Of a stretch of 64,000 nt of DNA, positions 1-64,000 are shown piece after piece. The stretch spans positions 2,294,001 through 2,358,000 of the forward strand of contig NEEC01000008.1 of the NCBI GenBank assembly GCA_002189035.1, written 5' to 3'. The stretch comes from Utricularia gibba. Lineage: Eukaryota > Streptophyta > Magnoliopsida > Lamiales > Lentibulariaceae. The notes beneath the pieces are model-generated. The model was not told the DNA's origin. It saw nothing but the letters and a program-made list of their open reading frames with translations, and made no database searches. Both the position numbers and the translations under genes were made by a program. The first letter of the stretch is position 1. Each line of letters opens with the position of its first letter.

Positions 1-2109
1 TCCCGAAGTGTAGTGGGAATGACGCCGCAAGAAGCATGGAATGGAATTAAACCATCAGTTTCTCATATGAGAATTTTCGGATCCATTGCCTATGTACACC
101 AACCGGATGATGAACGCACGAAACTGGACGACAAAGCTCAAAAAATGGTGTTTATTGGCTATGATCAGACCTCAAAGACTTATCGCTTATTTGATCCTAA
201 ACTGAAAAAGGTTCGCTTGAGTAGGGATGTCACTTTTGATGAATCTTCAAGCTGGGACTGGAAGTCTCTTTCAGACAATGATCCTTCATATAAGTCTTTT
301 GATTTTAATTGGGAAATAGAAGGACGAGAGCCATTGATGGATGATGCTGAAGCCATTAATCATCCTATCTCTCATGAAGAAGAAACAGAGTCTCCTGTGG
401 ATACGAGAGTTGAAAATCCATCAGTGGTGAATAGAGGTCATAGATCAAGGAGACTTCCAAGCCGTTTTACTGATTTTGCCGTTGATCTACCGCCCTCGTT
501 GTTACCCGAGACGAGCCATGATCTGTTACGTGAGGTTCAGAACTTTTCTCATTTCTGTCTTTTTGTTGAGACAGAGCCTCTGGACTTCTTTGAAGCTGAA
601 AAATCCCCTGATTGGCGTACTGCAATGGATGAGGAAATCCATGCGATAGAGAAGAATCAAACTTGGAGTCTGGTGGAGAGGCCTTCTGATAAGACCGTCA
701 TAGGTGTAAAATGGGTCTATAAAGTGAAGCGGAAGGCAGATGGAAGTGTGGATCGATTGAAAGCAAGGTTGGTTGCCAAAGGGTACAAACAGAAAGCTGG
801 GATTGATTATGATCAAGTATTTGCTCCAGTGGTGAGGATGGAGACAGTGAGGATTCTTCTTGCATTAGCAGCTCAACTTAAATGGTTTATTTGGCAGTTG
901 GATGTTAAATCGGCTTTCTTGAATGGGATATTGGATGAAGAAGTGTTTGTGGAACAACCATTAGGATATATCAAGAAGGGAAATGAAGACAAAGTTTTGA
1001 AGTTACACAAATCCCTCTACGGGTTGAAACAAGCACCACGTGCTTGGAATCAGCGCATTGATGCATATCTCAAAGGCATGGAATTTATTCAATGTCCACA
1101 TGAGCACTCCTTGTACATCCGACAGAAGAAGCTCACAGAAATGATGATCGTGTGTATCTATGTTGATGATTTATTAGTCACTGGAGGGAGTGAGTCTGAG
1201 ATTGCAAAATTCAAGAAGAATATGAATGAAGAATTCGAGATGACCGATGCTGGAAAAATGCATTTCTATTTGGGTATTGAAGTGAAGCAATCAGCCCAAG
1301 GAATTTTCATCACTCAAAAACGTATGGTGCAGAATTTGTTGGCAAAGTATCATATGGGTGACTGCAACTCGGTTGAGACCCCTTCAGAATTTAATCTGAA
1401 GTTGAGTTCCAATGATCCTTCGAAGGAAGTGGATGTTACAGCCTTCAAAAGTTTAGTCGGCTCCTTACGGTATATAACCAGCACAAGGCCAGATATTTTA
1501 TTTGCTGTAGGGTTAGTCTGCAGGTTTATGGAGAAACCCAGAGAGACCCATCTCAGAGCAGCCAAGCGGATCCTTCGATATCTGAAAGGAACATCAAATT
1601 TCGGGATATGGTATGGGGTTTCTGAACCTTTTGATCTTGTGGGTTTTAGTGACAGTGATTGGGCTGGAAATGTTGATGATTCCCGAAGTACAACTGGGTT
1701 TGCATTTTTTCTGGGTGAATCTGCAATTGTGTGGAATTCTAAGAAGCAACCCATCGTTACCTTGTCAACATGCGAGGCTGAGTACGTTGCTGCCAGTGCT
1801 TGTGTTTGTCACGCAATTTGGCTGAGGTATGTTCTTCAGAACCTCGGTTTGAAAGGTGAGAAGCCAACGGTGGTGCATATTGATAATAAATCCGCGATTG
1901 CTCTTGGTAAAAATCCTGTTTTCCATGCTCGTAGTAAGCATATTGGGACTCGGTTTCATTTCATTCGTGATTGTGTGAAAGATGGACAGATTGAATTGTG
2001 TTATGTTAAGAGTGATGATCAAATAGCAGATATCTTCACTAAGCCTTTGAAGATTGGGGCTTTTCTGCGTTTGAGGAATCTGCTTGGAGTCAAGAAGCTT
2101 CTTGTTTAA
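1..2109 (+). CDS. copia pol polyprotein, C-terminal part (integrase end, reverse transcriptase, RNase H)
   Basis: The frame is already open at base 1, so the true start is outside the window. In order: the integrase C-terminal region (PQEAW, then VFIGY and SRDVTFDE); the reverse transcriptase from about residue 215, with KARLVAKGY, QLDVKSAFLNG, SLYGLKQAPRAW and the catalytic YVDD box; then RNase H with SDSDWAG, STTGF and STCEAEYVAAS, closing with DIFTKPL. The stop sits 7 bases before the LTR, as is usual for plant copia elements. All visible RT and RNase H signature motifs are present, so this part could be functional. Whether gag, protease and the rest of integrase are intact cannot be seen. 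Confidence 0.95.
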   Translation, partial: SRSVVGMTPQEAWNGIKPSVSHMRIFGSIAYVHQPDDERTKLDDKAQKMVFIGYDQTSKTYRLFDPKLKKVRLSRDVTFDESSSWDWKSLSDNDPSYKSFDFNWEIEGREPLMDDAEAINHPISHEEETESPVDTRVENPSVVNRGHRSRRLPSRFTDFAVDLPPSLLPETSHDLLREVQNFSHFCLFVETEPLDFFEAEKSPDWRTAMDEEIHAIEKNQTWSLVERPSDKTVIGVKWVYKVKRKADGSVDRLKARLVAKGYKQKAGIDYDQVFAPVVRMETVRILLALAAQLKWFIWQLDVKSAFLNGILDEEVFVEQPLGYIKKGNEDKVLKLHKSLYGLKQAPRAWNQRIDAYLKGMEFIQCPHEHSLYIRQKKLTEMMIVCIYVDDLLVTGGSESEIAKFKKNMNEEFEMTDAGKMHFYLGIEVKQSAQGIFITQKRMVQNLLAKYHMGDCNSVETPSEFNLKLSSNDPSKEVDVTAFKSLVGSLRYITSTRPDILFAVGLVCRFMEKPRETHLRAAKRILRYLKGTSNFGIWYGVSEPFDLVGFSDSDWAGNVDDSRSTTGFAFFLGESAIVWNSKKQPIVTLSTCEAEYVAASACVCHAIWLRYVLQNLGLKGEKPTVVHIDNKSAIALGKNPVFHARSKHIGTRFHFIRDCVKDGQIELCYVKSDDQIADIFTKPLKIGAFLRLRNLLGVKKLLV

Positions 2110-2116
2110 GGGAGGA

Positions 2117-2375
2117 TGTTGAAGATACACAAGAAGACTTCTGCCGACTGATTGTTGGAAGTTAGTATGGTTATAGAATAATAGGTTGTTGTAACTGCTT
2201 GTAGCAGTTTTATGTTTTAGATAAGGATGATGAATTACTATTTAATGTAGACAACTCTAAGGTGGTTCAATAGAAAATACATTTTTCTGGAGCAAGTGTT
2301 GTTTTCGTTGCTCTTACTCTGGTTTTGAAGTATCTTGTTGTGTTCTTCTCTTCTGTTTTTACTCCTCATCCAACA
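2117..2375 (+). repeat. 3' long terminal repeat of the copia element
   Basis: The repeat runs 259 bp from TGTTGAAG to CATCCAACA. It begins with TG and ends with CA, and the ends form a 5-bp inverted repeat (TGTTG / CAACA). It follows a polypurine-like tract just after the pol stop codon. The right border is fixed independently because dirigent coding homology on the minus strand ends exactly at base 2376. Confidence 0.88.
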
Positions 2376-2759
2376 GTTCCGACCCACAAGACTCAGCGTG
2401 CTCCCTTTATACTTGCCCTCGGTGAACACCACGTTCACATTCAGGGTGATGGCGGACTGCTTCATGTCAGTGAAAGCAATGAGGCCCTGTATCTGCCCCA
2501 GATACTGCGAATCCCTTTCATGGGACTCCGTGATCGGCGTGTCCGTCACCAGCACCAAACCGAACGCACTGGGAAGCACATTGGACAGGTCGCACTGGGC
2601 GACCTTCCACACTGTGGCATTGCTTCCCCCGGTCTTGTCCTGCACGTAGAAACGGATACGTGTCACCGTTTCGGTGGCGCCAGAGGATCCCGCCGCCATG
2701 ACGCCGGCGAGGAAGGCGAAGAACAAGGCATGAACAAGCTGTTTTGCGCAGGAACTCAT
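2376..2759 (-). pseudogene. dirigent protein gene, 5' part, cut by the copia insertion
   Basis: Dirigent proteins are secreted beta-barrel proteins that steer stereoselective phenoxy-radical coupling for lignans and related products. This frame gives exactly 128 residues: a hydrophobic signal peptide (about 1-28) and the first two thirds of the dirigent domain (RIRFYVQDKTGG, FGLVLVTDTPIT, FTEGKYKGSTLSLVGRN). It then enters the LTR and continues as unrelated residues. The missing third (matching the neighbour's HEGVREIPVVAGTGAFRFA to the end) should lie beyond the element, left of the window. The start at 2759 is the only good ATG before the signal peptide. Family members are about 180 residues long, so the product is truncated and probably inactive. 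Confidence 0.9.
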
Positions 2760-3809
2760 CTCGTGACAGAAGAGAAGATAAGAGATAGCAGGTGGAAATT
2801 CGATTATGTCAGCCTATTGGGCGTGCTGCGTTGCTACAAATATCAGAGCAGTGAGGTGGTGGTAGATAGGATTCACCACTCTTCCCAACCACCACTCCCT
2901 CCAAAATTCATATTATTCCATATTTTATAATAATTTTTAATTACTATTTTGACGTCATCCTCCTTAATTCAACTAAATTCATATGTTCTAACATATAAAC
3001 GTATAACGTTTTTTGGAAAGTATATGTAGTAACTCTTTCGATATGATTAATCAAATTTTAAATAAGTAATAAAAAAACGTGCTAGATTAGAAATTATTAT
3101 GTTATTGGTATTATAAATAAAGTTTTTTTATTCATCATCAAAGATGTGGTCCCATCTGAAGTTCCAGGACCACCGCTGCGGACGTGACTCACCAGCCAAT
3201 GCGTCGAGCTGCTGCCACCGCAGCATCTCATGCACCGCCACGTCACTCTGCTAATTCCTTAATCCCCATTATTTTGTAAAAATAATATATTTAACTTTAA
3301 TTGACATAATTGATCCTTGCCGTATCGAATTTCGTAATTCTGTAAAATTTAGTATATCGAGCAAAGCTAGTTTTCAATTTTTTTCTATTTTAGATATTTA
3401 AATCTTTATTATTTGAATATATTCGACCATATGCTTTTATTATTAAATAAAACTGTTTCACATGCTCGATTATATTTTGCACGACAGGTGGTGCCCGAAT
3501 GCAAGTGGGCTGACCGCCAACAGTGGCCCCTCGGAGGCGTGAAATGGAGAAGGAACCAATTTTGTTATAATTAAAAATATTAAAAATTGATTTTGAAATC
3601 ATTCGAATGAGTTATATGTGATTTATACATAATAAAAATTGAATGTCATTTTTTGTTAAAATTTTGAATTCTAAATATTTAATTAATTGAGAAATCGAAA
3701 TTATTGGTTTGTCGTGGGCCTTGAGCATAACAATGGAACTGGGCCACCGGTAGGTAGGCGAGGCCCAGTTACGTGAAGAATAATCATAGCATGAATGAAA
3801 GTCACGGCG
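2760..3809. other. intergenic, upstream region of the interrupted dirigent gene
   Basis: Mostly AT-rich. Two short GC-richer patches (about 3141-3250 and 3480-3560) stand out, but neither holds a credible open frame or a recognisable element. Two inverted TGGGCC-type (site II) hexamers occur near 3733-3770, close to the 3' end of the next gene. Confidence 0.5.
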
Positions 3810-4354
3810 TCAAATGACTGCGGCAGCCTGGGAAATCTGTGGCACCAAAAGCTCCACGTCATACTGATACACACCGTAGTCGTCGCTCGACTGGTGGGTC
3901 GTGGTAATCACATACCCACGGGCGAATCTGAACGCTCCGGTGCCGGCGACCACCGGGATCTCCCTGACGCCCTCGTGCAGAGGGTTCCTTCCCAAAATGC
4001 TCAACGTGCTTCCCTTGAACTCCCCCTCGGTGAACACCACGTTGAGAAGCATACACAGCGCTATCTGTTTGAAATCGGCAAGCGCAATAACGCCCTGCAT
4101 CCTGCCAACTACCTGGGAGTCCTTCTCCGGCGCCGCCGTGAGCAGATTATCCAGGACGCTGACTATCCCGAACCGCGACGGAAGATCGTTGGAGAAATTG
4201 GTCTGGGCGATAGTCCACACAGTGCGGTCGTCCCCCCGACCTTGTCTTGGACGAAGAAACGGAGCCGAATCACGGAGTCCGATTGGTGTGAGGATCCGAC
4301 GGAGGTGAGTGCGAGAAAGGCAACGAAAGCGCAGAGACGCCTACCGGGAACCAT
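3810..4354 (-). pseudogene. dirigent protein gene, second tandem copy, single frameshift
   Basis: A paralog of the interrupted neighbour, same strand, about 1.05 kb away. The first frame (4354 down to about 4238) gives a signal peptide and RLRFFVQDKVGG. The second frame (from about 4231 to the stop at 3810) gives TVWTIAQTNF, FTEGEFKGSTLSILGRN, GTGAFRFARGYV and YQYDVELLVP, the rest of a normal dirigent domain. The frames meet at a run of six C (4232-4237); one more base there would restore a protein of about 181 residues, normal for the family. No other lesion is visible, so this is either a young pseudogene or a sequencing error. I keep it as a pseudogene because the sequence as given cannot encode the full protein. 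Confidence 0.85.
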
Positions 4355-5367
4355 CCTTTCTGTAGAGACTCACGGTTTCTTACACCCGTGGTAATAAATA
4401 AATAATTATCGATGGTGGGTGGGTGTGTGAGGAGATAAATACAATAAAATAGATTTAATTTCATTATATTTAAATAAAATTATATAAAATAATTTTATAA
4501 ATAAGTGGATGGTAAATCCCACATTTTCCCTTAAATCTTAATTTCAATTTTTTCTCGTTTCATTTAATAAATTTATAATTTTGATATATTTATTAATATT
4601 TCCCCACTTTATAACAACTAATGACAATATATGATAAATAACATCTTATATTAGGATATTAAAAAACGTTTTTATATGCTTCAAATATCCATTTCTTTTT
4701 TCTGGCTTATAATCAAACAATGTAATGTTTCTTAAAAAGGAAATCAAATATTTTAAATGCTATTAAAAGGTAATTAATGTATATAATCAATAAATAATAT
4801 TTTCTTTCCTTTATTTCGGTTTTCGAACAAGTGTACTTATGGAGAATTAAATAAATTATGGGTATGTTAAAATGAGAATATTGTTATTGCGGACGTGAAA
4901 TTTTCTTTTTTTCAAATTTTGTAATAATAAAAATATTAGGTATTAATTAAGGGGTGCAATTGAGTTGATGTCACGCACATGGTGTGTTGAGCAACATGTT
5001 TAATTTAGAGTTTGGGATATTCCTGGTGATTTAAAATAATAAATCACGAAATTAATTTTAATAAAATAGTATCGTAATTTCCCCAAGCGTTTAATTGCTA
5101 TGAGGTGAGTGGAGGAAAGATGTGGCATTTATGAAGAGCGTGACATCGCCGGTTGCCTTCTTGGTGTGCTTGAGCGAGGCTGGTGCGTTGGATGTGCATC
5201 CGACGGCTGAGATTGGCGCTTTTGATATTAAATGCATTCACCAGCCTGCCTGCTTTCCCTCTCTTCCTCCTCCAGGGGTGTCGTCTGTCAGTCTTAGCGT
5301 CGAGTTATCTTTTCACACGGCGGCGAGAGGTGGGTTGGAGGAGGCGGCGGAGTTTTGGGGAAGAGGG
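4355..5367. other. intergenic, AT-rich; upstream region shared by dirigent (-) and receptor kinase (+)
   Basis: Strongly AT-rich between 4440 and 5100, without credible coding potential. The genes on either side point away from each other, so this 1-kb segment must hold both promoters. The frame of the kinase gene stays open upstream to an ATG at 5122, but that stretch lacks family character. Confidence 0.6.
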
Positions 5368-8081
5368 ATGAAAGAGGTGTGGGTGGTGGGGAGGAGTCAG
5401 TGTTTGCTTTGTGGGAATGTAGTGGTTTTGTTGTTGTTGGTGTTATCTTTTATGGATGGAAGAGTTTGGTGCTTGGGTTCCATGTCGTCAATCGCCATTT
5501 CGTATGGGGAGAAGGGTTCTGTTTATTGTGGATTGAGATCCGATGGCTCGCATTTTGCTGACTGCTTTGGTTCAAATCCTGGGATCGTTAATGCAACTCC
5601 GAGGCATTTTCGCTTTGTTGGTTTAACGGGTGGAAGTGGTTTTGTTTGTGGGTTGCTTTTGGGTTCGAACCATGCGTTTTGTTGGGGGCCAATGCGTTCA
5701 TACGTACGGGTGTGCCTCTGAGAACTGGTGTGAAAACCGAGTATCTGGAGATAAGTGCAGGAGACAACCATGTATGTGGGTTGAGGAGACCTTCGACGGG
5801 GAGGCTGAGAAACATATCGTTGGTGGATTGTTGGGGTTACAACATGACAAAAAGCTACAGATTTGATGGTCAGATCCAGTCGATTTCAGCGGGTTCAGTT
5901 TTTAGTTGCGGTTTGTTTGCCCAAAATAGGAGTGTTTTCTGCTGGGGAGATGAGGCGTCAAGTGATTTCCTCTCTTTGATTCCAAAACAATCAAAGTTCA
6001 AAAAGATTGCTGCCGGAGGATATCATGTTTGTGGGATTCTGGAGGGCCTGATCTCGCGAGCCGTTTGCTGGGGTAGAAGCTTAGATTTCGAAGAAGACGT
6101 TTCATCAAGAAGTCATCCTTTTGATTGGGAGATGAATGTGGAAATATCCCCCGAAGAACCAATGCTCTCTGTTGTTGGTGGCAAATTTCATGCCTGCGGG
6201 ATAAGAAGTCGCGATAGAAATGTAGTCTGTTGGGGTTACAGAGTTGAAAGAAGTACTCCTCCACCGAGCGACATCAAGGTTTTTGAGATAGCCGCCGGTG
6301 ACTACTTCACCTGTGGTGTAATAGCACCCCAGTCTCCGTTGCCGGTTTGTTGGGGTATTGCATTTCCGTCATCTCTTCCGATTCCAGCTCCACTCGGAGC
6401 CTGTGTAACCAGCCCCTGTTTGCCCGATTTCTACGAATTCAACAATGCCAGCGCACCCTGCAGCTATCCAGGGGCTCACACCTGCTTGCGCTGCAGCATT
6501 GGATGTCCAAATGAAATGTTCGAGGTCGCAAAATGTAACGCATCGGCCAACCGACAGTGTGCCTTTAACTGTTCGAGCTGCTCCTCGAGCGAGTGCAGGT
6601 CCTCTTGCTCCAGCTCTAATGACATCAGCAACAGCAAGATTTGGTCGTTGCAGGCACCGATCATCGTTGCAGAGGTCTCATTTGCAGTTTTGCTGGTCAC
6701 AGCAGTCTCTTTTACAGCAGTTCGTTATGTTCGTTACAAGCTGAGCAACTGTAGATGTAATGTTAAGACAAGAAAGAGTGGTGGAAATGGTTCTTTCACT
6801 AAGAAGATGGTCAAGCCACTGACCGAACTAGATGAGCTCAAGATCAGAAGAGCTCAAAAGTTTACATACGAGGAGCTCGAAAGTGCGACGGATGGATTCA
6901 AGGAAGAATCCATTGTTGGAAAGGGTAGCTTTTCATGTGTTTTCAAAGGCGTTCTAGGAGATGGCACCATTGTTGCAGTTAAAAGAGCCAATGATTCTCT
7001 CGGCTTAAAGAAGAATCTGAAAGAGTTCCACAATGAGCTTGATTTGCTTTCCCGTCTCAACCACGCCCATCTGCTGAATCTGCTTGGCTACTGTGAAGGA
7101 GAAGAAAGGCTTTTAGTATACGAATTCATGGCTAATGGATCACTGCATCAGCATCTTCATGGTGACAAGGAACTTAAAGTGAAGCTAGATTGGGTGAAAA
7201 GGGTAACCATAGTCGTCCAAGCTGCTCGTGGAATAGAATACCTCCACGGCTATGCTTGTCCCCCGGTGATCCACAGGGACATAAAGTCTTCCAACATCCT
7301 GATAGATGAGGAGCACAATGCCCGTGTTGCGGATTTCGGGCTGTCGTTGCTTGGACCGGCCAGCAGCAGCTCCCCTTTGGCTGAACTTCCTGCAGGAACT
7401 CTGGGATACCTTGATCCTGAATACTACAGGCTTCATTACCTCACAACAAAGTCAGATGTTTACAGCTTTGGAGTTCTGCTATTGGAAATCTTGAGTGGCC
7501 GGAAAGCGATTGATCTGCACTACGAGGAAGGGAACATAGTGGAATGGGCTGTGCCGCTCATCAAAGCAGGGAATATTGAGTCGATACTGGATCCTGTCCT
7601 GAACCCCCCACCTGATCTTGAAGCTGTGAAAAGCATTGCAAACATAGCTAGCAAGTGTGTGAGAATGAGGGGCAAGGATAGACCTTCAATGGATAAAGTG
7701 ACGACAGCCTTGGAACGAGCTCTAGCTCTGTTGATGGGCAGTCCCTGCAATGATCAGCCCATCTTGCCGACGGAAGTGGTTTTGGGAAGCAGCAGGCTGC
7801 ATCAGAAGTCATCGCAGCGGTCTGGATACAGATCGACATCTGAAACAGATGGGGGAGATGCAGATGATCAAAGGATCGAGTTCAGAGCTCCCTCCTGGAT
7901 CACATTTCCAAGCGTTGCTTCGTCTCAACGCCGCAAGTCCTGCGACTTTGAGGAGGAGGCGGATGCCCGGAACATGGAAGGAAGAACTGCAGCAGGGATT
8001 GGAGTTGGAGGTACAGGTCCTGTTGAAGAGATACGCCCTGCATCTCCTCAACAGCACTTGTTCCTGCAACACAATTTCTGA
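5368..8081 (+). CDS. CCR4: CRINKLY4-related receptor-like kinase (CCR4 type), one frameshift near the N-terminus
   Basis: A plasma-membrane receptor kinase, probably single-exon. From ATG 5368: signal peptide (about 1-36, with VVVLLLLVLSF); crinkly/RCC1-like repeats with recurring CWG (to about residue 340); a TNFR-like cysteine-rich stretch (about 345-420); a transmembrane segment (about 430-457, IIVAEVSFAVLLVTAVSF); and a Ser/Thr kinase from about 500, with GKGSFSCVFKG, the AVKRA lysine, HRDIKSSNIL, DFGLS, GTLGYLDPEYY and SDVYSFGVLLLEI. Catalytic residues are intact. The first frame runs to about 5687 and the rest lies in another frame; they meet at five G (5684-5688), where a sixth G would join them as CWG then ANAFIRTGVP. 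The total is then about 904 residues, somewhat long for the family. An ATG at 5122 is open upstream but gives no signal peptide; 5368 is preferred. Confidence 0.9.
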
Positions 8082-8211
8082 TACAACAATCATCTGTCTT
8101 GAACTATCGTCCGAACATGGACAGGCATCTGTGATCACAATCAAATGAAATGTGTAAAAAAACTGCAGGAAAGATGGAGTGTTCAGTTTTCTTCAATGTT
8201 CCGTACAGTAG

Positions 8212-9110
8212 GTGACCCTGTTTGCCTCCTGCTCTAAGGTCAACCGGGAATCACCAGAGCATCTTCATTTTCATCTTTCCCGTTTAAACTCAATCGCCAT
8301 TGAGGTGCAGAAACCAATGCTTCAAAATACGCAATCTAGACGACCACATGATGTGAAACCTACTCTCAATTCCTCTGCTGATGAAACGAAATCTCAGCCC
8401 ATCATTACCAGGCATACAGACAGAGAAAGGCATCTCTGATGATACAGGAAACTGCACCAGGCCTTGGTCATGGCGCTCCGCCACTGGCAAATTTCGTCCT
8501 CTTGCACACGGGCTTGATGAGGGCTTCTTGGAAACCTCATGGATTGCCAATGCTGAGCATCATCCCAAAGGATTAAACAACAAAACGGAAAGAAATTGTT
8601 AGCTGGTGCAAGTTTCCTTGCAGCTATGATCACGATAATCTGGTAGAGTCTAGTTAGGAGAAAGGTGGGGATGACAGCTGCTCTGAAGCCATGGGAGCTA
8701 AGAAGCCTGAAGGGCATTGACTCTTCTGCCATCGATGATGAGAACGACAACCTGGATGGTGGAGATAGTGTTCCAAAGACAAATGCCAGCAATGTCAATG
8801 AAGCTCCGAGTAGTGTGAGATTGGAGACAGGGAATACCCCCATTGCCCGGAAAGTGGGGAGGGGCTTCGAACGAAATGCCATTGGCGGTGCTGCTCTTAC
8901 AACTCGACACTACAGAAATGTATCAACTGATAGTTTCATGGGGAGGATTAAACCGGTTTCCAATCTCGTGCGAAATCACTCGAAGCAAATGTAAGTGCAT
9001 TGGAGATTTGCAAAGGGGAATTACTGGTGCTGAACTACAGAAGATTATGGCTAACGAGAAACTTGCTGAGATGGCATGTAGTGATCCAATGAGGGTGAGA
9101 AGTTGCCATT
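8212..9110 (+). pseudogene. bZIP transcription factor relic (group I, bZIP29/30 or RF2 type), DNA-binding domain missing
   Basis: Scattered blocks in shifting frames match the N-terminal half of group I plant bZIP factors: an acidic Asp/Asn/Ser-rich block (about 8716-8800), then TRHYRNVSTDSFMG (about 8906-8948), and in another frame ELQKIMANEKLAEMACSDP (about 9032-9088). In living members this last block is followed at once by the basic region and leucine zipper. Here a GTGAG donor-like site follows and no basic region or zipper is found before the next gene. The loss of frame and missing DNA-binding domain make it a truncated relic. The match is from memory of the family, not from an alignment. 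Confidence 0.6.
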
Positions 9111-9469
9111 GGAACGTGCTGGTTCTCCTTAGAAGTATTCAGTCATCATCTTGGAATCATAAACCAAAATCATGGCTTTTAGATGTCAACTATACATACC
9201 AGTCCCTCTTCTTTTTGCAGCCATGCAATCTAAAGCCCTTTCATTGCCTACTTTTGCAGTAAGAATCAGGTAAGAGTGACCTAAAAGAATCAGTAACATT
9301 AGTGAATTTATGACAACTTATGGATAACCCTACGCTTGAAAATGTCATTTATGCAGAAGAATCATAAGTGAACCCATGCCAACTTACAGATAAATAGCTA
9401 TATGTATTACCTATTTCTTCAGCTTAAAGCTATTGAAAGAAGAGGCAAACACAACAAAGGCAGAAGTCT
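9111..9469. other. intergenic between two converging genes
   Basis: No coding signal recognised. It probably holds the 3' UTR of the amidophosphoribosyltransferase gene, which ends at 9470. Confidence 0.5.
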
Positions 9470-11175
9470 CTAGACTGAGAATGTGATGTCCTCCTTCACA
9501 CTCTCCTTTTCATTATATCCGGGAAGCCATCCCTCACCAATGGATTCCACTCTTCCACTCAATCCATCATCAAGAAAATCACCAACCCTCTTCACCTTGC
9601 CCTTTGGCTCCACTGGATACTTACCAGAGAAGCATGCGTAGCAAAAGCTGGATGAGTCCTCCCGAGGTAATTCTTCAAGGTATCGAATGAAAGAAATGCA
9701 AGCGAATCTGATTGTATGAATTCCCTGATCTCCTCGGTGCTCATTCGATTCGATATGAGCTCCTCTGGACTTGGGGTGTCAACTCCATAATAGCATGACC
9801 CGATGATTGGTGGACTTGCTATTCTCATATGAACCTCCTTAGCACCTGCCTCCTTCAATAAGCGAACAATCTTTGACGATGTTGTTCCTCTAACAATGGA
9901 ATCATCGACTACCACAACACGCTTTCCCTCCAAAACGGCCCTCACTGGGGAGAGTTTAAGTTTCACTCCAAAGTCCCTGATCTTCTGGGAGGGCTCAATG
10001 AATGTCCTGCCTACATAATGTGACCTGATCAATCCTTGTTGAAAGGGCACCCCTGCTTTGGCTGCATACCCAATGGCAGCAACAACTCCGGAATCAGGGA
10101 CAGCGATCACTACGTCACAATCCACAGGAGACTCTGTGGCAAGTATTTCTCCAAAAGCACGGCGAGATTCATAAACGGACCGGCCATAGACAATGGAGTT
10201 AGGCATTGCGAAGTATATGTGCTCAAAAATGCAGGATTTTGCCTGTTGATGAGGCATTAAACATACGGATTGAACGCCTTCCTTGTCCACAATGATAAGT
10301 TCCCCGGGGAAAACCTCTCGCTCATAAGTTGCTTCAATCAAATCCAAAGCGCAGGTCTCAGAGGCGAACACCACCGCTCCGCTGCTCCGGCGGCCCATCA
10401 CCAGCGGCCGGAATCCGTAAGGATCCCGAACAGCGACTAGCTTGTCCTCTGTTAAGAAAACCATAGAGTACGCTCCTTGTAGCCTACTGCAAGCTTCAAC
10501 TATTCTCATGAAAAACGGCCTGGCTTTAGATATGGCGATTAAGTGGAGAACAACTTCGGTGTCAGAACTTGTGTTGAATATGGAGCCGCTGTCCTCAAGC
10601 TCCTCGCGTAAACTCTGGTAATTCACCAAGTTCCCGTTGTGGGCAACGCCGACGGAGCCGAAACGGTAACCAGCGACAAAGGGCTGCACATTCTTGAGCA
10701 TGGAAGAACCTGCGGTAGAGTACCTAACATGCCCAATAGCTCTATCTCCAGGGAGCTTATCCAATTTTGATTGGTTAAAAACGTCAGAAACAAGCCCAAC
10801 GCCGGTAACTGACTGAAGAACGCCTTCGTTCACGGCTACAATGCCAGCACCCTCCTGCCCACGGTGTTGAAGCGCGTGAAGTGCTAGGTAGCAAAGGCGG
10901 GAGGCTTCTGGGTCGCCGTAAATCCCGACGACACCGCATTCTTCCCGAGGCTTATCGAAATCAAACGGAGCATCACAGTCTCCTGCTTCATCTGCCGTCG
11001 TGACAACATCAGAGATAGGGTTTTTGCAAAGTGTGGTATTACGGAATCTTTGGTATGTTTTCGGGGAGTGGCGGAAGAATTGTATACTGGGTGGCTGCGG
11101 CACAAAAGATAATCGGCCGCTAGATGCGGCGGCGGCAGCGGCAGCCGGAAAGGCGGAAGCTGTGGAAGCGGCCAT
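9470..11175 (-). CDS. ASE: amidophosphoribosyltransferase, chloroplastic (single exon), frameshift near the 3' end
   Basis: Catalyses the first committed step of purine synthesis (PRPP + glutamine to phosphoribosylamine) in plastids. From ATG 11175: an Ala/Ser-rich transit peptide (about 1-85); the glutaminase domain starting at the catalytic Cys of KPREECGVVGIYGD; then the PRTase domain with VVVVDDSIVRGTTS. The cluster-ligand regions CIFEHIYF and SCYYGVD are present. The frame as written leaves family sequence at about 9661 and stops at 9592. The other frame continues from there with EDSSSFCYACFSGKYPVEP and GDFLDDGL to a stop at 9470, matching plant enzymes. One missing base in a short C run (9661-9663) explains this. 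Without it the two CYAC cluster ligands are lost. The frame is open upstream to 11352, but 11175 gives the typical transit peptide. Confidence 0.93.
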
Positions 11176-11352
11176 GGGCAAGGTGGCGCAATTCGCAAAG
11201 TTGAACGGAATAGGTTTGTAACCTCCCCCGTACATTAATCGGAGGGAAAAGATTGGAAGACAAAGGAAAGAATCTGGCTCCTGATAATTACAGATACACC
11301 CCCAGACATTTTGTATTCTCTTTCGAGACGGCCTGAGATATTTATTGTCCAC

Positions 11353-13015
11353 CCCTGTAATCTTCTAGTATTACCAAAAGCCCCACATCTCTCGAGAATC
11401 ACTACGTAGTCCTGTTATATATAACCCAACGTGAGCGCTGCAATTCGTTGAAGTTGTTCAGTTTTGGTTTCAGTTTCACCGGAAGCCGAGAGAAGAAGTC
11501 GGATGACGGCGCTGCTTCCAGTACCTTTGCCGGACAGAGCTCTCTTGTTCTGGTATACTTTCTTCACGCGTGCCTCATTATTCTTATGCGTAACAAGTAA
11601 CGAACTCTTCAGAATAGATACTCTGGGGATTGTAATAATCGAGATGCTCTTCAGGTGGCTAGATCTTCTGTTTCGACGTTTAGAATTGCTTACGGGAGTG
11701 TAAAAAGTTAAGATTCTTAAGGCATGCATTTCTCTTATTCGGATTTGATTTGAGTTGATTGTGTGGATTTGGATAAGGTAGTCTGAATGGATCCTATTCC
11801 CCGTTCGGATAGCCTGAATTCAGAATTTCAGAGACGGAGGTCTGAAAATGCTTTTAGGTTCACGCTGAAGTATCGTGTGAAACTCTGCTCAATGGCACAT
11901 GCTATGTGCTTTAATGAAGATTTCATTTATACGTTTTCGCTGGAGTATGACTACTGAGATTGAATTGCTGAAAGTCGTAACTCTGATAAGATTTAGGTTA
12001 GAAGCTCCTCTTTTCCCTCGGCATGAATCAGTGTATTAGATTTTGCATGAGATGCTAGAACTAACCTGAAGTTTCTCCATGTTATCACTACAGCCTACCT
12101 CTGCCTTGTGATCCTATTTTCCGAGAGTTCTGACAAGTGTTATTCCCAGTTTTGCATTCATATGCATCTTAAGATCTTCCAGCATTGTTATGTTTTGTTG
12201 AGTTACTTGTTTGTATTTTGATACATTAGATATTTCGCAGGAGCATCAATAACTCACATTTGCATTGCTTCTTTTTCAGGACAAGGCGAGTAAGAAAGCC
12301 GGCAACAAAGGGGCATTCGAGAAGTATGTTTTCCTAACTTCTCATAACAACAGGTGAGAAACTAGCTTTTCACAATGGTCGTATCTTGTTTTTATTGGAT
12401 AGCGTAACGCAAGTACCAGCCGCGCGAGCTCCATTTCAACAGCGTCTTCAGCAGTACTTTTCCGAACTTAACATTACCACGCCTGTTGCAGGCACCAGCC
12501 AATGCTCCACACTGAGGTGTCGAGAAACATCACAGCCCCTGTCAAAATCAAACCTACACAGCATTTCAACGAGGCAGCTATAATGCTCTGGCTTGAACCC
12601 CTAATCAAACCATAGAGGGTTGACGAATCAACGAAAACCTGAATCGCTGAAAATAAGGTAAACTCTGAAGGTCTTGCATGTAACATGAGGGGTTTAAGTT
12701 GAAAAGCAGATGTTGATTCCACTCTTTTTATCTAATGCTCACTAAACAACACAACACACACTCTTAAGACACAATACTTGAAGGTGGCCAAGGAATTTAT
12801 TTGATATTTCTGCTTAGTATTGGTTTTTACTAGGACTTGTAATAATAGAAATGTATTACATAAACTTCAGCTTTGAACTTTGATCTCCGAATAATTCCTC
12901 TGCCTACTGATCAAAGATATGCCTTGTTAGAGAGAATTGGATTCCATTCCCACCAACAGTGTTTTTCAGGGAAGGCTTACAGAATGTCATCCATCAGGGA
13001 CATGGACGGTGAGAA
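11353..13015. other. upstream region of ASE plus unassigned sequence
   Basis: Directly upstream of ASE lie three perfect palindromes (11390-11425). A plus-strand transcript may begin near 11460: a short frame from 11464 (79 codons), then a bounded exon-like segment at 12281-12352 (AG before, GTGAG after; DKASKKAGNKGAFEK). I recognise no family in it and cannot build a convincing gene. From 12600 to 13000 I see nothing beyond the 3' flank of the next gene. Confidence 0.3.
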
Positions 13016-13381
13016 CTATAATATGGACCTTGAAAAAGGAAACCACATAGATCGGACCCATCGCCGGAAAGCCATCAGGACGATCAACACAAGCAGAAGA
13101 GCCGACACGGCCCATGGGAATCCCTTGACCACCCTTGACCAGTCCCGCCTCCCAGTCCGCCTCCCAGGAGACGGCGTGAACTCGACGCCTGATCGGAGGA
13201 AGATTATCAGCAAAATGGGAACAAACAGGAAGAGAACACGGCTGCCGATGACTGCGAACCTCAGCTTCACTCTGAAATGAGCGTATTCTGAAACAAACAA
13301 GAGAAACATAACGAGGGTAAAGAGAACGATCAGTGGAGAGGGTGGAGCTGCTTGGATTGCTCTGATGAGGCTCTTCTCCAT
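13016..13381 (-). CDS. small plant-specific membrane protein, function unknown
   Basis: A 121-residue single-exon frame beginning MEKSLIRAIQAAPPSP. It shows three hydrophobic segments, about residues 17-30 (LIVLFTLVMFLLFV), 41-62 (FAVIGSRVLFLFVPILLIIFL) and 89-106 (AVSALLLVLIVLMAF), joined by Arg-rich loops. Such short proteins occur in plant genomes as uncharacterised transmembrane proteins; that is recollection, not a search. The gene is head to head with V-ATPase subunit c, 311 bp apart. An overlapping frame on the same strand (13397-12987) has no membrane pattern and is judged a shadow. Confidence 0.6.
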   Translation of the reverse strand: MEKSLIRAIQAAPPSPLIVLFTLVMFLLFVSEYAHFRVKLRFAVIGSRVLFLFVPILLIIFLRSGVEFTPSPGRRTGRRDWSRVVKGFPWAVSALLLVLIVLMAFRRWVRSMWFPFSRSIL

Positions 13382-13692
13382 GACAGAAACAGCACATTTG
13401 CTCGAGATTCGAAGGGAAAGATATGCTTCGGCTTGTGAGTATCGTATCTTATAAGCTCTCTATGATCATTTAAAATTTAATGACCTCACTTACAATATCG
13501 CGGGCTGGGCCTTTGAATGGGGCCTACGCGCTTACCCCAAAGAGGCCCAGAAACGTGAAATGTCCTTCTCTTGTTGTATGTTCTTAGGAAGGTCAATCCA
13601 CGTGGTTGCTACCGAGGAGGAAGATCTGAGGCGAACGGTCTCAAAATTTTGTTGGATTCTTCAATCGAAGTGATCTCAATCGGAAAGAAATA
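13382..13692. promoter_or_regulatory. 311-bp divergent promoter with an inverted pair of site II (TGGGCC) motifs
   Basis: Lies between the ATGs of the small membrane protein (-) and V-ATPase c (+). It holds TGGGCC at 13506-13511 and its reverse complement GGCCCA at 13544-13549. Site II elements are bound by TCP factors and are common in promoters of plant housekeeping genes. No clear TATA box is seen. Confidence 0.55.
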
Positions 13693-14512
13693 ATGTCTTC
13701 GACGTTTAGCGGGGATGAAACTGCTCCATTCTTCGGCTTCCTTGGCGCCGCGGCTGCCCTAGTCTTCTCCTGTAAGTTCCTCGATCTCATCTGCGTTAGT
13801 TGCTCGATTCGAACCTATTAGATAACCATGTATTGTTTGTTATTGCGTTTTACCAAGTTTCTCATATTTCTTTTAACCTTAAGGTATTTTTTAGTTTCTG
13901 AATCGTTGCGGTTTGAATTGCGATAGGTTTCAGGTGGTAGGCTCTTGAGATTTTTTTTTTTTTTGGTGTTTAGGTATGGGTGCGGCCTATGGCACAGCGA
14001 AAAGTGGTGTGGGTGTTGCCTCAATGGGTGTGATGAGGCCGGAGCTTGTCATGAAATCAATTGTCCCAGTGGTCATGGCTGGTGTTCTTGGAATTTATGG
14101 TTTAATTATTGCTGTGATCATCAGCACGGGAATTAATCCCAAAGCCAAGTCTTATTACCTTTTTGATGGTTATGCTCATCTATCTTCTGGCCTTGCTTGT
14201 GGCCTCGCCGGTCTCGCAGCTGGAATGGCTATTGGCATTGTCGGAGATGCTGGCGTCAGGTACGTTTGCAAACGTAGTTTTGTGACTCAGTCCTGGTTGT
14301 TTTATGATATTCCTGGTAATTAAGTTCAAGCTTTTTGGTCTGAGATTATAACTTCATGGATCATATTTGCTATGTACAGGGCAAATGCACAGCAACCGAA
14401 GCTCTTTGTCGGGATGATTCTTATTCTCATTTTTGCCGAAGCTTTGGCACTTTATGGTCTTATTGTTGGAATTATCTTGTCTTCGCGTGCTGGCCAGTCC
14501 AGAGCGGACTAG
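13693..14512 (+). CDS. VHA-c: V-type proton ATPase 16-kDa proteolipid subunit c
   Basis: Three exons: 13693-13771, 13974-14259, 14380-14512, giving 165 residues in frame. Subunit c forms the rotor ring of the Vo sector in tonoplast and endomembranes. Four transmembrane segments are visible: [20 protein letters not shown] (with the following GTAKSGVG), [36 protein letters not shown] and [19 protein letters not shown]. The last contains the proton-carrying glutamate (IFAEAL). Splice sites are canonical (TGTAAG, ..TTTAG; CAGGTACG, ..TACAG). Length and sequence fit the highly conserved family (164-166 residues), and there is no lesion. Confidence 0.97.
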
Positions 14513-15433
14513 GTATTCAGGGCTCCCTTTAGAAGCTTTAGTAACAGGTGGGAAGAAATCACTCTATATGGAAATTGGTTCCACATCCTGTATTTCTCCT
14601 CGTTTTGCATGTGAATTCTTGGTTCGATGTGATGTCATTTCTGCAGAATAAGGGCTGCATTGGAGCTTCCACTGTCACTGCTCATTCATGTTTCCACTTC
14701 CATTGTGCGAACATTCACATAGTTTCTTTGATATATGGTCCGTGTCGTCTATTTATTCCGCGGTCGCTTGATATTTGATTGTGATTGTTCTCCGTGTTTG
14801 TGTTGTTCAAATTCGAGCCTGTTGAACAGCCCGACTATTTATATAGACTTGGAGAGCAGCATTTCAACAAACCAAGGGATAAGTAGAGAAGGAAATCCTT
14901 TCTATACTTGAATCAGTCGATTATGTGTAGCTGATTGGAAAAGCACCTCCTCTCCTGATGAACTGCTTCCTCCATCCCCCATACTCTGGCAGGTGTCGCT
15001 TCCTAGAATGGAAACTACCCATTCAATGAAAGTTTAACATTACCTTTTAATTTTTATTTTGTTAATGGTATTAAATTAATAGTAAAATTTTAAATTTATA
15101 ATTTAATAATCATTTTTATGATTTATTTAACTTTTTTTTTTAAGTGATGTCATTGGAGATATATCCATCGAAATGGTGAAACGATAAATTTATATCAAGT
15201 TTTTGTTCTGAGCGTTGTCGTAAATGATGGTTTAAATCAATGCCCTCCTACCTTCTATCAAATGATACCATTGATTCCTTCATGTCGAGCGTAATTTCCA
15301 TTAATTAATTGCCATTAATTAATTCCCTTTTCCACACTGTTACCTTTTGAAATTTGGATTCTAGAGTTAATTAAGTTCATTAGTTTTTTTAAACGGCATG
15401 CATGTAACCACAATGGGAAACGCACATCTCATA
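14513..15433. other. intergenic between converging VHA-c and MER3
   Basis: Holds the 3' UTR of VHA-c (to perhaps 14800) and AT-rich sequence. A short duplicated block built from TTAATTAATTGCCA occurs near 15300-15325. No gene recognised. Confidence 0.5.
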
Positions 15434-18400
15434 TTAAAGAAACGAGAACACGCTTTGGAACCCTAGAAAGGAAAGGTTACCTTTGGGTTCACCGGCTGTC
15501 CCTACCTCCGGACAGTGGAAAATGTTACCTGGAGTTAGACGAGGAGACTTCAACATCATGCCAACATTATCCTCTGTCTCGGTTTTCATGGGGATTTTGA
15601 CGGTCTCCTCCATTTTTCTGTAATCCCAAGCTTTGGTGAAATTTAGATGTTCCATGCCCATGGCTTTGGAATTCCCGAGCTTTCGTCTCATCTGTTGCAC
15701 AACTGTCTCTTCAGTGAGTGGTATGGATTCGCCGAGCTGATGTTCAGTACCCAGTTCTTTATCTTCTGCGGTGGGATAAAATATAGAAAACAGTTCAAGT
15801 ATGAGTGATAGTTAAAACTTAACCAAGCCTTTCTCATCTGATTCACTGCATTTCTTTTCTGAAGATCTTATAAGTAAAGGTATTTATCTATAGTTGATGC
15901 TAGGGATAATAAGCTGCTAACCTGTGTTCTCCAGCAAATGAGATTTCTCACTAACAGCCTCCGTACCATGGATGGTTGTAATGCTTCCATCATCATCCGT
16001 GCATGGTTCTGATAGTCCTCCTAGAGATTGAGCACATGTAGCTTTACCGATGAAGAGATCAAGGCAATCATCGTCGAACTCGACATGATCTTCGCGTGCG
16101 CGCTTCCTAATGAGGTTAAAGGCTTGCATTGATGGGGAAGACTTGTTATCACTGGACACAGGTAAGACGGGCAAATCCCTGGCTTTCTTCTTGATGTGAT
16201 CAAACACTGTTCTATGAGTTACCACTTTGCAATCATCTTCAGATTGGGGGACAGATGTGTAATTCGGATCTAGAAAAGTGGAGCAGAATGAGACACAGGA
16301 TGAGCTGTAAGATAACTGAACATTGGAAACACAGCTTTTACCAGTTGGGGGATCTTCTTCAATGAGGTTGAAGCTAGGCCTGAGCATGCAAAGAGAACCC
16401 GAGATTAGTTGTTTCTCAAGTGAAACAATTATAATCATAAGGTCGTACATGGAAATTGAATTCTCAATCTGTTCATTGGAGTTCACAACAGAAGTTGTAG
16501 TAGTGACGTCATTAATGATGCAAAGGTCCTCAGGATCAGAGCGGAGCTGCACCCTCGGTTTACCTTTGGGATTCACAGATAATTCTGGTGGTGGTGTGAC
16601 AATAGCCTTTTGATGGAGATCTATGCCGACTATAGAAAACAGGAAAAAATGACTTGATGGAATAAGTGATACCATAAAGATATAGTAAATGGAAGAGTTT
16701 AGGAGGTTACTGAATTGTTCGAATATCAAGTTTGTCTTGATTGACATCTTCCCTTGTTGCGGAGTTGGGAATAAAACCGTTGCATTGTAAGGGCTGTGAA
16801 AATCGGCACATCAGTTTTCGGTTTCCCTTGTTGACATCTACTTGAACCATGAGGTTGGAAGTTTCCATACCTGGAAAAATCCTCCACTCTAAAACCAACA
16901 GACAGAAAATTCAGAGACAAATTAAAAGGCTAGCACTTTTATCTCAACTCGAACAGCTCAATTTACCTAATCCTTTCATAGAACAGAATGAGGTTCTCTT
17001 CTTCAACGCCAACAATCTGTTGGATGAATTTGCATATGTGAGCTCTAAAGGTAGGAAGAACTTCGAATACTTGCACAATTACCATATCAGCATAATGTTT
17101 TCTAGCTGATTGTGACGGCTGGGATATCCTCGTTAACGTTATCAACAGCTTGGACATTCCTGGTTTTTGGCCCTGGCTTTCCTCAACTACCATTTCAACC
17201 TTCGGAGGTAGCAATAAAAGTGACTCCTTAATGTGATTTCCAAAGGGATACTTTCTCCCAGTCACTAACTCTATCTTCCTTGGATCTGCTTCACGGAGGG
17301 TGTCGAATGATGTCACTCCCATAGATTGCAGTGCCTAAAAGAACTTATCAATATGGATATAAAAAAAGCACAAATACCAAGCTTAAGGCACAAACCTTTG
17401 CAGTTACCATTCCAATTCCTGGCAACTGTTTAAGCAAGTAGGGGCTATCGTCCCATAGTTTCTGATGCAAACATTTGGCAATGATCATGGAACTCAGAGC
17501 TCCCTTATAGCTCTTATTGTACATAAAGTAGTCTTTCATGCACTTCGCAATTCTGGATCCATTAGAGCATATGGAATTTACATCCTGCTTCCAAAAAGTG
17601 AAGTCAAATTTTCAAAATCTGGAATTCTCACCAACGGGAAAATTTGTAAAGAGGCAAAACCTGGATCATTGAAAGGTCACGGACTAAAGGATCACCATGT
17701 AAGCAGTCATTCACCAAAATAAAAATCTTCTCCTCCCTGGTCTGGATGCGCTTTTTCCTCTTTCCTCTGTCATCAAGGATATGGAAACGGAGCCGACCAT
17801 CTTTGTCACTGTTTATATCATTTAGGCATTTCTTCTCATTCCTCCTAAGTTGTATCCCTTTCATTATCAAATGAAAAAATGAAAACACAAACGATATTGC
17901 CGGACGGCTAAACCATCATTAAGATTCGCACATACATGCAGTTTCTTCTGCCTGGCAGATGATACGAAGTGTTTCTTCTAAGTCGCAATTCGCCGGGGCC
18001 TGTATAATGTGCTTCATTGTGTCAAACTTCAGGTAGTATTTTGTCATTAATCTTCCAGGTTCTATATATTAGAGGGCACGAATGAGTATGGCAAATTAGC
18101 TTTAGATAAAATAAAACAATGGCAACAAATTTTGATGCTGTACCCAGAGGCTTTAGGAGAAAACCATCTTCATCAGTCCAGACCATCTGACACTGTGACA
18201 ATTCTTTGACTTTTTGAACACATATTTCTGCAAAATTGTTGTTTTTCAACCACGGAAATCAAGAGGAGACATTTTTTTTTTTTTTTGCCTACATAAATTA
18301 CCTAGCAAATGCTTCTCTATTTGGTCATCACTTAATCCTTTCAAAAACGAAAAACCTTGAGGATTCTGATGGTTAGTTTCGTGAAACCTATCAGAAAAGG

Positions 18401-21400
18401 TACTCAAAGGAAACGAAACCGTCTTCCGAAAGCCCAAGTGAATACCTTTTTCATTCTGATGTACATAAATGAACATTTCATCCACTCGATTGCCCTTGTT
18501 ATATCTGAGACTGTTGACTGGACTATTTCTGCAGTTAAATGTTCCATCATGCATGGAAGCAATCTGAAAAGATTCCACCCAGGAGTTAGGTACACAGGTT
18601 AAGTTCAAAGAAAAAATAGATCAGAAGGGGCCTACTGAGATTCCACAAGTTCACATCCGTTAAGCAAATTCTCGTACAAATGAACCTGAGATACGAATAC
18701 GTTACTATAATTGAGAAAATTAATCAATGTCGGATTTTCCTTAAATACAGTGAGAGTGCGTACTGTTTCTTTTCTGGTCATAATTATGACAATACCCGTA
18801 TCATCAAATGGAGGGCGGCCTGCTCTTCCACACATCTGTGCAATTACATAAAATATTTGCAATTGAAGAGGAACTCAATTAACAAGACACTGATTGCACA
18901 CCATATCTGTCTAAAGGTTCATTTATTAGATGGCCAATTAAGTTACAGTGAGCCAGCCATCACAACAATGATTTTGAAAGAACCAACTCACCTGCAATAC
19001 CATAGACCTCTCATACTCCGTGTAGGCACCTTTCTCCTTGTTGCTGAAATCAAATGAATTTTATGATTGAGCTTTTTTCAGATGCATTATAAATGCACCA
19101 AGTTCCTCAAAGAGGAAATATATATAGTTGGGGGACAAAATTTCAAGTTATGGTTTGATATTGTAGAAATGTATATACTAGAATTGAATGAGAATCACGC
19201 AAGATAGAGTAAGAGTAAATAAGAAGCTATCTCACAAGTATTGTGTTGACTTGATGATAACTGTGTGAGCTGGAAGATTGATTCCATGCGCCAAAGTGTT
19301 CGTGGTGCATAAAACTCGAAGGCAGCCATTTAGAAAAAGACCTTCAATGATATTTCGGTCCTTTGAAGAAAGTCCACCGTTATGATATCCAACTGTGAAT
19401 GAAGAAAGATGCCAATTCATAATCTTGTGATGACATATACAAGCATGCCCTACTTCAGGAGACACGCCTTAAAAGAAAATACGGAAGGATACCGTACCAC
19501 CATAAACTACATAAGCTTGCAGTTGTTTATCGCTGCATGATAAGGATGCTTCCTTTAACCTATCCTGCTGATCTCTGCTTCCGATGAAAGGATTTGAGTG
19601 GCCAAATGTCATTACAATTTGAGCAAGCCGTTGGGCTGCTTCTTGTGCTCCTTTTCTGGTTGAGCAAAATATTAAGGCAGATTTTCCCCCAGAATACTGC
19701 ATGAGAAGATCTGCAGGTTTAAGTCTCCAACTGTAAGATGGTGGCCGATCCGCTGCTTCGTGAAGTAGACCAACTTGGAAGGAATCATCTGCAGAAAGGT
19801 TTGCATCCTTACCATAGATGTAGTTCTGGAGGCGCTGTAATAATAACAATACAGAATCAGGAAATGTGAAAACATCCAAGTCTTACAAGTACCAAAGAGG
19901 GTACAAGGAAATACTTGAAAATTAATAAGTAGAATCACCTTTTCAAATAAAAAGTCATTTTTGGCAGCTGTGTATCCTGCGAGAGAGGAGTTTCTGATAA
20001 CGAAAGGAACTAGGCATGCTATGCTCGCTTTAAATGAAGACATACCGAATACTTTTGTTGTCAACTTAACAGGCCTCATTTCTTCTCCGAATCTGCACAA
20101 TAAACAATACTTCAATGAGTTTCGCTTGAACATATAAACAGAAAAATTGACGGTTGCACTCATACATAAGCCCACCTCTTTATTCCCTTGGGTGGAGCCA
20201 TGAGCCACTCACCTGGAAGAGAAAAGTACATCTTACCAACTATTTTCAGATGCCTTGAATATCACTACACGAAGTGCAAAGTCTTACTACCTAAGTCATT
20301 GATGTTTGGTATTGTAGCTGAAACAGCTAGGAAACGAACATTTGATAGAGGACTTGATTGCATTTCATGTTTTCTAGCAAGCATTTTTATTCTGCTAACT
20401 ATTGCTTCTAGTGCTGCTCCTCGAGGATCACTTAACAAATGAACCTCATCAATCAGAACGAGTGCAACATCGCTGAAAAACCCCAAACCTCCGTCTTTGA
20501 TGCAATAACGAGTCACCACATCGAATTTCTGGGGATGACAGGCTTAGGTCAAGCATGAGGACTTCATCAGAATGGATGAAAGAAGGTTCTACAAGTGACA
20601 AACCTCAGGTGTGGTCAGAATGATATCAGCATCTCGTATACTCTTAATGCTGTAGGATTCATTGTCACCAGTCAACTCAAGGCACGTAATCTCCATTGGT
20701 TTAAGCTTCTGACTCCAATGCCGTAGCTTCTCTTGTACCAATGCCTTTGATGGTGCTATGTAAACCTTCAGAAAGTCACAGTTGATCAGCTAAGTAGGCA
20801 AAGAGTATGCACTGGGAATTGGGATCATTTGCATATGGTTTCAAATGTCAAATGTAGTATCGCAAAATTGAATAAATTTACCAAACATTGAGAGGTAATA
20901 TGTTATATGGACATAAAAAAAACATCAGTATCTTTATTCAAATCCTACCGTCTTAAGTGTCCCTTTCTGATGAATGAATCCATCACCAGTTATGAACTTG
21001 GAGAGAAGTCTCATAATGCATAACTCGAAAAGCACAGTTTTCCCACTTCCAGTTGGTGCCGAAATCACCATGTTCACATCCGAAAGGAAGCATGTGGAGA
21101 AACACTCACTCTGTAAAGAGTTGAAGTATCTGGACATATCAAAAGGTTACTTAACACGGAGAGGATTTTTTCACAACTACTAAACTAAATCAATGCTGAA
21201 AACCTAAAACTATGTTCCAAAGAGTTGCTCATCTCTCCGGCGGCAAGGAACCTTCATAATTTTTATATTTTCATGGGAATTTTTAATAAAATCATTCCGG
21301 ATTACATCCACTTACATAAAATTACAATTCTAAATCACTCCAAGCACTCATACGAAAACTCTAAATAAAAACTCTAAGCGCAGTTCGCAATTAACATGTG

Positions 21401-21518
21401 TTTCTGGATTTCGATCTCTTCATGAATCCAATTCGTAAATAGTTTGTTACCTGAAACTAAAAATCGAGCGAAGAGGAAGAGGTAAATCGGTAACCGCCTT
21501 GAGCGAATAGGTATCCAT
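15434..21518 (-). CDS. MER3: ATP-dependent DNA helicase MER3 / ROCK-N-ROLLERS (meiotic crossover helicase), 27 exons
   Basis: Promotes class I crossovers in meiosis. Exons, 5' to 3': 21518-21451, 21129-20949, 20765-20604, 20528-20291, 20212-20176, 20092-20046, 19976-19939, 19834-19813, 19710-19498, 19392-19236, 19043-18992, 18835-18764, 18685-18636, 18563-18446, 18365-18302, 18227-18144, 18061-17936, 17857-17661, 17584-17396, 17334-17083, 17016-16967, 16888-16871, 16793-16711, 16629-16449, 16379-16342, 16269-15922, 15765-15434. They join in frame to 1138 residues, close to the Arabidopsis protein. Motifs: Walker A (APTGSGKT), DEVH, SATIPN, TNTLAHGINLPAH, GRAGRPPFDD (preceded by Cys where Ser is usual), a winged-helix region, helix-hairpin-helix (LPGIGMVTAK) and a Sec63-like domain. 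The last exon and the poorly conserved C-terminus are the least certain parts. Confidence 0.92.
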
Positions 21519-22197
21519 CCATACACGTGCGAAAATTCACAACCACACTCTACCGTGAAACGTACAGAATCGAATGATTCAACCTCGCAACACTTACACC
21601 ACCGTTACGATCGATAAAGCAGATAAGCGGCGATTCAACTCAGAGCCTGAGAATCGAGAGAACCTCGCAACACCTTCAGCAGCGATTTACGACCGATTAA
21701 GCAGATCACCCAGCGATTCAAGTCATACACTGAGAGTCGACCGTTTCCCCGAAAATATCATGAGAAAATGGCGGCTAAGCTTCTTTTATTTTATTTTTTA
21801 TGTGAAAAATGGAGGGTTTTAAGCCCTTTTTTTTTTTTTTATAAACGCCTCTTCTTTTCCATAAATTCCATTCATAAACTTAAAAACACCAAGTCACAAA
21901 TAAATAATAATGCATAAATATTTTTCTAATTATTGATATTGGCATTTTTATATTAAAATTTATAATTTTTTAATATAACTACAAATTGTAAAGTTTTACT
22001 TTTCATGGTATCAAATAAACAATAATAACTTAAATTTATAATTTTTAATAGTATAACCTTTTTTTATTTTAATGGTAACACATAATAGAGTGGCTCTGCC
22101 ATGCTTGCAGTTCCTGATGTAATGAGTAGCACTAATGAAAGCACCGTATGCCAGTATCTCATACAAGCATTTCAATACAACTGTGCTCAAAATTTTG
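21519..22197. other. MER3 upstream region with a diverged 80-bp tandem duplication, then AT-rich spacer
   Basis: Two related copies begin with CCTCGCAACAC at 21583 and 21663 (period 80) and run to about 21742, within about 230 bp of the MER3 start codon. From 21780 to 22100 the sequence is AT-rich with homopolymers and holds no gene. Confidence 0.65.
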
Positions 22198-23897
22198 TTA
22201 ACTAACGGACAGCAAGGTTGTATCTTCATCTTCAACCACCAGTTCAGATTCCAATTTTCTCAATGCATCCCTCAAACGGCTGCAGGCCTCATTAGAATCA
22301 TCTGTACAACATTTGAGATCTTTGAGATAAGCATCTACTTCGGAAGTGAAGCTCAACATCTGCCCCAGAGATGTCTTGATCTGAGAAATCTCTTGTGGCG
22401 GATAGAGGGATGCTCCGAGCTCGTCGACCTGAAATCCAATAGCTTGGCAGAGCTTCAGCAGGCTTTCCAATGAGGTTACTGAAAAACATGAATCACCCGA
22501 GGTTTCCTGCTTAAGCAAGGAAGTGATTGCTCGAATGATTTCTTTAAGAATTGCTAAAGTCTCAGACACAATGCTGGTGGTAAACTGCACTATTTTCATC
22601 TCCTCCGGGGATAGATCATTTCCTAAATCAACATCAGAATCACCATCGTCAAATTTATTCTCAGGAGAATCAGGCTTGAGTTCCTTCATTTCGCGAAGAA
22701 CATCTTTGACGGAGACAGCAACTTGGGTCATTGCTCTTCCGATGGCTGTGACGTTTGTGGTTGGAGCCTTCTTCACATCAGAACATGCATCCCACACTGC
22801 ACCCACAAGTTGTGGGATTTTCTGCTTCTGTGATATACTAAGGTTTTGGCCTGCAGATATTCAAAGGTGATCATATCATTTCAAATTTTGGATTCGTGTA
22901 CCTTGAGCATACACTTCAACAGGATATTATCGTAGAGACTGGAAAATTAGAAAGGTGGGAAGAGATCGAAATTCAAGAATATTGAACTGAAGATACCGTA
23001 CGAAGAGACGGCCTCTTGAAACAGCAGGAAGCTGCTGTCTACCACTAGCTTCACAGATTTATGAATGCATGAAGACAGAGTTGGTCCTGCACCAACTAAA
23101 CTCCCATGGCAGACATAAAGGAACCCTTGCAAGGCATTGAAATAAGCAACCATGCTTTCCTCAAGAGCCTTGACACCAGGACTTTCACCCGAATAAAGCA
23201 TTCCAACTGCCATGTAAAGAGAAAAATATCAACAAGGAACAGAAATACACACTCGAAGGATGATAGAAGAAATAAAGTACGACTAAACAGATGTGAAATG
23301 GAAACAGGTCTATACAAACTGTGTCAACCGTTTCTGTCCATGAAAAATGAAGGATTCTTTGTGTTCAAGCGATCCTATGAAAGGGGAAATAATACTTCAT
23401 AACAGAATCCATATTCTATTCCAGATGGGGAACACAGAATTGGATCAAACAAATGCAAAGTGCACCACGTGTTTAAGAAACGGACTTACTCCCCTACGCG
23501 AACACTACCAGCAGTTAAGCAGAAAGTAATAAATGACAACATAGCATGCTCAATGTAAGGAGATCAAACACGAGGAAGCAGGGAGACCATTAGTAGCTTG
23601 TTTGGATACTTGTTCGCTCATCTGAATGACGTTCTTCCAGTTTCCCTTCTCAACAGATGAAGCCGGGGCGACATCCAAAATCTAGGAAAGGGGAGAAAAG
23701 AATGATCTTTATATAAACAATCACACAACGAATCAAAACTGAGCTCCCAGATAGTCGCCGAGCAGCAAAAAGGGATAGGGCTGTTTCATTGAAAAAAAAA
23801 TATCAAGTTTCATACGAGAAACCTGAAGCGCCTCGTGTATGGCGTTGAGGTGGGAGCTCAAAGCTCGGTTCAATTGCTCTTTCGCCGTCTTCCCCAT
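22198..23897 (-). CDS. cyclin-D1-binding protein 1 homolog (CCNDBP1/GCIP family)
   Basis: Four exons: 23897-23823, 23681-23588, 23206-22997, 22850-22198, joining in frame to 343 residues. The start MGKTAKEQLNRALSSHL and the last exon (EEMKIVQFTTSIVSETLAIL, then a region with ASLYPPQE) match plant proteins annotated as cyclin-D1-binding protein 1. Animal members bind cyclin D and inhibit cell-cycle progression; the plant role is poorly defined. The predicted protein is mostly helical, with an acidic stretch (DDGDSDVDLGND) in the middle and an acidic C-terminus. Splice sites are canonical throughout. No membrane segment or signal peptide is seen. Confidence 0.85.
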
Positions 23898-24417
23898 ACC
23901 CAACTCTCAAAAGCTCAGGTCGCTCGATCTCTGCATTTAGGTTTCTTTGTTTTTCAAAATGAATAAATAAACATATTATTATATTGTTGAAAGACAGATT
24001 AACTTTCAATTATTAAAAAAATATTTAATTGGCTTTATTTTACAATTTTCACAATTATTCAATTTCACTATTACTCAGTTGAGCCATTAAATATATCCGT
24101 AAATTAAAATATTATTTAAATAAATGTATTTAATCATAAATTTAAATTAAATCGAATCTAATTTAAATTTAAACCCCGTGTAAACTTTTAACAAAACCAA
24201 TTAATTAAAATTTTCTTGTATAAAAACATATTAATCGATTATTATTTTTTTATTATGAAGAAAAATTATGGTTTCAATTCTTAGCCCTAATTGATGAAGT
24301 TTGTGATCCTCGTTGCTGCTACCAAAATGGAAAGAAACAAGGCCTTGGATTGAAACTGAAATGGCGATGCATATGCCTCTTTTGGAGCTCCGGTGTGGGT
24401 TTCGAGCTTCTTCAGCA
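23898..24417. other. intergenic, AT-rich
   Basis: Promoter side of the cyclin-D1-binding homolog and 3' flank of the first MATE gene. AT-rich from 23980 to 24260; nothing else recognised. Confidence 0.5.
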
Positions 24418-26494
24418 TCAGTTCACCTCGTCGTGTGAAGGCTCCTCCTCCAGCAGCCTCTTCCTTGCTTCAACTGCCTGCAGCGACACAAACACAGAAA
24501 TCTCAGCGTCTGCTGTTACTCCGATTGGCATTCTTGGGAAAGAGACAAACACACAACCCGTTTCTCCCAGTTGTTTCGGATTGTTATCGTCCCGTACAGA
24601 ACCGTCTGCACAGAAGCACCGCACAGTACTCCGATCCACAGCCCCCTTCCTCTAAGCTTCACCAAGAACGCCAACGAAACGGCCACCGGAATCCCGACCA
24701 GATAATACGACGCAAGGTTCACGTAAGCCCCGATGTGCTGCCATCCGCACCCTCTAAGCACTCCTGTGGCACATCAAGAAGAAGCAGAAGCATACCGATG
24801 CATGAAGAAACATGTCTGCCAGTTGTTTCGTATTACAAAAGATGATGAATACTTGGCTAACCTGCCATTGTTCCTTGGATGCTATCCACGATCACAGATA
24901 AGCATATCAGAGGTGTCATGCTCGAGACGTAGTCAACGACTTCTGTCTCGTTGCTGAACACATAGCCGAAAGCTTTTCGGCTTGCAATGAGGATGGAGGT
25001 GACGATGACTCCATTCATGGCAGCCAGAAGCATCACGCTGACGAATGCGACATAGGCGAGATGCGAATTTCCTGCTCCCAACTCATTTGAGATCCTTGTG
25101 CTGGTAGCATGCATAAATACATGAATAAGAAAGATTGGAAGACAAGGAGAAAAACAGATGTATCAGAAGGCACAATACCTTGCAGCAGCAGCTAGCCCAA
25201 CTGGAATGGAAAAGAATGTTGAAAGGGTGTTCAGGCTGTCGGTAACATTGGTTAAGCAAGAAACATGATAAATGATCTACTTTTTGACATTAGAAGCATT
25301 TTAGCTGAGATGGTTTGTTTGGTTTTCATGGAATGCGTTGAATTGAAATGAAACGAAATCCAGAACAAAGTAAAAGCAGTTGGGATTGTAAGAAGTACCA
25401 CACAGCGAGCACCGAGGTTTCGAGTCTTGGATTCTGTAAGAGTCCGGACAGCAAGATGAGAAGCTCAAACGACCAGAACTCAAGGCTATAACAAGGCGAA
25501 GATGATGATTGTCAAAACATGGAGACTCAGGCAAATATCAATCTCAGCACATAAATGATTACCAGATCATAATTGCAGAAGGAACTGCAAATTCAAAGAA
25601 CTCTTTCACCCCATGGAATATCCTGAATGACATTCGAGAACGAGTTTTCTCGCATGTTGGGGAGTACTTCATGTACAGGGTAAGAATTCCCACATTCAGC
25701 CATGTTGAAAGTCCCATGGCAGCAGCCCCTCCAAGGCTGCCCAGTCCCGTCTTGAAAACGAGTGCCCAACAAACAGGGAAGTGGAAGCAGAGACAGATGA
25801 ATGTGCTTAAGAGCGTAGGGACAATCAAGCTTTGCATCTGATAGAATCGAACAAGGGGTTGAAAGAATGCATGTGCAAAGAGTGTGGGTATCAGCCAAGT
25901 GATAAACCTCTGAGCTTCATCAGAAATCTGAGGATCTTGGCCTACAAATTTCAGCAAGTCTCCAGTGAAGAGCCACAGGATGGACATGGGGATAGAAACA
26001 AGCAACAGACAAAACGTAGCAGTATAAGTTTGAGTTTCGATTTTGCCGTACTGCTGAGCACCATATGCTTGTCCGATCAAGGTTTCCAAGCCACTGCCCA
26101 TACCCACCTGTTGCATAAGAGATCAGAAGCAGGGACGGACACAATGCAATGAAGACAATACAGGATGCCTAAAATTGCAAACTAATCTGGAAATACCCTG
26201 AGCATGGAGTTTCAAGTGCAAAAATTAAAAACTACGAGCAAGACAAAGAAGCCTTACGAGGAAACTGAAACCAGTGACACCAGCAATAGAAATCGCAATC
26301 GATGTGCTCGAAAGAGCGAGTTCCCCCAAATGGCCAACCATCATAAGTGAAATAATCTGCAACAAGAAGAAAGAACGAGTGACAAACACCATGGGAACTG
26401 CTATATACCCAAGCCTCTTCATTTCCTCTCTTATCTCTCCCCATTTCACCTTCTTAGTATTTGGTTTTTCCTTCATCAACAACCCCTCCTCCAT
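24418..26494 (-). CDS. MATE efflux transporter (DETOXIFICATION family), array copy 1
   Basis: Seven exons: 26494-26258, 26107-25563, 25485-25399, 25235-25179, 25100-24862, 24763-24558, 24477-24418, joining to 476 residues. MATE proteins export organic cations, flavonoids and other metabolites by proton antiport at the plasma membrane or tonoplast. Twelve hydrophobic segments are visible in two MatE domains. Family marks: [46 protein letters not shown] and [11 protein letters not shown]. It differs from the other three at the usually conserved LSGQAFG (here LIGQAYG) and in the third segment (VFVTRSFFLLQ), so its substrate range may differ (inference). The reading frame is intact. Confidence 0.93.
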
Positions 26495-27358
26495 TTCCTC
26501 CCCCTCTGCTTCACCTTCCTAAGGTGAAGAATTCCCACAGACCCAGAATGTGTGGAAGGCCAATAGGATAAAGTCCACGATATTTGGTTGCTATCATATA
26601 TACATGAATAGAACAAACATGCCTGTGGTTCATCGAATCATGATTTGGTGTCCTATATAAGCAGAGACTTGTCTTCATATCACCAAGAATGAGTAGACAG
26701 GTCCCTGCCATCACCTTCTATCTGCGGTCCTGATCAAATTGGCACTGCCCATCACCTTCTCTATTGGGTACAATTTGCTTTTCTCAACCCAACAAGGAAG
26801 AAAATAGCAAATATGATACAAGCTTCCATGAAAACATTCTCTAGCACTCGAAGCTCAACTCATCTACAATAAATTGATAATTCATTGTCAGCAAGTAACG
26901 AACTCCAAATTGTTTATCTATACTTTTCAATGGACTTGAATTCAATAATTATTAATGTTGACATTAGATAAACATATTTTACCATAGTTTAATTAAGTTT
27001 GTACTGGATTTTGAATGGGTTTGAATTGAACAATTATTAATATAGCATAGTTTACCATAGTGTTGTTAGCATACATAATTTTGGGTTGATTCAAAATTAT
27101 TTATTTTTATTATTATTATGAATTAAAATTAAATATTATTTTTCAGAATAATGTAAAATGTGTCATTAAAATGGAAATGACTTAACGTGTATAATTATTA
27201 TAATGTCGGAAAAAAATTAAAATGAAGACAATAAAATCTGCTCGATCTCAATCTTTGTTACTAAGCCAGAATCCAATTTCACCCACGTGATCCACATGAC
27301 TCGCTGAACTCTCTCTCTCTCTCTCTCTGTGCCATTGCCGGGTTCGGTTGCTTCTGCA
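26495..27358. other. intergenic between MATE copies 1 and 2, with a CT microsatellite
   Basis: Promoter of copy 1 on the left, AT-rich from 26930 to 27240. A (CT)10 tract lies at 27309-27328, just beyond the 3' end of copy 2. The motif TTGCTATCAT.TATA near 26587 recurs upstream of copy 2 near 29484. Confidence 0.6.
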
Positions 27359-29293
27359 TCAACTTAATTCTTCATGTGTGGGAGAAGATCTCTCTTTCGT
27401 CAGCCTCTTCCTTGCTTCAATGGCCTGCAGTAAAACCAGCACACTTACTGTTGTTCTGTGTTCTTGCAGGCATACCAGAATCTACACAAAGAAAGACAAT
27501 GAAACCTGTCTCTCCCAGTTCGTGAAGCTTGTTATAGCGCCGAACATGACTGACTGCAGAAAGACACCACAGAGTATTCCGATCCATAGCCCCCTTCCTC
27601 CAAACTTCAGCAAGAACGCCAACGAGGCTGCGATCGGAATCCCGACAAGGTAATACGCCGCAAGGTTCAAGTAAGCTCCGATGTGCTGCCACCCGCAGCC
27701 CCTAACGATCCCTGAGCCATATGGGAGAAGGTTAACCCTGAACATGGTAATGAAGATGACTTGGATGGGATGTTTTTGCCAAGAACCTGCCATAGTTCCC
27801 TGGACACTGTCGATGAATACGGACAGGCACACAAGGGGAGCCATGCTTGAGACATACTCAACGACCTCCATCTCGTTGCTGAATATGTAGCCAAAAACGT
27901 TTCGGCTGAAGAGGAGGATGGCACTGACTACGACTCCATTGATAGCTGCAAGAAGCATTGCACTGATGCAGGAGACATGGGCCGAATGGGGATTTCCAGC
28001 TCCCAACTCATTTGAAATCCTTGTGCTGATGTATTTTATACACACAAATGAGGGAGAGGAGCTAAACGAGGGAAGGTGTGATGAAGGTTTTTGAAGTATA
28101 CCTTGCAGCAGCAGCTAATCCCACGGGAATTGAGTAGATTGTTGAAATGGTGCTCAGGCTGCAGAAACAGGTCAGTAAGTAATGGAACTCGATCATGGGA
28201 GTTGAAAAGAAACTGAATTAGTTGTCATCAATGGTAATACCACACAGCCAGCACTGAGGTTTCGAGTTGAGGATTTGGTAGGAGCCCAGAAAGCAAGACA
28301 AGCAGCTCAAACGACCACCATTCCAGACTACAACAGGAATAACTTGGTTGTCAACAAGAAGAACAATAAATGCATAGAAAGCTTGGCAGATAACTGATTA
28401 CCATATCATTATTGCAGAAGGAATTGCAAATCCGAAGAACTCTTTCATTCCATCAAATATCTTACATGAAATGCGCGACCGTGTTTGCTCACACGCGGAG
28501 GAGTATGCCATATACAAGCTGAGAATTCCCACATTCAGCCATGTTGAAAGTCCCATGGCTACTGCACCTCCAAGATTCCCTAGTCCTGACTTGAAAACAA
28601 GTGCCCAGCAGACGGGGATGTGAAAGCACAAGGTGATGAATGAACTTAGGATCATTGGGAAAATCAAGCTTTGAATCTGATAAAATCGAACAAGGGGCTG
28701 AAAAAATGCGTAGGCGAAGAGGGTCGGTATTAGCCAAGTTAAATATTTTCCAGCTTCAATAGATATCTGAGGGTCCTGACCAACAAACTTCAGCATATCT
28801 GCAGTGTACAACCAAAGGATGGACAGGGGAATAGAAACAGTGACCAGACAGAAAATCGCTGTGTAAGTTTGAGTTCCAATTTTTTCATACTGTTGAGCAC
28901 CAAAAGCTTGCCCGCTTAACGTTTCCAAGCCACTGGCCATGCCTAACTGTTTCACAAGACCAGATTCTCACAAAGATGACAAGAAAAACAAGTATATAGG
29001 CAAAAAAAACAGCAGCAGAGAGTTGACAGCAGAGTAAACACAAGCAGCTGGCTAACAATTCGAGGAAGCCTTACAAGGAAACTGAAGCCAGTGACACCAG
29101 CAAGAGAAACAGCAATAGATGTGCTCGAAAGAGCAAGTTCCCCCAAATGCCCAACCATCATAAGTGATATAACCTGCAAGAAGTAGAAAGAAAGAGTAAC
29201 AGCCACCATGGGGCCAGCTATATACCCAAGCCTCTTCATTTCCTTTCCAATCTCCCCCCAGCTGACTTTCTTATTGCATGATGCTTCCTTCAT
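27359..29293 (-). CDS. MATE efflux transporter (DETOXIFICATION family), array copy 2, altered start
   Basis: Seven exons: 29293-29075, 28946-28402, 28327-28241, 28158-28102, 28025-27787, 27711-27506, 27424-27359, giving 472 residues from ATG 29293. Motifs as in the other copies ([32 protein letters not shown]). The ATG used by the paralogs (equivalent at 29310) is present, but it runs into a stop after five codons because the A run at 29295-29299 is one base short. Translation could start at 29293 (losing about six residues) or at an in-frame ATG at 29371 (adding 26 residues without family character). Intron 5 (75 bp) is in frame and stop-free. Confidence 0.88.
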
Positions 29294-29371
29294 CAAAAAC
29301 CCTCCTCCATTTTCCCCTGTTCCTTCGCTCTCCAACCAAAATTTCAGAAAAACAAGAGATACATGAACCAT

Positions 29372-30625
29372 GCGAGAATACTAGGATTATGACACATTCT
29401 ATGAGTGGTTGATATAAAATACTGGGAAAAACAGTCTCTTTTTGCTCAACAACATCGACAAGCCACAACAGGTAATAATTACTTGCTATCATGTATATCC
29501 CCAAGGTTTGTCTTTACAAAGGGCTCAACCCCAAGACGTGGTCCCAATGGCATTCACATCACGTACCCATTACCCCTCCACCCCTGGAGTTCTTTTCCCT
29601 TTGTCGATACACACAAGGGAATATAGCAGAGAATCAAATCCCAAATTGGATACAAGATGTTTCCTAAGATTGTAACAGGTATTTCTATACAAAACCCATT
29701 TGGAATCCAGCTTGCATGCACCAAATGCGAGTGACTGAATTTCATTCAATGCAGTCATCGAGTTCCGTAAATAATTCGTTGAAACAACACCTCCAAAGGG
29801 TAAGAACAACCGGGGAATCGGGAAGTGGCGATATTGGGACCGTGCAAGAAATAGAGGAGTCCGCCAACTTCTATGAAAAAGGCCCCATTATCTATACAGT
29901 CTTTTTTTTTCTTACATTTTTTATTGTTAAGATTTATAGCCACCTGTCTATGCTGTCATTCCTGGGACTCATCATTAACAAATTGGAATTAGAAATTTCG
30001 TGAATAATAATGAAATTTTAATAAATAAAAGATATGAAAATATATTATTAAATTTGAATTTATCCACGTTTGTTTTAGGCAATCCTATGATTCTATTTTT
30101 TTTAGAAAACGCATAATAATTTTTTACATTATCAATTTTTTATAATATAAAGAGTATTTTTTTTAGATTAATTATATCGTTTAGAAAAAAAAAATTGTTA
30201 AATAAATACCACATATTCGCTTTGGGCCGGGCTCACTCCCAACTACGTAATAGACACAGGCCGGTGTGTTCGATAAAAACGAGGCGCTTTTTTTTAACAG
30301 TCGTCTTCTTCTTCGTGTGAGTTTTAGGCGGCTCCGATCGGAGTTTTTCCGGCTTGTCTATGAGGATCAGGAGGCTTTTGGTCAAGTATCTTGCTCTTTA
30401 TTGGTATTCACTGACTGACGCTACGCATCGCCTCCCTAATTCTCCATTTTGGTTTCTTTTCTGCCTTGTGATATTCAAAGTTTTTACCCTAGAACTACCT
30501 ACTGAAAGTCTGATGGCATTTGAGTCTCTTTTGTATGCAAGAAACAGGCGCAGATACAATGCATATCAGCGGCCAATCCATCGACACAAGTTACGTCTCA
30601 ATGCAGCATCTGGGCTTCTTTTGCA
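29372..30625. other. intergenic between MATE copies 2 and 3
   Basis: The left part (29372-29860) is promoter of copy 2. The stretch TTCATTCA.TGCAGTCATCGAGTT near 29740 resembles sequence upstream of copy 4 near 35926. AT-rich from 29980 to 30220. No gene recognised. Confidence 0.5.
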
Positions 30626-32548
30626 TCAGCTTAGTTCATCATCCGGTGCAGAAGAGGTTTCCACCTCCAGCACCCTCTTTCTGGCGTCGAGGGCCTGCAG
30701 CAACACAACACTTTCAGGATCTACCTCTTCTGTTACAGTATTAACAAGAATCTGGTCAGAGCCAAACAACACCTGTTTTTTCCAGTTGGTGCAGTATGCC
30801 ATTGTCCCGTACAAGACTATCTGCACACAGACACCGCACAGTATTCCAATCCACAGCCCCCTTACGTTGAGTTTCAGTAAGAAAGCTAGCGAAACTGCAA
30901 CCGGGATCCCGACGAGGTAGAATGCCACAGCATTCAAGTAAGCTCCGATGTCCTGCCACCCGGACCCTCTAACAACTCCTGAGACACATGAAAAAATTCA
31001 TAACATTTATCTTTCTTCTCACAGGGAGAGAGACTTTAACAACCTGCCATGGTTCCTTGGAGACTGTCGAAGATCAGGGATATGCATAGCAGGGGAGCAA
31101 TGCTTGCAACGTACTTAACAACTTCTATCTCACTGCTGAATACATACCCAAAGTAATTCCCGCTGAACAGGAGAATGGAGCTAACAATTAATCCATTGAT
31201 GGCTGCCAGGAGCATTATGCTGATGAACGAGACACGGGCAAGATGTGGATTTCCAGCTCCCAACTCGTTTGATATCCTTGTGCTGAATATTACGAAGGAA
31301 TCAGAAAGTGTGGAGCAGAATCAGGGAATCCTAGAAAGTGCAAAAAGTACTAATACAAGTGGAGTTTTTTGAAGTGTACCTTGCTGCAACTGCGAATCCA
31401 AATGGAATCATATAGAATGTTGAAAGGGTGTTTACGCTGTCAATAGCAACTCATTAAGCAGAAGAACATGATGTTTGAAACAGCTGTGAGAATGCTATGG
31501 CTAGGAAAAGATACCAGACAGCCAGCACAGAGGTTTCTAGTTGAGGATTTGGCAGGAGACCGGAGAGCAAAACTAGAATTTCAAATGAGCACCACTCGAA
31601 GCTAAAGCATGAAAGCAGTCAAGTGAAGACTAAAGAAAAATAAGAAAGCTCAAGTAAAAGCTTGGCATGTAGGTGATTACCAGACCATAACTGCTGAAGG
31701 GACTGCATATTTGAAGAATTCTTTCATCCCATCGAAGATCTTGAACGAAATAGGAGATCTGGTCTTCATACATGCAGGGGAATACATCATGTGCAGAATG
31801 AGAATCCCCACATTTAACCATGTTGAAAGTCCATTGGCAAGAGCAGCTCCATGGTTCCCTAGGCTTGACTTGAACACAAGTGCCCAACAAATGGGAAAAT
31901 GGAAGCAGAGAGAGAGGAATGAGCTTATGAGCAATGGAGCAATCAGGCTTTGAATTTGATAAAATCGAACAAGGGGTTGAATAAATGAATAGCCAAAGAG
32001 GGTAGGTATCAGCCATGTTAAATATTTTCCAGCTTCAGTAGAAATCTGGGGATCTTGACCTACAATTTTCAGCAAGTCTCCACTGTAAAACCACAGGACG
32101 GACAGGGGAACAGAAACAAGGACCAGACAGAAAATAGCAGTATAGGTTTGGGTTCCAATTTTTTGGTATTGCTGAGCACCAAATGCTTGTCCACTTAATG
32201 TCTCCAAACCGCTGGCCATACCAGACTGTTGAATTAAAGCACGAAGTTAACTAAGAAATACATCCTGGAGCACTCCATGAAGGTATACTGTTTCTTAAGT
32301 TCGAGGAAGCTTACAATGATATATAGGCCAGTGACAACTCCAAGAGAAACAGCGATAGACGTGCTCGAAAGAGCGAGTTCACCCAAATGACCCACCATCA
32401 TAAGCGATAAAACCGGCACCATGAAGAAGGAAAGATTGACAGCCACCATTGGGGCTGCAATAGTTCCAAGCCTCTTCATTTCCTCCCCTATCTCTCCCCA
32501 ACTCAATCTCTCATTGTATGAGCTTTTCTTCATCAATAAACCCTCCAT
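30626..32548 (-). CDS. MATE efflux transporter (DETOXIFICATION family), array copy 3
   Basis: Seven exons: 32548-32315, 32225-31681, 31601-31515, 31436-31380, 31282-31044, 30978-30773, 30694-30626, joining to 478 residues. Exons 2 to 6 have exactly the same lengths as in the other copies (545, 87, 57, 239 and 206 bp). It carries [31 protein letters not shown] and RGSGWQDIGAY (Ser for the usual Cys). The Met of MEGLLMKK is taken as the start by comparison with copies 1 and 4. The last intron (78 bp) is in frame and stop-free, so its retention would insert 26 residues near the C-terminus. The frame is intact. Confidence 0.93.
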
Positions 32549-33458
32549 TTTCTGCCTTCCTCCTTTATCAGAAACCAGAAAAGTCAATTCCTGGGAAGAG
32601 GGTCAAGACACACGCCACAGTTGTTATCATCCGTATCTTTTCCAAAGTTCTCTTTGTTATGTATCCTACATAATTAAATAGGGATGCTTTCTCAACCCAA
32701 ATACTAAGATAGCAAAAATTCTGTCTTTTTTGTTTCTATTCTATGCCTCATCTAGCCTTCTTTTTGCATTGAATCGTGAGTGAAGTTCATTGGAGATATA
32801 AGCCAAACTATAATACCTTTGAAGATGGAGCCTCAGGACGCACTGAAATCTTCCAGGCAATAAATCGAAGCTTGATTTCATGGGATTGAAGGAGTGACAC
32901 GTGGTGGATACTGAGAGATATGAAGTATTCGAAGAAAGTAAGTGGAGAGCACAGCCGGTTTTCAAACAGGTGGGCGCCAAACAGGGGAAGCTAGAGAAAT
33001 CCAATGACCAACTTTCAGCCGGTTTTCCAGGTGGGCGCCATTTAAGCCGACACTGTCGGTAGTTCCTGAGAGCAGGCTCTGACTTTTAGACTGGGTCGCA
33101 GTTCTGGTTTTGTCCCTTGATGCAATTACTTATGTAAAACTACAGGATGGTGAAAACACCTCCCTCCCACTTCTTCTCAATGAACATTGATTTCGTTTGC
33201 ATATTAGTGGAATATTTAGAAACAAGAGTACGACAATTTCGCCCGCCGGCGGCTACTACAGAAGCACAAAACAGGCAAGGATGGACTGAAGTAGGCACCT
33301 CACGGCAGCTGCTAATCCATGTGAAGTTGAGTGCAGTGTCCATTGAAGGCATTTGAGTTTCTTTTGTTTGCAAAAAACTCGCATGATGCTAGTCAATGGG
33401 CGATCCGACACCCACGTCTCTGTGGAATCTTCATTGCTGTACTTAGGCTTCCCCTGCA
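32549..33458. other. intergenic between MATE copies 3 and 4; promoter of copy 3
   Basis: Contains a block resembling the copy 4 promoter (TTTGAAGAT..., GCACTGAAATCTTCCAGG near 32840-32860, then a TACTCGAAGAA-like stretch near 32925). A short direct repeat (about 25 bp, AGCCGGTTTTC...GGTGGGCGCCA) lies at 32953-32979 and 33017-33040. Confidence 0.6.
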
Positions 33459-35680
33459 TCAGCTTACTTCATCATGTGGTGCAGAAGAGGATTCCACCTC
33501 CAACACCCTTTTTCTTGCTTCAGTTGCCTGCACAGGACACTCTTAACGCCTAACTAACTGCTGTGTATTCTTACACCAATAACAAGAGAATCTGCATAAA
33601 GACAAGCAAAACCTGTTTCTCCCAGTTGATGCGTATCGCCATTGCCCCATACAAGACTACCTGCGTAGAGGCACCACACACTATTCCAATCCAGAGCCCT
33701 CGCCCTCCGAACTTCAATAAGAATGCTAACAAAACCGCAACCGGAATCCCAACAAGGTAAAACGCCGCGAGGTTTAAGTAAGCTCCAATGTCCTGCCACC
33801 CACACCCTCTAATAACACCTGAGACAGGTGAACAAATTCAGAGTTCAGTTATATATCATGTAACTCTCATGTGATTCCAGATGAAGGTTTGATTGATATA
33901 TCTCAAAAACCTGACATAGTTCCTTGTAAGCTGTCGAAAACCACGGAGATGCATAGCAGAGGAGCCATGCTTGCAACATACTTAACAACTTCTGTGTCAT
34001 TTATAAATACGTAGCCAAAAACACCCCGGCAGAAAAAGAGAATGGAGCTGACAATGAATCCGTTCATGGTTGCGAGAAACATTACACAGATGAATGAGAC
34101 ACGGGCCAGATGTGGATTTCCGGCTCCCAACTCATTTGCTATCCTCGTACTGCATATTGTACAAGAATCAGGAACTTTAGAGCAAAGGAAAGTAATCCAT
34201 GAAATTGCCACAAGTACTAATCAAAGTGTGATATTATGTACGTATACCTTGCTGCAACTGCTAATCCAAATGGGATTGAAAAAATTGTTGAAAGAGTGTT
34301 CAGGCTGTCAAGAACAAGTCATTAAGCAAAAGCACATGATACTTAAAACAACTGTGAGATTAATCATGATATCGAAAAAATACCACACAGCGAGCACTGA
34401 GGTTTCCAGTTGAGGATTTGGCAAGAGACCAGACAGCAAAACAAGTAATTCAAATGAACACCACTCAAGGCTAAAACATGAAAAATTTAGATGCCAAGTG
34501 AAAATTAAACAGAATAGGAGGTCAAATACATATGAAGTTTGACACATAAGTGAATACCAGGTCATAACTGCAGAAGGAACCGCAAATCTGAAGAACTCTT
34601 TAATTCCATAGAAGATCTTGAAAGAAATAGGAGATCTAGTTCTCAAACAAGCAGGGGAGTACTTCATATACAAACTAAGAGTTCCCACATTTAACCATGT
34701 TGAAAGTCCCAAGGCAACAGCAGCTCCATGGTTCCCTAGGCCTGTCTTGAACACAAGTGCCCAACACAGAGGAATATGGAAGCAGATAGTGATAAATGAG
34801 CTTATGAGCATTGGGACAATCAAGCTTTGAATCTGATAAAATCGGATAAGGGGTTGAAGAAATGCATAGCCAAAGAGGGTAGGTATTAGCCAAGTTAAGA
34901 ATTTTCCTGCTTCAGTAGAAATCTGAGGGTCTTGACCTACAAATTTCAGCAAGTCTCCAATGTACGACCACAGGACGGACAGGGGAATACAAACAAGGAC
35001 CAGACAGAAAATAGCAGTATAGGTTTGAGTTCCAACTTTTTGGTATTCCTGAGCACCAAATGCCTGTCCACTTAATGTTTCCAAACCGCCGGCCATACCC
35101 AGCTGTAAAGTAGAAATTCGAACTAATTCAAGCATCTCATGAAAGCATAAAACTCACAAGTAAGGTGTCAAATTTTCCATTTTTTCCAGTGAATCACTTC
35201 ATTGCATGAAATCTTTGTAAATAACCTTTAGGGTCCACACATTAGGCCTATGGCTTTTAACCAATACAACAGACTGTAATGGATATAAATGCTAGTATTT
35301 TCCGCATTCCAATAACGAATCCTTTTTCACTCAGTTTCTGAACCGGGGGATTCACCAATAAAAAATGTTCATACAGAGAATGGGATGTTTAACGAAATCC
35401 AAGTAAACATAGACATTGTTTCCTTAAGTTCGAGAAAGCTTACGATTAAACTCAGGCCAGTGACAACACCAAGCGAAACGCCAATAGACGTGCTGGAAAG
35501 AGCGAGTTCGCCCAAGTGGCCGGCCATCATAACCGAGATAACCTGCAACAAGTAAAAAGAGAGATTGACAGCCACCATTGGAGCTGCTACATTCGCAAGC
35601 CTTTTCATTTCCTCCCGCGCCTCTCCCCAGTCCAATCTCTTATTGTACGATCTTTCCTTCATTAATAAACCCTCCTCCAT
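33459..35680 (-). CDS. MATE efflux transporter (DETOXIFICATION family), array copy 4
   Basis: Seven exons: 35680-35444, 35102-34558, 34470-34384, 34304-34248, 34149-33911, 33818-33613, 33527-33459, joining to 479 residues. Motifs: [32 protein letters not shown] and RGCGWQDIGAY. Start MEEGLLMKE matches copy 1 exactly. It is closest to copy 3 by eye (shared GVVTGL at the exon 1 end, QDIGAY, and similar promoter). Intron 1 (341 bp) is longer than in the other copies. Intron 2 (87 bp) is in frame and stop-free. The frame is intact. Confidence 0.93.
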
Positions 35681-38114
35681 TTTCTCTCTTCCTGCTTTAT
35701 CAGAAAAAAAAGAAAAGTAAACTCTTGGGAAGAAGACACATGCCATGGTTGTCATCATCCATATCCCTCCCCAAAGCTCTCATTTTGATATTTACCCAAC
35801 ATTAAGAGAAATAAGGGACTACCAAACCTTAATCCATGTGCATGTGCAATAAATTTGCTTCATCAATAAACGAAAATGCGTTTCAGCGGAATCTTAAATG
35901 CATCAGAAGTGAGTGAATGAAGTTCATTCAGCATAATGATCGAGTTTGCTACATGCAGTATTATACCGCACTATACCTTTGAAGATCGATGCGAAGCGCG
36001 CACTGAAATCTTCCAGGGAATAAATCCCTTAATTTTGGGCGATTGATGCACTGAGGCGTGGTGACTAGGAGGTAAAATAGCCTAAAATACTCGAAGAAGA
36101 CGCCTTGGAGAGCAAGTAGCTCAGGAGGTAAAATAGCGTAAAATACTCGAAGAGGACACCGTGGAGAGCAAGTAGCTCAGGAGGTCGAAATCCAATTGCC
36201 ATCTTTTTCCGTGCCTGCTAATTCGCTAAATTTTCTACTCTCACGACTTCAATGGCTGAAACGCTCTTGCTGCCACAGCCACTCATCTAAGCAAATGGTC
36301 TTTTGACTTCAATTCAGGATTTGAATTTACTGTTAATTTGGGTTTCATTTCGACTGAGTCGTTTTATCTCATTTGGCTTTGAATCAATTAAACACCTATT
36401 ACTAATTTTCATTTTATTTAATACATTATTTATTAATATTTCCATTTGCAGTTTTTCACATAAATTCCCACCAAACCAAATGGTGATTTGGAGTAATTTA
36501 TTTTATAATGAAAAACAAATGGCATAATTTTTCATTTGCACCTTGTGATATCATACGTATATTTTTATTTTTATCCTCCTCAGACCATTAATTTTATTAT
36601 CAAATCTTAATTTCTCCATTTTATTGACAAAGATTCATGTCAATAAACCGGAAAATAAGTGTGCATGATGACTTTATTGGATTTAATACTATCTAAATAC
36701 CATTGAATTCCGATGTGGTGTCATCACGCAAGTTGTCGAATTCAATAACCTCTTGGTGGGATACTCCAGGATGCAGCACTGGGATTCACTCACTGCTGAA
36801 TGTCTTCCATCTTCAAACTCCCTCCCACTCGCAGCAGTTAAATCTGGGGGAGGAGCCATCTGATACAACAGAGGAGCCATCATCTCGTCCTTGCTGCCAT
36901 CGGAGGAAGAGATCCTACCAACCACCCACCGCCTGAGCAAATCTGGGAGGCGGTGGAGCGAGATGGTATGCATTAATACTCACAACATGACAACACAACA
37001 CCCCACGTTGAAATGGGAGGGAATCTCCCCGGATTCACACTCCTGAGGTGGGGAAACGCACCCCGGATCGGGATCGCCTGCAAACACAGGGTCCGGTTCG
37101 GTTCGGTTCGGTTCTGCGTTGATAAAAAAACCAGTCAAAAAGGCAAGAAAAGCAAGCACCAATATGGGTGTTAACTCGTTTCAGAGTGGCTCCCATCCCT
37201 AATAATTTTCAACTCCTTGGACATCTCAGGTGCAGGTTCAGACCGTGGAAGCTCTTACCCGGTCATATTATTAAACTTGTCGATTTTCATTTCATTTTGC
37301 ATGAATTTCTTGCTATATTTATTACATGCACATCTAAAAAAATCGTGATTTTGCATTGATTTTTAAACTCCTCTCCTCCTGCAAAGCCCTAGAAACAGAT
37401 GGCGTCATGACTGACTCCGCCATGACGGCCGACTGGAGGGCTTTTTTCTAAATTCGTATTAAAAGCATCTGAAATTCGGTCTTCTGTTCACAGCCTTGAA
37501 TTGAATTGAATGGGTCCCTTCGGCACCAACCCAAAATGGCTCTTCCTTCCGCTTTCCTCTCAATTGTATATAATTCCAGGCAATCTGTTTTTTTAATATT
37601 TTATTTGCATAAATTATTTTTTATTCATCTAATAACTCAAGAAACTGTGAATAAAAGTATATATATCACTATGATCATTTCAAAGGGCTATTAAAAAAAT
37701 AAAAAGATAATTCTGTTCGTTGTCCGTTTCAAACACGTAGACAAGACCCTTAGTTTTGAGTTGTTTGATTTTGCTTTTGCCACCCCATTTTTGGAATTCA
37801 TTTTTTTATTTTAAACATTGAAATATATTTAAATAAATTCAATCAAATCAATTTAAATGGCAACATAATATATAAATGAAATTAAATTCTTTAAAAATAA
37901 GATTAAATTAGAATCTATGGGTTTTATAAAAAGTGGACCCACCAACACAACTGCCGTCGGAAAACTGAACTTTGAAAGGCGCACCGAATTTCAAAGAAAA
38001 GGGCCTGTAATTCTGCAGCCATATGAACTCGGTTTATTCCTCCCCACTAAATAAATAAATACTCTCTCGCATTTCTCTCCGCCAATCCCCTCCTCCTGTT
38101 CCAAGAGTATTGAG
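35681..38114. other. intergenic, 2.4 kb, with a 56-bp tandem repeat and an unrecognised GC-richer block
   Basis: 35681-36240 is promoter of MATE copy 4 and contains the 56-bp repeat listed separately. 36240-36690 is AT-rich. 36700-37130 is GC-richer with a minus-strand open frame (36973-36689, including LLRRWVVGRISSSDGSKDE) that I do not recognise, followed by four GGTTC units at about 37091-37110. 37560-37930 is AT-rich. An AT-rich TATA-like stretch near 38049 precedes the next gene. Confidence 0.5.
36067..36185. repeat. 56-bp tandem repeat, two copies plus a partial third
   Basis: Copies begin AGGAGGTAAAATAG at 36067 and 36123, with a third fragment AGGAGGT at 36179. They differ at a handful of positions. 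The core (AAATACTCGAAGA...GGAGAGCAAG) resembles single-copy sequence upstream of MATE copy 3 near 32925-32950, so the repeat grew from an ancestral MATE promoter segment (inference). Confidence 0.85.
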
Positions 38115-38970
38115 ATGGGGAACAGTTTCGGATGGACGAGGAAGACGGTGAAGGTGATGAGGATCAACGGCGACACCATGAAGCTCAAGGGTCCGGTTCG
38201 GGCGGGGTCTGTCCTCTCGGCCCACCCGAATCACGCGCTGCTCGAATCTGAGGCGGTGAAGTACTTCGGGGTGCGGGCCAAGCCGATGGAGCCGCAGCAG
38301 GAGCTGAAGCCGGGGAGGCTCTATTTCCTAATCGAGTTGCCTAAAATGCCCGCCGATGCGACCATGGGACCGCGGAGAGTGCGGTCCGGAGGGATCCAGA
38401 TGTGCGCCAGGGAGCGGCTTGAGAGCTTGATGCTGGCGCGCCGGTCGGCGTCGGATTTGACGATAATTAAGAACCCACCGCCAATTGCCGCGGAGGATGG
38501 GGTTTCCGGTGGTGGCGGAGGAGGAGGTGTCAGGGTGAGGATGCGGCTGTCCAAGGCGGAGGTCGATAGGCTGGTGGCGGAGAGCAAGGACAGAGCTGAA
38601 GTGGAGTCCAAGATCCTTGATCTTTGTTTGGCTAAAAACGCCGCCGGCCCTCCTCCGATTCAGCATTTCCCGCCGCCAAAACCTCCGGCCGCTGTCAACT
38701 CCCGCGTGGTACGCTACTAAATACAATTATTATATTAACACCATTAGTCTTACTTTGACTCGGTCCATGCTTATATCATGTCGCACCGGTTTAGTGACCC
38801 GGTTTGCAGAATATAAATATTATTCTTTATTCAATTCAAAAAACTTTATTTTCACCCATTTTCCTTATTTTAAAATGAATTTTAATTGTGTGTGTTGCAT
38901 TTTGCAGAGAAGGGTGGGGTTCATGCCCATAACTGAAGGAGAGATTCAGCAGCTTGTGGTAGCCTCATAA
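38115..38970 (+). CDS. PADRE (DUF4228) domain protein
   Basis: Two exons: 38115-38708 and 38908-38970, joining to 218 residues. The protein starts MGNSFGWTRKTVKVMRING, the usual PADRE opening with an N-terminal Gly-2 that could be myristoylated. It continues with GPVRAGSVLSAHPNHALLES and RLYFLIELPK, all typical of DUF4228. A Gly-rich linker (about 136-142), an arginine-rich helix (MRLSKAEVDRLVAES) and a Pro-rich stretch follow. The second exon supplies the conserved tail RVGFMPITEGEIQ. PADRE genes are often induced by fungal pathogens; their molecular function is unknown. Reading through the donor at 38708 would give a shorter protein ending RVVRY. Confidence 0.9.
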
Positions 38971-40376
38971 GACAACCATGCCACGTGTCATCGTGCTATT
39001 GCTACAAATTTTGCGCATCTCATCCTTGGGACATGACAGGGCAGTGCTCTTTGTTCATGCCACGTGTACTCGCTTCTTGTAGATGTAAATATATAGAGGT
39101 ATTTTTTTTTATCGCAATTTATTTATTATTTTTTTGTAGGCTTGCCACAAAAAAACTCAATTTCATACTTTTATTTATTCATATTTTATATTTATTTTAT
39201 TCTTCAATAAATACAAAAAATGTATATAATATATGTATTTAAATATTTATACAAACTAGCGATAAGGAACCATTAAGTAGGGTTTATTTGTCTTTTGAGC
39301 CGCTAATAGAGCAACCTTTTGGGCCGTCCATATCCTTAATTGGGCTTTTAGTAGGCCCGAAATCAAGATGTATGATACGTGCACCGACAGAGTTTCTTAA
39401 AAAGATCAATTTAACACCCCTCCACCACTTGTTCAATCGAATAAATTGATAGGTTTTATTTCGTTTTTTTTTTCAAAAATACTTTTCAAAATTTATTTTT
39501 AAAACTAAATATTTAATTAAATTTATGTTCTTTTTGAAATAGAATTAATTAATAGCTATCAGGAAATTGGCTTTAATCACAAAAGAATGCCTCTGAAGAT
39601 GATCTTCCGCAAAGGGTAGCAGAAGGAGAAAGGGGAAAGGGCAAAAGGCGTGAGGGATGGCTCGGGTGATCCCCTGCTTTTGGTTTTGTACCCTTTGCAT
39701 ATTCCCATCCCCACGCATGTGCTTTACGCCCACCTTCTTTCTATCTTTTCTTGTTTTTAGTGTGTAGCACACACTGATTCTCATTTTCAAATACCACAAA
39801 TACCTTCATTTTTTCTCTTTAAATTCGTGTCCCTGAAATTTGGCTGTCCTCCACACAAATGTGTTTCTCCTGTCTGGACAATTACTAGAGGAGTGTACGG
39901 TCTTGTCCAAGGAAGGGTCGCAATACCATCCTATATGAATATCAAGTTCGTTAGGGAAGTGAAAGGAGAATAAATTAAGTAGAAATACTATGTAAATCTT
40001 CTTATTTAAATGTCACGTTACTTATGAAGTTGAAAGGAGAACAAATTATATAAAATTATTGGTAAAAAATAAGATAATGTAAAAGATTGATAAATATGTA
40101 TCTCAAATGAATGACATTATACAAAATAAGTTGTATCTCGTATATCAAATTTAATTGATATACATTTTGAATACCATCTAAAATTATCGTTTTGATTTAT
40201 TCACGTGCATATAAAAAATAGTATGCAATATGAAATAAAGTTATATATATCGTGTGTGTAGGTTGGAATGACGCACAAGGAACCGCAACTGCGTTTGGTT
40301 ACGGTTACCCTCATTTGGAGGGTCATTATCCTGCTGCATTTCTCCATCATCTTTCTTTCTTCCTCTCTCGCCAGCC
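38971..40376. other. intergenic, AT-rich
   Basis: Mostly AT-rich. A diverged direct repeat (GAAGT.GAAAGGAGAA.AAATTA) occurs near 39956 and 40028. A TATATATA stretch at about 40242-40249 lies 130 bp upstream of the next ATG. No gene recognised. Confidence 0.5.
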
Positions 40377-40846
40377 ATGGCTTCTGCTCATCTCAACCTC
40401 CTCCGAACCACTGCCCTTCTAATCCTCATCTTCTTCTTGCCCGGCACATCTCCATCCGCCGGAAGGACCCTTCTTCAGGAGGTGTCCAACAAGTGCGGCA
40501 ACTGCCCCTGCGACAAGCCCTGTCTCCCGCCTCCCTCTCCATCTCCCCCGCCACCTTGTCCTCCACCGCCGTCCCCTTCTCCTCCACCACCGTCCCCTTC
40601 TCCTCCCCCTCCTTCCCCGCCGCCAGTCCTGGAGATCCCTCCTCCGAGCTCCACCATATGCCCCCACCACCGCCGCCGCAGGGAGGGTGGCGCCCGCCGA
40701 GCCCGCCTTACTTATACATCAACGGTCCGCCGGGGAACATATACGAGGTGTACCCGTTCAACTCCGCCGTGCACAGAGGACCCTCTGTCGCGGGTGTGAT
40801 TACTGCCGTGATTTTGGTCTCCGCCGTGTGGGCGGTGGCAGGGTGA
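40377..40846 (+). CDS. proline-rich cell-wall-type protein, one frameshift
   Basis: Signal peptide (about 1-30, TALLILIFFLPGTSPSAGR), then a short cysteine motif (KCGNCPCDKPC), then extensin-like SPPPP repeats (about 50-90). The first frame then turns Arg-rich, while another frame continues with PPPPPPQGGWRPPSPPYLYI and ends in a hydrophobic tail (VAGVITAVILVSAVWAVAG), as expected for a GPI-anchor or membrane tail. The frames meet at five C (40661-40665) after an ATG; one more C would join them into about 157 residues. Known plant relatives share the signal peptide, CGxCPC motif, Pro-rich stretch and hydrophobic end. The role is unknown; a wall or cell-surface location is inferred. Confidence 0.75.
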
Positions 40847-42414
40847 CAAACGGGTCGATCGAAGCGATCCCAGAGCCCCCATCCTTACAACAAATGGCTG
40901 TATTTGTAGTATTTCTGTGGTATGTGGCTCGTGGAACCCCATTACATTACAAGTGTTCCCCCAATTTCAACTTCATTCATCCAAAGCAAGTCGCCTTTGT
41001 CCTCCCACTCTTTTCTGCCTGTTTTCTTGTCACCCACCCACCATTTATTTCACAACTATAAAATGGCTTCATAACCACAATATAAAAATCTTGTTTTAAA
41101 ACCTAAACCTTATTCTTCCATCAAATCCAATGTTAACTTGAATTGAATCCATGATTTTAAAACAATGGGTATCACACGCACCTAGATGGAACGAACCCTT
41201 GTCCGGATGTCAAGTCTTATAAATATGATCATCCTACTTTTAGTCTGTGATAAAATTAATTATCATTAATTAAAAAATTTTATTTTAGTGTTTGTATGTG
41301 GTGGTGTCTAATTTTCTAAATGACCCCGTGATTATCACTAAACATGTAATCAAGAAAATGATGATTAGTGTGTGGAGATGATAAGATTAGGGATGTCCAA
41401 CTTGACGTGGAACTTTTAGAGTTGTCTATGCCGTACACATGGGTTGCATCACAATTTTTTTTAATTTAATTAAATTGCAGTACAATTTTGTGTATAGTTA
41501 AATTGGTATTTGTATACCTTTATGTTTTTTTTAATTAAATTATAATAATATATGAAACTGTCGTATCGGCAATCGTGAAGGTTTCTTAGGGTCCAATTAA
41601 ATTTTGTCGTTTGTTTATTTAAAAGTGAGAAATAGTAAAATCCAAATATTGTAATCAATCAAGTTTCAGTCCCTAGAAAAGATGTAGAGGGACCCGACCC
41701 CCATTTTCTTATGGAAAGCAACGTGTAACTCCATGATTGGACGGTATTAAAACGACAGAAAAATATTTTAATATTTATTATCATTATTCTAATAAACCTA
41801 AAAATTATCTTTATCTTAGCAGCATGGGCCGCCCGCTCCTTTCCCTGGTGAAGCCCAAAACCACGAGGCCCAATTCCAAAAGACTCTTCTTCCTTTTCTT
41901 CACACACACACACATCACACATTACATACATATGTTAATTGTTATGTCCTAAGACGATATGATCCAATGCGAAACGAGTTCAACATATAGTCGATCGAGC
42001 CCATGGGTTCATATCAAGATTGGTACGGGTACGGGTGCGGGTACGGGCATGGGTAGGACCTTGGATCATAACACAAATGTAAATGTGGTATGGGAGAGCA
42101 TATGTGTGTAAATCACCATGCCTCCCAAGTGGTTGCTTGGTGGACCAGATGCCCAATTTTCCCCCAACTGCTGAAGCATCAGATTGGTCCAACACGGGGG
42201 TGTTTAAATTGCACGTGGGCCCAATTTCAGTGCAAAACACATCAGATTGCGTAGTGAGTCCAATCCAATGTTTTAAAATTAATTCATTTATTATTAAATA
42301 AAAAAAGGTAAATGCGGGAAATAATTAAAATAGGTACACATATTATTATTATGATGATGATTAAATAGTGCATAACAAATAGCGGGTAATATTTCTGTTT
42401 TTTGGTTTTGTTTT
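40847..42414. other. intergenic
   Basis: Probable 3' flank of the proline-rich gene, AT-rich from 41240 to 41800, and GC-richer from 41980 to 42240. A degenerate (GGGTAC)n-like stretch lies near 42024-42045. No coding signal recognised. Confidence 0.45.
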
Positions 42415-43932
42415 CTAGTGCGCCCTGGTACGGATTCTTGCGCGCAAGCTCTTCTTCATCACGACGGTGAACTCCAGCTTCTCGGACCAGTCAACTTCCT
42501 TGGCGTTCTCGGCGAGAGACCACTCGAACTCCTGCACCATTCTGGCGATCATGAGATTCACGTGGAGCATCGCCATGCTGAGTCCAGGGCAGATCCGCCG
42601 GCCCATTCCGAAGGGGATCATTTTCACGCCGCCCGCGCCGGTCATGTCCGCCGTCTCCCGCCCTTTGAAGAATCGGTCCGGGTCAAACGTATCCGGATCT
42701 GACCAGATATTCGGGTCATCTCCGATTGCAGGGAGGAAGATTTCAACATTGGCGTCCGTTGGGATGTCGTAGCCGCCGAGCGTCGCCGGTTCTGTGACGG
42801 CGTGTGTCAGGGAGAAGTATGTGGGTGGGTGCTTCCTCATGAGCTCTTTCACGACGGCGTTGAGATACGGGAGATTTTCGATGTCTTTGTCGGTTACTTT
42901 CCTGTCTCCGACGACGCTCTGGATCTCGTCGTGTAACCGGATCTGGATCTCTGGGTTTTCGATTAACCGTGCGAAGGCCCATTCCACGGCGGTGGCGGTG
43001 GTGTCCGTACCGCCGTTGAGGAATTCCGAGCAGAGGGTCACGATTTCTGGGATTGTCGGGGACGATTTGCGGCCTTCAACTTCGATTTCGAACAGGGTGT
43101 CGAGGTAGGAGAATGAGGCGGCGGAGTTGTCGGACCCTGGGTTTCGCACGGCGTTCCTCCGACGCTCAATTAACGGAAGAAGCATCTCGATCTGCTGCTT
43201 TCGAACCGCATGAACGTTCCTTCTTTCCTTGGAGAAGAAGGGACTCAAAAGCGGGAGATAATCATCCAATCTCGGAATCACGACCATGAGCACAGTCTTC
43301 ATCATCAAATCGATCTTGTCCACCATCTCCTCGTCCAATCGGAGCCCGAAACACATCGATAAAAGTATACAGAACACCGCGAAACGGGCGTTTTTAAGCA
43401 CCCAAACGACGCCGTCGTTGGCCGCCGCCTCTTCCTTGAGCCTATCCATGAGTTTCTCCATCGCCGCTTCTCTGGCCCACCGGAACTCCCTCAGCCGCGC
43501 GGCGGAGAGCATGTTCTGAACCATATTCCGCCGCAGGGACCTCCAGACGGGGCCGTAAACCGCCGCATTGACAGTAAACTTGTCGCAACTGAAAATCGTC
43601 CTCGTCGGAGTCTCCCTCGGCCTGCTGGCGAACACCTGGCCCTTCTCCACCAATGCCTCATGCACCAAGTCAGCACTGCTGAGGATAATCAGAGTCCTGG
43701 TTCCCATCTTCAAGGTCATTATCGGCCCGTACTTGGGAATCAACTCCCGAACATACTCAAAAAACTCCTTCCCTGAGCTCGCAACCTGAAACAGATTGCC
43801 GACCACCGGGTACCCCGGCGGCCCCGGCGGAAGATTCACCTTTCTCCCCGACAGCCTCCCAGAGAAGACGGCGATGACGAGGGTCACAACCAGCGCCGCC
43901 GCACAGAAAAACATCGCCGAAGAAGCATCCAT
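42415..43932 (-). CDS. CYP77A: cytochrome P450, CYP77A subfamily, single exon
   Basis: 505 residues from ATG 43932: N-terminal membrane anchor (AALVVTLVIAVF, about 10-22), proline hinge (LPPGPPGYPVVGN), oxygen-binding helix (GGTDTTATAVEW), ExxR (KELMRKHPP), PDRF and the heme loop (PFGMGRRICPG) with the cysteine ligand. The pattern fits CYP77A, whose Arabidopsis members hydroxylate or epoxidise fatty acids for cutin. The enzyme acts on the ER membrane with P450 reductase. The frame is open upstream to 44136, but those 68 residues have no family character and a TATAAA-like site lies within them (minus strand, about 44003-44008), so 43932 is preferred. No lesion is seen. Confidence 0.95.
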   Translation of the reverse strand: MDASSAMFFCAAALVVTLVIAVFSGRLSGRKVNLPPGPPGYPVVGNLFQVASSGKEFFEYVRELIPKYGPIMTLKMGTRTLIILSSADLVHEALVEKGQVFASRPRETPTRTIFSCDKFTVNAAVYGPVWRSLRRNMVQNMLSAARLREFRWAREAAMEKLMDRLKEEAAANDGVVWVLKNARFAVFCILLSMCFGLRLDEEMVDKIDLMMKTVLMVVIPRLDDYLPLLSPFFSKERRNVHAVRKQQIEMLLPLIERRRNAVRNPGSDNSAASFSYLDTLFEIEVEGRKSSPTIPEIVTLCSEFLNGGTDTTATAVEWAFARLIENPEIQIRLHDEIQSVVGDRKVTDKDIENLPYLNAVVKELMRKHPPTYFSLTHAVTEPATLGGYDIPTDANVEIFLPAIGDDPNIWSDPDTFDPDRFFKGRETADMTGAGGVKMIPFGMGRRICPGLSMAMLHVNLMIARMVQEFEWSLAENAKEVDWSEKLEFTVVMKKSLRARIRTRAH

Positions 43933-46900
43933 TAACGCAAAAGCTCTGCTGTGTCCGCTCCGCTTAAAATGAAAGCAGTAGCAGTGACGCTGGCGTCTTC
44001 CTTTATAACTACTCCGTGCGGTAATTTTTGTAGAGCAGTCCCCGCCCCGCCCCCCGGCCTCCCTCCATAATGCGATTCTGCTCATGTCCCATGACACGTA
44101 ATCTAAGACTAGACTAGATGCAAGTACGGGCACCAAAACTCCCCTTCAAAATACATACATTGGGATTATTTCAGAAAAATACATAATAAATGGGTTTTTT
44201 TTTTCTTTTTTGGATGAATTAAACTGGCGGCTGAAGGGGGAATTAAAATATTCCACCCGACATATTTTCAAAAATAAAAAATAAAAAAAAGAGGTGGCGT
44301 GATTACAACAGCCCATGTAGTAATCAGTGTCCTGTCCACTAAACTCCCAAACGTCCATTTCAGGTTTCACCAAGATTTAGTGGCATTAATTAACCCCATA
44401 AATAGATAGGAAACCGCGTGTCTCGTTTAATCCGGTGTATTAGCCACTCCATTTTGAATGTATTTTTAGTGTGCAAGAAAAATGGATACTGTATGTGTAA
44501 AATTTTGATCGTCACGAAATGAATAATTTTCTAAATGATCCCATTTAATTCCGATAATAGTGACAAAAAATTGCAATTAAGGGTGTGTTTAGTAGCTCCA
44601 ATACTAAAACGTGACATACCAAAATGCAATATAAATTATATTAAATACGTTATAAATTATGTCTGAATGGTGGTAGTAGTAGTAGTAGTAGTATGAGTTT
44701 TATATGTGATTGGTAAAATATGAACGTTATGAAATCAAATTTGTTATCAAATATGAATGATTTTTATTCTAACAAAATAGTCTTAATATTCTTCTGAATT
44801 TGACAGGTATGTACAATGCGGAGTGAAGAAAAAAATAACAGTTGACCGGACACGTTGTCTGTAAAGAGTCGTTATTTTTTTTTAACACTTTTGACCCTGG
44901 TGGGGGAGTAGAAAACAATTAAAAAAAACGTTGTGGGGGGTTTTTGTGAAAAAAAAAGAGAGAAATGAATGAAGATAAGGTAAATGTGACGCGGTGCATT
45001 TAATGGAGCGCAACTGCAGTTGGAGGACAGCGGTTATATTACATTCATTGTAACAGCAGAAGAACAGAATCCCACTCAGCCGCGGTATTTCTCTTTCTGT
45101 GTTCGGCAATAATGAAGTCACTGCTCCTGTAATTTCCAGTGCCCACGGGGAAGAAGAAGCAGAAGTTGGTTGACAACCGGAAAGTAGAGGATTTTAGAGG
45201 ATGATGCTTGGGTTGTAATATTATTGATTTATTATTGTTGGATGATGAGGAGGGGAGGGGAGGGAGGGGGGGATCTGTGATGAAGTAAATGAAGAGTAAT
45301 GGTGAAGAGGAGGGGGCCGGTGAGGCATCCGCCTACTTATTTACTACCCTACAATGAATGTCACCCGCAGGCAGCAGGCGCAAGATCAGAAGAACACAAC
45401 ACACTCCCCTCCTCCATTCCCAGTAGCATTTCATGCAGCCCATCTCCTGAACAACGATGGGGTGGGATCGAGTTGGGTCCTTTTTTTTACATGGGTTTAG
45501 TAGTTTCAGTGAGTGCAGAGCAGAGCAGTTGCTGATGCAAGAGTTGGAGACAGTTTGTGGAAGCGCATTGCATTGCGTTGCACAGTGGGCGTGAGTGAGT
45601 GAGTGGAGTGGGGTTGTGGCGTCTGAAATAAATGGGGGTAGTGGAGTGTATAGTACCATGTCTAAATTATTCCCGAATCGCAACAGACAAAATAATTAAA
45701 CAATTGAAGAAACCAGAAAGGCAGATGATGATGACACCGCTGGCCTGTTGACTGCGCTTCAATGCCAATGAACCGAGCCGGTTCAGTGATCCGCTCCATG
45801 AATCGGATCAGTAGCCCAATCTCGGCCTTGCTGCTGGACTGATGCCCGCCCGGCCCAAACCCAACCTTCGTCTGGGTTTGGGCTTCTATCGTCTGTTCCC
45901 CGTTTGGGCGGCCCATTTATGCAAAAATTGTTTTAAATTTGAATTCTTAGTCGAAATTTTACATCATAAATCAATAATGTGACTCGAATATTAATAAAAG
46001 TGAAGTTTACATTTGAATTTGAATTATTAAACACATATCTCAAACACGATAAATTATATTATTTTAAACACACGTACATAAAATTCATACTTTCAATTTA
46101 AATTATATGTTCTGTAGCTATCTAAATACAAATAACTCAAAATTATATTATTAATTAAAATATCTTAACACAAACCGCGTGTTACGTGTTTGGAGTGGCT
46201 ACGTAACAAGGGCGGGGCATTCATTCAAGAAAGTAGGTGGCGGGTAGTGAGTTGTTAGTTGTTAGATACAAACTTAATAGTCTCCAGAAACATCCACTTG
46301 GTCGGTCCGAAGACTCCATCGGGATCGGTCTTGGTGTGGGGGCAGAGCTTCTTTTCCACACAAAAGTATCACCTCATTCCCTGTTCATATACATATACAA
46401 CATAGATTAGGTAGCATGATCCTATCATCTTTGCCGAAATAGATATTATGGAAAGTGTTCGGAAATTAATGCACATGATGAAACTCATTAATATGTTTTT
46501 TTGTCGAGCACAAATACCACGGCGCGACGGCACATTGTAAGAACATAAGGATACTCAACTCTTGTCCAACTCTTGCACAAATACCGGGTTTCAAACTACG
46601 AGGGAAGGATACTCTTCTTCATGGGATGCTGAGAAGACTCTGCTTTCAAACTTATTTTTTCCGGAGAGTTGAACCCAATTATGGTGGGAAAAATACGTAC
46701 CCTTCTTTGTGTGTGAAAAAAAGTAAAGATGTTATGTATAAAAAATTGATCGTAATACGTGAAAAAGAATGCTTTTCTAAATGGTATTGTATCGTACTTT
46801 ATATCAAAGGAACCCTCAAGGTGAATATCAATTTCAATGTAATATTGTGTAATGTGGAACAATCATTTGATATCTTGTAAACACAAATTGCGTCTTGTTG

Positions 46901-47013
46901 GTAGACACGTGAGCGTTGGTTGTAATACCATCCTTTATATATAAGAAAACGGAGCTTTGAGTCTTGTGCCACAACGGGAGTAGTCGTTTCTTTGAATCTC
47001 ATATCGGGAAACG
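43933..47013. other. 3.1-kb shared upstream region of CYP77A (-) and KCS (+)
   Basis: No credible gene. Features seen: a TATAAA-like site for CYP77A (about 44003-44008); a (GTA)7 microsatellite at about 44672-44692; an L1-box-like octamer at 44995-45002; purine-rich sequence at 45240-45275; site II hexamers near 45848-45916; and a TATA box (TTTATATATAAG, about 46932-46943) 70 bp before the KCS start codon. Confidence 0.6.
44995..45002 (-). promoter_or_regulatory. L1-box consensus (TAAATGCA on the minus strand)
   Basis: Matches the TAAATGYA element bound by HD-ZIP IV factors in epidermis-expressed genes. It lies about 1.06 kb upstream of CYP77A and 2 kb upstream of KCS. A single octamer can occur by chance in 3 kb. 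Confidence 0.4.
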
Positions 47014-49246
47014 ATGTGGTTGCTCACAGCGGCAGGGATCATCTTCGTGGTGTTTCTGATACGTTATGTGGTGAGGGTTTCGGCCGACAGAAGAGAGAGT
47101 TGCTGCTACATGTTGAACTACGAATGCTACAAACCAACTGACGGAAGCGAGAGGAAGCTGAGCACCGAGTCTTCATGCAGAATTGTGACCCGCAACCCGA
47201 GTCTGGGGCTCGAGGAGTACAGGTTCCTTCTCCAGACGATGGTCAAAGCTGGGATCGGAGAAGAGACCTACTGCCCTAAGAACGTCATCGCCGGGAACGA
47301 ACGGGACCCCACTTTGGTGGATGCCCTCGAGGAGATGGACGACATATTTTTCCAAACCATCGACCGGGTTATCCAGAAGGCGGGTATCGTTTCTCCGGCG
47401 GATGAGATCGACATTCTCGTCGCGAACGTCTCTTTGCTATCGCCTGCGCCGTCCCTTACCGCCAGGGTCATCAACAGGTACAACCTCCGAAGTATAATCA
47501 AATATTCATACACGTAAAAATTCAAGAGAGGTCTTCCCCCCTCCTCTCGTCAAACTCTGGAAAATGTTCTATTTTGTTATCAGTTTTGGATTTGCAGTTT
47601 TTATGTTGAAGCTTTTTGTGTTATAATTCAAGTTCTTGAACACTTGGATTCATAGTTGTTTTTTTTGTTTATTAAGACTTGGTGATTTTTGTCTCCCTTT
47701 TAACATCGTTCTTTCACCTCGTTTCTAACACTTCTATACCATCGGCATCAGGTACAAGCTAAGAGATGATGTGAAGGTGTACAACCTCTCCGGGATGGGA
47801 TGTAGCGCGAGCGCGGTGGCGGTGGACCTCGTGAGTCAGCTTTTCAAGGTGCACCGAAGACAGGTGGCGTTAGTCGTCAGCACGGAGTCTCTAGGACCCA
47901 ACTGGTACTGCGGCCGTGAGAAATCCTTCATGCTCTCGAACTGCTTGTTCCGGTCCGGCGGATGCTCCATGCTTCTGACGAACGACCCCACCAGAAGAAA
48001 CAAAGCCATAATGAAGCTCACACACTCCATACGGACGGATATTGGGTCCAACGACGACGCCTACGAGTGTTGCATACAGGTAGGCTCTGTAAAAGAAACA
48101 TAAGTGATGCAACTTTCTAAATGGTATCCAAACTATTTTGATAAAGGTGGAAGACAAAGAAGGGTATCGAGGATTCCGGCTGACGAAGAAGCTGACCAAA
48201 GCGGCGGCGCAGGCCTTTGTGATCAATCTGCAGGTGTTGGCGCCGCTGATTTTGCCACTGTGGGAGCTTCTGAGGTGGATCGTCGTGGCCTATCTCCCAT
48301 GGTGGTGGAGGAAAACAATGACCAGGAGATCTTCCTCCTCCTCCACGGCTCCTGAGCCTCTGGGAAGCGTCCCCAGTCTTAAGACCGGGATAGAACATTT
48401 TTGCATACACCCCGGCGGCAGGTACCAACCTTACCCAAACCCTATAAAAACGGAAAGCTTGCACCTTTTCTTCGTTTAACCATCAGAAGGGAGGGAGCAT
48501 AGAAAATCTTTACTACCACTGTGTCTGTCTGTAGCATATAAGAGAATACCTGAAACGGGGGGCGACACCCCTTAACCCCCACAACACCTAATTCATTTTA
48601 GGCGATGAGGGTGATAGCTACATGAGAGGTACACATCCGTCACAAAATCTTCCTTGCGGACCACTTACTGGATAAGTCCGATTGCCTTGAAAAACTTCCA
48701 GACACATGGTACCGAAGTGGGCGGTTACTCAAATGTAGAATCCATTTAACCGTCGCATCATTCACTAGTTACTATTCACCTGTTGGGTAGCCTGTGTTTA
48801 AGCGATGCTGATTTCACCTGCTGTTGTGTGTGTGTGTGTGTGTTGGCAGAGCTGTGATTGATGGAGTCGGGAGGAGCTTGGGGCTGACGGAGTACGATCT
48901 GGAGCCGGCGAGGATGACGCTGCACCGGTGGGGCAACACTTCGGCGGGGGGGCTGTGGTACGTGCTGGGCTACATGGAGGCCAAGAAGCGGCTGAAGAAA
49001 GGAGACAGGATACTGATGATCAGCTTGGGGGCGGGCTTCATGTGCAACAACTGCACTTGGGAGGTGATCGGAGACAACATGAACGATCCCAACGTGTGGG
49101 CGGATTGCCTCGACAAGTACCCGCTGTCCAAGGCCGGATTGGTGAACCCTTTCGCCGACAGATTCGATTGGCTCAACGACGAATGCCTGGGCTTCGTCAG
49201 GCTGGAGCACTCCGCCTTCCATTTCAGCAGCGCCGGCTCGGCCTAG
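47014..49246 (+). CDS. KCS: 3-ketoacyl-CoA synthase (KCS12/KCS19-like)
   Basis: Four exons: 47014-47477, 47752-48079, 48147-48421, 48850-49246, joining to 487 residues. KCS enzymes catalyse the condensation step of very-long-chain fatty acid elongation in the ER, for waxes, suberin or lipids. One N-terminal membrane segment (WLLTAAGIIFVVFLIRYVV) is present. The catalytic triad is visible: Cys in GMGCSAS, His in FCIHPGGR and Asn in RWGNTSA. The short N-terminus and the exon pattern fit the KCS12/KCS19 group better than the classical two-membrane-segment members; that assignment is from memory. An extra Trp/Ser-rich stretch (YLPWWWRKTMTRRSSSSS) precedes the His motif. A (TG)9 tract sits just before the last acceptor. 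Confidence 0.93.
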
Positions 49247-49990
49247 CTCTTCACTTCATTTCCCTGCACACTACTCATCATATATACATACACCTGTACC
49301 GAGAATGTAAGAGAATCTCAAGAAGAAATTTAGTGTCTGCATCCGTGTAATTTGAAATAGTTTAAAATAAAAGTTTTATTATTCAATACAAATAGTTTAT
49401 TTAAAAAATGCTTACCACAGTTTTAACATTTCTAGAATTCATTAACTTTTAAAACAAAATGTCCACGATGCGTTTGATTTTTGTACTGAGAATTCCCCTG
49501 GACAGCATTTGAATAAGTTCTTGACAAGCATGACTTCATAGGATAAATATTTTTAGCAAGTAAACATAAAAACACAATACCCATATCATTTTCACATTCA
49601 AAGAGTTGCAAGGATGAGGCATGGATTTGCTGGATCATTATTTGACAGCAAACTGACCACAGCCTTTCCCTCCAAGACTAATCAACTTGGTAAAACACAA
49701 TCTGGGGTGTAATATTGAAAGAAAACTATACAATATAAATCATGTAGCACAATACTGCACACTCACATGCAAGAAACATTGACAGAATGAGGCTCACGCA
49801 GAAGACAGTGCATCCACATTTATTGCAGGCTTCGAGGAAGGCACACACAACCAACTCTGTCAACAACGAACGCGTTCAACACTTTGCTGAACAAAACAAG
49901 TAGCGTACAGCAGATGACATATCAAAGATTAGATTCCAGAAGTTTACAAATGACAAGGAAGAGATATTACCTTATCCACCATGACGCTTT
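49247..49990. other. intergenic between converging KCS and SULTR4
   Basis: The two 3' ends face each other. AT-rich, with a probable polyadenylation region near 49340-49400. No gene recognised. Confidence 0.5.
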
Positions 49991-52900
49991 TCAAGTTCTC
50001 TTCAATAGCGGCTCCAAGTGACTCTGGTCAAGTCTACCGGACTCTAATTTGGACAGTGGGGATTCATCCTGAATCTGGGGAGACGTTATTTTTCTTTGAG
50101 CTTTCTCACTTAAGCTCTGAACGCGCTGCAGGCAGACTTGGACTGCATCATGTACTCGGACGAAATACCACTCCTTGCCTATCAGATCGACAACCCCAGC
50201 TCGTCGCAGCGTTAGGAGAATGCCTCGATTTGGATTTGAAATAGCAATCTGCATCAATCACAACGAGCACCGTAAACCAGAGGGTGCTTACAGTCAGCAG
50301 CTCGGTATTATACAGGTCGCATTGTGTGTTGAGTCTGTGTACCTGAATGTTTCGCACTTTATATTCCTGATACAAGTCCTTTAAGGCTTCAACAGCACTA
50401 GAATCTATATAGGTCACAGCTGAGGAGAACAATGGAATCAGAAGAATTGATATATCAAGAAGCAAAAGACGTTGAGCAAGCGCAAGCCCATAGTATCAAC
50501 AAACAAAACGAGAGATTAAAAAAAAAGGCAACTTACGAGCCATTTCAATTATTACAAAGTGCACTTGGTTGACATCAACTGGTCCACGTCCTCCATATCG
50601 ATCAGCACAGATTTCATATTCCCGAAGCCTGGTGGAAGAACCCTCGAGACTTTAAATCATTAAAAAGAAAGAAAAAAAGACGAGATAACGAGATGTGATA
50701 TCACCATACACGGTACCTGTCTTTTATGTAACTAATGTTAGCAAAATACATGGGTGCATCTATCCGAACAACCACAATTCCATTGTACGTGTATGATTCG
50801 GGATACTGTTGGACGTTTCTGTACACAGTAGTACCAGGTAGCCGACCCAAAACAGCTGCAATATAAACAAATTCGTTCACATTAATATAAGGATTTCCTA
50901 CTAGCATAATCCGCACAAGACTAGTTTCCAAGAACACGAGAGGCATGAAGTGAAACTAAATAAATAAACCATCATCCAATACATAATCAGTCATGAAATA
51001 AAGCCATGTGTTACGTGGTGCCAAAGTCCTTAGATGGATAATACTTATAAATCAAAGCTTAATAGATTATGTCACAAAAAGCTCACAGGAGAATAAGAAC
51101 TACGATGTTATCTTGATGCATAAACCTAAATACAAATGCAAAGAAGTACTGGAAAAGTATTGCAAATGTTTTAGTAAAATATAACTGCACAGAGTAGCAT
51201 GTAATTGAAAAAGAAGGGCCATGAGTATAATAATTCACAAGATTTTGAATTCAGTAGGCATCCTAAGCGGAAGGGTATGTAAGAGAAAAACAATGAATCT
51301 TAGTTGGAATGTCTACTTAGAAAAGCTTCACCACATGAACAAATTACAAAGAACAGAGAATTTCATGGCTAAAGCACAATAACCTACCAACGTGGGGATT
51401 AGCTGATTCATGGATGACAAAAGCGAGTGAAACACCAACCTGGGAAAGCAGGAAACAAAAACACAATTTTTCCTTGTTTTTCAAAGAAAAAGGCTAGCAC
51501 TATTGTGCAGGTATGTATCAAGCATGATATACTAACACCAACGAGGACTCCAATCTCGATGCCAAAGAACAAGGTAACGATGCAAGTAATTATCCAAAGG
51601 AGAAAGTCTTTCTTGTCTACTTGCCACAAAAACATAGCCTCCTCATAATCAACCTGAAACAAATGAGATACAATAAGGTAATGGGATACAAAGCATGTCA
51701 AGCAACAGCTAAACAGAACGCTTCTCAAAATTCATCAAGTAACAACAATAATAAATTGAAAGTTCTCTATGTGATGAATCTGCTGATCTAAAAATTCACG
51801 ATAATAAATATTATCTTGATGCTATAATTTTTAAATAAAAAATAAATTCTATATCGGTATTAAACAAAAAAGAAAAATGCATAAATATGAGAATAGCAGG
51901 ATCTTAAATCCATAAGCGTCGAAGCAAAAAGTAAAGTAAAATAGATATATCAGTGCAATATTTTAAGCAACTCCACGCTTCTCCAAAGGGGTATGGAAAT
52001 TACCAGCCCGACAACAGCAGAAATCACAATGGCAGCCAGAGCACACTGTACGGCCAGGAAATAAAGAATGATTAAGTTTCTACACGCAAATAGAAAAAGT
52101 AGGAGAGTCATTCCTTGTTACAGAGACAAAAATGAGGATTGAATGGAAACAAAGATATAGAGAACACATTTTGGAAAAATGCATGGCTACTCCGTTTTTC
52201 ATTAGCTAAAGTTAAACAGTCATAGAAGGAAAAGTTGGTCGTGATAGGCAACTTTATGGTCGATATACTCAGCTCAGTGCATGCCTGGTGCGCCATTCTT
52301 GCTCTAGCTTTAATATGTCAGTTATCTAACGGGCTGTCTTTTCTCTAAGGGTGAGAAACAAAGCACTTTCTAAGCATAAATATACTGCACAAACAAATGG
52401 GACAATATGAAAAATAGAAACATGACAAGCGGGCAGTTCAATATACTAGATGAATCGATATACAAAAGAGAGTAGCAATGAAATGCAAAAGGCTTCTGAC
52501 AAACCTGGGGTATTTCCTCGAACAATGGTGTCAGAAATTGAAGCGCACAACCCATTATAATGCCCATGACTATTCCAGATAAACCAGTTTTGGCTCCACT
52601 TTCATGATTCACTGCTGACCTAGAGAATGAACCTACTCAAAACGTAATACGTCAGTTTAGGTAATAATAATCTTGTTGTTAAAAACTTCCCGAAACCACT
52701 TTCACAATTAAAACCTATTTTTTAAACTATTTACCCACGAACATACTATTTCTAAAAAACGTGGATCAGTAAGAAAAACATTAGCATTCTCATAAATATT
52801 CCTAGCTTATACTCATAATTTCTGGTGTTCTTAATCTCAAAACTCATTTTCAGGACGTGAAAATGAGAGAGTTTGAAGAACATTCTCCTAAAAATGTATT

Positions 52901-55740
52901 CAGCTCAAACTTCAAAAATACAAAAAAAAAAAAAAGATTAACAGTTAGATGTTTCATTAGGTATGTAAAACTAACGAAACATCAAACAGCACATGAATGC
53001 ATGTAAAATGTTTCATTAGGTAAGACAATCAACACATGAACTGAGAAGAAAACTAACCAGTTGTTGGGTACACGGAGAAGAAAGAACCAATAATGTTTGC
53101 CAATCCAAGGCCAAATAGCTGTCATACAGAAGGTGCAGAATGCCATCAACTATATAAATTAATCCTTGATACACGCTAACGAATCTAGAACGTCCAAGTT
53201 TCTAAGGAATAGTCATATGCTACAATGAATTAGCCAAACTGTTCATACCATATATGATCACCAATACAATTTTAATCACGTAGAGAGCTAGAATACGGGC
53301 AAGAAGGGGAATATCTTTTTTATTCAATATACAATGGCGTAAGAAGAGAATTTATGACAGTGAACCTCTTGATTAGAATCCAACTCATATCCATTTTTTG
53401 CAGCCAGAGCCTTGGCAATCCCGACTGATTCCTATTATTTCAAAATGCAAATTAAATTACCTCAAATGGTAAAATACAGAGCATGAAACTAAATGAAGAA
53501 GCAAGCCAAATGAAATGAAACTAATACTAAATGATGATAGTCTTACCAAAATAGCTACACCAGTGATAAGGATTGTTGTAGGAATCAGAGATTCTACATG
53601 TCTAAATTCCCTTGGTACAGAAAACCTCGGTAGTCCCTGGGGTATTTCACCAACCTAGCATAGATGACAATGCATTAATGCAGTCATGAAGTTAACATTC
53701 CACAAAGGTTACATTCAAAAGACACATGATAGTAAAGTGCCAAAAAACTTGGGGCATGCCTGACAGTTAAAACCACACTTGTGAATTTGTAAAAAAATAA
53801 AGGAAAACATGTGCTTGTATAGTCTAGGTCTTCTCAAAAGAAGAAAGAAAACTTTATGTGGAGATATATTGAAGGGTTCAGTGGTTAAGGAACTTAGCAT
53901 ATCATGTCATTCTTACCACTGAAATTGAGGGTGGGCGAAACACCTTCACAAAAGCTGTACCCAAAACCACTGCTGTAAGTGGACCAGATGCTCTCATAAA
54001 CCGCAAGGTTTTATATGATTTACCCTGTTCACACGACCAACAGCTCATAGTTACTATAAAAGGAACAGATAAACGACAAGAAGGAAACGAAAACGCATAG
54101 GAATTCAGAAAAAAAAAAAAAAACAAAGATTACAACATACGAGATGCTTCATCATGAGAAGAATTGCTAAGATGACGGAACCCATGACGAAAGTCCGCCA
54201 TTCAAACTGCATAATGGAGGTAGGCGTAGGAAACATTACAAGGAAAACGAATAAGAAGAAGAAATCTTGAGGCAAAAAATTAAAAACCCCAAATTCACAT
54301 TCATGTTAATGCCGAAATACAACTCAATGTTCTTGGAAATCAAAGACATTGTACAAATATTTTTGAAAAGAACAGCGAAACTATCGTAAACCGTTCACCT
54401 TATCTGCTCCTAAAACAATGCTCTGTATAAGAGGGATAATTTTACTGCTACGTTCAATTTCATAGCCTATAAAATATTTTGCCTGAGACAAGCTGATGAC
54501 AATTGCTGACGCGGTAGTAAAACCAGAAATTACAGAATGACTGATGAATCGTATGAGCCATCCAAGCCTGGATACAGATAAATTAAGGTCAGAAATTCCG
54601 AACGTGAAAGAAAAAATCAGCAACTTTTAGCAAGGCAATATAGCGTGAAAGATGCAGCAGCGGGGAGCTGATCAGGTTCCAGACTACTAGATAGCAACCT
54701 TCTACGATAAACAAAACTTAAACCTACTACTGATATTACGTGACTGCTTCTGCCTCCACTACCAATTTGAAAAAATCTGCTCTTGAAAAAGTCAATTCGA
54801 GCTAAAAAAGAATTTGAGAAAATTGTAGCAAAAGGTAAACAAAAGGAAAATACAGTCTACTCAGATAATCTTCTTCCTTCTTATCTGAGAAAAAACAGAT
54901 GCTGAAATTGGTGCAGTCGATAAGCGAGGAAAATACATATTCTCCAAAAGAGATCAAAAGCACTTCTTGTCATTCATGAATTTGTTTTCCAGTGCAAGGA
55001 TCAAGAAAAGAACCCATACTCACCTTAAAAGGGCCATGATGCACTCGAAAATACCAACCATAAACGCCAAAAGGACTGCAAGGTCAGTATACAATTGCTC
55101 GGACGAATCAACAATGTTACTAAGTACATTGGAAACTAGGAGGGATGTCAATGCAACGGGCCCAATAGCTAGCTGGCGAGATGACCCAAAAATAGCATAA
55201 ACAAATATAGGTATGAAGCCGGAATCTGCAGTTCAAACACGCAGAGGAGAAAAGATATTGAAACATGTCACCTTAAAAGAAGATTGATGATTGTGGTTAA
55301 CAATAAAGATGGAACCGAAAAGCAACGGAAGAATCTTACAAAGCCCATAAATGGGATGCAGTCCAGCTAGCTTGGCGTAAGACATAGACTGATTCAGATA
55401 AACCATCCAAGGTGAGCCTTTCTTGATTTAGAGGATGAATTCAAATGATCGACCATACCTGAGGAACCAACATGACGCCGACGGTGACGCCCGCCATGAG
55501 ATCCGCCTGCAGATTTTCCCGCCAGCTATAGGTGCTCATCCAACGGTAGCAGGGAAGAAATAGGTTTATCCAATCCTTCCTGTCCATCCGCTTGGCCTTC
55601 GCCTTCCATTCCTCCAAAACTGAAAAAGAAGACGACGGTTCCGGCGCCGCGTCCGGATGCTGCAACTTGATGACCTTGACGGGGCGGGTGAAGGTGGAAA
55701 AGTCCCCAACGCTGGGCGACGAATAGCGAATCCCGTCCAT
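49991..55740 (-). CDS. SULTR4: sulfate transporter, SULTR4 group, 17 exons
   Basis: Exons: 55740-55459, 55388-55340, 55225-55024, 54567-54399, 54206-54141, 54024-53917, 53654-53547, 53431-53366, 53118-53058, 52632-52505, 52045-52004, 51653-51537, 51439-51388, 50855-50717, 50628-50537, 50419-50343, 50248-49991, joining in frame to 671 residues. SULTR4 proteins release sulfate from the vacuole. Seen: [13 protein letters not shown] in the N-terminal tail, membrane segments with [57 protein letters not shown] and [11 protein letters not shown], then a STAS domain ([20 protein letters not shown]). The common VPQAMSY is VPQSMSY here. Conservation of the Arabidopsis SULTR4;1 order is from memory. 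No lesion is seen. Confidence 0.94.
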
Positions 55741-56340
55741 TGACAGACAGGAGCAGCCTTGATCCTTTTTCCTTCCGCTTCTCCTCAGACTTCACAAGCA
55801 AATGCCGCGATCAAATGGCGACGCGAACACCTTTCGTGCATTAGGCTCATATGATTGGTGTGTGTGGCATCTTGGGAATCTCCGGTGCATCCCGTTTTGA
55901 ATTTTCTTTATTTTTCTTTTTTCAAGCATATAATAAAAAAATAAATATTTTTCCAACACAAATTCTAACACGGCATGGCCTATGAGATTAATTTATTAAA
56001 ATAATGAAAATGAATATTTTTCATCATTCTCATTTCATCTTAAATTTTATTATAATTTCTATACAATTAAAAACTGGGTTTGTTTAGGTTTGGGTTTGTG
56101 TTATCAACAAACACAACTGAAGGAGACAGGAACAAGCTCATGCTGCTATGTAAATATTTCATGTAAACCCAACCAGGCTAATGCAAGTGAAAATGCTGTT
56201 GACAGGCAAAGCAAGAAGGCTTCATGCTTTCATTATTCAAGACATCACAAATAGTATTCAGTTCACAAGCCAACATCCAGTTTGTTGTTTACAGGAGAAA
56301 AGCAGATGCGTCGTTGAACTCTAAGAATAGAGGGAGGAGT
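55741..56340. other. SULTR4 upstream region and DHAR 3' flank
   Basis: The 5' UTR of SULTR4 probably occupies about 55741-55850. AT-rich from 55910 to 56060. No gene recognised. Confidence 0.5.
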
Positions 56341-58057
<1,717 letters not shown>

Positions 58058-59336
58058 GAACGGAACAATGAAGAACAAGAACAGGATCCTCTGCCCTGTT
58101 TAGTAGCTGCCGTAAAAGTGTTCCCAGGGAGTAAGTTTCTAGCACCTTCTGGACCGAACAAATGGACTCAACTCAATTTTCCGAATAATTTATTTATTTC
58201 CTTACACCGTTTTTCCTTTAATTGAGAATTTATTATCAATTTAATAAACAAAAAAGCACCCCATAAAGAACACAAAAAAGCACCCCACAATGACATCATA
58301 TAATTTTAAAAAAAAAATTATGAAGAAAGAATTGAATAATTCATTTGATTCCTAGAGGCTGAGCATGGGTAGGTGGAAGTGTGGGGGTTGGCATGGCATC
58401 AAACGAGTTGAATGGCAGACTCGGATCCAATCCCGTGGACAAATACCACTTGTTTTTCTCATCAACGCCAACAAAATAATGGATGGGACGTGAAAGTTGC
58501 TTGCTTAAATGAAATGAAACCAGCGGAGAAGTTAGACACGGTGACGCCGGCTTTCGCGATCCCAGGAGCTGCTTCGACAGGTTATAAATAAAAAATTATT
58601 ATTTTATTCAACGCATAAGTTAGAATTTAAAAGATATTATTTCATAGTCTACTTAAATTCCTAACTCTTAACCACATATATCATTTGACAAATACAAACT
58701 AAATCAGCATCTTTCTCAACCAGAGCAATCGGGAACGGTACACGTGTTCAACACTCCCCCACTGCCTACTGATGGTCACTTTTGCAGTGTGTTTTGAGAG
58801 GCAGGCGGTGGAAGAGAGTTGGAGACCAGATGGAAGTGGTGGCTGATTCCCCTCAAGGGCCCTCCACATGAATATGGACACACTTGCACTTACCACGCTA
58901 CAAGCATATCATATATAATACAGCAGCACATCACAGTTCAATTCTTTTTTCCAAACTTATTTACTCTGCACACCCCTGACACAGGAAAACAAGGGGGATA
59001 GAACTCTGACAGCAATGGGATACTTTTTTTGCCGTCCCCGTTCATTGCAGACTCAACCCTATCGAATCCATGTGACAATTAGCTAGGCAAGGAGGGTAAC
59101 CACTACATGACTTCAAGTATAAACAGCACTTTCAACGAACAACCAAAAAATGTGCGATGGGTCAGAATACAAACAAACAATGATGCTTAACATCTTACTT
59201 GTTCCAACAGTCTCTCCTGTACAGCATTTGCAAAATTTACTGCCAGTACCTGGAGGACGTACAGCTTGCAGCAACCTCACTGTTACAGATTACATTCAGG
59301 GGCTGTGTTCTTGATGGTTAAAACTCATACATGTTT
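58058..59336. other. intergenic between DHAR and SAC3-like gene
   Basis: Upstream of DHAR (to about 58600) and 3' flank of the SAC3-like gene. No credible open frame or repeat recognised; AT-rich patches at 58170-58340 and 58570-58690. Confidence 0.5.
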
Positions 59337-62300
59337 CTAAGCTGAGCTCCGTGTCAAGAAATCATTTACTGCAAGGTTTGTATCCCCATGTGACACAGCA
59401 TCTTCAGGATCTGGCATGTAAAGACTCGAGACAGAAACCTGAACAAACATGAGGGCGTTCTTAATACACGTGTAATGAAAGTAAATAAACTGCCAACTAG
59501 GATCACTCGATATAGTGTATACGTACAATTCACAATTAGCATTGGAAATGCGAAAAATCATTCGGAAAAAAAAGTGGGATCTGATATCAAATTTCACAAA
59601 TCTGGGTCTTTTTTGGAAGTCATAGAAACTTACCTTTGTATCAAGTAAAACCTCCCAGAGGCCTCACGAATGATGCATGCACCATGGGCTTTTAACCATT
59701 CCGTGCATTCCTCTAATCCATCTGCTTTGTCATCCATACATGTGTCATTCGTTGGCGGTGTATTACGAAATCCCAGGATTTGAGAAAGATATGAAACAGG
59801 AACTGTTGGACGGTATGATCTTGACATACATTTTACAGCTGCATATCGCATTTTTTCAGCATACAGATCTGCAATCGAAAACGATTGCATTAGCATTTGA
59901 GAGTACAGGTGGAAATGGTTGAAACAAATGTTTTAACTGCATCAGAAAATACGATGTGCAAAGAACGTACCCATAAATAATGCATTAAGATTTGGTGCAG
60001 AGTTGTAGAGTTTAAAAAACATCACATAATTTCCTGCTGTCACAGCGGCTCGAACAGAGAGGGCATGTTTAACTGCTTCGTCTTCCTTAGCCAACTCAGA
60101 TAATCTGCAAAGTGGACAACTAGAAAGTTAAGCATAAACAGAAAATCGCGATGTCACCACCCATCAAACTCTTACTGCCATACCTTGACATGGCTGATAG
60201 CAGGTCTCTGTTATTATTTGAGTGTAAAATTACAGATAGCAAATTGTAGGCAGCAAATTCCATGTGGCATCCAATAATTCCCTCTGCATAGAGAGTTTTC
60301 AATTGTGATTGGCACTGCAAAGAAAAAAGTGGTCAGGATCTAACAGTAAGAAGTTGCAAGAGTTAACAGTGAGGAACTCAAACAGCCACTGTCGGCAACA
60401 AAAGTATCTCAAGCACTGATCATGACCTCCAGGGTCCATCCATTATTCACAACTGAAGCAACGAGGATTTAGAAGGCAGCATGTGGCAGGTATAAGAATC
60501 ACAAGGAAAGAAAGAAACGAAGTATGGAGAGAATTCAAGCACTGGTGCTTCTCAACAGATCTTAGAAAAAAAACTTAAATAATGCAGCACAGCAGCCAAA
60601 CAGAAACATGACATGTGCCGGCTGAGTGGTTATCATAAAAAACCTGATTATATTCTGGCAAGTCCCCAGCTTCTATGGCAAATCTTGCGTGAGTTTCATA
60701 AACCTAGCATCAAATAAAAAACAAAAAAACAAACAACGGTTAAGTAATGGTGCTGTGTACAATTATTAGAACAATGCATTATTACACATCATATGGAAAA
60801 GGTGTTAAAAAAAAAGAATCTCAAAACCAGCAGAAGAAACAAAAAATAAAGCATATGATGACATTAGTACCTTAGCTGTGAATTCATTCCGTATGTGCTG
60901 TACAGTAAGATCTTGCCTTATTGACTTCAGCTGATCGCACTTATAAAGATAATTTTTAGGAGAGTTTTGAACCATTGATAAAGCTTTTTCTAACACGTCC
61001 TCGGGTCTCACCTGCAATTGGAAAAGAGATTCATGTACATTAGCATCATCACCCATTAGCCACTCACTTTCAGCACATACAGATGCTTTCAAAGCTTACA
61101 GTAGCCGGATCAGGCGCTGAAGTAAGACGCAAGTAACGTTTTTCAATTTCTTGGCATGTCCCCTTGATGATTAGAGCATCCCAGTCAATATCTTCAACGG
61201 CTCTGCTCCCACTTTCCTCAAAAGATCTACTCAGAACTAAGGCACTGGCCCGTCTTGCATGAAAATGACCAGAATTAGAAGCCACGCCATTTTTTTTTCC
61301 GAGGCTTTCCTGAGACTGCTTTGAATGTCCTCTTTCAAAACGCTTTGAACGATTTTCACGTCTTCTCTTCTCCTCAGGTGTATCTGCAAGTGCAATTGCA
61401 GCTGCATAGTACTTCGTCAAATTTTGCTCCTTGTCACTATCACTAGATGATCCATTATCATTAGTCACATTCAAATCATCATTAACTCGCTGCCTCTTAG
61501 CAGGTCTTGCAGCATTTTTACGAAAACTTTCCTGATCTGTTAAAGAATATTTTGTTCCCAAATCACCTTTATTCTCTGTTAGTCCACCAGACAACTGCAA
61601 GTTGCAGATACAGTACATTGGCATTGTTCAGATGATAAGATACATGTAACCATCACAAACAGAAGCATAAACTCCATATCTTCAGTACATATCACAACAA
61701 AAAAACTACGCATCTACATCTCCCTTTATGTTACCCCCATTGGCAGCCTTACTCTATACAACAGGTAACGGAAGCGTACTCACCATATATTACACAGCAT
61801 CATTTAAGATAGCAAGGAGCTTGTTTTAATTTTTTTTGACTACCTATGTCTAGTTTTAAATTTTTTTAACTACCTATGCCTATGGTGTTACCCCCACATG
61901 CAGCCTTAATCTATAAAGCGGGTTGCAAGAGCATGCACAAAGCACACTCTGCGGCATCATTCTGAAAAACCATCAGGCATACCTGCCTAAGATAGTAAAG
62001 AAATATTCAACCTTATCTAGACTACCCCAACATGGAAATTGAAGACATAATCAACATCAGTAAAATGAAAAGTATGTCCCTTTTGTTACCTGACTGGAAT
62101 TCCAAAAACCATATCCAGAAGAAGCATAAGAACCGTTAGCAGGTGTCCCAACCTTTTTCTCCTCTTGGATAGGTTCCCACCTACTTTTAGGTCGTCGAGG
62201 GCTCTTACTCTTTTGAATCAGAAAATCCGGTACCAAAAATGGCCCATTTCTGGATTGGGAAAAACATAAGTTTAGTATCTTGTTTTAAAATTAAGGACCA

Positions 62301-63600
62301 TATATGGCACAACATAAGCATACGTGTCATTCACTATATCATCGTTTGGTAAAGGGAAAAGAGGTTCAACATCCCAATCCCTTGTGTGAAGTGTACCTTC
62401 AGCAGTTGCTCTTGTAATTACCTAGAAAAAATGTGATCAATCACATGCCATATACATTATACAACATCCTTTTTATTGGGAAACAATAGGAAGATACCAT
62501 TCATGAAAGAGGAAATTAAGGAAACAAAAATTCAAAACTCCTATATGCCAAGATAACAATAGAATTATCCAGGTTAAAAAAACATCTAGGAATTTTGGAT
62601 AACGGACCTGATAACTAGGCACCATGAAAAACATTGCAAGACAATTTTGATTTATCAGATTCTATTTCACACTCAAAATCAAGACACATAGAGCCTTACC
62701 TCCTTCATGATAGCTTGGGATGCTAGCTTTTGCCTATCATTTTTGCAACGAGATAAAGCACGCTCAACATAACCACGCAATGATGTTGGGAAGGTACCTG
62801 TCTGCAAAAACAAAACTACTGCTTTACAAGTGTTTCTTGTATGATATTGCAAATATCAAAGAGCAAAAAAGAAGCAACAAACCTTCAAAAAAATTTTGGA
62901 AAAATTGAAGTACAAGGTTTATAAAATCATTGCTTTGGTGTCAATGTCCAGAAGAAACACTTAGTAAACCCATTCCAGTGTGCATAAAACACTTAGTAAG
63001 CCCACTCCACAAACCATGAATAATGTAACCGTGCAAATAATTTTTGGCACATAGCATGATGATTGACACCAAAGCTACGATTATCGAAAATTGCACATAA
63101 CATGATGATCAAATACGTCTGAAAGAATGGCCCAATTATAAAGCTCTAACCTTGAGCATGGATTCAGCTTCTTCATGAGATACAACCTTTTCAGATGGTT
63201 TGCCTGCCTTGACACTGACATATGCTGGCCTTGACGTCATAATGGGTTTAACACTATCTTTTTCACATCTAGGTAAAGTTACAGGTAGGTTGGATGCAAT
63301 TCTTGGATTGGTAGGAATTTGCACCTTGCAAGCCTTTCGTGGATCTAACAGTTCTGGAGGTTGTGGTACAGCATGGGAATTTGAATGCTGATTTTGAGCG
63401 CCCTGATAACCTGAAGTATCCAGAACAGCAGAGCCATGAGCATATGAAATATTATGCGGAATTTTAGAGCTTTCATATGGTAGTGTTAATTCTGATGTCT
63501 TTTGACCAAGTGGTGGTACTGAATTCAGCAGATTATTTTGGGTATTGGGAGCAAAATAATTCCAGTAGCTCTCAGGTGCATTTCCCGATGAAGAATCCAC
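59337..63600 (-). CDS. SAC3A: SAC3/GANP family protein (SAC3A-like), 3' part, frameshift near the end; 5' part beyond the window
   Basis: Eleven visible exons: 63600-63151, 62801-62700, 62421-62324, 62249-62090, 61594-61100, 61011-60871, 60703-60644, 60314-60184, 60104-59971, 59868-59634, 59438-59337, about 702 residues. SAC3/GANP proteins are scaffolds of mRNA export and splicing-linked complexes. The low-complexity N-terminal part ends in a basic segment (PEEKRRRENRSKRFERG). The SAC3/GANP domain follows (RYLRLTSAPDP, RPEDVLEKAL, YKCDQLKSIRQDLTVQHIRNEF, RFAIEAGDLPEYNQ, EFAAYNLL). In exon 59868-59634 the frame leaves the family pattern at a CCC run (59654-59656): one more base would give LLDTK, then SLYMPDPEDAVSHGD and NDFLTR from the last exon. 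As written, translation ends early with a wrong tail. The start codon lies to the right of the window. Confidence 0.9.
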
Positions 63601-64000
63601 CTGACATGAAAATTCAGGCATAAGAAAAGTGGCATATAGCGCTGATGATAGCACCCTCTAACCCCAAAAACAAACAAAGTGGTCTTGAAACACAGGGAAA
63701 AAGCTCCCTTTCAGGCAACAAGGAATACAAATTGAGGAAAACTGCAACAATGAAGTAATAATCTTGTTTCATTAATAGAAGAAAATTGAAAAAAAAAAAA
63801 GTAAGAACACGGGTTTACTATATCTGCCCTTGTGGTAGTTGCAGAACATCACCGTTTGGCTGACATTATGCTGATCGATTGCTACATCTTATAAAAACCC
63901 AACTTCTTTATCACTTAATTTACTATGCCAGAGAAATTAGTATCCATCACAATTCATTTTCATTACTAAACAAGCCTATCATAATCTCCATGTATATGTG
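63601..64000. other. intron of the SAC3-like gene up to the window edge
   Basis: No exon-like frame recognised. The acceptor of the next visible exon (TTCATGTCAG) ends at 63601. Confidence 0.55.

What the first reader, a model, noticed from the sequence alone, without database searches (positions are those of the whole stretch)
4232..59656. Six one-base losses at homopolymers put otherwise intact genes out of frame
Sites: dirigent copy 2 (C run 4232-4237), CCR4 (G run 5684-5688), ASE (C run 9661-9663), MATE copy 2 start (A run 29295-29299), proline-rich protein (C run 40661-40665) and SAC3A (C run 59654-59656). In each case one additional base of the same kind restores family sequence on both sides, and no other lesion is seen in the gene. 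Two of the sites share the context CCTCCC. Six independent pseudogenisations, all being one-base losses in runs, is unlikely; a homopolymer bias in the consensus is simpler. Long multi-exon genes (MER3, SULTR4) are clean, so the rate is roughly one per 10 kb.
Basis: partly seen in the sequence, partly recalled or inferred. Interest (0 to 1): 0.75.

Follow-up and report, generated by a model that had tools for sequence, protein, structure and literature searches.

The report
False frameshifts from shortened G/C runs
The broken genes in this plant window are almost certainly intact genes whose runs of G or C were recorded one base too short by the sequencing, an error found across this whole genome assembly, so they should not be read as lost genes.

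Summary
All six sites are at the stated coordinates. Five genes (dirigent copy 2, CCR4, ASE, proline-rich protein, SAC3A) change frame by minus one base at a G/C run with no intron. The sixth, MATE copy 2, also lacks one base against its tandem sisters, but an in-frame ATG just downstream leaves the gene readable.

The interpretation (consensus error, not pseudogenes) is supported and extended. Four unrelated gene families searched genome-wide (149 kb of coding matches) hold about 28 clean frame breaks: all losses, roughly one per 5-6 kb of coding sequence, no clean gain. Of 26 junctions analysed, 20 lie at G/C runs of true length 4 or more, against 24 of 235 simulated random deletions (p = 5e-13). 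A/T runs are not enriched. About 30% of GRAS genes and several HSP70s are affected. CCR4 stays under strong purifying selection after its shift (dN/dS 0.07), and its duplicate has one loss at a different G run. The C3 copy of SAC3A shows what real decay looks like here: stops and many indels.

The error is nearly G/C-specific, so 'homopolymer bias' is too broad. The assembly resembles the HGAP/Quiver PacBio assembly of Utricularia gibba. Reads were not available.

The parts
4232..4237 (-). Dirigent copy 2 (about 3813-4354): frame change of minus one base at a run of six C (inferred true length 7)
   Evidence: Frames; intact dirigents L088, L089
5684..5688 (+). CRINKLY4-related receptor kinase CCR4 (about 5386-8078): minus one base at a run of five G (inferred 6)
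   Evidence: duplicate on C3 (L034) has one more base here and itself lacks one at another G run; dN/dS 0.07 after the shift
9661..9663 (-). ASE, amidophosphoribosyltransferase (about 9478-11175): minus one base; GGGAGG on the coding strand where GGGGAGG is expected
   Evidence: duplicate L002 on C3 is in frame; upstream part matches 6lbp at E 3.6e-251
29295..29302 (-). MATE copy 2 start: one base fewer than the tandem sister copies (A5 at 29295-29299, or equally CCC at 29300-29302); an in-frame ATG follows at once, so the gene remains readable
   Evidence: the downstream frame aligns to AtDTX14
40661..40665 (+). Proline-rich protein (40377-40846): minus one base at a run of five C (inferred 6)
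   Evidence: single-frame homologues L091 and L092
59654..59656 (-). SAC3A, exon at 59633-59900: minus one base; GGGAGG on the coding strand where one more base is expected (GGAGAGG in the C3 copy)
   Evidence: C3 copy L086 has GGAGAGG at the site and is itself a decayed pseudogene

Best explanation
The frame breaks are errors in the assembled consensus. Runs of G or C were called one base short during long-read base calling and polishing, at a rate that rises steeply with run length, across the whole assembly. The genes in the plant are most likely intact. Shown: position, sign, G/C-run bias, genome-wide occurrence, continuing purifying selection. Inferred: that reads would show the longer run, that the platform is PacBio CLR with HGAP/Quiver, and that the species is Utricularia gibba.
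For: All five gene-breaking window sites are minus-one at G/C runs. Genome-wide search of GRAS, KCS, HSP70 and HXXXD-transferase families: about 28 gapless frame breaks, all losses, no clean gain; junction DNA and frameshift-aware alignments. 20 of 26 junctions at G/C runs of 4 or more versus 24 of 235 simulated deletions, Fisher p = 5.3e-13; A/T runs of 4 or more 2 of 26 versus 45 of 235. No intact G/C run of 7 in 44.7 kb of open coding sequence, while several breaks have an inferred true run of 7 (L030, L045, L048, L051). At one GRAS motif three copies (L029-L031) and L045 break at C runs while sister copies with other codons are open. Each CCR4 duplicate has one loss at a different G run; dN/dS 0.07 after both CCR4 shifts and 0.14 after the ASE shift. 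Two contigs of one locus (C316/C412, 29.3 kb) differ by 35 one-base lengths but only 23 substitutions, 20 of the 35 in G or C, and one of these breaks a GRAS gene in one contig only (412 versus 615 aa). Precedent: P6-C4 reads, HGAP v3 and Quiver left 205 indels, nearly all in G or C homopolymers (PMC4832174). The U. gibba assembly used HGAP, 88x, contig N50 3.4 Mb (PMC5793159); G000 has 100.09 Mb in 516 contigs.
Against: No reads, RNA-seq or second assembly of the species was available, and no second contig covers five of the six sites (MATE2 not searched). One HSP70 break (L059/L060) has no G/C run at its best placement and is shared by two contigs. The assignment of some junctions to a run is ambiguous. 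Another PacBio study found leftovers mainly at A or T runs (PMC6005640), so G/C specificity is not universal.
Confidence: 0.96

Rival explanations
1. Real recent pseudogenisation: G/C runs slip in replication and these genes have truly lost one base, tolerated because whole-genome duplication left second copies.
For: ASE and CCR4 have duplicates on C3, and real decay does occur in this genome: the C3 copy of SAC3A has stops and many indels.
Against: The same lesion type, always a loss, is found in about 30% of GRAS genes and in several HSP70s; both CCR4 copies would be dead; the window SAC3A is the only good copy; selection continues downstream; real decay here looks different.
Confidence: 0.02
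2. Mixture: most breaks are consensus errors but one or two of the six are real mutations or real allelic differences.
For: Individual sites cannot be settled without reads; MATE2 is harmless either way; a break without a G/C run is shared by two contigs at an HSP70 locus.
Against: All five gene-breaking window sites fit the genome-wide G/C pattern, and no other lesion is seen in those genes.
Confidence: 0.1
3. The frame changes are unannotated introns or alternative starts rather than missing bases.
For: Applies in part to MATE2, where a downstream in-frame ATG removes the problem; a KCS gene in the window whose frames also split is explained by introns.
Against: At the other five sites the two frames abut with no room for an intron, and relatives are continuous there.
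Confidence: 0.01

Closest known systems
Residual G/C-homopolymer indels in PacBio CLR assemblies polished with Quiver only (e.g. Streptomyces albus SM254, PMC4832174)
   Same: Indels confined almost wholly to G or C runs after HGAP and Quiver; false frameshifts are the expected result
   Different: Here a eukaryotic nuclear genome; the rate, about one per 5-6 kb of coding sequence, is much higher than 205 per 7.17 Mb; only losses seen
Gene-fragmenting deletion errors in nanopore assemblies (Kastor study, PMC12007338)
   Same: False deletions dominate and sit in runs of two to eight bases
   Different: There A/T runs dominate; here G/C runs do
True duplicate-gene decay after whole-genome duplication (SAC3A copy on C3)
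   Same: The reading frame is lost
   Different: The decayed copy has many indels and stops at 72% identity; the window genes have a single lesion each

Membership tests
Long-read consensus homopolymer error | One-base length errors at homopolymers, enriched over random deletion | tested here: met
   20 of 26 at G/C runs of 4 or more versus 24 of 235 simulated
Long-read consensus homopolymer error | Genome-wide and independent of gene function | tested here: met
   Four unrelated families on many contigs
Long-read consensus homopolymer error | Error rate rises with run length | tested here: met
   Rough rates by true length: 4 about 1%, 5 about 2%, 6 or more about 40%, no intact run of 7 seen; small numbers
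Long-read consensus homopolymer error | Independent consensus of the same locus differs in run length | tested here: inconclusive
   Seen for C316 versus C412, but these could be alleles; no second contig covers the five gene-breaking window sites
Long-read consensus homopolymer error | Accurate reads show the longer run | not testable with these tools
   No reads or second assembly of the species held
Pseudogene | Relaxed selection after the lesion | tested here: not met
   CCR4 dN/dS 0.07 after versus 0.14 before the shift; ASE 0.14 after versus 0.10 before
Pseudogene | Accumulation of several lesions of mixed kind | tested here: not met
   One lesion per gene; contrast the C3 SAC3A copy. 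A very recent lesion would also look like this

The most novel reading that the evidence does not exclude
The short runs are real and the plant tolerates thousands of one-base losses in G/C runs, the reading frame being restored at the RNA or translation level.
Probability: 0.005. Interest if true: 0.95.

Novelty: not a real feature. Interest (0 to 1): 0.2.

Why it matters
The effect is assembly-wide: about one false frameshift per 5-6 kb of coding sequence, with about 30% of GRAS genes affected. Any claim of gene loss, pseudogenes or family contraction read from this sequence without transcript or short-read correction is unsafe. If the assembly is the Utricularia gibba reference, a genome known for being small and reduced, that is a practical warning. 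The G/C-run signature gives a simple rule for telling false breaks from real decay.

Tried and rejected
Introns as an explanation: rejected at five sites because the frames abut; accepted for the window KCS gene, which had looked like a further break. Best-single-insertion placement against divergent relatives over-fitted single residues, so a tolerance and a simulation control were used instead. Open-frame length as a judge of which contig is right in the C316/C412 pair: only two sites decidable, split one to one, so the pair is used mainly for the ratio of length differences to substitutions. Plastid psaA/psaB as a high-coverage control: psaB is intact, but psaA carries several mixed lesions in its first half, so that contig is not a clean control. 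Breaks at contig ends (C414 end, C416 start) and in evidently decayed GRAS copies (C244:2105k, C3:261k) were left out of the count. The original U. gibba PacBio paper is not held. My first reading that MATE2 shows no missing base at all (note) was dropped after comparison with the sister copies.

Full report
Where it is. The window is C414:2294001-2358000 of an assembly of 100.09 Mb in 516 contigs. The size and the many contigs of about 3.4 Mb fit the published Utricularia gibba assembly (PacBio 88x, HGAP, contig N50 3.4 Mb; PMC5793159). This identification is an inference; names are not given.

The six sites. All runs are at the stated positions. Translation in three frames shows a minus-one frame change without room for an intron in dirigent copy 2, CCR4, ASE, the proline-rich protein and SAC3A. 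Relatives in the same genome are continuous across the corresponding place: the ASE and CCR4 duplicates on C3, dirigents L088/L089 and proline-rich proteins L091/L092; the C3 SAC3A copy has the additional base. ASE and SAC3A share the coding-strand context GGGAGG where one more base is expected; the same context recurs in a GRAS gene (L046) and, as GGGAG, in an HSP70 gene (L061) elsewhere. MATE copy 2 is one base shorter than its sisters at the very start (MEEGLLMKE in two of them), but the base could be in the A run or in the neighbouring CCC, and the next ATG is in frame, so that gene is readable as it stands.

Is it local? No. I searched the whole assembly for four unrelated families: GRAS, 3-ketoacyl-CoA synthase, HSP70 and HXXXD transferases. 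Neighbouring matches that lie in different frames with no intron between them can be recognised from coordinates alone. In 148.7 kb of matched coding sequence about 28 such breaks occur, all minus one or minus two (two losses), none a clean plus one. About 11 of 36 GRAS genes are affected, as are several HSP70 genes that are otherwise nearly identical to intact sisters.

What do the sites share? DNA at the junctions was fetched and aligned with a frameshift-aware program to intact paralogues. With a scoring tolerance, 20 of 26 junctions (four of them from the window) fall at a G/C run of at least 4 in inferred true length, against 24 of 235 random deletions simulated in intact GRAS genes and put through the same procedure (Fisher p = 5.3e-13). 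For A/T runs of at least 4 the counts are 2 of 26 and 45 of 235. This is conservative, because two sites that are plainly at C runs by eye (dirigent 2, L031) were scored low against divergent relatives. In 44.7 kb of intact coding sequence there are 194 G/C runs of 4, 39 of 5, four of 6 and none of 7. Set against the breaks, roughly 1% of runs of 4, 2% of runs of 5 and about 40% of runs of 6 or more would be short; these are rough figures from few events. At one conserved GRAS motif, copies whose codons form C runs are broken and sister copies with other codons are open.

Are the genes dead? CCR4 and its C3 copy differ at 209 third positions but only 66 first and 35 second positions after both shifts, dN/dS 0.07; ASE shows 0.10 before and 0.14 after its shift. 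Both CCR4 copies carry one loss each, at different G runs. The C3 copy of SAC3A, in contrast, is a real pseudogene with stops and many indels at 72% identity, leaving the window copy as the only good one. Selection tests cannot exclude very recent mutations, but a third of a transcription-factor family and HSP70 genes all mutating recently in the same way is not credible.

Independent consensus. Contigs C316 and C412 cover one locus for 29.3 kb. They differ by 23 substitutions and 35 one-base lengths in both directions, 20 of them G or C. One difference breaks a GRAS gene in C316 (412 aa) and not in C412 (615 aa). They may be alleles, but real alleles normally differ more by substitution than by length (general knowledge). 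None of the five gene-breaking window sites has such a second contig.

Known precedent. A P6-C4/HGAP v3/Quiver assembly of Streptomyces albus needed 205 indel corrections from Illumina reads, nearly all in G or C homopolymers (PMC4832174). In other long-read settings A/T runs dominate (PMC6005640, PMC12007338), so the G/C pattern is a fingerprint of platform and polishing.

Verdict. It is not biology. The read-level test remains to be done.

Noticed in passing
L034 (C3:3253388-3258481): The CCR4 duplicate on C3 has its own single-base loss at a different G run, a further consensus-error candidate.
   Followed up: yes
L086 (around C3:3312839-3312940): The SAC3A copy on C3 is a truly decayed pseudogene with stops and many indels; useful as a contrast to the false breaks.
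   Followed up: yes
window versus C3:3.25-3.31 Mb: Dirigent, CCR4, ASE, KCS and SAC3A have partners in the same order on C3, so the window lies in a duplicated block.
   Followed up: partly
L094/L095 (C515:69548-73822): Plastid-like contig of 267,500 bases: psaB is intact but the first half of psaA has several frame changes and stops, so poor consensus, a chimera or a degraded plastid copy.
   Followed up: partly
contigs C1, C2, C505, C507, C515: Several contig lengths are exact multiples of 2500 (8,500,000; 6,192,500; 3,452,500; 642,500; 267,500), perhaps a trace of the polishing windows.
   Followed up: no
L059 (C241) and L060 (C304:2236140-2236400): An HSP70 gene lacks one base at a place without a long G/C run, and two contigs share the loss; possibly a real mutation.
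   Followed up: partly
window 1-2370: A Ty1-copia element with a 702-aa open pol frame sits next to dirigent copy 1 and appears to cut it short.
   Followed up: no
window 26200-35780: Tandem array of at least four MATE genes on the minus strand.
   Followed up: partly
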